Assembly: GCF_032854445.1 (NCBI RefSeq)
Contig: NC_088295.1
Location: 87,588,644-87,652,643 of the forward strand
Direction: 5' to 3'
DNA from: Liolophura sinensis
Taxonomy: Eukaryota > Mollusca > Polyplacophora > Chitonida > Chitonidae
Length of the DNA: 64,000 bases
Every line of letters starts with the position of its first letter. Positions within the stretch are counted from its first letter, which is position 1. Shown piece by piece: positions 1-64,000 of the stretch. The notes under the pieces are model-generated. The model was not told where the DNA came from, ran no database searches, and saw nothing but the letters and a program-made list of their open reading frames with translations. Both the position numbers and the translations under genes were made by a program.

Positions 1-261
1 TGGGCTGTGGTATTGGTCTACTATTGCGATTGTGTTGCTATTTTATATCAATGGTCCGTGGCATATGTCTATTATATAACAATCAGGTATTAGAAATATC
101 TCTGCGTCAGTACTGTACTCTGAGAAAGATATCTTATATAGATAGTGTATGAAGGTTCATGAGATAACAGCTATGCACTGTCATTCGTCATCTGAGGGCA
201 GTTGTGTTTACATTTGTGTTTAGATTTGTGTTGGTTACATGCGTAACGGCTTCGGTTAACC

Positions 262-556
262 GCTTAACTTAATGGTTAGAGCGTCAGCTTCGAAGTGTGG
301 AGACCCAGGATCAAACCAGGGTTGGGTCATGCCAAAGACTTTCAAAATTGTAGTTGTTGCTGCCTCGCTTAGCTCTCAGCATTGAGAGGTTAAAGGAAGG
401 AAACAGGACTGGTTGGCCCGGTTTCAGTGTAATGTGCATGACTAGGTGGGGTGTGATGTCTGGTATCTTCGGCATGATGCTTCAGTGTGGCGGCATGGGC
501 TGGCAATGCCACAAGATGATACGACGTTTAACCCCAAGCATACATAGATACTTGAC
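262..556 (+). mobile_element. tRNA-derived SINE, family 2, near full length
   Basis: The left end resembles a tRNA gene: a box-A-like stretch around 268-285 (ggttagagcg) and a box-B-like GGATCAAACC at 308-317. A non-tRNA body beginning GGGTTGGGTCATGCCAAAGACTTT follows and ends in an AAGCATACATAGATAC tail. Truncated relatives of the same body occur at 12757-13022 and 40340-40478, which shows it is an interspersed repeat. The open frame through it is incidental. Confidence 0.7.
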
Positions 557-749
557 ATGTGCTCAGCTCAGCCTAGTCAGACTTGCCAAGAAATCCTTTA
601 TTCGTCATAGACGACTCATTGCCCCACAACTACAAGTTTACAAGACAATATTGGTAAAACAGCAAGTACAACTCACCAGCTCATGTAGAAATTATACATC
701 TATCCTGAGGTAAAACTGAATAACAGGCTAAAGAATTGAGAAGAAATTG

Positions 750-870
750 ATTTATTCATTTATTTGATTGGTGTTTTATGCAGTTCTTAAGGATATTTCA
801 CTGAAACTTAAACTGTTGTCTGCATCATGATGCATAAGACGAAGCCAGGCCAGAACCCGAGGGAAAATCG
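750..870 (-). mobile_element. fragment of SINE family 1 (3' part), diverged
   Basis: The start of this stretch, ATTTATTTGATTGGTGTTTTATGC, matches the reverse complement of the 3' end of the full SINE at 34784-35048. Similarity fades after about 60 bases; AACCCGAGGGAAAATCG near 856 may be a decayed continuation. Flanking bases 571-749 and 871-1720 show nothing I can assign. Confidence 0.5.
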
Positions 871-1719
871 AAAACAAAGACACGAAACATCCAGATAGGC
901 AAAAATTGTTGTTTCTAGGTTGTTGTTTTTATTTTGAATGACTTGAACATCAAGACTACTTGGGAGCAAAACGTCATTGTGGATGCTGGCATCACTTGAC
1001 CTTTCACTGGGATATGCGGGAGGAAACTGAAAGAAAATCTTCTTGGTTCAAGATGGTCTTCAAGTTTAAATATGCCAAATATGAATCATTTGATTTGCAA
1101 CGAATAATTAATCAATCATTTATTCACTATATCAAGCGTGCTACGATCCGCAGGAAAATGCTACTAACGGAAATAGTATCTGTAAATTTAGCAACATATA
1201 TAAGTTAATTTAGGTGAGCGGTTTTCATGTATTTTCCCGTGTATGCTGCAGTCAGGCCGGTACTATATAGTTCAAATGGTAGTATATCAATAAATACATG
1301 CTTTAAAAACTATTTTCAGATGAGACTAGCAGTTTTGGTTATGTATTTACGGCTGCATTGATGAATTTTCTCGGCTTATCATCTGGATGAATGTGTATTG
1401 GACTAGTAGTGACCCGAGAGTAATTGTAGGTTATTAAATTTTAAGCCGTGCGGAAGCTAAGGGGATGGCCCCATCTAGCTAGAGGAGATAGAAGTACAGA
1501 GAATGGTCATTTCTCTGAAATTCATAATTTCTTAGCAGGGACAGTAAACTTCCTGTATGGAAGAAGCACTGAGAATCAACGCAATGAAATGTTCTTGAAT
1601 TTTTTTCAGATTTCAATTGAAACTTTATCCACCCTGAAAGAAGACGATTATTTCATAAGAGATTTCATCGAGGTAAATGTAGCCTAATTTTTGCTCTATG
1701 AAAATACTTCAGGTAACAT

Positions 1720-2060
1720 GCACTGATTATAATTTACACAAAAACACTTGTGTTATATAAACACAAATTTGTGTTCTTTCCAACATAAGTCTTGTGTCAC
1801 ATTTAAAGAAATCTATCTTGTTTTGAATTAACACATTGTCTTGTGGTGAAAGAGTTGAACACAAGATGTGTTGGATGCTATACGCAATATTTGTGCAGAA
1901 CGCACGTGCAAGTTTATGATGCACCAGCACCAGTAAGGTTGTTATTCAGCCTATACAAGTTTGTGTTTTGTTATTTTTTTAAACACAAACATGCGTTGTT
2001 TGATATTAAAGGAGGTTGTTTACTTAAATATTGTTTGGTTTCCTTTCTTGAACTAAATTA
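1720..2060. repeat. region rich in palindromic ACACAAA/TTTGTGT motifs
   Basis: AACACAAATTTGTGTT at 1760-1775 is a perfect 16-base palindrome. Related inverted motifs (ACACTTGTGT, AACACAAGATGTGTT, GTTTGTGTTTTG with AAACACAAAC) recur through the next 250 bases. This looks like a degenerate hairpin-forming or MITE-like stretch, but no clear termini or target duplications are visible. Confidence 0.3.
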
Positions 2061-2183
2061 CTGAATTTGCCCTTCCACAAACAATGTAATCTTCAAGAGA
2101 AGCTAGATGCCTTACACTTGTATGCGTAGAAACATAGTACAACTTTATAATAATGTCTGTCATGTCAGCGCAACATAGACGAT

Positions 2184-2495
2184 ATGGTTCGGGTATGGAA
2201 TACCCATCATATCCGTCCATCTAAGAACCACAGCTGCCCACATGGACGCACAGCTGTACTATATTCAATACCACGTCTCTATGGAATACACAGATACCTT
2301 CAGCCAGTTGACTGCCACAGAACAGATGTGTGCCGAACAGAGTGCGTATTTCGAGGAAATTGTCCTTGTGACAGAGATAAGTTGAACACATGTGTCCTCT
2401 ATATGGAAGAGATACGACTGGAACCTGTTAACAGCGTCGAACAGGGCATAACTTTGTATCGCCGTCTGAGAAGTACTTTACTAGCAGATGTGTGA
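2184..2495 (+). pseudogene. C-terminal fragment resembling an integrase/transposase-type protein
   Basis: The 103-residue frame opens with VWNTHHIRPSK. It continues with a pattern of paired cysteines (VCRTECVFRGNCPCD) and a C-terminal YRRLR. I recall similar C-terminal segments (WN-x-HRIR-x-S, then C-x3-C ... PCDE ... LY-x-x-LR) in metazoan DDE/integrase-core proteins of transposon origin, but this is memory and not a search. No catalytic core is visible upstream and no splice sites are obvious, so I treat it as a truncated remnant. Alternatively it could be one exon of a domesticated gene. Confidence 0.4.
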
Positions 2496-2988
2496 AGAAG
2501 AAGACACGGCAGCATTTTAATGTCTTAAACAAGGATTATTAATATGAAAGTTATACAGCATAGGATTTCATTCTAAATGTTCATGTAAATGCTTAAGTAG
2601 CAAACTACCTGCCTGTTAGATCATGGTTGAAAAAGTACATTGAAGTTAGATGCAATTTATTAGACGTCACTGTATAGAATTACTGAGAAGGCTGCGTTAT
2701 ATAATATACAGTCACATGAAAAGACATTATATGGATACAAGGGAGATGTTTGTAAACAAAACATTTCTCTTGACTGATTGATTAGCGCATTAAGGATTGG
2801 GGATACTTCATTCATCTGTTTCAGCTATCAAAAGCCAATATTTTCTGTCAGTTATACAAGCAAACTTATCTGCTCTACTGCACAAATTATGGATGACTAC
2901 AATTTTTCTACCGGTAAGATATTATGTATGTAATTTGTAATATGCTACATACAACCAGAGTACCCAATCGGAGCGATGTTCAGGATGC

Positions 2989-4952
<1,964 letters not shown>

Positions 4953-5690
4953 CTTATCTTCCACCGATATCGTATGAATATCTGTACATCACAGGTGATG
5001 AAGCTCGCCAGTCACTTGCTAATGGGCGGTAATCTGCCGTGGCCCCTCCACCGGTCCACGCATAAATAAAAGTAATAACAATAATAATAATCATAATATC
5101 GTTAGTTCAGACAAAGCACAGTCCACATTTATAAATATGACAGAGAGAAAAAAAGTGGAAGAGCATACAGCAGGATACCACAGGAAGGTGATTTTGTAGC
5201 TAGGGGAAAAAACTGCATGTGAATATTTGCTTCGAGTTTAGAGTAGACACATAAATCAGTAATGAGTAAGCCACGAATTAGCATATTTGCGGAATTAAGC
5301 AAGCGATGTCTGGATTTCAGGTTGAGTCAGCAAGCGGGACAGATATGTTTTTTCCACTTGTAAGCTGTTTATGTTGTTGTTGCACTCCAGTTGCTTGTAC
5401 CTGACTAAATCTGTATAATTTTCAAAGTAAATGTATATAGTTAAGTAGATTAGCGTGATTGTATATAGTCTGTTGTAACGTAGTTATTTTGTAGCATGAA
5501 TGATCTATTGTTCTGTGAGGTTAACTGATTCTTGTACATTGCACTGTCACCCGTGAACTAAAAAGGGCTCCTTTCGTCTCTGAGTCGCCCCAGAGGCATC
5601 CCTCTTTTATCTAAGCTGTCATGTAAATAATGTTTTTTGCACTGTGGTTGCACTAGTTTATTTAGGCTACTATTAGTCATTTGAGCCACA

Positions 5691-6320
5691 ATGGAGGACG
5701 AATGGAGGGCCAGGTCAAGCGTTTTGCTGAATCTGACGATAATGGACCAGGACATACAATGCCGCCAGCCATCTATGTCGTCATGTAAAGGTGTCATGTA
5801 TGATGTTGCAGAAAGTGTAACAACTTTGGAAATCTAGGTGGCTTTACGTAAAGAGAAATGCATTAAAACTGAACGGGTGAAAAAGGGTAAAGATCGTGAG
5901 GTATCATCTTGCATTTTGCTTTAATTGGATCGAGATGTCCTGCCAACGGAAGTGTTGTTAGGATATGAGAAATTTACTGTAAAGCGTTATATCCCCCCCC
6001 CCCCCCTGTGGTGTGATGTTTCCGTTGCCAACGCCTAAATCATACGTCGATGTCGTGTAGAGGATCCTCTAGCTGCTCCCGTTGCGGTGGCTCTCATGAC
6101 GATGACCAATGTCCAAGCAGCCTCCCCCAATGTGTCAACTGTGGAGGTAGCCATAGTGCTGCTTTTGTCGGCTGTCTTGTCGGGAAATAGGCAAGTAAGG
6201 CTCAGTATATCAGAATTACCGAGAATGATTCGTACTCCGCAGCTTTAAAAGCTGTCCGCAACGCCCGTCCCGAACACACTTATCCCGGCCATGTGCAGTC
6301 CGACCAAAAACGATGTACAG
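5691..6320 (+). pseudogene. LINE ORF1 (gag-like, zinc knuckles), broken
   Basis: Translation from the ATG at 5691 gives MEDEWRAR and continues with stops and frameshifts. A gag-like core reads EVLLGYEKFTVKRYIPPPL near 5950-6010. Zinc-knuckle motifs follow: CSRCGGSHDDDQC and then CVNCGGSH (about 6070-6160), matching C-x2-C-x4-H-x4-C. Such ORF1 proteins bind the element's RNA. A C-homopolymer at 5995-6007 causes one of the frame breaks. Around 6220-6300 the frame reads ITENDSYSAALKAVRNA. Confidence 0.65.
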
Positions 6321-6683
6321 TGTTCCCAGGCACCTAGAAGTCTTGAGCGTGTGTCACACCCGAAACCATCTATCCCTAAACCCAGACCACAAGCTAATTC
6401 TATTTTGCGTACAGACTGACAATGACATGGCTATCCAGACAAACTACTGTTCGGATGTTACCCTCGAGAATGTTGTGGTAATGATAACAGAAATTTGGTT
6501 TCATTGTGCTAAAGTTCTTAAGAACTCGGAAGTTATCAGTTTCATCGCTGACTGTGCTCGTCGCCATCTTGGTAGTGAGACTGTAGTCCCCTCGGAGTTT
6601 GTGGTTCTGCTGACGCAGAGGAAAATTGCCGGTAACTAATGGATTATACAAGAAATCTAAAATCCGTGTGTTTATATTTCTCT

Positions 6684-7425
6684 TATGGCTTTCTGCATAC
6701 TGCATCAAAACATTCAGTCTTTGTTTGCTCATCGTCACGAATTCAAAGTTTTCTTAGCTGATCTTAATGTTGAACCTGATGTAGTCTGTCTCCAAGAAAT
6801 ATTTCTTAAACCTAAGTGTAACCTTACATTAACAGATATGTCATAAAAAGAACTGACAAAAACTGGCATGGCCAGAGGTAGGCTAGTATTGAAGTTCAGG
6901 GATTTCAAATTGTCCTTACAGAGGGGCGGGTTGTGATGTAGTAAACTTATACAATGCTTGTAATAGACTAGATATTTCTGAGCTCATTGCCGTTGTATTC
7001 ACTGCTAAGGGCCCTAAAATAATTTCTGGTGATTTAATGGACATAATGTGTTGTGGGGTAGCTCATCAACTGATGCCAATGGTTCTGTAGTTGAAAGCTT
7101 CGTCGAAGATAATGATTTAATTATGTTAAATGATGGATGTGGAACAAGACTCGACGTCCGCTGAAGCAAGTTATCTGCCCTTGATTTGACTTTGTATTCC
7201 AGTGAGCTATGTCGTGGTTTTTCATGGTGTGTGGACTATGGTTCACCTAATGAAAGTGATCACTACCCTGTGGCTGCTACATCCGGGGTATCACCACACT
7301 ATAATGATGTAGGTAACCAGCCTAGTTGGAAAATACAAAGAGCTGACTGGAATAGGCCCTACCTATGCATTGAATGCTTGTCGTCATTTAATGAATCTCT
7401 TGTTTCTGATAATATTTACTAATTT
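6684..7425 (+). pseudogene. LINE ORF2 endonuclease domain, broken
   Basis: The frame from 6684 reads ILHQNIQSL and then DVVCLQEIFL, the N and QE motifs of an apurinic-type (APE/exonuclease III family) endonuclease. After frameshifts, SGDF-x-GHN-x2-WGS appears around 7025-7065, and a SDHYPV motif near 7255 is the terminal S-D-H catalytic signature. The enzyme would nick target DNA for target-primed reverse transcription. In-frame stops and shifts make it non-functional. Confidence 0.7.
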
Positions 7426-7429
7426 ACTG

Positions 7430-8040
7430 ACAACATTATAGGCCCTATCAACATTGCAGCCAGTGTCTCCATCCCGAAGTCTTCAGGGGTGATCTGGTCG
7501 AAGCCTCCCAGTTCCATGGTGGACGATATAGTGTGCTGATGCCATACGTCAGCGTAAGGGAGTTAAGAACAGAGCGCTTGATGAACGATATCGTTTTTTA
7601 TCGGAAATGTAAGGCTATTGCACAGCGTACAATCAAGCAAGCCCAGAAAGCCTACTGGCGAAAGTACTGCTCGGGCATTACTAGTTTAACACCACTAAAG
7701 AGGATATGTGCCCAGGTAAAGGCAGTAAGTGGTGCTAAGAAGTCTAATAGTATTTCTGCATTGATATCTAATAATTCATGCTGTATTATTGACTTTGATA
7801 GGTGTAATCTGCTGGTGGAAAAGTTTGCATACGTTTCAAGTTCTAGCAACTTTGATACTGATTTTATCAAACACAAAGAACAACAAGAGCTACTCCGTAG
7901 TTTTGGTGATATTTTATTCGATGATCTGGTCATTAATGACGAATTCTATCTCCTGGAACTTAAGCAAGCTCTGAGTAGGAAAAAAGATTCCACACTGGGG
8001 GAGGATGGGGTATATTATTCTATGTTAAAAAACCCTACCC
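7430..8040 (+). pseudogene. LINE ORF2 linker and N-terminal reverse transcriptase, interrupted
   Basis: The frame reads the basic linker FYRKCKAIAQRTIKQAQKAY (about 7595-7655), then the fingers motif GEDGVYYSMLKN near 8000-8033. In related elements this continues as LPDECL; here it stops at the foreign element at 8041 and resumes at 9115. An open frame running on into the insert is a chance read-through. Confidence 0.65.
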
Positions 8041-8537
8041 CAGGCAGCGAAATTTGGCCTGCCGGCGAAACAGAGAAATCGGTTACGTCTTTTCCGCCTC
8101 GCCTAACCGATCATTCGGTTACGCCACGTATGTTTATCAACCCGATCGGTTACGCTAATTGTTTACGTGGTTTATGTTTCAGGCATCATTCTGGATCATT
8201 AATAAAAGTATTCAGCTCAATGTTATGTTTGTTTTTCTTTTCTATATCTAGCAGCTCATTCCGTAAGGTTGGTGAACAAAAGAAAGAGAAATTTTACACT
8301 CACACGGTGTTTCAACGTTGTGTGTTGCCTGGTTGGTACTTGACTCCTGTGGCACATTTTTACGTGAAATTCCGTTATACAGGCTTATATGTTTGCAATA
8401 TGCCCAGTCCAACATTAAGTACTTCCAGTAAGTGTCATTACGGTATTGGGGAGCGAGTTTTGGTATCCCTGATTACTGATAATTAACGCAGTTTCCAACG
8501 CACGTGGTGTGAGTCTTACCACAGTGATATATATATA

Positions 8538-8593
<56 letters not shown>

Positions 8594-9114
8594 TCGCTAC
8601 AGGGCCGGGAGAGACCTTGACGTCACAGGCCTATGCGTCAGAGGCCTGTGCTCTAAATCAGAACGCAGCCGGTGAGGTCCCGTAAGGGTTCCATCAATCT
8701 GTACGGTAGACTCGACTAATTTGGGCTCGAGTAGCAGTTAAACTACATGTACATGAAAAGGTAACCTTGTTTTATTTACTTGCGTGATCGTGAAAAGATA
8801 AGTCAAAATAAATAATTTGAGTATTATCTCAAAGCCTGTAAAGCATATATGAATGATTACATTTCCATGTGACCAGCACAGGTAGCTGGCTGTGGCTGAA
8901 AATCGATGTTTCTATTTTTAGACGCGTTGCCATGCTGGCCGCGTTGTGATTATGAAAGCTGTTCAGTCCAGTTATCTGCAGTTACCTAATGCACACTGAC
9001 TCTAAGGACGTTCTCGTTGGACAGTTGGCCTAATCGATTTCCGGTTAGCCAAATTGAACCGCACGTAACCGTTGCGCGACCGACGGTTTCGTTCGCGCCA
9101 AATTTCGCTGCCTG
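8041..9114. mobile_element. non-autonomous DNA transposon (MITE-like) inside the LINE
   Basis: The left end CAGGCAGCGAAATTTGGC at 8041-8058 is the exact inverse of the right end at 9097-9114. The flanking host sequence is LINE ORF2, and TACCC occurs on both sides (8036-8040 and 9116-9120), consistent with a short target duplication of 5-6 bases. Subterminal copies of CGGTTACG or its inverse recur near both ends. No transposase frame is present. The CAGG terminus would fit a hAT-like family, but the duplication length is not decisive. Confidence 0.75.
8527..8592. repeat. (TA)n microsatellite
   Basis: About 33 TA dinucleotides with one break, inside the MITE-like element at 8041-9114. Confidence 0.9.
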
Positions 9115-9910
9115 ATACCCGATGAATGCCTTAAATTTATGTTGTTGTTGTACAACACTACTTGGTCAAGAATGAGTCTCCCAGCGTGCTGGAAAGCAGC
9201 CACTGTTTCCTATTGCCAACCTAGGAAAGAATGCTGGAGAGCCAGGGTCGTACCGTCCAATAGCATTAACATCATGCTATGTAAAACGATGAACACCATG
9301 GTGAACTCCAGACTTTTGTGGTTTCTAACTAAAAATAATATATTTTCAGACGTGCAGAGTTGGTTTAGAAATAACCATAGCACATCAGATCATTTAGTGC
9401 ATTTAGAGTCCTCTGTCTAAATGTCGTTTTTAAACAGAGAATCTTTTCTTGGCTGTGTTCTTGGATATAGAGGAGGAATACGGCATGGTATGGAGAAGAG
9501 GGAAACTCATCAAGATGCAGAATATTGGTATCGGAGGTTAATGCTCGGCTGGGTGAAAAGCTTTTTGTCTCAGAGAGTCATACGAGTTAGAATTGCTAAG
9601 ACCTACTCAAAATCCAATGAATATTGAGAATGGTACTCCTCAGGGTAGTGTAATATCTCCCACCCTTGTCAACATTGCTATAAACAATCTGCCTTCCGTC
9701 CTTCATCCTATGATCCCTTGCACTCTTTTTGCAGAGGACAAAGCTCTTTGGTTCCAGTGCCAGGATCTGAACGCTGCAAAGTGGCACATCCAACAGGCTA
9801 TAGACGCAATAACACGATGGATTAAGCTTTGGGGGTTCCGTTTTTCGTGTATGAAGTCAGAGGCGGTTTGCGTTCATGAAAATGAGGATTTTGCCGCACA
9901 TATCACTTAA
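9115..9910 (+). pseudogene. LINE ORF2 reverse transcriptase, C-terminal part, broken
   Basis: After the insert the frame resumes with PDECLKF, then SDVQSWFRNNHSTSDHL (fingers/palm), a decayed F-LDIE-x2-Y block near 9455, NGTPQGSVISP near 9630-9665 (the RT motif before the active site), and LFAEDKALW near 9725. The usual catalytic FADD is FAED here, a D-to-E change at an essential residue. At least two frameshifts lie between these blocks. Confidence 0.75.
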
Positions 9911-10579
9911 GCTCGGTAACACAAACATAAAGCTGTCTTCAACCTTCTGATACTCGGGTGTTACTTTTGACACCAAATTAACCTGACGCAAAGATATTGA
10001 TAATGTTGTTCTCAAATGCAAAAAAGCTCTTAACTTGATGAGGCCTATATCTGGGAAAAGCTGAGGAGCTGATTATAATTCTTACTCTTAATATATAGGT
10101 CGTTAATTCGATCAAGGCTTGATTATGGATGTGAAACTTTTGATTCGGCTTGCGGTAATTTAAAGTTCAAACTTGACTCTATGCAGCGTTCAGCGTTACG
10201 AATTTGCACTGTAGCGATGAAACCTATTATGAAATCAATTAGAGGCAAACTATGCACAGCAAAATTTGGGATGAAGCTAGAGTGCTCTCTACTATAATTC
10301 AGCCAGGATGATGAAAACACTGAACTGGCTTAATTATGTAAAAAAGCTTTCTAGCTGGGGTCAATACCGGACGTTTACAGAAGGCATGTTACCCGCCATC
10401 CCCCTCCCCCCCCCCCCCCCCCCCCTTCCCGCTGGAAGGTCCAACCACCATCTGTATTCATGTACCTGCACTCTCACGTCCAGAAACCAGACAGTCCTCA
10501 CTATATTTCTGTGATTTCTAACGAATACGTAAGCAGCAATTGGTCTACATACATGGAAATTTATACCCGATGCCTCTAA

Positions 10580-11180
10580 GTTCCCTGCTACTGGCAAGGT
10601 CGGGGTTTCGGTTTGCGTTCCAGAATTACGATATGAAGAAAGTTCTTAAATCGTCGGAATAACCTGTCTGTATATTCAGCAGAACTCTATGCTATTCTGA
10701 ATGCTCTTTGTTTTCTTTTGAATTTAAGACCATTAAGAGATGTTATTTTCACAAATTCTCCGAGTGTTTTACAGTCAATGACGTCATGTAAGTGGATAAA
10801 ATTCTACCCTGTCCTGTACAAAGCAGTTTTTCTGTCGTCCTCTCTATTCTTTGCTGGTCTTGACATTTGGTTTGCTTGTGTCCCTGAGCATTCTGGGGTG
10901 CCTGGTAATGAACGAGCAGATAGGCTAGCCAAACGAGCCCTAAGGCTGAGTGATGTCGCCTCTAATCTCAAACTGACCATATGCGCAGCCCTAAATGAAG
11001 TAAAGTCATTATCATTTAAACTATTGCAAACTGTGTGGGAGGCTGAAGAGAAGTGTCGTTTCTATCACTCATTTAACCCTGTTATCAAACTTCATAACAG
11101 CATCCCTTTTCCCTTTCCTAGCAAAAAAGCAGAAATCTTCGGTCAGGACATCTCCCAGTTAATAGCTACTTAAAAAGATT
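10580..11180 (+). pseudogene. LINE ORF2 RNase H domain, broken
   Basis: A segment around 10660-10720 reads SVYSAELYAILNAL, the E-containing helix of RNase H. The frame at 10860-11010 reads PEHSGVPGNERADRLAKRAL, the C-terminal SH-SG-x-x-GNE-x-AD signature. A homopolymer C-run at 10397-10426 lies just upstream. After 11180 a decayed HLCNVCQAGGDHPSCFTRC resembles the cysteine/histidine motif that ends such ORF2 proteins. Confidence 0.7.
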
Positions 11181-11480
11181 CAAGGTAAGGGATTCACATC
11201 TGTGTAATGTTTGTCAGGCTGGGGGAGACCATCCATCATGTTTTACTCGTTGTGTCCGCATTACACTGCTTAGAGACAGGGTCTTCTTTCTGCCCTTGTA
11301 TACGTTGGAATTGTTAACCCAACTCTGAGGAGTGTGCTTTGTCCACCGAAAAATGCAAGTTTAGTTTTTAAACCCATGGTGAATTATTTATGTAGGATCC
11401 ACGGATTTTAGGCCACAGCATTGTGGCAATATTTCTCTATGGATTGACTACAGTTAATTAGAGCACAATATGCAGTCCAT

Positions 11481-12133
11481 AAAGAGTCCATAAATTGACG
11501 CGATCAAATTTGTTGACGTCAGGGGGTTTCGCCCTTACAGAACTTTACAGTAGATGTGATCTCCGGGAAGTTCAAGATAATGTTTTGGTATATCGTCTGG
11601 TGCAGTAGTTATCACATATCTGTCGACCTGAAAGAGAAGAGTTAAACATAATTGACATGTGTGTACTGTGAAATAAGAATTACTAGATGCCTGTGACACA
11701 AGCTGGCTTATCTGTATATCTATAGTAAGTCCTTCCTAAATAAAGACAGATATGCAGATATATCGGTTTTTCTATTTATTTAAAGGCAAATGGCCATTAA
11801 ACCAGTATCACATCGACATGACGAAAAACAGCCAAATGTTTAATATCCGTCTATACATACAAAATGTCGAGTGGGCTACATTTAGGAATTTCATAACTTG
11901 AAAAATAACAAGTTTTGGAAAATACCACTGGTCCCTAACAAATTCTTTTGGTTCAGATTATTGGTGAAGACTCAAAATACAACTCAGATAATTGGAGTCT
12001 CCGTATAAAGGAGTTTGCCCTGACTGTAAAGAACGACTGCGGATGCATACTTATGTGTTCTTGAAAAGCTCTTCTCTTGAACTGTCTTGACTGACGGTGT
12101 CCTGTTGGATCAGTATACTTCTTCATCGTTCCG
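11481..12133. other. no gene recognised between LINE and gap
   Basis: AT-rich sequence with no convincing coding frame and no repeat match within the window. Confidence 0.5.
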
Positions 12134-12333
12134 NNNNNNNNNNNNNNNNNNNNNNNNNNNNNNNNNNNNNNNNNNNNNNNNNNNNNNNNNNNNNNNNNNN
12201 NNNNNNNNNNNNNNNNNNNNNNNNNNNNNNNNNNNNNNNNNNNNNNNNNNNNNNNNNNNNNNNNNNNNNNNNNNNNNNNNNNNNNNNNNNNNNNNNNNNN
12301 NNNNNNNNNNNNNNNNNNNNNNNNNNNNNNNNN
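12134..12333. other. assembly gap (200 N)
   Basis: Exactly 200 consecutive N characters. Open frames reported across it are meaningless. Confidence 0.99.
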
Positions 12334-12756
12334 ATCATCGGTAATTCTATTTGAAGATTGTAAATTAAAATGCGTCGAAAAATAGTAAAGTGTTGCACAC
12401 GATAGAGTAAATCATTTGCAAATAATGATACATTCTGTAATTAAACCTGAATTCTATTAACTATCAAAGCAATAATTTGTCACTAGAATATACAACAAAA
12501 TAGACTGAAGCCATCTACATGTACACTGAAGGTGGTTGTAATCCTTCCAAACAGATCTTGCCAATGAGTATTTTTGTTCACAACCAAACTTAAGTGCCAT
12601 ATTGTAGATTATTGTATTTACCAGTATTTACACAGAGCTTGTGGAATGCACTTTCCGATGTGCTACGTGCCTTCTTCACTTGGATGAGTATACTTTGCTT
12701 GTGTGTCTTCTTGTGTGCTAGGAGTAATTTGTCACTATTTAACAAATATATATTTT

Positions 12757-13022
12757 TGGGGTCATACCAAAGACTTAAAAATCGTACATGTTGCTACTTC
12801 GCTTGGCGCTCAAGTTAGAGGAAAGCAACAGGACTGGGTGGGGTGTCATGTCTGGTGTCTGCGGCATGATACCTCAGTGGCACTTTGGCGGCATGTGTGA
12901 TCCGCCACAAAAAAAGACACAGTGTATGTACACACACCTAATGAAACCTTGTCGTCATATGACTGAAAAACTGCCAGGTATAACGCTAAACTCCAAGCAT
13001 TCATTCATTCATTCTATCCAGG
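12757..13022 (+). mobile_element. SINE family 2, 5'-truncated copy
   Basis: It starts at GGGGTCATACCAAAGACTT, just after the point where the tRNA-like head would end, and shares the body with 262-556 (GCTTGGCGCTCA, GGCATGATACCTCAGTGG). It ends in ATTCATTCATTCATTC. The missing head is typical of incomplete reverse transcription. Confidence 0.65.
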
Positions 13023-13439
13023 AATTTATATGAAGAGTCAGAATATAACCCTAAATGAGGTAAATTGACAAGAGGCCATATTTCACCGGTTACGAGTGAC
13101 CATTTCCCAGCTATCACACTCTAAGTTTACTTTCTATACTGTACGTCTTTAATTATATTCTTACCTCATTGAGCAATACTTTGCCTTGTGCTTATTTGTA
13201 GTTCCTGTATTTTTGTTCTCTTTGTTTGTGGCGTGTATGTAATCAAAATACTAAACTTGGATCTTATTGCTGCATTCTGTCGCTTTTGCTCGCCATGAAA
13301 AGCTGGTTCTTTGTGACTTATATCATAATTTACACAGGTTTCTCAAGTTTTAAGGAATAGATAAATTCAGTTATGTCACAATATAAAAACAGTGATGACA
13401 TATATAATTTTAAAAAATATGTTAATAATCCATAAAAAA

Positions 13440-14060
13440 GATTTCAGATTGTTTGCTTGCCTTTCTAAATCACCTGATAAATTTAAGCACTCCGGTTACC
13501 AAGTTATATTAAGATCGACCGCCCTGAACGGGGTTTTATATAATGTTTTGAGATTGACATCAAGCATACTTTGTGTAGTCATGATCATTTTCATCCAGTT
13601 ACACTTGAGGTGGAAAAGCCTGTGATATGGTTTGTCGAACGTCGGTCAGTATTAAATTTACATCAAAATGGAATTTGTGGTAGTCTGTTTGCTTGGGTAC
13701 GGAATTTCTTGCTTGATAGATCTATGCCTGGTAACACATGTAGAGAGTATTCTCGTAATGTCGGCGTCGGAATCCCACAGGAAAGTATCATATCTAATGA
13801 AAAATAATCTCTCCATTGTGGTGAACAGTAAAGCCAGAAGTACACGTTTGATGACGACAAAGCTTTTCGGATATCTTCTTGTACTCTTAAACTTGCTCAT
13901 AACTATATTCAACTATCGTTAGTAGACATATCTCCATGCAAGCAATAAAGACTGGGGATTTAAGCTTTCGTCTACCAAAACAGGAGCAAATAAGGCAGCT
14001 GTTCCTGAAATTAACATGAAGTCAATGAGTCAGCTTGTATCTCACTGAAACGGAGACTTC
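13440..14060 (+). pseudogene. second LINE reverse-transcriptase fragment
   Basis: The frame at 13470-13545 reads SPDKFKHSGYQVI, the start of an RT domain. Frames at 13630-13800 then give LNLHQNGICGSLFAWVRNFL and GIPQESIIS, a decayed GIPQGSxxSP motif, followed by a frame-broken F-DD-KA region near 13850-13865. The layout resembles the 5.5-11.5 kb LINE but the sequence differs, so it is another family member or subfamily. No termini are visible. The open frames at 13392-13922 are pieces of it. Confidence 0.6.
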
Positions 14061-14592
14061 ATTCTGTTCAATATAAGGCCCCAAACGTGTGTGTTTGTGT
14101 ACAGGCAGTGCAGTGTACTGCTGGTGGCGTGCGGTGAAATACCTTTAGCCCTCACCTTGGTAAATGACAATGAGCTTAAATACATATATAATGCACTTTC
14201 CTGTCTTTTTTCCATTTTTCTTTGAGGATAAAAAGAATAATGTTTTGAGATATTATGCGTGTCTCAAAAAATTACTTGAGTATGAATCTGTTTATATCAA
14301 AACCCAGGAGTATAATATGAATTATGATAACATCAAGAGTGTAATGCAATTATAAATATAATTTAGAACATCATTATGCAAAGGTGACTTACCAAGAGGT
14401 GGTCAAATACCCACCATCTAATGATTACTTTAAAATGCCCTTTCCTCCTCAGAGAAACATCAAAGCAATAATACAGAAGACCATATTTACAAGCAACACT
14501 CCGAATTCCTTCTTGTGAAGTTTACTTCATTTTAATAGTGTCTCCACTTTTAACACAGCTTAAGCCATTGGTCTAGGTTCCAATGGTTACGA

Positions 14593-14835
14593 CTAGAAAC
14601 AGGTTGACGTTGACTGTACCAGGATTCTTTTAGCAAAAATACACATATTTATATAATTTGAATAACACATAGTTATATTATACAAGCGGACACCCGTCTT
14701 CAACGATGTCGGAAAGAGATACATTTGCGAAAAGTTGACCACAACGTTTTCCGTTACAGAAGAAAGGAGAAGAAAACCTAAAGCAATGACACATAGGCTG
14801 AAAAGAGACCATCTATCTAATGGTGCCTGCAGCAT
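14593..14835 (-). CDS. candidate first coding exon with signal peptide (uncertain)
   Basis: From the ATG whose first base is 14835 the minus frame begins MLQAPLDRW. A hydrophobic core SLFSLCVIALGFLLLSS follows, then polar VTENVVVNFSQ: a good n-region, h-region and cleavage layout for a secreted or membrane protein. The frame runs to a stop at 14593. A weak donor (CTG|GTACAG near 14622) could end the exon earlier. It lies about 2.7 kb downstream of the end of the EGF receptor gene on the same strand and has a CCAAT/TATA pair upstream. No homology is recognised, and a chance frame is quite possible. Confidence 0.25.
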   Translation of the reverse strand: MLQAPLDRWSLFSLCVIALGFLLLSSVTENVVVNFSQMYLFPTSLKTGVRLYNITMCYSNYINMCIFAKRILVQSTSTCF

Positions 14836-14937
14836 AATTTTTTTAATTTTTCCTTGCCACACACGTAAAGTCTGAAAACGGCAAAGCTGGTATAAATCGC
14901 TGAGTTCATTGTGTCCTCCATCTTTAACATCATGTAA

Positions 14938-14970
14938 TTTATACTGGGAGTGTGTTGCCTCTCAGCCAAT
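14938..14970 (-). promoter_or_regulatory. possible core promoter: TATAAA with upstream CCAAT box
   Basis: On the minus strand TATAAA occupies 14943-14938, and ATTGG (an inverted CCAAT box) lies at 14970-14966, about 23 bases upstream. The candidate start codon at 14835 is about 100 bases downstream. Several upstream ATGs lie between TATA and that codon, which weakens the case. Confidence 0.25.
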
Positions 14971-15029
14971 GAGAGTCGTTCAAACTGCCGGCTTGTTCGT
15001 GTAAACTGGGAACCTACGTCCAACATTCC

Positions 15030-17493
15030 GGTTTCCCGACCGTCAAGTGGAAAACGAATTGTACTGTTCGATACCTTCTTGAAAGAAGAGTTCTACCGGG
15101 AATGTAAAAACGGCACTTCAGCGGTTTCCGACGGCAATTCTCCTCCTAACACAGAAGACTTCAGGACTACTTCTCAGGCAAAATGGAGTCGCTCACAGCG
15201 GATTTTGGAGCTGACTTTATTTATAATTTATCAACTTGAGGTACATATTAGAATTTTTTATGGCATGCACCTGTGACAAAATGCATACTCTTTTCAATGG
15301 TATTTGTTTGATATTTAAATTGTCTTCTCCTTTAATCACTGTAATCATATTGCTATTGTACACAATATTCTGTTGTGGAGCAAGAAAGAGTATAAAAACC
15401 TGTAAGTACACTTATGTTATAAATTTATCAGTTACAATGTTCTGCATATCAGTTACAGATCACGGATTGCTTTGTCTTGATCAGGACTATACTATAGTCT
15501 ATAATGTGAAGAGCACCGTACGTAAAGACTGAAAAATCAAACACAGTCCTTTTAAACTGCATCGTACATTTTTAAGATACACGTGTCGAATTATATAATT
15601 ACAATAATTACTATCAATAACAATGAATGAATCTTGATAATATTCAATACCATTCCTAGACACATTAAAAGGGTTAGCAGCAAAATACCGATCTCTGACA
15701 CGCAATAACAACACGCTGGCAGGTAGGCCACTAATGACAAACGTGTACCCAGCACCAAAGAGTGTGGCTATATCGGCAAGACGGTTGTATATGTTTTCAT
15801 GTCAGCATGTTTTTCAAGAGAAATACAGTTGTCACATAGGTCAAAGTAGGTGAGATCGAAGCCTGTTGATGACGACTTCTTTTTTCAATTACTGGATATT
15901 TTAAAACAATTTTATCCACTACCTAAAATGTTAAAAGTCTGGAAAAAAAGGAACGACCGGTTCCAAAATCAACCCTTTTAAAGGTTTGGCACAATATCTA
16001 GTTTGGCCATTCAAGACCATGACCAGGAAAAAACATCTTTGCAAATCGCACAACTCCACATCCGGCAAATTGTGGCTGCAGATCTTCCAAGGGATTGGTC
16101 AAACGGTCTGACAGATTTAAAACAATATAAATATAATATGTTCAAAAACAATAGTTGTCCCGCACAAGGCCTGCGTGGACCCGTATGTGTCTACGTAGTG
16201 AAATAACTACTTTGACATACAAAATAAAACATATCAAGAGCATTTAGGCAATTACCTAACAAACGCAATTCTAGGAAATACTGCCTGTCGTATTTTATTG
16301 TTTAAAAAATATCAAAGTTACAAATAACATTGAATAACAGCATGTTAATCAAATTTCAGTATTAACTCCTTTCATTGTTCTTTAAATCAAAATGTGATTT
16401 TCTCCGGTCCTTATAAATCTTTGTACCATAAATGAACGAAATAGTAATTTAATAGTTTCTTTGATAGTTTATGATGAAAGATTAGTACAACTATACAAAT
16501 GACATCAAAGAATAATGGTGTTTTATATTCGACAGTTATCATCAAAAATGTTATACAGGAGATATATGCAGAGATCTGCCATATATAATATTTAATTTAC
16601 AATGCAGTTATTAGGACCCATTCTCATGATGAACGATATAATAGTCTGGTAGATTTTTGGTCATCTTTGATCAAAAAATATTGCAACTATACAAATGACG
16701 TCAAAAATAGTGCTTTACATTTAAACATTTCATATTTATCATCAAGAATATGTTACAAATGAGATATGTACACAGATCTGCCACAATATTTAATTTAGTT
16801 GTTAAGACAAACGCGAGGCGTCTCGCGTTCTCCAGATTCTTCACTCACGGTGGTTAGGTTTCTCGATGAAATGCACCGGGTTCTGGGAAACAATTGTTAT
16901 TCACCATACACTGGATAGACTCTCTGCATGACGTAAAGCATAGCGGAGAACCAGGCTTGGCAGGAATCGAACAAGCCACCTTACCGGACAGTTTGACGAA
17001 AACATCTAATTGACGCTCTATCGACTTCAGACAGTTCTCCGGTAGATGCCCCATAGGTTTTAAGTTGATTCCTATAGGACCTATAATTTCTTACGACTTT
17101 CTTTTCTTGCGAGCGACAAATATATTTATCATCATTACTTGTCTGGTTTCTTGTTATTAAAGGTGTTTTTTTAAGGGAGGGGGAGGGGTATTAATTGTTT
17201 TTAGAATGTGATTTTCTCGCATCATCATCAATTTTTCGCCCATGAATAAGATAAATTTAACGTGGTCTAGATCTTTTCTACCTTCACAAAAGAGAAAATC
17301 ACCAGTGGAAAAATTCGGAAAGCATACAGTTTCACCAAAAAACTCTATTGCGAGATGTTTATGCATGTTAATCGAGATTCTCAGATTCCTGACATATGTA
17401 TTACGCTTCACAAGAGAGTAGATGTTTGTCTGACTGTTTTGGCCAATTCTGATCTGAGCTGTACCCACAGTACCATTGGTCATTTCTCTCGGC
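15030..17493. other. presumed 3' UTR and intergenic region
   Basis: No convincing gene. The minus strand below the receptor stop codon would be its 3' untranslated region. The first AATAAA-like signal I see on that strand is AATAAAA at about 16298-16292, giving a 3' UTR near 1.2 kb. Two related AT-rich stretches (16430-16620 and 16660-16800) repeat phrases such as ATACAAATGACGTCAAA and CAGATCTGCCA, suggesting a local duplication. Short open frames here lack codon signal. Confidence 0.35.
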
Positions 17494-17857
17494 TTAGCGG
17501 GAATCACAGGAATCAGACTTAATGGGCGTCAAATAGGTGTCCCTTTTGTTTGGACAAGCGTCAGAATTGGTGGCCCTCACATTGCTGTAAGGACGTTTCA
17601 GGGTGGAATAGGTGTTAGAGGATGCATCATCAGCCACGAGACTCGAATACGTTGTGCTGTTTTCTTCTGAGTTCAAATACACATGGTCAGGAGGAGCGTT
17701 GTCGATCAGCTCATACTGGTGAATGTCGGTTTGCGCTGAGCTCTCGGGCTCGGGTGAGCCACTCTCGTCACTGACACACAACGCAGGCAACCCTCTCCTT
17801 GGCGGTGCAGTTGTAATCCAATCATGCTCTCTCACAGTACCTGGAGTTGATCTTCTT
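17494..17857 (-). CDS. terminal exon: cytoplasmic tail of EGF-repeat receptor, ITAM-like
   Basis: The exon follows an acceptor (TTCAATTACAG) and starts in phase 2, completing an AG|A codon with the transmembrane exon at 20992-21070. The joined protein reads ...FLWRRRRSTPG, a membrane segment followed by a basic stop-transfer. It ends at TAA (17496-17494) after about 120 residues. Tyrosine motifs are dense: YELI, VYLNSE (a YxN, Grb2-type SH2 site), TYSSL, TYSTL, PYSNV and TYLTPI. YSSL and YSTL are nine residues apart and fit an ITAM (YxxL-x6-12-YxxL), the signalling module that recruits Syk/Src-type kinases in phagocytic and immune receptors, including Draper. Frame, splice sites and join agree. 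The receptor role is inferred. Confidence 0.8.
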
Positions 17858-19079
17858 CTGTAATTGAACAAAAGTAATATTTCGTGTTGAAGTTGTTGTT
17901 TGGTGTAACTATTTACTTCTTTCCACGACTTTTCGTTCAGGTAGCAGGTATGCGTCGTTGCTCGTCTTGGCCCAATATAGAGGTTAAGACACTCTTCAAC
18001 GACATACCAGTACGACTTGTGCGCGCGAGCCAGGCGGTCTCGTGTCTTTGCGATGGAAAGATGTTAAGCATCTCGAATTACACTCGAGTTGCGCCCACCA
18101 AATAAATAAGACCAATGCTGTATTTTCATGAAGTCACCGACGATTATATACCAAGAATAACGCATAACAGAACGCTGTTTATATGTTTACAGCACGGAGT
18201 GAGCTGAAAAACTGCGGCACGCACGCAAAGTGCCATATGCATTAAATACATGCCCTTGACAAAATACGTTTTCTCGTCTTAATTAATAAACTTGTCCAAG
18301 AAAACTCTATACTTATGATAGACTATACTTATGAGTAGGCCGTTTTCCATTCTATTTCACATCCCAACAGATTACACCTCCAATTATAGACGAGGAAATG
18401 TAATACGAGTAAAAACTGCTGAGCTCATAAAATAAACGAGCAGGCGGCGCGAAAAATTCCACAGTTTATAGCACTGAATATACAGACTAAACTAGTGTAA
18501 CTGGGTGTAAATTATCAATTTTGAATGATTAATACTATCAAAAATTTACTAGAAAATGTGTAAGTGTTGGAACAAACCTAGTCCAGTACAAATTTGGAAA
18601 TTTGCAAATGTGTGTCAAATATCACAAATACTCATATATATCAAAGATACTCTTAACATGGGTGGCGTAAGAGTGAAAAAAGCCTTTTATTATTCATAAA
18701 AAGGTGAAATGTCAGGATTTTCTTGGCTGATAGGCGATATCTCCCTGGTTTGGTTACAGATCACATTTGTTATTACACACCCTGACGCCATCACGAAACA
18801 AGGAACATTTTGTTTGATGACGTTCCAATCCGAGTTCAGCGAAATGACGTCATAATACAGATTCGTTCAATTTTAACACTTCAACGGTCAAGGGACAAGA
18901 CACGATGTCACACAAGACGTCATGTGCGGCCTCACGATATTTCGCGTCTTCTAAGTTATCATTTTCACCTCCCACTCGAAATATATCTATGCTATTCAAC
19001 CTTTACTGTGTAATATCTTTCATTTATTCTAAACGTAATTACCATATCTCAGTTTGAATTTTTACCCTGAAGGACTAAT

Positions 19080-19420
19080 CAACAGCTGGAACCCTTGTAG
19101 ACTTGAGGTGTACACTTCAGTGTGAGGTATAGATGAGGTGTACCCCAAGTATACCTCAGCCATATGCATATAACTCAGGTATACCTCATAATACCTCAGG
19201 AACTCAGAACACTTTGAATATAGGATATGAATGTACCTCAGATACACCACAGCAACTTTGACCAAAAAAGATAAACACGAAGAAGATATACCTCAGGTAT
19301 ACCTAAAAAATTGGAAGGTTAAAAAAACATGAATGATGTACCTCAGGTACACCTTTGAGACTTGAAAGTTAAAAACATGAATGATGTACGTCAGGTACAC
19401 CGTTGAGACTTGGAAAGTTT
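19080..19420. repeat. degenerate array of palindromic ACCTCAGGT motifs
   Basis: The motif GTACCTCAGGTAC or TATACCTCAGGTATA (a palindrome around one central base) and shorter halves recur at least eight times. The right part (19320-19420) contains two copies of a ~55-base unit, AAACATGAATGATGTACxTCAGGTACACC. Confidence 0.7.
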
Positions 19421-19679
19421 TAAATTAAGGAATCAGTTTTAGACGTTTACTTGAAACAAAACGTTGACTACAAAAGTACAAATGTTTGTGCGTGTGCAAA
19501 AAAATGTTTATTAAATAAATACAAGCCTCACTCTGTACGGATTTTCCATTATTTGGCCAGTATTGACCAATCAGAGAGTGGGAATCTATTTCCCCTCGAT
19601 TATTTCAAGATGAGATTTACATATAGGCCTATAGGTATATTTATCAAAATAAAAGTTGAAACAGTGTGTTACATGTGCG

Positions 19680-20155
19680 CTCTACCACATGAAGCCTGTC
19701 TAATACGTTCTGCCACAAAAAGCCTGTTCAACACGCTCTGCCTCATTAACCCTGTCCAATACGCTTTGCCACACAAAACCTGTCCAATACGCTCTGCCGC
19801 ATGAACCCTTCCAATACGCTCTACCACATAAACCTTGTCTATCACGCTCTGCCAAATAATCCATGTCCCACACGCCATGCCACAGAAACCCTGTCCAATA
19901 TGCTTTGCCACATCAACCCTTCCATTACGCTGTGCCACATAAGCCCTCTCCAATACGCTCTGCAACATAAACCTGTCCAGTAAGCTCTACCATATAAATC
20001 CTGTCTGTCACGACCTACCACATAAACCCTGACTATCACGCTCTGACATATAAAACCCAGTCCTATACACTCTGCCACATAAACTCTGTTCAATATGCCA
20101 TGTCACGTGAACCCTGTCCAGTATGCTCTGCAACATGAGGCCCGTCAAATAGCCT
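19680..20155. repeat. minisatellite, ~29-base unit
   Basis: Around 16 imperfect copies of a unit like CCACATAAACCCTGTCCAATACGCTCTG. Unit length varies by a few bases and the copies are quite diverged, so the array is old or gene-converted rarely. Open frames on both strands across it are repeat artefacts. Confidence 0.85.
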
Positions 20156-20159
20156 ATTA

Positions 20160-20625
20160 ACCCTCTTCCATTCACCATGTCACATACGCCATGTTACATG
20201 TGTCATGTTCCAAAACCCTCTCCTACGAGGCATATCATACACGATGTTCCAAAAAAAACCTCTCCAACGAAGCATATCATATACGATGTTCCAAAAACCC
20301 TCTCCAACAAGCAATTTGATGTCCTACACGATGTTCCAAAAACCCTCTTCAAAAAAGTATATCATACACGATGTTCCAAAAAACCCCTCAAACGAAGCAT
20401 ACTATACACGATGTTTCAAAACCCCACTCCAACGAAGCATATACCAAACGATGTTCCAAAAACCCTCTCCAACGAAACATATAACATACGATGTTTTAAA
20501 ACCTCTCTCCAAAGAGGCATATCACAATCGATGTTCCAAAAATCTCTCCAACGAAGGATATCACACGCGATGTTCCAAACACTCTCCAAAGAAACATATT
20601 ACACACAATGTTCCAAAACAATTGG
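20160..20625. repeat. minisatellite, ~40-base unit, adjoining the previous one
   Basis: Around 11 copies of a unit like CATATCATACACGATGTTCC plus AAAAACCCTCTCCAACGAAG. It shares the phrase ACCCTCTCC-AA with the neighbouring array, so the two may share an origin. The two long plus-strand open frames here are repeat artefacts. Confidence 0.85.
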
Positions 20626-20991
20626 GTAAAACAAAGGCAAAGATGTTAACAGTAGTTTACGCACAGTTCTAGAATTACCCAGAAGCTGTGTACTTATTAC
20701 ATTTACTAAGCAAATAACATTAAAACAATGCAAAGCTATCAGACTTAGTCCGGATGCTTAGTCTGCCAGCTGAATCCTGCTTTATACAAGAAAACATTAT
20801 AAAAGAAAACAGCAAAAACAGCAAAACCAGAGCAGCGACCATAGTATGATAGTTGACCAATAGTTATACGTAAGCGGTAAATACGTTCACTTCTCAATGA
20901 TGTGTTAAATTAGACGTATTGGAAACAAATTAGTCTGTCTCCACTAATTTGACATTTATTCCAGCAGCGTACATTTCAGTGCGACACTTAC

Positions 20992-21070
20992 CTCCTCCAC
21001 AGAAAACCTGCCATGATGACCACTCCCAAAGCAATTCCTCCCACCGCGGTAACGTTAGGTATCCAGGCAG
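20992..21070 (-). CDS. transmembrane exon of EGF-repeat receptor
   Basis: A 79-base exon between acceptor (TATTTTAG) and donor (AG|GTAAG). In phase 1 it encodes A-AWIPN, then the hydrophobic run VTAVGGIALGVVIMAGFLW, then RR. The run is 19 residues with small and branched residues, typical of a single-pass helix. Its 3' phase (2) matches the tail exon exactly and extends the arginines. Its 5' phase (1) matches the donors of the linker exons and EGF exons. The agreement of phases over three exon types is the strongest evidence for one gene. Confidence 0.82.
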
Positions 21071-23925
21071 CTAAAATACGCATATACATGAATATCGAAA
21101 TACTGGCAACAATTCCATGGCCTATTTCAGCAGTATTATCAATCTATTGTTGCTACAATGTGTAATACTAACAAGCCTTTCAGTCCACATCTAGAGTCCC
21201 TCCATGGACATATGGTGAAACAATAAGCTGGTTTCGTGTTGCCAAAAGTTTTTCCTTAGAAGAAAAGACAACACAAGATTTATTACTTATAGGTGTCGAT
21301 TTCCCACATAAAATTGAAAAAGCATACCTTTTCATTTTTATACATCGATATATCGACGGTCAAAGTACATGTACATCGAGGACGTTGAGAAAATCGAAAT
21401 CATTGGCATATAACAGTTTTAACCAGTCAGACGGGAGTTATTTCTTTAACTCAGTCAGTGACGCAGTCTTTTCCGCTGACGTCACTCGAAAGCTGGTCAT
21501 GCATCCCATGGCCTCACAGGAATTAATGATCAAAAGTTTTAATTACAAAACACATTAGAAAAAATGCCTTAGGTGTGTTTCAAATATTCTTCCTAATAAA
21601 CTCTGGTTATATTATTTGTTTTTTTTTTCTGAATCCATAAAATCCATATCTCTGATTTCTTTGTAGTACAGTCATGAACTCTAGTGAATAAATTTATTTT
21701 GGATATAAAAGAACGATGTCACTATGGAAATTGGGTTGTTCTTTCAAAGAGAATTCGAATTCAGAGCTTTCTTTTTCCCACTGGAAACTCAGATTACTGA
21801 ATTTAAAACATAACATCTCCTGCTATATATAACAAGCAGAGGGACTGAACAATTAAAAGGTACATGTGGGATACAGTTATTCTTCACACTCTTAGCACAC
21901 CCAGAATAATATGTGTTACTGGGATGTTCTATTAGTTGCTCGATTTTATCAGTTGTTGCAGCGCTAAACCAGATATATTTTCGCCTGACAAGTTTGAGAT
22001 GTGGCCTTTCATGGGTGTCAAATCTAGATGTCAAAGTCTGTTCGATGTTCTGCTGCTCACATGTACAGGATCCGATTCACCTTCTTACCATGACAAGCCT
22101 TTTAAATATTGTGGACAAAACTTCAAATATTGTGGACAAAACTTCATATATTGTGGACAAAACTTCAAGTGTTGTATTAGACACCAGTGCCTGAGAATAG
22201 TTTTTTCCTTCATCTGGTTTAATTTGTTCCCCAACGGGTAATGGGACACTCAGCCCTGCGTCCTTTTCACAAAAAGTCTAAAAGCTTAGCTTAGTAAGCC
22301 GACTAGTAATTTTGCCTCGCCCGTTTCACGAAGAAAATATTTAACCATCGATTAAAACTTTTTGACTTACGTTCTGGAAAATTGACCAAAATCCTTAGTC
22401 ACGACAGAAATAAATTCAGCGTGCTATTCAAAACATTATCAGTCCCATTCTGAAAAAGTTAAAGTTTATTTAATGACTGACGACAGAAGGAATAAATCTG
22501 CAACTGTAGGCCTTTCAAAGCTCACAAATCACCAAATATCACGCGTTGTTGTTATTTTGCTTCGAATGTCTGTTGTGGGACTTATCGTCCCAAGCTTACA
22601 AACTTTCTCGAAAACGAAAATGGAGAAGAATTTATCATCTTGTTGCATTATTTATACATAGCAACTTCATTTATATATATCTGGAAGCAAATTTAACAAT
22701 TATCATCATGGATTCAATCATTCAGATTGCTGCAGAGCGCCCACATAGCCCGCTATGGTAATCCGGATTAGCTTTAGACAGTTTACGTTTGTGAAACGGC
22801 GTTGTCAGTTTGTTTTGTAGCCTGCTCCCGGTAGTCAGCTAAATGACCTCTAGTCGACTAACACGCCTTAACAGTACGCTAGCTTATACTGCACCTGGAT
22901 TTATTTTAAAGCTTGACATTTCGAGATAAACTAAGATGGTAAGTGTATGTAACATCGGTTGTACTATTCCAACTGTAATGGAATTCACAAAACCTTTGCA
23001 AACGTTAAAACAACGGAATTCTTACTACTCGATACGCGGTGAACTAAGTAAATGTCCAGTCGACCTTACCATTAAAGCTGACATGATCGGTTATTAGGTT
23101 AAAATATGATTTTCAAACCACAAAAAGGACCTGGAATGGTAAGGGGTGAAACTAGCAACTGTGCAATTAAACTGTGTTCCTCGAGAAGCCAAGCAGACTA
23201 TAGCAGTGTCTGACTGATGCTGACACCTTCGTAAGGCCACTTCTTTTTCATTTCTGTTTTACTTCTCTTTTCCTGCTGTATGGCAAGAGTGCAAGTTATA
23301 TATCTTAAAATACGCAGTGAAACAACTCTGTATCCGTGTTAGCAATGTATAGGTCAAAAAATGTCCAATCATATTTAATGTATTGTTTTTATATTAGACA
23401 CCATAGTGTGAATAAATAGCGTTGAGCCTCATGATGTGCCCTAAGCAGGATTCGCTTTTGATGTCGGTATAGTTGCCACATTTATGATGGAGGCAATGAG
23501 AATGTTCCGAGTAACCTGGTTAACTTTACCATTTGTCATACTGGTGGAGGGTATCGCACCAGATGGTTCCCTCGGCAACTTGCTGCCACCTTGAGACCAG
23601 TGGAAGCAGTGTATTTGAAAATTCGTCGTCCAACAATGAGGATATATACTCTTTCACAGGCGGTTTTACCAGGAAACCAAACACACAAGCTGGAATTACC
23701 TGTAATGCTCCACGAACAAACCCAGTCACTGTTAACTTAGAGATGGCTTTGTGTCAGTACATTTGTCATGTACTTGGCCAGGTGGCGGGTTACTTTGTGC
23801 TCTGCTTGTTAATTCTACCCACAAACCTGGCTCGTCTTCTGTCCTTTAAGTCAAATACATTTTAAAATCAACTAAAAATATCAATGATAAACAATTCATC
23901 GATTTTGTCAATTAGGTTGACTTAC
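21071..23925 (-). other. intron with source copy of a local duplication
   Basis: 21325-21625 is repeated at 24280-24583, and the part from 23391 on is repeated from about 24583. A 21-base unit (ATATTGTGGACAAAACTTCAA) occurs three times in tandem at about 22105-22168. No other gene is visible; a weak candidate linker exon at 23530-23589 is discussed under findings. Confidence 0.55.
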
Positions 23926-23961
23926 CGACACCACTACCAGAGGAAGGCCCAGGCACTGTTT
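23926..23961 (-). CDS. 36-base linker exon 3 (nearest the membrane)
   Basis: Acceptor TTTTAACAG and donor G|GTAAGT flank exactly 36 bases, phase 1-1, encoding ETVPGPSSGSGV when joined to a preceding G. It is a flexible Pro/Ser/Gly juxtamembrane stalk segment. It joins the transmembrane exon in frame (GTC G|CT GCC). Symmetric phase means copies can be added or skipped without breaking the frame. Confidence 0.7.
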
Positions 23962-24973
23962 CTGTTAAAAGAAATACAAGAAGGAAATCCACGAGTCAGC
24001 ACGATACGGAAATTTTTTTTTACGGAAATACGGTTAATTTTTGTTTTACTGCTCTTAAAATTGGAAATCAATTTAAATATGCCAAATTCCAATCGTTGAA
24101 GTAGCACTGCCTGAAGGTCAAACAACCAGAGAGACAAGCAGCAAAAAGATTGAAAAATACCTGTCCATGATGATTAAACCATAGAATTCCGGTGAAAGAC
24201 GTAAAACTGACAGGAAAAAACCTTCGATGCATGTACGATGTAATCTTCAATGTATTTTAATCAAACATTTTAAACAGCGTACCTTTTCATTTTTACACAT
24301 TGATATATTGACGGTCAAAGTACATGTACATCGAGGACGTTGAGAAAATCGAAATCATTGGCATATAACAATTTTGACCAATCAGACGGGAGTTATTTCT
24401 TTAAACCAGTCAGTGACTCAGTCTTTTCCGCTGACGTCACTCGAAAGCTGTTCATGCATCCCATGGCCTCATAGGAATAATTGATCAAAAGTTTTAATTA
24501 CTAAACACATTAGAAAAGGTGCCTTAGGTCTGTTTCAAATATTCTTCCTAATAAACTCTGGTTATATTATTTGTTTTTTTTTTATATTAGACAGCGTAGA
24601 GTGAATAAATATCACTGCACCAAAAATGTAACCTTCTGAAAAATTAAGCCGATAAGCAACAGCCAAATAACGTTGAGCCTCATGATGTGCTCTAAGCAGG
24701 ATTCTCTTTTGATGTCGGTATAGTTGCCACATTTATGATGGAGGCAATGAGAATGTTCCAGTAACCTGGTTAACTTTACCGTTTGTCATACTGGTGGAGG
24801 GTATCACACCAGATGGTACCCGTGGCAACTAGCTGACCAGTGCTTGTTAATTCTGCCCACAAACCTGACTCGTCTTCTGTCCTTTAAGTCAAATACATTT
24901 TAAAACGGCGTAAAATCAACTGAAAATATCAATGATAAACAATTCATCGATTTTGTCAATTAGGTTGACTTAC

Positions 24974-25009
24974 CGACACCATTACCAGTGGAAGGCCCAG
25001 GCACTGTTT
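24974..25009 (-). CDS. 36-base linker exon 2
   Basis: Same length, phase and splice signals as the exon at 23926-23961; it encodes ETVPGPSTGNGV. It lies in the duplicated copy of the same ~1-kb segment, so it arose by tandem duplication. Three differences change residues (S to T, S to N), while reading frame and splice sites are kept. Confidence 0.68.
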
Positions 25010-25371
25010 CTGTTAAAAAGAATTACAACAAGGAAAGTCACGAGTCAGCACGATAAGGAAATTTTTTTGGAGTTAATTTGGAAATCAATTTAAATATGCC
25101 AAATTCCAATCGTTGAAGTAGCACTGCCTGAAGGTCAAACAACCAGAGAGACAAGCAGCAAAAAGATTGAAAAATACCTGTCCATGATGATTAAACCATA
25201 GAATTCCGGTGAAAGACATAAAACTACTTTGACAGGAAAAAACCTTCGATGCATGTACGATGTAATCTTCAATGTATTTTAACCAAACATTTTAAACTTT
25301 TGAATGTGCGTAAATCATGTAAATAGATAAAGATAAACGATCCATGATGAATGTCAGTTAGGATGACTTAC

Positions 25372-25407
25372 CGATGCCATCCTCAGTGGACGGACCAGGC
25401 ACGGTTT
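25372..25407 (-). CDS. 36-base linker exon 1
   Basis: Donor CG|GTAAGT and acceptor TTAACCAG flank 36 bases, phase 1-1, encoding ETVPGPSTEDGI. It is the most diverged of the three linker exons, and its flanks match the other two only near the exon, so it represents an older duplication. The acceptor polypyrimidine tract is weak. Confidence 0.62.
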
Positions 25408-25543
25408 CTGGTTAATACAAACAATTACTGTCACGCATCACCACTATGGGGGAATACTCAGCAAGGTACATGATTTACATTTTTCAATATGTTAATTCAC
25501 CGTAAAGGGCACAACAACATTGTTAACATTCACTTTCCTCAAG

Positions 25544-25727
25544 AGTGAGTGAGTGAATGCTTGGGGTTTAACGTCATACTCAACAATTTTTCTGTCATAT
25601 GACGACGACGGAATCATTAGGGTGCATGTACGTGTAATGTGCCTCCTTGTTGCAGGACGGATTTCCACCGCTCTTTTGTTTAGTGCTGCTTTACTGAGAC
25701 GACTTACCGAAGGCAAGTCGAATCAAT
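25544..25727 (-). mobile_element. SINE family 3, partial (tail and body)
   Basis: GAGTGAGTGAGTGAATGCTTGGGGTTTAACGTC followed by the ATATGACGACG and GTGCCTCCTTGTTGCAGGACGG body. The same order appears at 46295-46610 and 56697-57032, which extend to a tRNA-like head. The head is missing here. The orientation is minus because the tRNA-like promoter end lies to the right. Confidence 0.7.
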
Positions 25728-25949
25728 AAAGACTGTTGGACAAACTAAACTGAACCGATTTTTTAAACCAAATTATCATTTATCCCGAAACTAAAATGCT
25801 TAAAGTTAATGTACAAATGATCTCTATAAAACTGAGGTAACATCAACCTCTCATTGATTATATTAAACCACGGAGCCTTCGCGCCCAAGAAGTTAACGTG
25901 CTAGCTAAAAGCACAATAACCCAGGCGCCGCCCACCTATGCAGTCACCC

Positions 25950-26035
25950 TGATTTCAAGTCCAACCCATGATGACTTCCTTTCCGGTATGTGGGATGGTC
26001 GTCGAGCAACCTGCGGATGGTATCATCTTTGCCAA
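25950..26035 (+). mobile_element. SINE family 1, internal fragment
   Basis: TTTCAAGTCCAACCCATGATGACTTCC through CAACCTGCGGATGG matches the region after box B in the full copy at 34784-35048, with substitutions. Flanks 25728-25949 and 26036-26509 hold nothing recognised. Confidence 0.5.
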
Positions 26036-26509
26036 GTTGAATAGGATCATAATAAACTGCACTGTAATTCGCTCTAATTTTTATACTCAAGAATGTGTTT
26101 GGAAGCCTTGTAATAGTTTAATGAATTGTCGTACTGGGCATTTTCCTTTAACACACAACAGTTTTTTCAAAAGTTTGCTACTCCCAAACGCATCTTCGAT
26201 AGGCATTGCCTTGTATCATATAATACAGTTTTTATAATGTGTAATGGGACATGCATGAACTGGAACTATGCTCGACTAAGTATGCCCAGCTGACGTATAC
26301 TGGCAAGAGGCCGTGTTTTAACCAGTGACAATTTGCCGACTGTAACACTGTCATCACTTCTCTGGTTTTACTCCGCGTATGCGCTTTAAATCTTTAATTA
26401 TCTTGACAATAAAGCTACGGTACACACTATTTAGACAGGCTGATGTAAAAGACATCTTATAATCAGATTTTATAGGATACTAATAATACTGTCAGGGAGG
26501 TGGCTGTAT

Positions 26510-28000
26510 CATAAGCATCAGAAAAATGGTTCTGTCGTCAAAATGCAATCTCTATTGTCAAACAAGTTACTTTGCCATGGGCATAAAACAGATGACTGTG
26601 TCGTTCAGATACAATATTTCCAGGCAGGTGATATTGATAAATATGAAAAGACAGTTGAGTAGTACGGTTAATGACCCGATAGCTAAGTAGATGATATTGT
26701 GTCGTTGGCATCATAAAGACGGCCATGCCTTACCTCTCCATACGTATCGGTTGTTTCATTTAAATACAACTCAATGCATTTAACTAATTCTGCTTACACC
26801 ATGCTGCTTGTGGGGTGTAAGTTGCTACTAATTAAGCATTTACGTGACCAGAAAGAATAACTGAGGTAGATTGACTAAAGAGGTCAAATTGATGACTGTG
26901 CCATGCGCATCAGAAAGATGGCTATGTTGTTTGAATGCTGACTATTGTCAAGTAGGTGACCTTACCATGGACACCAGAAAGATGGCCATGTTGTTTGAAT
27001 GCTGACTGTTGTCAAGTAGGTGACCGTACCACGGACATCAGAAAGATGGCCATGTTGTTTGAATGCTGACTATTGTCAAGTAGGTGACCGTACCATGGAC
27101 ATCAGAAAGATGGCCATGTTGTTTGAATGTTGACTATTGTCAAGTAGGTGACCGTACCATGGACATCAGAACGATGGCCATGTTGTTTGAATGCTGACTA
27201 TTTTCAAGTAGGTGACCGTACCATGGACATCAGAAAGATGGCCATGTTGTTTGAATGCTGACTATTGTCAAGTAGGTGACCGTACCATGGACATCAGAAA
27301 GATGGCCATGTTGTTTGAATGCTGACTATTGTCAAGTAGGTGACCGTACCATGGACATCAGAAAGAAGGCCATGTTGTTTGAATGTTGACTATTGTCAAG
27401 TAGGTGACCGTACCACGGACATCAGAACGATGGCCATGTTGTTTGAATGCTGACTATTTTCAAGTAGGTGACCGTACCATGGACATCAGAAAGATGGCCA
27501 TGTTGTTTGAATGCTGATTATTGTCAAGTAGGTGACCGTACCATGGACATCAGAAAGATGGCTATGTTGTTTGAATGCTGACTATTGTCAAGTAGGTGAC
27601 CGTACCATGGACATCAGAAAGATGGCCATGTTGTTTGAATGCTGATTATTGTCAAGTAGGTGACCGTACCATGGACATCAGAAAGATGGCCATGTTGTTT
27701 GAATGCTGATTATTGTCAAGTAGGTGACCGTACCATAGACATCAGAACGATGGCCATGTTGTTTGAATGTTGACTATTGTCAAGTAGGTGACCGTACCAT
27801 GGACATCAGAAAGATTGCTACGTTGTTTGAATGCTGACTATTGTCAAGTAGGTGACCGTACCATGGACATCAGAAAGATGGCCATGTTGTTTGAATGCTG
27901 ACAATTGTCAAGTAGATGACCGTACCATGGACATCAGAAAGATGGCTAGGTCGTCTGAATGCTGACAATTGCCAAGTAGGTGAATGTGCCACTGGTACGA
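26510..28000. repeat. 64-base minisatellite with decayed edges
   Basis: About 17 regular copies of a 64-base unit (GACCGTACCATGGACATCAG / AAAGATGGCCATGTTGTTTG / AATGCTGACTATTGTCAAGT / AGGT) run from about 26899 to 27985, with 1-4 differences per copy. Left of it, 26510-26740 contains strongly diverged units (CATCAGAAAAATGG, CATAAAACAGATGACTGTGTCG, CATCATAAAGACGGCCATG). A homogenised centre and decayed edges are expected from unequal exchange. It lies in an intron of the receptor gene. Confidence 0.9.
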
Positions 28001-28610
28001 AAATGACAGTTATTTCGTGAGAATATTAACTGCGCACTCAACTTCTTGATTGTGTCATCGGCGTGCGGAAATATTGTTATATCGTATTTGTTTTTGCTGT
28101 GTTAATTTCTCGCCAGTCTGTGGTTTCCGTTTTGTAAGTAACGAACACCCGTCTCGGCGTTTCTGATTTTTGCGCCGTATGCACATGGTTTTCACATTAT
28201 GGGCGTTTGTTATTTTCTGGCGTCATTTTATCAAAATTGTATAGTCGCTGAGAGTATTCATAGTATATCATGGTTTTGTGCAAGTCAGGCGATAGCCAAA
28301 CAAGAGGAGGATATTCTACTGCGAGGTTCAATAAAGAAGAACGTATCGTATGGATACTAACTCTCTTCCAAAGCATGATATGCTGATTTCCTTGGTATAG
28401 TAATTTCATTGCAGAGCAGGTCTTGATGTCAAAGTCATGCAAAAAACTGTTGTGTCGTGTGGAAGACGACTCTGCTGTTCACCATGCTCAAGTAAAACTT
28501 TCGTTTTCGAGAAGCTTTAATGCCACTGAGATGCAAATGATAGTATCAAAGCTATCGAAACAATTTTTATGTCGCCCAACATAAATATCAAAATCGCATG
28601 TTCACAAACA

Positions 28611-28650
28611 TTTACTTTCACAATTTCTTCCGTTCCCATGGTAAAAAATC
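28611..28650 (-). pseudogene. remnant of an EGF exon 3' end
   Basis: TTTACTTTCACAATTTCTTC-CGTTCCCATGGTAA matches the donor side of the intact exon at 39701-39820 (TTTACCTTCACATTGGCTTC-CGTTCCCATGGTAA). Similarity ends after about 40 bases, so it is a truncated dead copy. Confidence 0.45.
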
Positions 28651-29082
28651 CCCACAAAAAGACCAAAGAGAAATGGAAGAAGACCACTTAGGTAACACTG
28701 CGTGTATCGTAACGATTAAACGTCTGGCATCTTAATCACCTGCTCAGATTCTGATTCTGAATAAATTAATTACACATACATCTGATCTGATCACTCAGTG
28801 TTGATTCCTTTGTGTATTAATACATCATTCACCTTCTTTGTGATGTTTTTTCCTTTTACAACAAAACTAAGCTAACAGATTAATCTGAAATCCCAAATTT
28901 CTAATCTATTTTAAAAACCCTACTGATGTAACTTGCTTCTCTCAACGCGCCATAACAAGCTGCCCATAATTCTGTCTGCCAAGATGCATACATGTAATTT
29001 TACGACATTATTTGATGTGTGAAAGAGCGGATGGAAGACAAATAACCATGGTGTATTTGAATTTCCCTGACCATGCAGTTAC

Positions 29083-29202
29083 CTGAACAGCTGTTCCCAT
29101 CTCCAGTAAATCCGACTTTACATTTACAGCTGTAACTACCAGGTACATTCATACAAACAGCACTGGGAGAGCAGGCTCCAGCATCCGTACACTCATCCAC
29201 AT
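29083..29202 (-). pseudogene. EGF-like exon with intact frame but destroyed splice acceptor
   Basis: The 120-base frame encodes a calcium-binding EGF domain (DVDEC start, six cysteines, C-M-N-VPGS-Y-S-C hydroxylation-type motif, FTGDGNSC end) and has a good donor (CAG|GTAACT). The acceptor reads TTTGCAC instead of the TTTGTAG seen in its paralogue at 38805-38924. No alternative in-phase AG lies nearby. With AC it should be skipped; its 1-1 phase makes skipping harmless to the frame. Confidence 0.75.
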
Positions 29203-29523
29203 GTGCAAACGTATATGAAAAGAAGTGTCAGTTCATCGGTGGTAGTGGGACATTGAAAAAACAAACTTGTTGTCAGTTAACCATTAGGAAGTCAGACAAA
29301 AGTTATCACATCAGACTATATTAATTAGCAATACCTTCAATTTGTAGAATTAATCTGTTAAAATTTATAAAATATGACGTTTTCTGTGCGATGGTAGAAT
29401 AAATTATCGTACTCTGACATAAGACTATGTTACGCAATACCCCTTAGAATACGATTTTGCCCACCGAATACTAATGTTTAATCGTATGCTTACTTCATTG
29501 CAACTCATGGTAATGATCATTAT

Positions 29524-29640
29524 TTATTTGACTCGTGTTTTACGCCATTCTGGAGAGCCCGGCGGAATCCCAATACTATCCGCAGTTTGTTGGCAGACGT
29601 ACCGCCGAATAGAAAGTCAGCATGAGTTGGACTTGAACTC
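29524..29640 (-). mobile_element. SINE family 1 fragment
   Basis: ATTTGACTCGTGTTTTACGCC, ACTATCCGCAGT and AGTTGGACTTGAACTCACAGCGACCG match the reverse complement of the full SINE, including the box B region. The paralogous place at 39300-39515 has a longer copy. Here the SINE is joined directly to sequence that in the other block lies beyond exon 39701-39820, so a deletion removed that exon. Confidence 0.6.
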
Positions 29641-30308
29641 ACAGCGACCGCTATGTATTAGTTCCACGATGTTCCAATCCTAAGACGTTAAAATATCATG
29701 ATGGAGGCAATTGTATTACCAAAAGAGAAGACCTGCAGCCGCTCTATTAAGCCGACACTCGACGTCATGCTCAGGATAAAGTGTGCATTGTGGCCTTCCA
29801 ACTGGCCTTACATCGCCGTATGTCAGTGACGAAAATGTCAAGTTTCAGATGAACAACTGTGCTGATGTAGCAGGCTCAGATTTATGGTTTACCTTCTTGT
29901 CCACGATAACCATCCTGACGTATACAGCATTGTCCACAGACAACATTTAATGATGGAGCAGCGGTGAAATCTAAGATTCTGAATAAATTAATGACAATTA
30001 CATGTTCATCTGATCATTCAGTGTCGATTCCTTTACATCATTTACCTTGTTTCCTGGGTAGAAATAACTACTGTGTGACGTTTTCTGCTTTTGAGAAAAA
30101 AAACCGGACATAGCCGGCGGGAATCCACTGCCATCCGCACATTCCGACGCGAATATACATGATACTGTGTTTACCCACTGTCAGTTTTTACAGTTGTGTA
30201 AAAGTAGATTTTACACAGCAAAGCATTCTTCGTCACTTAGTGACGAGTAATAACCCACAGTTTTACTGCCAAAGGTGCTAGGCACTATATCCACAATACG
30301 ACACTTCC

Positions 30309-30426
30309 CTGCACACACGATCCCATTCCCTTTAAAACAAATTTACAGTTACATTTATAACTTCCGATTGTATTGACACATCAGCATTATCTGAACAGGG
30401 TGAAATGCCATCACATTCGTTTCTAT
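30309..30426 (-). pseudogene. EGF-like exon, frameshifted and without donor
   Basis: It aligns with the intact exon at 40780-40899. It differs by two single-base deletions (one in the GCTGA-TGTGTCAAT segment, removing a cysteine codon) and by a donor changed from G|GTAAGT to G|GGAAGT. The acceptor CATTTCCAG is kept. The exon is dead on both counts. Confidence 0.8.
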
Positions 30427-31434
30427 CTGGAAATGAGCAAAACTAAGGTTACACTATATCTAATCCACGTACGATGTCTAAACTACACCATGAGTGAATC
30501 GTACGTATATTAAATCATTAGTTTTAATCATATGTCCATACACAGGATCATTTTCAGAAATCACACAGTATAAACACATTTCAATCTGAATCCAACAAAT
30601 AATCCATGCCAGCATCGTTATAAGTTCAGAAGAGCCGTGTATAAGTTGGCTAGGCAGAAGAGATTGAAGATGGGTATGGGTAAAGATGACGAGAATAGAC
30701 TTATTGCGCAACAAACAGATGAAGAGACAAACCAACCCCATATTTCCACCCACTAGTGTATATACTAGTGTATGAGTCATTTGACCTCTCATGTTTCGTA
30801 GTTACATATTACCTTAGTTTTATTCGAAATATTGGTGATTTTAGGGCACCCATGTTGCATTTATACAAATCAGGATCTACTCCTCTACTTAGATTTTGGT
30901 AGACCTTTAGCAAGTCAATATCGACAATGATCTGAGGACATATGCCACCAAAAATTCTTTTACAAATTGTGGTGAACACATATTTTGTCAGTTACTCCTA
31001 GCATATTTCACAAAGCTTTCCAATACCATAGCGATTCTGCATGCCCGAGTGGTTTCCTTACCCTTTCCGCAGAGCTGTATTTAACACTACATAGGGATAT
31101 AGAATAAAAGGGTCATGCATAGGAGGCCTATAATGGGATAGATTGCTCTCCGAAAAATTAAATCCTGCTGTCCTAGATCCGTTTTTAATTCACAGTTATA
31201 GTCTTAATTGATCAGAAAAAATACCATTAGGCAGATAGCCTGTGGACAAACCAAATATCATATGCATGTTGTCACGTGGGCAACAAATAAGAAATTTCGG
31301 CTATGTATCATACTATATCTAATTTTATATAATGAGTAATATACCTAAACATGGAGCATTACACGCACACATATAACAGTGTATATAAACCATTTCTGTA
31401 TATATGTGTACGTGTAGAAATGTAGCCACCTCAA

Positions 31435-31561
31435 TCACACATACTCTGTTAACACTGTTCCATCCGTAACCCGTAAAAAACTCTTTCCAGCATGTGTATG
31501 AGCCTTGAAAATTTCTGACACAGCCTTAAGCCACACAAAACCTGGTTGCACTCATTTATAT
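31435..31561 (-). pseudogene. dead EGF-like exon, type C, copy 1
   Basis: It aligns with the intact exons at 51404-51529 and 57832-57963 (INEC-N, CGLR-C-Q). The acceptor is GAC rather than CAG, the donor GTGAGT has become GATTGA, cysteines are lost, and stops appear after a shift. It is a clear pseudo-exon. Confidence 0.7.
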
Positions 31562-32172
31562 GTCACACAAACATACAACACATTCATTGTAAGTATTAAC
31601 ATACAATCTGAAACCCGCCACAGCAGTTTCTGTTAAACCAATTATTATATGGGTAAATTAAACCTGTGCCCGAAACAATACCTTATCTTAGCGGCTAAGC
31701 ATGTAATCTGCAGACACTGGAGACGCAGTGTTTTTGGCAGCAGCCAGTCAAAAATGGCGGGAAATAATATGAGGGTCTCAAGTCTGTGTGTGAATTTACC
31801 TCACACGGAAACTAAACTCGATTTGTCTGAAACAATCAAACGTTTATAATCCGTCAAGACATTTACACATGTTTAGTTTGTTTCAAATTCATATTTGCAT
31901 GTATATTACTTTAACACTGTGGTGAAATACTGTTCACAATATTTTATCGCCGGGTTTAAGGTAACCCCTCTAGAGCCTCTCACACTGATTTCCCAGGCCC
32001 TAACCCTTCACCTACACCGTTACCACCGTTACGTGAGAATTTAACGTAATGCAACAATGTTGTAAATTGTTGTAAAGCTGTTGAAATCATTTGCATTCCA
32101 AGTCAACTTTAAAATCCTGCCATTTTTACCAACTTCTCAACGCGTGTGAAATGCTGAATGGCCCAATGTGAC

Positions 32173-33161
32173 TGTTATGTATGACTATTTAACGTCTTCA
32201 TGTACTGTTAGTCTGCGGACCTTTGTGAAAGCATAACAGGCCCTGTTATATGTGTACAGCGCGGACCTGATCGAAAGCACCTTGTTCAATGCTCTGTTTA
32301 TTTAACTGGCTGTTCATTGACTGTTAATTCTGTGTTTAAAAATAGTTGAATCCACCTGGGACGTATATAAGCCGTGTTTTCTGTGCAGAGTGGAGGTATT
32401 TTTGCTGCATCCACTGGGAGCCAGGAGAGTGTGCCACGCTCTCGTATCGAGTCCATTATATTTATATGAGCTGGTGATGCCAGTTTCATTTGGGAGGACA
32501 GATTTTTATGCCGGCACCGTTTGTGTACCACAGTAGTACTGATGTCTGGTTTATGTGAATTTCTGCGGAAGTCACGTTTATTGGTGTTCGGATCTTTATT
32601 ATGATTACACAGTGTTGACTGTAGTTTGTTTAACACGCTGACCTCACCTTACCGACAAGGTCGTCAAGGACTCTAAACTGAAGTTTTCAGTTTTGTAAAG
32701 GACGTTCGTTCTGCCACAAGGTGACATTATTCTACGGCTCGTTTGTGAGTTTCTGCGGGAAACTGTTCTAAAGTGGATTATACCTCCATGCCTGTATTTA
32801 CCCTGTGTTGTGCTCTGCGGGTGTGACGTCATTCAAAGGCTTGACTGTTCCAGTTCTGTGTAACCTGTGTACGCGTTCGCTAACCTAGCGAAGTACCTGA
32901 CTAGGACAATTTGTGACTTGTGTGAATTGTGTGCTTATCCCATGGTCTTTACGTTGGATCTCCTGGAATACGTTCCTTGGGATGCAAAGGTGAACTGGAA
33001 ACTTTTAAAGACCTGTAATACTGATGTGTATGTTTTTTTATGTTGTTGTTGTTGAACTGTCTGTAAAACTGTACGTCTCACTTTATATATAAAGCCATTG
33101 TTTACATTGTAATATTGAGTCACTGAGTCTGTTTTCTGTTGCTGTTTACAATACCGTAACA
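32173..33161. mobile_element. solo LTR (989 bases) with GTGAC target duplication
   Basis: The insert begins TGTTATG and ends CCGTAACA, the TG...CA of an LTR with TGTTA/TAACA inverted ends. GTGAC occurs immediately on both sides (32168-32172 and 33162-33166). The paralogous blocks at 42640, 53540 and 62385 have an uninterrupted site, with GTGAC once in two of them. A TATATAA box sits at 32364-32370 in plus orientation. The 5-base duplication fits Gypsy, BEL/Pao or Copia; no internal region remains. Open frames inside are incidental. Confidence 0.9.
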
Positions 33162-34659
33162 GTGACCCACAGGGGACACGTAATTCCTGTCATCATATGA
33201 AACTGCCCTGAAAAAATGTGAGTACACGGATTATACCTAGCCCTTTCCCACCGTTCTGAGTTGGTAATTAGTGTTGGTTGATTAGTGCCCCATCCCCGCC
33301 GAAACACAAAACATGCCCCTTTGCATTATTAAGATTCATGTAAGTTATAGTTGGGAAGCTAATCCGCATAACATGGGGTCAAGTCGACGAGAGAGAAATT
33401 TAGAGATTTACAGACCTGTCACACTTTTATTTTTATTTATGAATTAAAATGAAGAAAGAATCAAGCTGCAATTGTTGCAAACTTGTAAATTCCAAAACTA
33501 TCTCAAATCATGATAGTGTCAAACAGGCAAGCTAATGACTGCTTCACTGATTGTCTTAAGCTTACTAACTACACTGCATTATACGGGGAAAAGTGTTGTC
33601 CGTTTACAGGTCCAGAATTAGGTGTAACAATTAAATCATTTAATGTTTCTCAGTGATAAAGATCTGATTTACAAGTATCTATCTTCAAATGCAGTAAACG
33701 GTTTTGCAAGCCTCACGCACGTGTGGTTTTGTAACGAGATAGTCCAGACAGTTTCAAAACTCGTTTTCATAAAATGGCGATCATAAACCCAACGTGCATC
33801 GATTGAACATTGTGTTCGCATGTGTGGAATTGGATACCTTCACACTATGCCCATTGCCAGCTTCATATTACAACAATTTTTAAACATTGTATTTGTGCAG
33901 GGTTATTTCCATTCCATTTCATTTTCTGAGAACTCAAAGTCACGTGTGCGTAATTGTCTTAAAGGTAACTGACAGCGTAGAGAATCCAACATTAACCAGT
34001 TAGATGAGCTTATTTTGATTCGCCCGCCCGTTGTAATAATGAGTCGTCACTATTGCGAAATTTCTCGCCAAATGTATACTATTAGACGGGAGTTTTGACC
34101 TGACACACTGTCACATGGACAGTGATGAGTGTTCGCATTTTCTTGAGATTTTGCTTTTGACTTTGTTACAAAATCTTTGCAGTAGAGGCATCATGTGTAC
34201 ATAGAGTCATGCAAATATATCACAGTGATATCCACGAGACACATTTAATCCATTTACCGCGGTAAGAATTGAAAACAATTACCAAACCAACACGTGGTCC
34301 GATTAGTGTCTGCAGTGATTGACGGGTCTCAGAAACAATGTTGGAACTTCAAAGGAAATACCCAGAGCTGTGCAATGTTGAAAATGGCTTAAGACTGACC
34401 ATTTATTTGGTGTCTCCACTGTAAAGGGCTGCAAATTATCTGTGAGGTCTACGTGAAGTATTTGATTGTCATTAAAACCCTGGCGCCCCAGTTGTCCACA
34501 TCTCTGTCCGAGTCGAGTGTCAAGTTCCCACATGTGAGGCGAGGCTTCGATGTTGAGTTAGCCCTGAAAACGATTACCCATTCCGCCATTTCACACACCC
34601 AACGCTCATAGGGGCGTCCTCTGTGGTAAGGCGGCAAATCCTGTCCGAAATTTTGGAAG

Positions 34660-34783
34660 AGTTAAGGTACCCATCAGAACTTTCAGCCGTAGAAAACTCA
34701 CCCACACACTCCCCTTTAGTCAGTGTATACCCATCAGGACTGTCATTATTACAGTGGTACATAACTCACCCACACACTCTTCG
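34660..34783. repeat. exon-derived tandem units (two copies), left of SINE
   Basis: Two units on the minus strand read SPDGYTLTKGECVG followed by GTGAGT, the end of an EGF-like exon with its splice donor. The array continues right of the SINE at 35049-35110. See 44735-45200. Confidence 0.65.
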
Positions 34784-35048
34784 AGGGGCCTCCGTGGCTC
34801 AGTTTATCGCGCTAACGCAGCGTATTGACCCAGGAGTCTCTCACCAATGCGGTCGCTGTGAGTTCAAGTCCAGCTAATGCTGGCTTCCTCTCCGGCCGTA
34901 CGTGGGAAGGTCTGTCAACAACCTGCGGATGGCCGTGGGTTTCCCCCGGGCTCTGCCCGGTTTTCACCCACCATAATGCTGGCCGCCGTCGTATAATTGA
35001 AATATTCTTGAGTACGGCGTAAAACACCAATCAAACAAACAAATCAAA
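34784..35048 (+). mobile_element. full-length SINE family 1 with perfect 13-base target duplication
   Basis: The tRNA-like head starts GGGGCCTCCGTGGCTCAG (box A) with GAGTTCAAGTCC as box B. A conserved core follows, GGGTTTCCCCCGGGCTCTGC through CCATAATGCTGGCCGCCGTC, then GAGTACGGCGTAAAACACC and an A-rich (CAAA)n tail. CACACACTCTTCG flanks it on both sides (34771-34783 and 35049-35061). The core looks like the Meta-domain described for widespread bilaterian SINEs, an assignment from memory. Partial copies occur across the window. Confidence 0.85.
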
Positions 35049-35099
35049 CACACACTCTTCGTTAGTCAGTGTAACCAGTGTATACCCATCAGGACAGTT

Positions 35100-35945
35100 A
35101 TCACTATATCTAGTCCACGTACGATGTCTAACAATCGTACGGTGTCTCATGTACGGTGTTTAACAATAGAACAATTAATAGAACATTAATTTTTCACAAC
35201 GGGATCATCTTCAGAAATCACAGAAAATGAACACATTTCAATCTGACTCCCACACATAATGCATGCCAGCATCGTTATGATAAGGTCGCAAGAGCCTTGG
35301 CCTCTGCTGAAAAGATTGAGGATGGGTATGGAACATGACGAGAATAGACTTATTGCGCAAAAAACAGCTGAAGACACAAACTACCCCCATCTTTCCACCC
35401 ACTAGTATATAAACATTTTAATACAGATAGTTGGCTTTAATCTCGGAAAAATTTATAAATGATAAGAGTCATTTGACCTCTTATGTTTTCGTAGATACAT
35501 ATTACCTTAGTTTTATTCGAAATATTGGTGATTTTAGGGCAGCCATGTTGTATTTATACAAATCAGGATCTGCTCCTCTACTTAGATTTTGGTAGACAAT
35601 TTGCAAATTGTGGTGAACAAATAGTTTTGTCAGTTACTCCTAACATGTTTCACAAAGCTGTCCAAATACCATAGTTATTCTGCATGCTCGAGTGGTTCCC
35701 TTACCCTTTCCGCAAAACTGTATTTAACACTACATACGGGTATAGAATAAAAGGGTCATACATAGAAGGCCTATAATGGAATAGATTGCTCTCCGAAAAA
35801 TCAAAGCCTGCTGTCCCAGATCCGTTTTCAGTTCACAGTTATAGTCTAAATTGATCAGAAAAAATACCATTAGGCAGATAGCCTGTAGACAAACCGAATA
35901 ACATTTACATGTTGTCACGTTGGCAGCAAATTAAAAAAAATTCGG
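35100..35945. repeat. third partial copy of the duplication block
   Basis: It matches 30470-31320 and 40920-41780 (TCCACGTACGATGTCTAAC, then the GGATCATCTTCAGAAATCAC region, then GATTGCTCTCCGAAAAATC). The part with the type C pseudo-exon is absent; similarity stops near 35945. No exon is present. Confidence 0.8.
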
Positions 35946-38394
35946 CTATGTACCAAACCTTATATACAAGCTATGTAGTGTAATACAATGTATGGATGGC
36001 TGCAAAGAGTATGTCTCATATATATGTTCTCCTAATTATTTGGTTTGCACTGCAGTAGCGATTGGCTCAACCAGTGTATCTTGTGTATGTATTTCCAAAA
36101 GTTAGCTTTGTTTTGCGCAGACCTTGTCTTCTTTACTGTAGGCTAACCAGGCCAGGGTGATTGACAGATATCGACATATGCAGTGGCCCAGGTGTTGACT
36201 TTCTAACTACGGCCGAGCTATCAGAAGAGCAGTCAGTCTGTGCATGGCAGATCGTGGATTGAGACGTGAAAGTACAAACTTGCTGTTAGACGGGCCGTGT
36301 TTTTGCATTATTTCTTACATGAAGCGGGGCAAGTCTGCCAAGGAATGGCCGTTTTTCACTGGGCATAGCGTAACATCATAAAGCTCGCGGATGTATTCGC
36401 GGGAATGCGAATGGCCGGCCGACTGCATCAGTGACAAACGGTGTAAGGTCAAATCGAAACTTTGAAAGCCGTGTATCTGGATGTGTTGATTTTCGACCAA
36501 TAACTTATGCTCTCATATGAAAGATATAAGCGTAAAGAAAAGGCTTGTGTAAATTTGAAGTGCGAATTGCGACTGCCTTGGGAACTTAGTGAGGTATATA
36601 AAAGTGTGGATGGTAGGGGAAATGCTGGAGAAATTTCTCCGACTTGACCTAGTACACAAGGATTTAAACGCTAACCAGCTGTGTGGTGTGACGCAGATGT
36701 GTCTGGGGCAGTCGAGCGGCGAAGATGATCGACGTCAAGAAATGGACATCAGGCAGATCGCGCTGGGTTTGCTTTTCTTTCTTTCTGTCTTTCTTTTCTC
36801 TTATCGCGCACGCCTGTCAGTCATGTCAGAGTTCGATCCCAGCTTAGCCAGTTTGTCAGGCGATGAAAATGTTGTGAATTTCAAGGTTTTAAGTAGGCTG
36901 CTAGGCGTTCTCATGACGAATCTGGTGGTTTTTGCGTCCTCCAACGCACGGTTTTGTCGCCAATTGCCATATAAGTGCGAAAAAGTGCAATTTTTGCCCA
37001 TGTTTGGAGGTCACGTGACACAAAACCACTGCGTGCTGAAAATCATTGAAGTGTGTCAATAAATGTTTGATGTCCCCTTGTTATATGATGCATTTTAAAT
37101 GCATTTGCGACTAGTATGAACGCACGAAAATTTAAGCATGTATAGTTTTGCCGCAAATTGCGATCAAAACACGAAAAAGCGCAATTCCCACCATATTTGG
37201 AGGTCTGTTGCGAGAAAATCGTTCCACCTGTAAAGCTGAACATCACTGAGTACAAAGCGCTACACATGTACTCTATGTGTACAAAAGTATGGCTGCCTAG
37301 CCCCGTTGTCAAGAGGGAGGAGGGTGCCAGGTAGTCTGTGCATGGCAGGTCGTGGATTGATACGTGGAAGTATGAACTTGCTGTTACAAGGGCCGTGTAT
37401 TACTGGGTGGGGAAAACGTCTTCAATCCGATCCGGGATCCCGGCCTAGGATCTACTGTTCGCAGATCCATTCTAGTTACACCTGATTTTATTAATTTATA
37501 CTTGCATTGCATTCGTCAAAACCGTATAAAAAGTTCATTGCAGGAATATCTGAAATTTGACGTTCGTGGTTGCTGGCCACACCCTCCAAACCCAGCAGAT
37601 GAGGATTATAGCTCGTGAATTTAAATAAACTTCATGCACATCTCCATGACATAGGACTGAAATAATGTCAATGTGGCGTTATCCCTCATGCACTCATTAC
37701 AAGCACCAAACGCTACACCGATGACCTATAGGAGTACAGAATGAAATGAATCGAGCAGTGATGGAAATATGTCTTGCTAAACTCACTAGAATTAAAGGAG
37801 GCAGGTGATAATCATTATGCTTGGCTCACAAGCGAGCTGACCGATTCACTTTGACATAGCTCACCACAGATTGTGCGGCTGAATTCTAGTTACTTATTTG
37901 ATTATTCGATTGGTGTTTAACGCCCTATCCAACAGTATTTAAAATGCAAGTGTTGAAATGCCGACATATTCTAAGTGTTATAAACACGTTAAATGCGTAA
38001 AATATGAGCCGCCGTCGTACCACTGGAATATTCGTGAGCACAGCGTAAAACATCAATCAAATAAATGAAGTAAAATATGAGAGTCATTATTTTAAAATAT
38101 TGTACACGGGCAGGGAGTGAAATATTGGTGGATTATAAGATTATTTAATCTATGCTGCTGAATGCAACATTCAAAGTTGTTACTTTGGCATTAAAACATG
38201 TTAAACTACAAAATGTCATAATCATTTTGTAAGGATAAACTTCCAACACTTTACAACTTAGTCTGTCAACTTTAGAAAGTTGTAACGTGATGCTATGAAT
38301 GGCTCCCTCACTACTGCAAAAATACTGAATTATGAAAGTCATACATTCCGTTTTACGACACCATGTAAAAGCTCAAAGTGAATACTATATTAGT
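35946..38394. other. single-copy intron region with a spaced 70-base direct repeat
   Basis: 36238-36306 and 37338-37403 are direct repeats (CTGTGCATGGCAG-TCGTGGATTGA ... CTTGCTGTTA) about 1.1 kb apart. Between them the phrase CGCAATT...ATTTGGAGGT recurs twice (about 36950-37010 and 37145-37205). A 157-residue plus-strand frame at 36589-37062 has a hydrophobic stretch but no homology I know; I do not call it a gene. Diverged pieces of SINE family 1 lie at 37890-38062. Confidence 0.45.
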
Positions 38395-38540
38395 GAATAT
38401 TTATTTAATTGATTTAATTGGCGTTATACGCCACACTCAAGAATATGTCACTTATACAACGGCGACCAGCATTATTTGTGGAGGAAATCGGATAGAACCC
38501 GGGAGAAACCAACCATCCACTGGTTGCCAACAGGCCTTTC
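38395..38540 (-). mobile_element. SINE family 1, minus orientation, merging into a minisatellite
   Basis: TTGGCGTTATACGCCACACTCAAGAATATGTCAC and onward match the reverse complement of the SINE core, ending at CAACAGGCCTTTCCACGTACG, the CAGACCTTCCCACGTACGG segment of the SINE. Confidence 0.65.
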
Positions 38541-38735
38541 CACGTACGTTTATTGAAGGAAGACCTTTCCGCGTACGTATACTGAGGGAAGGCCTTTCCA
38601 CGTAGGTATATTGAGGGAAGGCCTTTCCACGTACGTATATTGAGGGAAGGCCTTTCCGCGTACGTATATTGAGGGAAGGCCTTTCCACGTACGTGTATTG
38701 GGGGAGGACATTTCCGCGCACGTATACTGAGGGAA
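38530..38735. repeat. 29-base minisatellite grown from a SINE segment
   Basis: Seven copies of GGCCTTTCCACGTACGTATA plus TTGAGGGAA. The unit matches the SINE segment ACCTTCCCACGTACGGCCGGAGAGGAA and begins exactly where the SINE at 38395-38540 reaches that segment. Confidence 0.8.
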
Positions 38736-38804
38736 GTTACAAGTTACAAAATGAACTCTTAGCTTCTAGCTAAAGGTCTCTAATTTCGCTGATGATCTTG
38801 TTAC

Positions 38805-38924
38805 CTGTACAGCTGCTCCCATCTCCAGTAAATCCGACGTTACATTTACAGCTGTAACTACCAGGTACGTTCATACAAACAGCATTTGGAGAGCAGGCGT
38901 CAGGCTCCGTACACTCGTTGGCAT
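38805..38924 (-). CDS. EGF-like exon A' of receptor
   Basis: 120 bases, phase 1-1, acceptor TTTGTAG and donor CAG|GTAACA. It encodes a 40-residue calcium-binding EGF domain: DANEC start, six cysteines in the usual 1-3, 2-4, 5-6 order, C-M-N-VPGS-Y-S-C (the Asn/Asp beta-hydroxylation consensus C-x-[DN]-x4-[FY]-x-C), and FTGDGSSC end. It is the intact paralogue of the acceptor-dead copy at 29083-29202. It probably forms part of a rod of Ca-stabilised EGF repeats outside the cell. Confidence 0.85.
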
Positions 38925-39299
38925 CTACAAACGTACATGAAAAGAAACGTTAGTTCATGGATGGTAGTGGGACATTGGAAAACAAACTTATTGCCAGTTA
39001 ACCATTAACAACTCACACAAAAGTTATGATATGAGATTATATTAGTTAGCAATACCTTCACTTCATAGAATTTGTACAATATTGCGTTTTCTGTGCGATG
39101 TTAGAATAGATTATCGTACTCAGATATAAGACTGTTACGCAATACCACTTAGGATACGAATTTGCGCATCGAATACTAATATCTTAATGCTTTGCTCAAC
39201 CTATTGCAAGTCATGGAAAAGATCTTAAAATCTGTATTCTATATTGCTATTTACTCCATGATATCCACGTAGATATGGATGGCACGGCCATGAGAAAAG

Positions 39300-39515
39300 T
39301 CATTATTTGTTTGCATGACGCCATGTTTTACACCCTACTCAAGAACCCGCCGGAATCCTACTACTATCCGCAGGTTACTGACAGACTTTCCCACGTACAG
39401 CCGGAGGGAAATTTAGCATGGGTTGACCTTGAACTCACCGTTTTGGTGAGAGATTCCTGGGTCATTCCGCCGAGCTGGCACGATAACCACCTCGGTCACG
39501 GAGGTTCCCAGAAGG
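39300..39515 (-). mobile_element. SINE family 1 copy, nearly complete, diverged
   Basis: From GACGCCATGTTTTACACCC through TACTATCCGCAGGTTACTG, CCCACGTACAGCCGGAGG and GAGAGATTCCTGGGTCATT to TCGGTCACGGAGG, it matches the reverse complement of the full copy including the tRNA-like head. It lies between EGF exons A' and D. Confidence 0.65.
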
Positions 39516-39700
39516 ATCATTAAATCTTACAGATATTAACACTATTTCAAAGCAGGATATGGTTACTTCGTTTGGATAGAATTAATCCCATGTTTGTGCA
39601 GACGATTCTATCATGGCGATGAGAAAGATGACTATGTCGACAAATGTAGGTATGTGGGCATGCTATATGTATGATAATACCATGTTAAGTTTATATTTAC

Positions 39701-39820
39701 CTTCACATTGGCTTCCGTTCCCATGGTAACCAACCTTACATGTACAGTTGTAGCTTCCAACAGTATTGTTACAGTCCGCATTAGCAGAACAGGAGTTATC
39801 CCCATTACATTCGTCTACAT
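39701..39820 (-). CDS. EGF-like exon D of receptor
   Basis: 120 bases, phase 1-1, acceptor TGTCTTTAG, donor AAG|GTAAAT. It encodes DVDEC, six cysteines, [10 protein letters not shown] (hydroxylation motif) and YHGNGSQC. There are two N-glycosylation sequons (NNT and NCT). A short dead relative survives at 28611-28650, and the expected copy in block I has been deleted. It is one of the clean calcium-binding EGF modules of this gene. Confidence 0.85.
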
Positions 39821-40339
39821 CTAAAGACAAATGTGATATGTATTAGTTCCATGTTCCAATCCTAAGGCGTTAAAATATCGTGATGGAGACAATTGTATTA
39901 CCAATAGAGGCGACCTGCAGCCCGGTCTATTAAGGCGGCACTCGACGACACTCAGGTTCGATCCTTCCAATTGGCCTTATATCACTGTATGTCACTGACG
40001 AAAATATCAAGTATTAGATGAACAACAGTGCTGATGAAGCAGATCCAGATTTATGGTTTACCTTCTTGTCCACGATAACCATCCTGACGTATACAGCATT
40101 GCCACAGACAACATTTAATGATGGAGCAGCGATGAAATCTAAGATTCTGAATAAATTAATTACACATACATGTTCATCTGATCATTCAGTGTCGATTCCA
40201 TTACATAATTTACCTTGTGTCCTGGGTAGAAATAACTACTACGTGACGTATTCTGCTTTTGAGGAAAAAAACTAAGCTAATAGACTAAACTGAAATCCCA
40301 CAATCCTTAGCTATTTAAATCTCCACACCTTCAACTGTA

Positions 40340-40610
40340 TAATGGTTGGGGTGTTCATTGGCGGCAGCACTTTGGCGGCTTGGACCCTGAGACAAGAAGA
40401 CACAGTATATGTATACACACCTAATCACTCGTCGTCGTCATATGAGTGAAAAATTGCAAAGTGCAACGTAAGCAACCAGCCATTTATTTATTTTATGGGT
40501 GTTTTACGTCGCACTTCTGAATTACTAATATACGAGGGCGACCAGCTCTATGGTGGGAGGGAACCGGACATAGCCCGGCGGAAATCCACTGCCATCCGCA
40601 GATTCCGACG
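40340..40610. mobile_element. two SINE fragments side by side (family 2, then family 1)
   Basis: 40340-40478 matches the 3' half of SINE family 2 (AAGACACAGTATATGTATACACACCTAAT and GTCGTCATATGA). 40482-40610 matches family 1 on the minus strand (GTGTTTTACGTCGCAC, GGTGGGAGGGAACCGGACATAGCC, CCATCCGCAGATTCCGAC). Only the family 1 end is kept in block I at 30095-30160. Confidence 0.6.
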
Positions 40611-40779
40611 CGAATATACATGATACTGTGTTTACCCACTGTCAGTTTTTACAGTTGTGTAAAAGTAGATAGTCCCAGCAAAGCCTTCTTTGTAACTTTT
40701 AAACATGCCAATGTGAGTAATAACCCACAGTTTTATTGCCAAAGGTGCTAGGCACTATATCCACAAATACGACACTTAC

Positions 40780-40899
40780 CTGTACACACGATCCCATTCC
40801 CCTTAAAACCAGATTTACAGGTACATCCATAACTTCCGATTGTATTGAAACAGTCAGCATTATCTGAACAAGGTGAAATGCCATCACATTCGTTTCTAT
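40780..40899 (-). CDS. EGF-like exon B' of receptor
   Basis: 120 bases, phase 1-1, acceptor CATTTCCAG, donor CAG|GTAAGT. It encodes DRNEC, six cysteines, C-F-N-TIGS-Y-G-C (hydroxylation motif) and FKGNGIVC. The calcium motif is slightly off (DRNE rather than DxDE) but acceptable. Its block I copy at 30309-30426 is dead. Exons B', D and A' follow each other at about 1-kb spacing on the minus strand and would splice into three consecutive EGF repeats. Confidence 0.85.
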
Positions 40900-41906
40900 C
40901 TGGAAATGAGCAAAACTAAGGCCTAAACTACACGATGAGTGAATCATACATAGTGTACGTATATTAAATCATTATTTTCCACCATATGTCCATACACAGG
41001 ATCATCTTCAGAAATCACACGGTATGAACACATTTAAATCTGAATCCAACAGATAATCCATGCCAAAATCGTTATGATAAGGTCAGAAGTCGGTTTGGCT
41101 GAAAAGATTGAAGATGGGTATGGAACAAGACGAGAATAGACTTATTGCACAAAAAACAGCTGAAGAAACAAACTATCCCCATCGTTCGACCCACTGGTAT
41201 AAATACATTTAAAATCCAGATAGTTAGCTTTAATCTCGGAAAAATTAATAAATTGTAAGTGTCATTTGACCTCTTATGTTTTCGTAGATACATATTACCT
41301 TGTTTTATTCGAAATATTGGTGTTTTTAGGGCGGTCATGTTGTATTTATACAAATTAGGCTCTGTTCCTCTACTTAGATTTAGCAAGTCATTCTGGACAG
41401 TGATCTGAGATATATGCCACCAAAAAATTCTTTTGCAAATTGTGGTGAACAAATATTTTTGTCAGTTATCCTAACATGTTCACAAAACTGTCCAAATACC
41501 ATAGTTATTCTGCATGCTCGAATGGTTCCCTTACCCTTTCCGCAGAACTGATTTAACTTTACATGCGGGTACAGAATAAAAGGGTCATATAGAGGAGGCC
41601 TAGGATGGAATAGATTGCTCTCCGAAAAATCAAAGCCTGCTGTCCTAGATCCGTTTTTAATTCACAGTTAAAGTCTAAATTGATCAGAAAAAATACCATT
41701 AGGCAGATAGCCTATAGACAAACCGAATATCATTTACATGTTGTCACGTGGGCAGCAAATAAGAAATTTCGGCTATGTGTCATATTCTGTATCTAATTTT
41801 ATATAATGATTAATATACCTAAACATGGAGTATTACACGCACACATATAACAGTGTATAGAGATCATTTCTATATATGTAAACGTGTACAATTGTAGCCA
41901 CCTCAC

Positions 41907-42032
41907 CCACATATACTTTGGTAACTCTGTTCCATCAGTAACCCGTGAAAAACTCTTTCCAGCATGTGAATGACACTGGAGAATTCTGACACAGCCTTAA
42001 ACCACACTAAACCTGGTTGCACTCATTTATAT
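41907..42032 (-). pseudogene. dead EGF-like exon, type C, copy 2
   Basis: It has kept length (126 bases) and donor (G|GTGAGG) but has GAC for the CAG acceptor, an in-frame TAG after the first cysteine pair, and a lost fifth cysteine. INEC-NQV and CGLRLCQNS are still legible. Sharing the AC acceptor with copy 1 shows it died before block I and II separated. Confidence 0.72.
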
Positions 42033-44734
42033 GTCACACAAACATACAAGACATTCATTGTAAGTATTAATATACAACTTGAAGCCGCCACAGCAGTTTC
42101 TGTTAAACCAATTATTATATGGGTAAATAAAAAACCTGTGCCCGTAACAATACCTTATCTTAGCGGCTAAGCATGTAATCTGCAGACACTGAAGCCGCAG
42201 AGCTTTTGGCAGCAGCCAGTCAAAAATGGCGGGAAAGAATATGAGGGTCTCAAGTCTGTGTGTGAATTTACCTTACACGGAAACTATAATCGATTTGTCA
42301 GAAACAATTAAACGTTTATATTCCGTCAAGACATTTACACATGTTCAGTTTGTTTCAAATTCATGTTAGCATGTATATTACTTTAACACCGTGGTAAAAT
42401 ACTGTTGACAATATTTTATCGCCGGGTTTAAGGTAACCTCTCTACAGCCTCTCACACTGATTTCCCAGGCCCTAACCCTGCACTTACATGTACGTTACTA
42501 TAGTGTGAGACTTTAATACATAGCAACAATATTGTAAATTGTTGTAAAGCTGTTGAAATCATTTGCATTTTTGGTCAACTTTAGAATCCTGCCATTTTTA
42601 CCAACTTCTCAACGCGTGTGAAATGCTGTATGGCCCAAGGTGACCCGCAGGGAACACGTAATTCCTGTCATCATATGAGATTGCCCTGAAAAAATGTGAG
42701 CACACGGATTATACCTAGTCCTTTCCCACCGTTCTGAATTAGTGATTAGTGTTGGTTAATTAGTGTACGTTATGCACGTGTCCCCGCCGAAACACAAAAC
42801 ATGCCCCTTTGCATTATTAAGCTTCATGTTGGGAAGCTAATCCGGATAAAATGGGGTCAAGTCGGCGAGAGAGAAGTTTAGAGATTTCCAGACCAGTCAC
42901 ACCTTTATTTTTATTCATGAATTATAATGAAGAAAGAATCAAGCGGCAGTTGTTGCAAACCTGTCAATTCCAAAACTATCTCAGATCATGATACTGTCAA
43001 ACAGGCAAGCTAATGACTGCTTCACTGATTGTCTTAAGCTTACTAGCTGCACTGCATTATACGAGGAAAAGTGTTGTCCGTTTACAGATCCAGAAATAGA
43101 TGTAACAATTAAATCATTAAATGCTTTTCACTCATAAAGATCAGATTTACAGGTATCTATCTTCAAATGCAGTAAACTGTTTTGCAAGCCTCACGCACGT
43201 GTTGTTTCAGACAGTCCAGACAGTTTCAGTTCCCGTTTTCATAAAATGGTGATCATAAAGCACACATGCATCGACTGAACATTGTATTCGCATGTGTGGA
43301 ATTGGATACCTTCACACTATGCCCACTGCCAGCTTCATATTACAACAATTTTTAAACATTGTATTTGTGCAAGGCTATTTCCAGTCCATGTCATTTTCTG
43401 AGAGCGCATAATCACGTGTGCGTAAATGTGTTACAGGTAACTGAAAACGAACAGAATTCAACATTAACCAATAAGATGAACTTATTCTTATTGGCCCGCC
43501 CCTTGTAATAATGAGTCGTCACTATTGCGAAATTTCTCGCCAAATCTATACTAGCAGACGAGAGTTTTGACTTGACACACTTTCACGTGAACAGTGATGA
43601 GTCTGCACATTTTCTGGAGACTTTGCTTTTGACTTTGTTGCAAAATAATTTCAGTAGAGCCATCATGTGCACATAGAGTCACGCAAATGTATCACAGTGA
43701 TATCCACGACACATTTAATCCGTTTACTGCAGTAAGAATTGAAAACAATTACCAAAACAACACGTGGTCCGATTAGTCTCTGCAGTGATTGACGGGTCCC
43801 ACAAACAATGTTGGAACTTCAAAGGCTATACCCAGAGCTGTGCAATGTTGCAATTTGCATATCAATACAACTCGGCTGTATATATTTGATTACCCTCAGC
43901 CTCCTATCTCCTCACCGAAATTTCCTTAGACTCAATATTGTTGTTAGATTATTAGAGCCTACATTTGTAAAGTGTGAAGACGTAGATCTATGTATGTTCT
44001 GATGCAAACAAGCTGAGTAAAAATGGATTTTCTGATGACAGCAAACCTGTAATGCCGAGCCTAATTTCGATAAGTCAGAGCAGTACACAGTGTTAGACAG
44101 TGTTTTGTTCAAGGTAAAAAAACGAGTTCGCCAAAAGACGCCCCCTTACCTTTTTCTTTCTACCCTGTCACCCTCTTACAAAGCTCTGCCCAGGTTTACC
44201 CAGCTGTGTTTTAGGCGACATTATCCCGGTAAATCGTGAGTAGAGACCGAATAGGTATATTTCAAATTATGATTCTTTTGTTTCTCTTTCTGTAAGCCAA
44301 AAAAAATGAGACCTATTTTCAGTCAATCAACATATTTTTAAACAAGAGTAAAATATTTTTATTCCTGTGCGATTCGGACAAAATAAAATTTTTGATCGGT
44401 TTTAGTGGCGCATTCATACATATACAGGCCTTGGCGGTTGGTTGAAAATTGCTTCAGATTGACCACTTATTGGGTGTCTCCACTGTAAAGGGCTGCAAAT
44501 TATCTGTCAAGTCTACGGGAAGGTTTTGACTGTCATTAAAACCCCGGCGCCTCAGTTGTCCACATCTCTGTCCGGGTCGAGTGTCAAGTTCCCACATGTG
44601 AGGCGAGGCTTCGATGTTGAGTTAGCCCTGAAAACGATTACCCATTCCCTCATTTCATACCCCCAACGCTAGTAGGAGCGCCCCCTGTGGTAAGGCCGCA
44701 AATCCTGTCCGAAATTTTGGAAGAATTACGGTAC

Positions 44735-45200
44735 CCATCAGAACTGTCATCATTACAGAGGTAGTTAACTCACTCAAACACTCCCCGTTAGTCAGCGTCA
44801 TCAGTGTATAACCATCAGGACAGACATCACTAGAGTGGTAGATAACTCACTCCCAGACTCTATGTTAGTCAGTGTAAACCCTACAGGACAGTCATCACTA
44901 CATTGGTAGATAACTCACTCACACCCTCTGTATTAGTCAGTGTTATCAGTGTATACCCATAAGTACAGTCATCACTACAGTGGCAAATAACTCTCCCGCA
45001 CACTTCCCGTTAGTCACCGTATACCCGTCAGGACAGTATTGACTTCAGCGATAGATAACTCACCCACTCACTCCCCGTTAGTCAGTGTATGTCCATTAGT
45101 ACACTTATAACCAATAGCGGTAGATAACTCATCCACACCGCCGCAGATACTCAGTGTAATCAGTGTTTACCCACTAGGACAGTGTTTGGTTATCTACCGA
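44735..45200. repeat. minisatellite built from an EGF exon end plus splice donor
   Basis: Seven units of 67-79 bases. On the minus strand the consensus unit reads C-S-D-D-C-PDGYTLTNGECVG, then a GTGAGTTA donor, then a short intron piece, then the next unit. Two length classes differ by a 9-base repeat of CAGTGT. It recurs at 55990-56405 and 34660-35110. Most units have lost cysteines or the donor, so it does not look translated. Confidence 0.75.
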
Positions 45201-46290
45201 TGTAGTTATGATTCTTCATGAGGTAGCAATATTTTAGCCACATCGTGACAATGTCCTTTATATATGTACACGCATTCAATTATTGTTTCCCTTAATTTCA
45301 TATAATTCGTCGATAATACAATCGTTTTATTGGCTCACAACAGCCCACGTTAGTTAGCTGGGTTCTTAAACCAGATAACTGATAATCTTTAATCATTAAT
45401 GATTTTGAAGTCATCAATTATCACTCAACATTCAGAAGTATGGGGTGAGAATATTTCGTCTCGAAAGACATAGAAAAGTCTATAAAATGTTCCATTATCC
45501 TTAGCCCACATTCGGTAATTCTGTATGGCGCGAGTGAATGCTTATGGTTTAACGTTGTATTTAACAATTTTCCAATCATATAACGACTAGGGAGTCCTTA
45601 GATTTATTTATTGATTTATTTATTTGATTGGTGTTTTACGCCGTACTCAAGAATATTTCACTTATAAGACGGCGGTCAGCATTATAGTGGGTGGAAACCG
45701 GGCAGAGCCCGGGGAAAACCCACGACCATCCGCAGGTTGCTGGCGGAGTCACAGTCTCGGTGAGTCACAGTGGTTGTACCGAATTTCTTAACTACCTGTT
45801 CGGTCTCCATGTTTCTTCACGTAGGTAAAAATAGAAATCTAGCATTCTGGGCAAGATTGGCGTAAAGAACAGAGCTCTCGCGTGTGTTGTAGAATTATGT
45901 GTTCTGAACCCGAATTAGTTAATACTTTTATGAATTAACCCACGGGCCATGTAATGAGCTTTTGTTGCCGGTATTGATATAATGAATGAACCTAATGTAG
46001 CAATATTTTAGCCACATCGTGGCGATTTTCGTTATATATGTACACGTATTCAATTTCCCTTGTATCAGATATCATATAATTCGTCGATAATACAATTAGC
46101 TCACAACAGCCCACGTTAGTTAGCATGGTTCTTAAACCCGATAACTTAGAATCTTTAATCAACAATAATTTTGAAGTCATCAACTGTCACTCAGTATTAA
46201 GAAGTATGGAATGAGTGCATTTCGTCCCATTTGACAAAGAAATGTCTATACATGTTCCATTATCCTTAGCACACATACGGTATTCTTGTA
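45190..46290. repeat. local tandem duplication with SINE between copies
   Basis: 45220-45510 (GTAGCAATATTTTAGCCACATCG onward) is repeated at 45990-46285, and again at 56425-56690. Between the copies are a family 3 SINE stub (45531-45600) and a family 1 SINE (45600-45765). Confidence 0.75.
45600..45765 (-). mobile_element. SINE family 1, 5'-truncated
   Basis: TTTATTTGATTGGTGTTTTACGCCGTACTC onward through GGGCAGAGCCCGG and CATCCGCAGGTTGCTGGCGGA, on the minus strand. It follows directly on the stub of a family 3 SINE. Confidence 0.75.
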
Positions 46291-46294
46291 TGCA

Positions 46295-46610
46295 GTGAGT
46301 GAGTGCTTATGGCTTAACGTCGTATTTAACATTCAGTCATATGACAAGGGAGTCCTTAGAGTGCATGTATCTGCAATGTGCCTCCTTGTTGCAGGACGGA
46401 TTTCCACTTCACTGAGACGACTTACTGAAGGCAAGTTACCCTGCCCACCCGAGTCATTATACTGATATGGGTCAACGAGTCGTTGCACTAACCCCTTCAT
46501 GCTAAACGCCAAGCGAGAAAGCTACAACTTCCTGTTTTAAGGCCTTAAAGGATTGACCCTGACCCTTCCGCCCCCAAAAGGACCCTCTACCAACAGAGCC
46601 ATCGGAGCCG
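46295..46610 (-). mobile_element. SINE family 3, near complete
   Basis: Starts GTGAGTGAGTGCTTATGGC and runs through GTCATATGACAAGGGAGTCC and CAATGTGCCTCCTTGTTGCA. The right end, read on the minus strand (ACCGGCTCCGATGGCTCTGT ... AGGGTCAATCC), resembles a tRNA with boxes A and B. The copy at 56697-57032 is closely similar and sits in the same context, so the two are duplicates rather than separate insertions. Confidence 0.75.
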
Positions 46611-47720
46611 GTAAATACTGTATGGGATATCACGTTGACCTCATCTGTTATGCCTTTTTAAGCTATCCAAAGCGCACTTTCCACACCATCACTTTCTCTA
46701 GTAAGAGGATACAATGTACTCTAATTCTTTAAATGTTACATCGCTTCTATCAGACATTTATATATATCGGACCACCAGTTTTTCTTGACACATTTCATGA
46801 GGCAGCCCACATGCATGTAATATAGATATTCTGTTCGAACGGTCCCTTTATATCCTTCCCATAATACTGACTTGCAACTGAAATCTTTTAAATAATTTAC
46901 GCCATGAAATTGTCGAACTGAATACATGCATCCATTGACAATTCATAAACGATACATTATGGATATTTATGTTCAGTTAAAGATTGCAGTTATTAAAAAC
47001 AATCGATGATACATGCTTACTCAGCAAAATGTTATAATACTATCTTGGATATGATAAAAGTAGTGAGTAGATTAAATGTATAAACACTTCAAACTCAACG
47101 TCAGCCACTTATCTGAAATGTTTGGTATCGAAAATTGCTATTGTTGTACAAATGTACAAATCAATCATGGGTTAGAATTTTTCATAAATTATGTAAATTT
47201 TATCATTTAGGTAACGTTAAACACGCTATGCCACGGAGTTTTATCAAAAAATCCACATTGGCTAATTAAATGATTTTTTCTGTATTTACCAAGGATAACT
47301 TGAATTAATTGCTTTCGGTACATAATCAGGCTCCTACCTGTACTATATATAGTATTAAAATGAAAAAGCTGTAATGCGACCAGTTTTATAATGTTTAGAA
47401 CTTTTTATCGACTTTAAGCGCTAGCCCGTCTAGTCCAGTAAATATACAGAATGACCCACCGTACATTGCAAAAGAATTTATTTCGGTTTCATTTGTCTCA
47501 GAAATGAAAAAGCACACATATTAAATGTCTACCAAAATTAAATTAGCAGAACAGTGTCTAATTTGCATCAATCTACTAAAGTACAATTTGAGGCTGAGAA
47601 CTGAGAAATTTAATATGAACATTCTAATTAGCCAATTTTTATGAATGCCTTAAGAATTCTGAATATGTGTTCTACAGAATATGGAGTGATATTTACCCAC
47701 ACACATAACCTTATATATCC
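46611..47720. other. intron sequence, partly duplicated, no gene seen
   Basis: 46640-46870 is repeated at 57060-57260. 47120-47290 resembles 51880-52050 (AATCAATCA, TTAGGTAACGTT, CCACATTGGCTAA). No coding signal was found. Confidence 0.5.
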
Positions 47721-47723
47721 TCT

Positions 47724-47795
47724 ATGGACGAGTCCTGGGCGCGCAGGAAAGGGACTCGCAAGCTCGTCCCTTTCCGGCACCCAGGACGAGTCCAT
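47724..47795. repeat. strong hairpin (imperfect inverted repeat)
   Basis: The left arm starts ATGGACGAGTCCTGGG and ends GGAAAGGGAC; the right arm is its inverse, starting GTCCCTTTCC and ending CCCAGGACGAGTCCAT. The loop is about 10 bases (TCGCAAGCTC) and the arms are about 30 bases with a few mismatches. The block is GC-rich in AT-rich surroundings, 170 bases downstream of the recombinase stop codon. Confidence 0.8.
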
Positions 47796-47967
47796 AAAAG
47801 ACCATACAATCCAATAACCTATTTATTATACACCCACTTGTCAAACACGTAAGTAAATAAGCTCGAACGCTAAACAGATTGGGTAAAACCGTGCTAATTA
47901 TTTCATATCGCGTAACAATAGCGGATAACCGGTTGCGGATGAATATGGAATACTGAATGGAGCACTT

Positions 47968-48597
47968 TCATTGGCTGACGGAAAACTGGGTCAGGCGCAC
48001 GTGGCCAAAGCGGTATTTTACAAAGAGAAGTGTAAAGAAAAGGACTGCAGACGTTTCAGTGAAAATCAAAAAACAGTTATTGAAAACTGTGCCACCGAAC
48101 AGACTAGCGTAATCTTTACAGGATGAGGACGAAAGAGAAGTAGAGTTTGCTGAGAAAGTTAGCTGATTATCCTTGGGATTCTGCGCGGAAGTTGATGACA
48201 TCGGAGTCGTGAAAACTTCGTTTATGTGCACTTGAACTGACCGGCCAGGGAGTGGAAGCGCGGGAGATGGTTGACTGAAGGCGCGATTGCCCTTAAGTAA
48301 ACTCGACATTTGCTTCTGCTCTACGTGATCTAATTTAGAATCATATTCCTGGATGCTAGCAAGGGATTTGTGTCCGGCGACCTGCATAATTTTATGTGGG
48401 GCGACGCCAGATTTTACAAGGGTTTTGACGGCTGTTTTTCGGACCGAGTGTTTAGTTGTCCGGCCTTTCAATCCAGCAGCCTCGGCTGCCCTCTTCATTA
48501 GCTCTCCCAAATGATCCTCTCCCATTAGAATCGAGTAATACCACACAGCTGCATCAGGTTTGAGGTGACATTCGGAAATCTGCTTGTTGACAAACAA
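47968..48597 (-). pseudogene. Crypton-like tyrosine recombinase, C-terminal catalytic fragment
   Basis: The 209-residue frame contains TKHSVRKTAVKTL, VAGHKSLASIQEYD and EQKQMSSLL. These are the tyrosine recombinase box II pieces: H-x-x-R, G-H and the Tyr nucleophile in QEYD. The style is that of metazoan Cryptons and derived DUF3504 proteins. A downstream FGGTVFNNC resembles the F-x-NC-x-F tail common in that group. The frame stays open upstream to about 48672, where a stop occurs, so the N-terminal DNA-binding part and first catalytic Arg are missing. It lies within an intron of the receptor gene, on the same strand. It could be an exon of a spliced Crypton, but no partner exon was found. 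Confidence 0.65.
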
Positions 48598-49453
48598 AAA
48601 GTAGTCCGTACGTCTGACGTCACAGTTACAACTGTCCAGTATATTAAAAATATTAGACAGTTGTGTTTACTACATAATATAGTAGGCGCTGGACACTTAA
48701 GTGTATAATAAATACATTTATAATCCGGAAAGTTAGCTTTAATCTCGGATAAAAACTTATAAACTACATGTATAAGAGTGACTTGATGTCATGTGTTTAC
48801 GTAGATACATGTTACTTTAGTTTTCAGGGAAAACCGATGTAGGGGTGTAGACACAAAAAAACACCATATACAATCGTCGAAATTAGAGAAACATTAAACA
48901 CCGATCACTGATTAGTGTAGTCAAACAACACGGCATACCTATTTTCTTTTTTCACAAGATTCCACATAAGATGGGCAAATGAGTAAATAAAATTAACACT
49001 GTTAAAATTTAGAAATACGTTTGATTTAAAATATTAGGGATTTTAGGACGGCCATGTTTCATTTATGCAAATTAGGCTGTGCTCCACTTCTTAGATTTTG
49101 GTAGACCTTTAACAAGTCATTCTGGATATCTCTGAGAGATATGCCTCCAAAACAAATTCTTTTGCAGTTTGTGGTCAGCTAAGCCAATTTTCGTTTTATC
49201 TTGGCTGGACTAGTTGACAGACAAGACAGATATTCTGTGAAAGATAATTATTTGTGCTATTCTAAAATAGCAACAAAAATTCCGTTGGGTTTTGGCAGCT
49301 GATCGATCTTTTGACAAAAAATATCCGTTATAGGCTCATTTCAAAGCACTGTGCGGCCTGAGACATTCCGCGTGTGTCAACCTACAGTTTTCACATTACA
49401 TTGGCTGGTGTCATTTAGAAAGTGGTTTTTAGGAAAAAGATTTTATAATCGTA

Positions 49454-49594
49454 TTTTCCAGCAACCTGCGGATGGTCGTGGGTTTCCCCCGGGCTCTGCC
49501 CGGTTTCCACCCGCCATAATGCTGACCGCCGTCGTATAAGTGAAATATTTTTGATTACGGCGTAAAACACCAATCAAATAAATAAATAAGTAAA
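49454..49594 (+). mobile_element. SINE family 1, 5'-truncated, with 11-base target duplication
   Basis: It begins at TTTTCCAGCAACCTGCGGAT, with the head missing, and ends in an AAATAAATAAATAAG tail. TTATAATCGTA flanks both sides (49443-49453 and 49595-49605), evidence of target-primed integration on the plus strand. Confidence 0.85.
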
Positions 49595-49609
49595 TTATAA
49601 TCGTAATTA

Positions 49610-51190
49610 GGATCGCACTTTCTGGACTTAGCACAGATTCTGGCGTTGAAAAGCGACTAGTCCTGGGAGCCGTTCCGTTTCGGAGCCATAGAAGTGATGT
49701 TTAACATTCAGCTACTCTTCTTTCTGTTGGGAACCTGTTAATTGAATGGTCTAAACTGTTGGCATGTATTGTTAGCCAGGTGTCTGAATTTGTAATCGCT
49801 GAATCCAAAACCCGATTTTTGCATCAGCCAAGTTTAGTCTTTTTCAACTGTCTGTAAAATCAGCCATATCCGCTACCACAATTGTCTTCAGTCAGCGACA
49901 AGCTCTACACATGAATATGTTTGAAGTTCATAACCTTTCTAGGAAAATGAAGCTAGAACACTTTCTTTTATTCGTAACGTTAAAGTCCATAAGCTTAGTT
50001 TCGATGGCATAAATCAATTGCCGCGGATGACGTTACAATTAATAAAAAAACCAGTAGCATGATGGGTATTGGGCGGAGTTCAACCCTGTTTCTGACACTG
50101 CCACATTTGAAATCGTTTGCACGTTTTAATATAATATAACATTAATAACTGAATTTTACTTTATGTCTTGTAGTATGTGATCTCACGACAGTATAGTTTT
50201 AGAGATGGATATTAGGAAATTAAAGGGATCTACTTATTCGCACAGACAGTAGTGTAGGCTGTGTTATTGCATGGAGTTTGTTCAAACCGCTTTTTTATGC
50301 AACCATTGTAAAACAAATTACTCTCCACGCTTATTGTCCAGCATGCAACTTGTTTTTTAAAAATTATGACGTCACCTGAGGCAATGAGTTCTTGGTGTCG
50401 AAACTGAGCTTATGGACTTTAATATTATGAGCTGAAAAAAGTGTTCTGACTGCAATTTCTTTGTAATAATATGGACGTTCAACATGTCAATGTGTAGAGC
50501 TCTGGTTGTTACGTGACACTGGCTAAAGGCAATTTTGGTAGCGAGTATAACTGATTTTACAGGCACCTGAATCGAGATCGCGACTTATCTCTCATCGACA
50601 TGTTGGCGATGTTCCTCATTACATATGAACTGCATGATAATGTTTCGTTATCATGCACGTGCAATTCGCCGATGACACAATCTTTACACATAAGGGGCCT
50701 AGAATGGAACATATTCACAGCTGCACACCGCCTGTAAACAAACCGTATATCATATGCATGTTGACACGTGGGCAGTATATAAGACATTTCAGCTATGTAT
50801 CTTACCTTATCTGATTTCATGCAATGAGTAATATACCTAAACATGGAGCATTACACGCACACATATAACGGTGTATATAAACCATTTCTGTATATGTGTA
50901 CGTGTAGAAATGTAGTCACCTCACCCACACATACTCTGTTAACTCTGTTCCATCTGTAACACGTGAAAAACTCTTTCCAGCATGTGAATGACACTGGTCA
51001 ATTCTGACACAGCCTTAAACCACACAGAACCTGGTTGCACTCATTTATGTCTCAAACATACAAGACATTCATTGTAACCATTAACATACAATCTGAAAGC
51101 CGCCACAGTAGTTTCTGTTAACCAGTTATTATATGGCTAAATTAGACCTCTGCCCGAAACAGCACCATTATCTTAGCGGTTAAACATCAG
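49610..51190. repeat. duplication block III, left part
   Basis: 49610-50560 repeats at 58015-59040 and 50580-50700 at 59285-59400. 50740-51190 matches 31250-31640, 41740-42130 and 59510-59970. No intact coding sequence is inside. A dead type C exon lies at 50925-51048. Confidence 0.8.
50925..51048 (-). pseudogene. dead EGF-like exon, type C, copy 3
   Basis: Same origin as the copies at 31435 and 41907. The acceptor region reads GAC with a 2-base loss in the ATATAAATGAG start, and the cysteine pattern is broken. Confidence 0.7.
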
Positions 51191-51403
51191 GTCCTCTATC
51201 AAAAGTTGAACACCACCCCCAAAAGCGTAAGAGGGAAGTGGGTGGGAAGGGGGGGGGGGGGGTGGAGTAATGATTTTCTTGCATGTATGCACGTGCGTCC
51301 ACGTAACAGTCTAAGGGAAATATCGAAGACAATCATTTCCTCGTTATTTCTATATTGGAGTCAACCATTTCTACATCTACGTGCAGGAGTCTAGCCAACT
51401 CAC

Positions 51404-51529
51404 CCACACACGCTGCGTTAAAACCGTTCCGTCTGTATCCCGTGACACATTGGTACAGACATGTGAATGACCCCACAGAATTCTGACACACCCTTAAGCC
51501 ACATGGGCCCTCATCGCACTCGTTTATAT
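51404..51529 (-). CDS. EGF-like exon E of receptor
   Basis: 126 bases, phase 1-1, acceptor CATTTCAG, donor GG|GTGAGT. It encodes DINEC, CGLR-x-CQN, the hydroxylation motif C-Q-N-SVGS-F-T-C, then C-VTGYRRNGFNAAC: six cysteines, with C4-x3-C5 rather than the x1 of exons A' to B'. This spacing (CLYQC-xxGY) occurs in EGF domains of fibulin/uromodulin-like and related proteins. It is the live relative of the five dead type C exons. Confidence 0.82.
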
Positions 51530-52854
51530 CTGAAATGATGAAACATACAGATCATTCACTGTAATATACCATACAACCTACAAAGCCGCAGTAGCAATCT
51601 CTATATATAACCCATAATTATTTCGGCAAATCAGACATCTGACCCTAACAATACTTGCGTGCACTTTTAAATTTTCTAAAAAATTTGGATACTTGTATCC
51701 ATTCTTGCTTCATAGATAACACATTATCTCGGTCATGAGTACATTTACTTTCAGTAACAAAAATCGGCAATACATGCAGATACAGTAAAAATGTTATGAT
51801 TAGTCTGAGATATCACAAAAAATACTAAGGAGATAAATGTTTTATACTTCACATCCAAAGTCCTCCTCTTATATCTCAAACGTTTGCTGTTAAAAATTAC
51901 TAGTGTTTTTCACAAATAAATCAATCAATATCGGTTGGAATTTTTTCATCGATTATATAAATTTAAGCAATTCAGTAACGTTTAACAGGTTCTGCTGCAG
52001 ATCTGAGACAGAAAAAAGCCACACTGGCTAACCAGATAAAACAGATAACACGTACAAAGCCGAGACTGATATTTTGTGATAAGTAATTATTTGGTTTATT
52101 CTAAAATAAAAGAAAAACTTTCAGTAGGATTTGGGCTGATCGATGCTTTGCCAAAACTCACCGTTTTCAGCATCACACTATTAAAAGGGCGATTGACAAC
52201 TTGTTTGGGAGTCTCAACAATAATTGTGTTTAATAATGATCACAACGAACTATAAGTAATTATGGTGAAAAAAAGATGATCTGAATTATCAAAATAACCT
52301 ACCGAGTCTACCGTATGCCCTTGCTAGCAAAGAAGTTATTTGAAAATGGCGTTTTTAGAAATTTGGTTACTGTCCGAGTGGGTGCGCCAGTTATATTTGT
52401 GTCAATTACGACGTTATGGTCTTTTTTGTTACCGCATAATGAAGTGATATCAGTTCAGAAATGCTTTAAAATCACGGAAAACCAGTTTTCGTTACGTACA
52501 GCTTTCACACTTTGAGGACAACAGGCAACAGGGTCGAGTACCAGGTTTGTGAAAGTAAAGATTCAGACCGGTTAATGAGGAAGCTAGGAAGCTAAGCTGG
52601 GAGTATGGCCGACCGATCCCAGGCCGATCTCCTAGTGCTGAGCGCTATTGTTAGTGTTCTATGGCGCCGGCGGAAATCCCCGACCACCTGCAGATTCCGA
52701 CATGAATAAACATGAAAGTGCGTTTACCCACTATCAGTTTTTAAAGTTATTTAAAATTTATATTTATTTATTCATTTATATGGCAAACAAACATACAAGA
52801 CATTCATTGTAACCATTAACATACAACCTAAAAGCCGCCACAGTAGTTTTATTT
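51530..52854. other. intron, no gene seen
   Basis: AT-rich; a G-run lies at 51250-51261 left of the exon. Parts resemble 46980-47290. 52620-52850 resembles 61410-61700. A 66-residue frame at 52315 has no supporting feature. Confidence 0.5.
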
Positions 52855-52859
52855 ATTTC

Positions 52860-52995
52860 ATTTATTTGATTGGTGTTTTACGCCGTACTCAAGAATATTT
52901 CACTTATACGACGTCGACCAACATAATGGCGGCCGGAAGCCGGGCAGGGCCCGGGGGAAACCCACGACCATCCGCAGGTTGCTGCAGGACCTTCC
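52860..52995 (-). mobile_element. SINE family 1, 5'-truncated (block III copy of shared insertion)
   Basis: TTTATTTGATTGGTGTTTTACGCC through CATCCGCAGGTTGCTGCAGG. It sits at exactly the same position as the SINE at 61703-61842, between CCACAGTAGTT and a decayed repeat of it (GCAGCAGTTA). Confidence 0.8.
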
Positions 52996-52999
52996 CCCC

Positions 53000-55680
53000 G
53001 CAGCAGTTACTGTCAAACCAATTATTATATGAGAAAATTAGACCTCTGCTCGAAACAATACCTTATCTTAGCGGCTAAGCATGTTATCTGCGAACACTGG
53101 AACCCCAGTGTTTCTGGCAGAGGCCATCCAAAAATGGCGAGACACAATATGGGCGTCTCAAGTCTGTGTGTGAATGTGTGTGATTTGTCTGAAACAATCA
53201 AACGTTTATAATCCATCAAGATATTTACATATGTTTAGTTTGTTTGAAATTCATGTTTCCATGTATATTACTTTGACACTATGGAGAATATTGTCGACAA
53301 TATTTTATCACGGGTAATCAAGGTATCAAGGTAACCCCTCTAGAGCCTCTCACACTGGTTTCCCAGGCCCTAATCCTTCATCTACACCGTTACAATAGTG
53401 TGAGACTTCAACGCATTTCAAAAGTGTTGTAAATTGTAGTAAAGCTGTTGCAATCAATTGCATTTCATGTCAACTTTATAATCCTGCCATTTGTTTACAA
53501 AGTTCCCAGCACGTGTGAAATGCTGTATGGCCCAAGGTGACCTGCAGGGAACATGTAATTTCTGTCGCCATGTGAGACTGCCCTGAACAGATGGCAGTAC
53601 ACGCACTATACCTCGTCTCTCACACAGTTTGGAGCTGGCGATTAGTGTTGAATGATTAGTGCCTTCTCCCCGCCGAAACACAAAACACAGTCTCTTTGCA
53701 TTATTAGGCTTCATGTAGGTAATGGTTGAGAAGCTAAGCCGGATAACCGGATGGTTTGGAAGCTAATCCGGTGTCAGGTTAGCGAGAGTGATGTTCGAAG
53801 ACTTCCCGACCAGTCACACCTTTATTTTTATTTATGAATTATAATGAAGAAAGAATCAAGCGGCAGTTGTTACAAACCTGTAAATTCCAAAACTGTCTCA
53901 AATCATGATCCTGTCAAACAAGCAAGCTAATGACTGCTTCTCTGATTGTCTTAAGCTTACTAACTACATTACATTATACGGGGGGAAAGTGTTGTCCGTT
54001 TACAGACCCAGAAATAGATGTAACAATTAAATCATTAAATGCTTTTCACTCATAAAGATCTGACTGACAAGTATGTGTTGTCAAGCTCGCTTAAAATGCA
54101 GTGAACTGTTTTGCAAGCATCACGCACCTGTTGTTTCGTAACAAGGTAGTCCAGACAGTTTCAGTTCTCGTTTTCATAAATGGCGATCATAAACCCAACG
54201 TCCATCGGTCGAACACTGTCTTCGCATGTGTGGAACTGAACACCTTCACACTATACCCATTAGCAGCTTCATATTACAACATATTTTAAACATTGTTTTT
54301 GTGCAAGGCTATTTCCATTCCATGTCATTTCTGGGAGCGACATGTATTTGTATTTATGCATCATAAATGAATGGATGATATTTATATGGGAGGTATATAA
54401 AGGTATATATAACCATTTAGGGTGTAAAGTCTCTTTTCGCTGAGAGTCTGCCATTTTTGGTGTGCAGACGTATGCTTCGTATCAAAATGGTGGAAACTGT
54501 CTAACTATTGGGCAGCTATGAGTTTTAATTTTGAAGGTTTGAAACTCTGGGCGAGAGGACATCAGAGTATAGGTGGTGATGACGCTGTGAGTGACGTCCG
54601 CTTGGTGTTGCTGCGATTTAATTCAGGCCTACAACGTTTCCATGGGTTAGATGTTATATTACATATTATAGGGCTGAATGTTACATTTGTTATATATTTA
54701 TTTAACTGACTGTTGCATAACTACGTGCTCAAGAATTTTTCAGAAAGTTACATTTGTGGCACATCCATTGTCACAGCATCTACAGTGTCGAATGCAAAAG
54801 AAAAGATATTTCAGTGTAACTGAAGCCGGCTACAATTTTCCGATTGTATGACCTGTGCGTCGCTTCAGTGCATGCTTGGAGGTTTGCAAGTCGCATGCTA
54901 GTCATATAACTGGAAAAGAAGAGTAAAACAGAACTGGAAAAAGAAGTAGCCTTACGAATGTGTCAGTACCTTTGACTTACACTTTTGACTTACACTGAAC
55001 ACCTTCACACTATACCCATTAGCAGCTTCATATTACAACAAATTTTAAACATTGTATTTGTGCAAGGCTATTTCCATTCCATGTCATTTTCTGGGAGCGC
55101 ACAACCACGTGTACGTAAATGTCTTATATGTAACTGACAGAGTACAAAATTCAACATTAACCAATTAGATGAACTTATTTTGATTGGCCCGCTCCTTGTA
55201 ATAATGAGTCGTTACTATTGCGAAATTTCTCGCCAAATCTATACTAGCAGACAGGAGTTTTCACTTGACACACTTTCACGTGAACAGTGATGAGTCTGCG
55301 CATTTTCTGGAGACTTTGCTTTTGACTCTGGTACAAAATCATTTAGATCCATTTTGAGTGGAGCCATCTTGTGTACATAGAGTCATGCAAATGTAACACA
55401 GTGATATTCACGACACATTTAATCCATTTACCGCGCTAAGAATTGAAAATAATTACCAAAACAACACGTGGTCCGATTAGTCTCTGCAGTGATTGACGGG
55501 CCCCACAAACAATGTTGGAACTTCAAAGGCTATATCCAGAGCTGTGCAAAGTTGCGATTTGCATATCAATACAACTCGGCTGTTTATATTTGATTACCAT
55601 TAGACAGTTCTAAACTGACACTCACCGAAATTTACACAGACTGAATGCTATTGTTAGATTATCAGAGCCTACATTTGTAA
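53000..55680. repeat. duplication block III, right part
   Basis: It matches 31640-34370 (without the LTR), 42110-43970 and 61850-63570. It is interrupted by a private 660-base insert (54339-54998) flanked by a 105-base direct repeat. No coding sequence is recognised. Confidence 0.8.
54234..55103. repeat. 105-base direct repeat flanking a 660-base insert
   Basis: 54234-54338 (ACACCTTCACACTATACCCA onward to TTCTGGGAGCG) is repeated almost exactly at 54999-55103. Block IV has it once (62876-62983). The insert between them (54339-54998) is related to 60780-61140 elsewhere in block IV. A plus frame at 54518-54709 lies inside it with no known match. Confidence 0.75.
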
Positions 55681-55996
55681 ATACACTGGAGAAGGCATTC
55701 TTATGGATGTACAACTTCTTGGTTTATTTAACACAACGTTTCGATGCAGTTACTAGCATCGTTATCAAGTGAATGACATCAAAATTACTACTGCGCTTAT
55801 ATATAGCAAGAGATGCAAATGTCAACAGATAAAACAAAAAGAGGAGGGTAAACAGTGCTCAGGGGATTAAGGTGTCCTGGGGTGGGTGTTGGCGTACTGA
55901 CTAGGCTCGGTGGGGTTCCTGAGCGGTTTGGAGGATTAGCAGATCATAAGCTGAGGGGAGGTAGATGCCGTGATCTCTGTTCAGGCTGGGCTTTAA
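55679..55996 (-). mobile_element. retroelement 3' fragment with hammerhead-like core (possible Penelope-like)
   Basis: On the minus strand the segment reads ACTTGATAA, then CGATGC-loop-GCATCG, then AAACGTTG, and further AATAAACCAAGAAGTTGTAC. The 6-base perfect stem followed by GAAAC is reminiscent of the stem II core of hammerhead ribozymes found in Penelope-like elements, though the usual CUGAUGA is imperfect. The insert replaces about 750 bases present in block II (43973-44725). The family name is a guess. Confidence 0.35.
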
Positions 55997-56405
55997 GAAT
56001 TACGGTACCCATCAGAACTGTCATCATAACAGAGGTAGTTAACTCACTCAAACACTCCCCGTTAGTCAGCGTCATCAGTGTAAACCCTACAGGACACTCA
56101 TCACTACATTGGTAGATAGCTCACCCACACACTCTGTGTTAGTCAGTGTTATCAGTGTATACCCATCAGTACAGTCATCACTACAGTGGCAAGTAACTCT
56201 CCCGCACACTCCCCGTTAGTCACCGTATACCCGTCAGGACAGTTTTGACTTCATCGATAGATAACTCACCACTCACTCACCGTTAGCCCGTGTATGTCCA
56301 TCAGTACACTTGTAACTAATAGCGGTAAATAACTCATCCACACCACCCCCGATAGTCAGTGTAATCAGTGTATACCCACCAGGACAGTGTTTGGTTGAGT
56401 TATCT
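55990..56405. repeat. exon-derived minisatellite, second array
   Basis: Six units of the array at 44735-45200 in the same order, with one unit fewer and partial loss of the donor in some units. It is a duplicate of that array. Confidence 0.75.
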
Positions 56406-56696
56406 ACCCATGTAGTTACGATTCTTCATAAGGTATTCTATTAATTTTTCCCTTGTTTCAGATATCATATAATTCGTCGATAATACAATCGTTTCATTGG
56501 CTCACAACAGCCCACGTTAGTTAGCAGGGTTCTTAAACCCGATAACTTAGAATCTTTAATCATCAATGATTTTGAAGTCATCAATTATCACTCAATAATA
56601 AAAAGTATGGAATGTGTATATTTCGTTCAAAAAGATATAGAAAGGTCTATACATGTTCCATTATCCTTAGCCCACATAGCTCACATCCTGTGTGGA

Positions 56697-57032
56697 GTGA
56701 GTGAGTGCTTATGGCTTAACGTCGTATTTAACATTCAGTCATATGACAAGGGAGTCCTTAGAGTGCATGTATCTGCAATGTGCCTCCATGTTGCAGGACA
56801 CTTTCCACTTCACTGAGGCGACTTACTGAAGGCAAGTAAGTCCACCCACCCGAGTCATTACACTGATATGGGTCAACGAGTCGTTGCACTAACCACTTAA
56901 GGCTGAACGCCAAGCGAGAAAGCTACAACTTCCCGTTTTAAGGTCTTAGGTGTGTCCGACCCAGGGTTGACCCTGACCTTCTACTGCCCCTGAATTGGAC
57001 GGTCTACCAACACAGCCATCGTAGCCGGTAAT
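56697..57032 (-). mobile_element. SINE family 3, near complete (duplicate of 46295-46610)
   Basis: Same element in the same flanking context as 46295-46610. The tRNA-like end reads CCGGCTACGATGGCTGTGTT on the minus strand. A few differences include the CATGTTGCAGGACA variant. Confidence 0.75.
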
Positions 57033-57831
57033 TACTGTATGGGATAACTCATCTATTATGCCTTTTCAAGCTATCCAAAGCGCACTTTCCACACCATCAC
57101 TTTCTCTAGTAAGAGGATACAATGTACTCTAATTCTTTAAATGTTACATCGCTTCTATCAGACATTTATATATATCGGACCACCAGTTTTCTTGACACAT
57201 TTCATAAGGCAGCCCACATGCATGTATTATAGATATTCTGTTCAAACGGTCTCTTTATATCCTTCACATAGAACTGACGTGTCACTGCATGCGATTGAAC
57301 TTAAGTGATCGCATCAAATGATGTAGATAGTCCTCCGAAGTCAGAGCCTGCTGTTCTAAATTTGTTCTCAAACCCTTGCTACAGTCTGACTGAATAGAAA
57401 AAACTATTACCACAGACAGCCCGCCTATAAATAAACTGAACATCGTATCTTATTGCACAGTTTGTCACAAGGGCAGCAATTTGCGAATATCGCCTATGTA
57501 TAATGTTATATCTCATTTCACACATTTGTGTATCATGGCTAAACATAAGGTGTTATGAATGCTCTGTGGGTAACTGTGTTCCATGCACCCCGAAATACTC
57601 CTGCATGAATTATTGCTATACTGAAGAATTATGCAGCGTTAAAGAGACATGAATTGATAAAGAGTAAAAAATGTCTCTAGGCACGTGCAACCTGGATATA
57701 TGTAACACTGCAAGGAAAACTTAACAGTAAGCTATTTCTGTGTAGGAGTCAACCATTTCTATGTAGGAGTCATATTTTTCTATGTCGGAGTCAATCATGT
57801 TAATATACCTGTGGGAATGTAGCCAACTCAC

Positions 57832-57963
57832 CGACACACGCTAAGTTACCACTGTTCCATCTGTATGTGTAACCCGTGATACACTCAGACAGACATCTGT
57901 ATGACCCTGGAGTATTCTGACACTTTCTGAGGCCACACGGATGCTGCTCGCACTCATCTATAT
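57832..57963 (-). CDS. EGF-like exon E' of receptor (most upstream seen)
   Basis: 132 bases, phase 1-1, acceptor TGTTTCAG, donor CG|GTGAGT. It encodes DIDEC (a perfect calcium motif), CGLRKC, the hydroxylation motif C-Q-N-TPGS-Y-R-C, then C-ITGYTYRWNSGNLAC: six cysteines with the same C4-x3-C5 spacing as exon E and a two-residue-longer last loop. The phase 1 acceptor shows more coding exons must lie upstream, beyond base 64000, including the signal peptide. Confidence 0.82.
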
Positions 57964-59698
57964 CTGAAACAACGTAACATACAGGACATTAATTGTAATG
58001 GGTAAACCTACAGCCTGGTAATTAAGATTGCACTTTCTGGACTTTTTCTCAGATTCCGGTGGTGAAAAGCGACCAGCTCTGGGATCCGTTCCGGAGCCAT
58101 AGAGGGGACGTTTAACAGTCAGCTACTCTTCTCTGTGTTGGGGGCCTGTTGGCTGTATGGTCTAGACTGTTGGCATGTATTGCTAGCCAAGTGTCTGTAT
58201 TTGTGATCGCTGATCCCAAACCCCGATTTTGTATCAGCCAAGTATAGTCTATTTCTCTTAGAGTCGCTTATATTCATCTGTCTGTAAAATCAGCTATACT
58301 CGCTACCAAGATTGCCTTCAGTCAGTGACACGTAGCAACATGGATATGCTTGAAGTTCATACTCTTGCTAGGAAGGCGAAATTAGAGCACTTTGTCTGAT
58401 CCATAACGTTAAAGTCCATAAGCTTAGTTTCGATGGCATGAATCAATTGCTGCGGATGACGTTATAATTATTAAAACCAGTAGCATGCTGGGTATTAGGC
58501 GGAGTTCAACTTGTTTTGAATGAGGATGACACCAGTTACCTGAACTCCTGTCGACTCCGAGCAAACCCTGTTTCTGACACTGCCATATTTGGAATCGTTA
58601 ATTTTAATATAATATAAGATAAATTTAATAAAAGAATTTTACCTTATCTCTTGTAGTATATGATCTCACGGCAGTATAGTTTTAGAGATGGATATTAGGA
58701 AATTAGCGAACTACTTATTCGCACAGACAGTAGTGTAGGATGTGCTATTGCACGGAGTTTGTTCTGACCACTTCTTGGTGTGGTCATTGTAAAATAAATT
58801 ACTCCCATCCCCATTTCCCAGCATGCAACTTGTTTTTGAATACTTATGACGTCACCCGAGTCAAAGAATTATTGGTGTCGAAAGTAAGCTTATCGAGTTT
58901 AACAATATGAATTAAAAAAAATTATTCTCGGTGCAATTTCTTTTTAATAACACGGACGTCCAACGTATCAATGTGTAGAGCTCGTGTTGTTACGTGACAC
59001 TGGCTAAAGGCAATTTTGGAAGTGAGTATGATTGATTTTACCTGAATATAGGCGACACTCTAAAAGAAATATACCATAGTAGTAGAATCTGTGCTATTTA
59101 AAGACAGCGTAAAATCATATAACTGCCACAATGATTAACATCAACCAGATTGGGATCAGAACATGCCATTCTACAACACAGGCTTTACAATACTTGAGCT
59201 ATGCGACAATTTCGTCACCCTAAAAGAGACTGGGGAATTTCGTAAACCTTTTGTTCTGGACTGGGGTAATCCGAAGCGTCCTCATCGAGAATTATGTCTC
59301 ATTGCCATGTTGGCGATGTTCCTCATTACATAGGAATTGCATGGAAATGTTTCCTATTTACTATATCATGCACGTACTATTCGCCGATGACACAATCCTT
59401 ACAATCCTTGCTCTCTCAAATCAAGGCCTGCTGTCCTAAATCCGTTTTTAATTCCCAGTTAAAGTCTGAATTGGTCAGAAAAAATACCATTAGGCACACC
59501 GCCAGTAGACAAACCAAATACCACGGGCTTGTTGTCACCTGGGCGGCAAAAAAGAAATTTCAGCTATGTATCATACCTTATCTTATTTCATGCAATGAAT
59601 AAAATACCTAAACATGGAGCATTACACGCACACATATAACAGTGTATATAAACCATTTCTATAATATATGTGTACGTGTAGAAATGTAGCCACCTCAC

Positions 59699-59822
59699 CC
59701 ACATATACTTTGGTAACTCTGTTCCATCTGTAACCCGTCAAAGACTCTTTCCAGCATGTGAATGACCCTGGAGAATTCTAACACAGCCTTAAACCACACA
59801 AAACCTGGTTGCACTGGTTTAT
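59699..59822 (-). pseudogene. dead EGF-like exon, type C, copy 4
   Basis: It keeps a GTGAGG donor but has the AC acceptor, the 2-base loss shared with copy 3, and CLVCLR-like remnants in the wrong frame. The open frame overlapping it is a shifted reading. Confidence 0.65.
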
Positions 59823-61550
59823 GTCTCAAACATACAAGACATTCATTGTAAGTATTAACATAGAACCTGAAAGCCGCCACAGTAGTTTCTGTAAAACCAG
59901 TTATTACACGGGCAAATTAGACCTCTGCCCAAAACAATACCATTATCTTAGCCGCTAAACATAAGGTCCTCTATCAAAAGTTGACTTATATGCAGGTAAA
60001 CTTTTTGTGTCAGCCATCAGTATATGTCAGACCAGGCAACTTGTACACAAATAGTTTTGTTACCCAGAACTCGGTTGGGGGTCTGTTCCTGTCAGTAACA
60101 ACATGATAAAACCAAAATAATGATTTTCTTTCATGCATGAACGTGCTTCCATGTTACAGTCTAAGGGAAATATCGAAGACAATCGTTATGTTTGCCGCAG
60201 TCAATCATTTCTACGCTGCAGTCAACCATTTCTACATATAAGTGCAGTTTCAAAATATTTCCTGCGTTAGATCTGTTTTATTCTTCCCGGCTTAGCTTTC
60301 AAAAATACAGATCGGTACTCTTCCATTCACTAACCATGAATTCGGTCTTTCGAGTGAGCTGTCCTCGACATGTCAAAGATGTACGCTGTCAAAACGTGTT
60401 TCCTTTCATCCTACAGTAATTCTGACTACATATCACCTAGTTATTCGTGGATGATAAAAAACATACTGTTGCAGTAAACACAAATGCACCTGTCGCACCG
60501 AAAACAAGTCAGACATTGCAAACAAAGAGCATTACGTCTGGTCCAGACGGTTGACATGTATTGATGGTGATTCGGAGTGTGACTTTGTGTTCGGTGGTTC
60601 CAAACCCGATTTTGTATCAGCCAATTTTCAGGATTTGTGCTATACCCAGCCGGTGTATAATCCCTATAACAGCGATAGCTTTGTCACACTTGTATAGTTT
60701 TCAGACAGTTGGTCAACAAACAGTTTAAACCGTCCTCACGTCTCTCCATAACAGAAAACAATAATCAAACGAGCAGCGATTAAATTCAGGCCTACAACGT
60801 TTCCATGGGTTAGATGTTATATTACATATTATAGGGCTGAATGTTATATTTGTTATATATTTATTTAACTGACTGTTGCATAACTACGTGCTCAAGAATT
60901 TTTCAGAAAGTTACATTTGTGGCACATAAATTGTCACAACATCTTCAGTGTCGAATGCAAAAGAAAAGATATTTCAGTGTAAATGAAGCCGGCTACAATT
61001 TTCCGATTTTATGACCTGTGCGTCGCTTCAGTGCATGTTTGGAGCTTTGCAAGTCGCATGCTTGTCATATAACTGGAAAAGAAGAGTAAAACACAACTGG
61101 AAAAAGAAGTAGCCTTACGAATGTGTCAGTACCTTTGACTTAACCTTGGAGTCAGTTTCTCTATTTGAGGTGCACCATTTCTCGCACCGAGGCCAATTCT
61201 CGTCCTTATTATACTAGGTCCTTTTGTTTTACTGATGTTTAGTGTTAATATATTGGTGACAAGTGAGTCATTCAACTTTTGTAGCTCACTTGACATTGCA
61301 TTTGGTTAGTTGTGTCATTAACCACAATATGTACAGAAGTACCGTCAGCAAATCGTAGTAAGTTCAGTAAAGTTGTGGATTTTATGATATCGTTTATATA
61401 CACAACAAAAGGAGCATATCCTAGTGCTGAGCGCCATTGTTAGTGTTGTATGACACCGGCGGAAATCTACGATCCCCTGCAGAGTCCCACACGAATAAGC
61501 ATGATACTGCGTTTACCCTCTTTCAGTTATTAAAGTTGTTTAAAAGTAGA

Positions 61551-61635
61551 TAAAACTCTTTACAGCATGTGACTGACCCTCGAGAAATTCTGACAGCGCC
61601 AAAGTCACACAAAACGTGGTTGCACTCATTTATAT
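61551..61635 (-). pseudogene. dead EGF-like exon, type C, copy 5 (partial)
   Basis: Only the acceptor-side two-thirds remain (AAACTCTTTACAGCATGTGA to TGCACTCATTTATAT). It has no donor and is frameshifted. Confidence 0.55.
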
Positions 61636-61702
61636 GGCAAACAAACATACAAGACGTTCATTGTGAACATTCACAAACAACCTAAAAGCCGCCACAGTAG
61701 TT

Positions 61703-61842
61703 CTATTTATTTGATTGGTGTTTTACGCCGTACTCAAGAATATTTCACTTATACGACGGCGGCCAGCATTATGGTGGGCGGAAACCGGGCAGAGCCTGGG
61801 GGAAACCTACGACCATCCTCAGATTCCTGCAACACCTTCCCC
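61703..61842 (-). mobile_element. SINE family 1, 5'-truncated, with perfect 11-base target duplication
   Basis: CTATTTATTTGATTGGTG through CATCCTCAGATTCCTGCAAC on the minus strand. CCACAGTAGTT flanks both sides (61692-61702 and 61843-61853). The same insertion is present in block III at 52860-52995, while blocks I and II have the empty site. Confidence 0.88.
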
Positions 61843-64000
61843 CCACAGTAGTTTCTGTCAAACCAATTATTATATGGGTAAATTAGACCTCTGCCCAAAA
61901 CAATACCTTATCTTAGCGGCTAAGCATGTAATCTGCGAACACTGGAATCCCAGTGTTTCTGGCAGCAGCCAGTCAAAATGGCGGGAAGTAATATGAATGT
62001 CTCAAGTCTGTGTGTGAATTTACCTTACACGGAAACTAAACTCGATTTGTCTGAAACAATCAAACGTTTATAATCCGTCAAGACATTTACACATGTTCAG
62101 TTTGTTTCAAATTCATGTTTGCATGTATATTACTTCAACACTATGGTAAGTAATATCGACAATATTTTAAAACGGGGTTGAAGGTAACCCCTCTAGAGCC
62201 TCTCACACTGATTTCCCACGCCCTAACCCTTCACCTACACCGTTACCATAGTGTGAGACTTTAACGCATTGCAACAATGTTGTAAATTGTTGTAAAGCTG
62301 TTGCAATCATTTGCATTTCAAGTCAATAATCCTGCCATTCGTTTACAAAGTTCCCAGTACGTATGAAATGCTGAATGGCCCAAGGTGAGCTGCAGGAAAC
62401 ACATAATTTCTGTCATCACATAAGATTGCCCTGACCAGATGTCAGTTCACGGATTATACCTAGTTCTTTACACAGTCCTGAGCTGGTGATTAGTGTTGGT
62501 TGATTAGTGCCTCCTCCCCACCGAAACACAAAACAAAAATCTTTGCATTATTAAACTTCATGTACGGTATGGTTGGAAAACCAATCCACATAACATGGGG
62601 TCGAGTGAACGAGAGTGATATTTGAAGCGTTGCCCGTTTACAAACCCATAAATAGATGTAACAATTAAATCATTAAATGCTTTTCACTCATAAAGATCTG
62701 ATTAACAAGTATGTGTCGTCAAGCTCGCTTAAAATGCAGTGAACTGTTTTGCAAGCATCACGCACCTGTTGTTTCGTAACAAGGTAGTCCAGACAGTTTC
62801 AGTTCTCGTTTTCATAAATGGCGATCATAAACCCAACGTCCATCGGTCGAACACTGTCTTCGCATGTGTGGAACTGAACACCTTCACACTATACCCATTA
62901 GCAGCTTAATATTACAACAAATTTTAAACATTGTATTTGTGCAAGGCTATTTCCATTCCATGTCATTTTCTGGGAGCGCACAACCACGTGTACGTAAATG
63001 TCTTATATGTAACTGACAGAGTACAAAATTCAACATTAACCAATTAGATGAACCTATTTTGATTGGCCCGCCCCTTGTAATAATGAGTCGTCACTATTGC
63101 GAAATTTCTCGCCAAATCTATACTAGCAGACAGGAGTTTTCACTTGACACACTGTCACGTGAACAGTGATGAGTCTGCGCATTTTTTTTGGAGACTCTGC
63201 TTTTGACTTTGTTAGAAAATCACTTAGAGCCATTTTGAGTGGAGCCATCTTGTGTACATAGAGTCATGCAAATGTAACACAGTGATATTCACGACACATT
63301 TAATCCATTTCCCGCGGTAAGAATTAAAAACAATTACCAAAACAACACGTGGTCCGATTAGTCTCTGCAGTGATTGACGGGTCCCACAAACAATGTTGGA
63401 ACTTCAAAGGCTATACCCAGAGCTGTGCAAAGTTGCGATCTGCATATCAATACAACTCGGCTGTTTATATTTGATTACCCTCAGACAGTTCTAAACTGAC
63501 ATCTCTTCACCGAAATTTACACAGACTGAATGCTATTGTTAGAGTATTAGAGCCTACATTTGTAAAGTGTGAAGACGCAGACCTATGTATGTTCTCATGC
63601 AAACAAGCTGAGTAAAAATGGATTTTCTGATGACAGCAAACCTGTAATGCCCACCCTAATTTCGATAAGTCAGAGCAGTATACAGTGTTTATGTTAGACA
63701 ATGTTTTGTTCAAGGTAAAAAAAACAAGTTTTGCATGATCGCTGAAGACGCCCCCTCCCCTCTTTCTTTCTACCCTGTCACCCTCTTACAAAGCTTTCGC
63801 CAGGTTTACCCAGCTGTGTTTTAAACAACATTTTTCGTTAAATCGTGAGTAGAGACCGAATAGGTATATTTCAAATTATGATTCTTTTGTTTCTCTTTTC
63901 GTAAGCCAAAACAAATGAGACCTATTTTCAGTCAATCAATATATATTTTAAACAAGAGGAAAATATTTTTATGCCTGTGCGATTCGAACAACATAAAATT

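Follow-up and report, generated by a model that had tools for sequence, protein, structure and literature searches.

Exon architecture of the locus

The window, by which we mean the whole 64,000-nucleotide stretch of DNA analysed here, carries ten minus-strand exons that, judged from the sequence, make up the 3' portion of a single gene for a type I single-pass receptor (gene 1; Table 1). All ten, located by their splice contexts, have GT-AG sites and fitting phases, and when joined they yield a single open frame of 389 residues without a stop, which bears out the agreement in splice signals and phase claimed for them in the original prediction. Within the window, the modules run in the order five EGF_CA, three linkers, transmembrane (TM) exon, and tail; a hydrophobic helix lies between the EGF array and the tail with basic residues after it, as in a type I receptor. 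EGF5 and linker 1 would be joined across a 13 kb step. Upstream on the minus strand, the gene reaches past the window with two further EGF exons (66273-66142 and 70315-70196), giving at least seven EGF_CA modules, five inside and two outside. The 5' end was not reached, and no start, first exon, or signal peptide was found. A hydrophobic stretch at 20.85 kb was considered as the TM exon and rejected in favor of the one listed, which has an acceptor, a strong donor, and fitting phases.

Table 1. Features of the two genes and of decayed or repetitive elements. Positions count from the first letter of the window; values above 64,000 lie beyond it, upstream on the minus strand.
Feature	Position	Strand	Phase	Description
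EGF1 exon	57963-57832	minus	1-1	EGF_CA variant, C4-x3-C5 (CLSEC); Pfam EGF_CA 1.3e-08 alone
EGF2 exon	51529-51404	minus	1-1	C4-x3-C5 variant; EGF_CA 1.4e-08; similar exons on C13
EGF3 exon	40899-40780	minus	1-1	canonical EGF_CA; EGF_3 1.5e-11, EGF_CA 7.4e-09
EGF4 exon	39820-39701	minus	1-1	canonical EGF_CA; EGF_CA 2.4e-10
EGF5 exon	38924-38805	minus	1-1	canonical EGF_CA; EGF_3 9.2e-12, EGF_CA 5.5e-09
Linker exon 1, 36 bases	25407-25372	minus	1-1	ETVPGPSTEDGI; use without independent support
Linker exon 2, 36 bases	25009-24974	minus	1-1	ETVPGPSTGNGV; splice contexts
Linker exon 3, 36 bases	23961-23926	minus	1-1	ETVPGPSSGSGV; splice contexts
TM exon	21070-20992	minus	1-2	VTAVGGIALGVVIMAGFLW, then RRRR across the junction; splice and hydropathy scan
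Cytoplasmic tail exon	17857-17494	minus	begins in 2	six tyrosines (YELI, YLNS, YSSL, YSTL, YSNV, YLTP); TAA stop
Decayed EGF5 copy	29083..29202	minus		body open, acceptor AG to AC; block 81% identical
Decayed EGF3 copy	30309..30426	minus		net 2-base deletion, donor GT to GG
Minisatellite-like array, about 77 bp	44735..45090	minus		fragments such as CSDDCPVGFTLT and SSDVCPDGYTLMTLTNGECLSEL
Gene 2 TM exon	142426-142351			
Gene 2 tail exon	141743-141185			

The five six-cysteine EGF exons of the original prediction were all recovered as EGF_CA (PF07645), defined by six cysteines and a calcium-binding D/N-x-D/N-E-C start with a score above the Pfam cut-off: each of the five singly exceeds 27 bits, and the gene 1 protein matches the family at 1.8e-36 over five stretches. 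A scan for the six-cysteine pattern, whose definition excludes the C4-x3-C5 modules EGF1 and EGF2, returned four canonical EGF bodies (the three used and one decayed copy), a single unrelated match on the plus strand, and some matches within an (ACAG)n repeat; 20 mononucleotide shuffles gave 2 matches in total.

The three predicted 36-base linkers stand as exons with splice sites; a crude home-made splice score ranks them 1, 3, and 8 among the minus strand's 1063 short phase-1 candidates. They are not mutually independent, because much of the locus consists of segmental duplications; linkers 2 and 3 sit in a shared 489-column duplication of 87.7% identity. In the part of C13 that was read, the single linker-like match lacks an acceptor AG. 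These Ser/Pro linkers are possibly optional.

Duplicated and decayed EGF cassettes

The original account did not include the two EGF exons beyond the window, the decayed EGF copies, or the segmental duplications. Decayed copies occur at six places within the window (29.1, 30.4, 31.5, 42.0, 51.0, and 59.8 kb), interspersed with the intact EGF exons. None was accepted as an exon: the body at 29.1 kb has lost its acceptor, that at 30.4 kb has a frameshift and has lost its donor, and the remaining four, all C-x3-C copies, show an in-frame stop or frameshift and a lost cysteine. A C-x3-C EGF exon seems to have supplied, from its 3' half, the sequence of the minisatellite-like array. A codon-level scan of the duplicated region for further constrained exons (3384 alignments; 175 windows at p<0.002, without multiple-window correction) yielded mainly repeats, along with EGF4 and a handful of conserved but unexplained frames, such as those near 35.9/41.7/220.7 kb and 43.0/219.5 kb; it named no new domain. 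The part of C13 that was read holds five copies of EGF4, all with AG and GT sites.

A second locus on C13 and the tyrosine-rich tail

A second locus, on C13, has an EGF array, a TM exon, and a tail in gene 1's order and strand. Its TM exon is 77% identical to that of gene 1, and its tail is intact and 63% identical. This repetition supports the exon linkage in gene 1 and, through the recurring order of EGF array, TM, and tail, makes the membrane EGF receptor of the original prediction well supported. That the animal is a mollusc is supported by eight haemocyanin beta-sandwich domains on C8. The suggestion of a lineage-specific receptor holds in part, in that a genome search, with the best candidates scored, located intact type-1 tails at just two sites in this genome. 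Broken tail copies lie at C1:87581734-87582083 and C1:87532919.

The gene 1 tail is 120 residues long; together with the TM segment, it has no match at E 10 among solved structures and no Pfam family above the cut-off. The predicted YSSL-x9-YSTL pair and four other tyrosine motifs are all present. With tyrosines fixed and the remainder shuffled, a pair spaced at 6-12 arises by chance in 2.4% of tails. The ITAM consensus, YxxL/I-x6-8-YxxL/I, was also the pattern that we tested: at 6-8, gene 1 has none (one at 9), C13 has one at 8, and gene 2, described below, has none (one at 12). On C13, the counterpart of the gene 1 pair is YSSP...YFTL, so the pair is lost, and a different, tighter pair, YELI-x8-YVDL, is found instead. 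We therefore rejected a conserved ITAM upon comparison with C13. The ITAM-like tail of the original prediction survives as a motif pair and is weakened by its spacing of 9, its chance frequency, and its loss on C13; going by its motifs, the gene 1 tail is more safely described as a multi-tyrosine tail suited to SH2 docking. For comparison, an excerpt of PMC7026191 gives an ITAM spacing of YxxL-7-YxxI.

A neighboring gene with a similar ectodomain and another tail

About 120 kb upstream of gene 1 lies gene 2, with six EGF exons, a TM exon, and a tail in one frame; one exon has a GC donor. For six of gene 1's seven EGF exons, the blocks that also contain a gene 2 EGF exon show 85-94% identity, and for EGF2 the figure is 73%; the last EGF exon of gene 2 falls outside any block shared with gene 1. 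At their 3' ends (TM and tail), the two genes have no blastn or tblastx match at 1e-3, and the gene 2 tail holds YDTL-x12-YNHL. A 97% copy of the gene 2 tail occurs at a third place in the genome, together with a TM exon. The two genes thus bear closely similar ectodomain modules on unrelated tails, as paired receptors do. The opposite signals of such pairs (ITAM versus ITIM) were not seen by pattern, none of the three tails (gene 1, C13, gene 2) containing an ITIM or ITSM.

Between gene 1 and C13, 6/6 tail tyrosines are kept. The C1-C13 alignment has one 3-nt gap in the tail exon, the block's other four gaps measuring 5, 5, 2, and 1 nt, and the frame is kept in 64 of 563 overlapping windows elsewhere. 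In neutral simulations (n=20000), absence of a stop together with six kept tyrosines occurred in 0.7%. Tail divergence is near-neutral (dN 0.213, dS 0.258), and synonymous changes are not significantly in excess (p 0.32). For the EGF exons, the outcome varies with pair choice: five chosen pairs within C1 give a dN/dS of 0.37 (Fisher p 0.008), and substituting gene 1 EGF1-gene 2 EGF1a for the two within-gene EGF1 pairs gives 0.51 (p 0.07). That substituted pair has 1 synonymous and 11 nonsynonymous changes; gene 2 EGF1a compared with the EGF1 copy at 66 kb has 1 and 12, and EGF4 against one C13 copy gives a ratio of 0.48 (p 0.20). All of these tests are open to distortion by conversion between copies.

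Interpretation and alternative explanations

Gene 1 probably encodes a type I EGF_CA receptor with a six-tyrosine tail and adaptor-type signalling, within a cluster whose members share cassettes. Once ligand has bound and the receptors have clustered, the tail would be phosphorylated by a Src-type kinase, and SH2 proteins could then dock on it. Because the motifs common to both type-1 tails are YELI, YxTL, YxNV, and YLTP, adaptor and cytoskeletal signalling appears likelier than a classical ITAM recruiting Syk; we take YxNV (pYxN) to be a Grb2-type docking motif and YLTP (pYxxP) to be a Crk-type one. The cluster would evolve by duplication of EGF cassettes through phase-1 introns, and similar recognition surfaces would therefore become coupled to two different signalling tails.

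The tail could instead belong to a true ITAM receptor resembling Draper/MEGF10, in which a Src-family kinase phosphorylates YSSL-x9-YSTL and a two-SH2 Syk/Shark kinase binds, leading to engulfment. We consider this unlikely. The motif is present and such a pair seldom arises by shuffling, each intact type-1 tail has one ITAM-like pair since C13 carries its own, and gene 2 adds a third at wider spacing, but the pairs fall on different tyrosines in the two paralogues. Gene 1 resembles Draper, CED-1, and MEGF10 as a single-pass protein with EGF-like repeats and a tyrosine-bearing tail. Excerpts of PMC8092387 describe an EMI domain and NIM repeats in Draper, EMI and EGF-like domains in CED-1, and an NPxY motif in all three; in contrast, gene 1 has EGF_CA modules, and NPxY occurs in 0/3 tails here. 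The kinship drawn in the original prediction is thus unsupported. The five gene 1 modules match EGF_CA and EGF_3, with no laminin-type EGF family listed up to E 1, and EMI is not among the Pfam families listed for the seven sequences searched, all of which lack the N-terminus. The phagocytic role also suggested there is a conjecture.

Gene 1 might also be an adhesion or matrix receptor like other EGF_CA-array proteins, its tail serving anchoring or endocytosis rather than immune-type signalling. YxxPhi is a sorting motif, and two YxxPhi-like motifs are conserved (YELI and YxTL); among solved structures, the EGF array is matched best by uromodulin, NELL2, ADGRE5, and Notch, and fibrillin ranks lower (best 60 of 68). 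These proteins share the chained EGF modules of gene 1 and differ in having no similar tail. A structural protein would not usually have a tail that diverges so fast or copies that arise and decay in tandem, and we regard this reading as quite improbable. We give similarly little credence to gene 1 being a decaying member among remnants of a once active cluster, without a functional protein: the decayed EGF copies, the broken tails, and near-neutral tail divergence are consistent with decay, but ten of ten exons are intact with splice sites, and frame and tyrosines are kept against C13.

Relation to known receptors and implications

Among the openly licensed PMC papers listed in literature searches, we recognised no description of the gene 1 receptor. 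Our best reading of these analyses is a fast-changing receptor cluster in which ectodomain cassettes would be common to two signalling tails, as in CEACAM1/CEACAM3. According to excerpts of PMC7026191, CEACAM1, CEACAM3, and CEACAM4 combine related ectodomains with different tails (ITIM, ITAM-like, and ITAM) and evolve fast, and CEACAM3 plausibly arose by duplication and recombination of a CEACAM1 IgV exon with a CEACAM4 gene. The CEACAMs resemble genes 1 and 2 in placing related ectodomains on different tails, and are unlike them in being primate proteins with immunoglobulin ectodomains and a described phagocytic function. Differing tail signals are also described, in excerpts, for Draper-I and Draper-II (ITAM or ITIM; PMC4503800) and for the Botryllus FcoR (fester co-receptor) family, whose members differ in tyrosine motifs (hemITAM or ITIM; PMC12065747). 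FcoR proteins, likewise invertebrate receptors with differing tyrosine signalling motifs, are tunicate proteins with Ig/Sushi ectodomains and alternative splicing between motifs, whereas genes 1 and 2 place two unrelated tails on separate genes with no ITIM pattern.

More tentatively, and with considerable doubt, the locus may be a mollusc, EGF-based counterpart of vertebrate paired receptors. One kind of EGF-module recognition cassette, kept alike by duplication or conversion, would be joined through phase-1 introns to two unrelated TM-tail cassettes, feeding the same ligand into two routes, with turnover of the immune or allorecognition type. If this is correct, a mollusc would have built a paired-receptor design with rapid turnover from EGF modules, separately from the versions based on immunoglobulin, lectin, and Sushi domains. 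Should gene 1 prove to be merely an adhesion protein, the locus would still clearly exemplify the duplication of exon cassettes, with copies being born and decaying; if the receptor reading holds, it would offer a concrete place to probe the receptors of mollusc blood cells.

Architecture of the receptor gene

A splice-context search of the window recovered all ten exons of gene 1, the EGF-transmembrane (TM)-tail gene; they lie on the minus strand, have GT-AG sites, and agree in phase. The spliced frame is stop-free over 389 residues: five EGF modules are followed by three linkers, a helix with RRRR at its end, and a tail of 120 residues. The ten-exon structure of the original prediction was right, and its reading of the product as a receptor is well supported. 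EGF_CA scored above the Pfam cut-off in each EGF exon (EGF1 to EGF5, 5' to 3'); cysteines 4 and 5 are separated by three residues in EGF1 and EGF2 (the C-x3-C variant) and by one in EGF3-EGF5. The TM and tail exons matched zero Pfam families above cut-off and zero solved structures at E 10. The start of gene 1 was not found in the upstream sequence read.

Self comparison revealed that segmental duplications make up much of the locus, and that a single duplication contains both linker 2 and linker 3, to whose surroundings linker 1 aligns over 112 and 124 columns (76-77% identity). As duplicates, the linkers are not three independent lines of evidence. Because they are phase 1-1, skipping them preserves the frame, and they may be dispensable, given that a linker-like match at the paralogous locus on contig C13 has an acceptor without AG.

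Features of the locus and related copies (window coordinates unless a contig is named; C1 carries the window at 87588644-87652643, and gene 2 is the sister gene upstream)
Feature	Position	Strand	Remark
Gene 1 linkers, in order	ETVPGPSTEDGI; ETVPGPSTGNGV; ETVPGPSSGSGV	minus	
Extra intact EGF exon	66273-66142	minus	upstream, beyond window
Extra intact EGF exon	70315-70196	minus	upstream, beyond window
Dead EGF copy	29.1 kb		acceptor lost
Dead EGF copy	30.4 kb		frameshift and donor lost
Four dead C-x3-C EGF copies	31.5, 42.0, 51.0, 59.8 kb		in-frame stops or frameshift
Type-1 tail match	window		gene 1 itself
Type-1 tail copy	C1:87581734-87582083	inverted	broken by 10-base deletion
Type-1 tail copy	C13		intact, 63% identical
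Gene 2 EGF exons	162.4, 156.9, 149.9, 147.7, 146.8, 145.2 kb	minus	upstream of gene 1
Gene 2 TM exon	142426-142351	minus	
Gene 2 tail exon	141743-141185	minus	186 residues, nine tyrosines
Gene 2 tail copy	C1:87835914-87836471	opposite	97% identical, open, with TM exon
Gene 2 tail copy	C1:87532919		broken

Constraint on the tail and EGF exons

Searched against the genome (609 Mb, 632 contigs), the gene 1 (type-1) tail gave four matches in three places among the best candidates scored. The 40 kb read on C13 holds a tail, a TM exon 77% identical to that of gene 1, the single linker-like match, and nine EGF bodies, of which one is truncated, with order and strand as in gene 1. Between the C1 and C13 tails, synonymous changes number 18 and nonsynonymous changes 51 (dS 0.258, dN 0.213); the synonymous excess is not significant (p 0.32), and the substitution pattern taken alone looks neutral. 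Alignable DNA of the two loci is ~77% identical, repeats counted. Just one gap, of 3 bases, falls in the tail exon, the other four in the alignment block being 5, 5, 2, and 1 bases; as a rough comparison, with overlapping windows and repeats included, 64 of 563 comparably long windows from elsewhere kept the frame. Among 20000 neutral simulations of the tail, 12% stayed free of stops, 4% retained all six tyrosines, and 0.7% combined the two. Given the lone 3-base gap and this last figure, the frame and tyrosines seem constrained and the remainder fast-changing. Compared with the broken C1 copy, the gene 1 tail shows 10 changes that are synonymous and 14 that are not (dS 0.136, dN 0.054).

Pooling five selected pairs of EGF exons from C1 gave a dN/dS of 0.37 (p 0.008). 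Nine pairs were compared in one set, and five were kept out of the pooled test, one for a decayed copy and the rest for reusing sequences of included pairs. Two pairs outside the pool go against constraint: gene 1 EGF1 versus gene 2 EGF1a (1 synonymous, 11 nonsynonymous) and the EGF1-type copy at 66 kb versus EGF1a (1 to 12). Replacing the within-gene EGF1 pairs by EGF1 versus EGF1a shifts the pool to 0.51 (p 0.07), and EGF4 versus one C13 copy gives 0.48 (p 0.20). Since ratio and p shift with the pairs chosen, constraint on the EGF exons is likely, not proved.

Tyrosine motifs of the tail

The tail had been proposed to be ITAM-like. YSSL-x9-YSTL is indeed present in gene 1, but the same places in the C13 tail read YSSP and YFTL, which leaves the claim weak. 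The C13 tail carries YELI-x8-YVDL where gene 1 has YELI-x8-YLNS. When the tyrosines were kept in place and all other residues permuted, an ITAM-like pair at spacing 6-12 arose in 2.4% of trials for gene 1 and in 3.6% for C13. YELI, YxTL, YxNV, and YLTP are common to both tails. YxN would pair with Grb2 and YxxP with Crk; judging by the kept tyrosines, the type-1 tail would be phosphorylated and dock SH2 proteins. A pattern search for NPxY, ITIM, and ITSM found them in none of the three tails (gene 1, C13, and gene 2). The proposed comparison with Draper is likewise weak: unlike Draper and MEGF10 (PMC8092387), gene 1 lacks NPxY, and its modules are EGF_CA.

Other sequence in the window and genome

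Arrays of ~77 bases (44735-45090 and 56007-56226) seemingly repeat the 3' half of a C-x3-C EGF exon. Frames MVFFLINLD... and PKLSQI... (~35870 and 41669, minus; 42970, plus) have more synonymous than nonsynonymous changes between duplicated copies (8 to 2, 7 to 3, and 6 to 2); with so many windows scanned, this excess may be due to chance. Positions 2989-4951 hold an almost pure (ACAG)n array (~490 copies, open in all six frames), and a 64-base unit is repeated seventeen times at 26893-27983 (copies 94% alike). An ORF at 47968-48666 (minus) matching Phage_integrase (PF00589, 2e-08) is perhaps from a tyrosine-recombinase transposon, with similar DNA near 158.6 kb and 223.5 kb in window coordinates; matches to reverse transcriptase and RNase H (9557-9910 and 10637-11173, plus) are perhaps retrotransposon remains. 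Further dense EGF_CA clusters lie at C1 70.6-78 Mb and C8 8.8 Mb, among the 150 of 1496 candidates that were scored. Contig C8 also holds eight adjoining haemocyanin beta-sandwich domains (PF14830; 8/8 above cut-off), which mark the animal as a mollusc; an array of eight fits gastropod-type haemocyanin.

A second tail on a similar ectodomain

The EGF, TM, and tail exons of gene 2 form one open frame, with a GC donor at one exon. Between the two genes, the block with EGF4 and EGF5 is 93.8% identical over 3097 columns, blocks with EGF3, EGF1, and the two beyond-window exons are 85-88% identical, and the EGF2 block is just 73% identical; the last gene 2 EGF exon lies outside every block holding EGF exons of both genes. 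The 3' ends gave zero blastn or tblastx matches at 1e-3. C1 carries both tail types within ~300 kb, and C13 has the type-1 tail as well. A pair of similar open frames, each 394 residues long and oppositely oriented (window coordinates -29510 to -28329 on the plus strand and 116607-117788 on the minus strand), may represent an intronless membrane receptor; the pair suggests that a large inverted duplication surrounds the cluster.

The design of gene 1 and gene 2 resembles that of CEACAM1/CEACAM3, in which an ectodomain exon may have joined another tail (PMC7026191); the Botryllus FcoR family (PMC12065747) is likewise similar in design to the cluster. The predicted gene architecture and receptor cluster are evident at the sequence level, and the more interesting feature, partly outside the window, is that a single kind of ectodomain comes with two tails.
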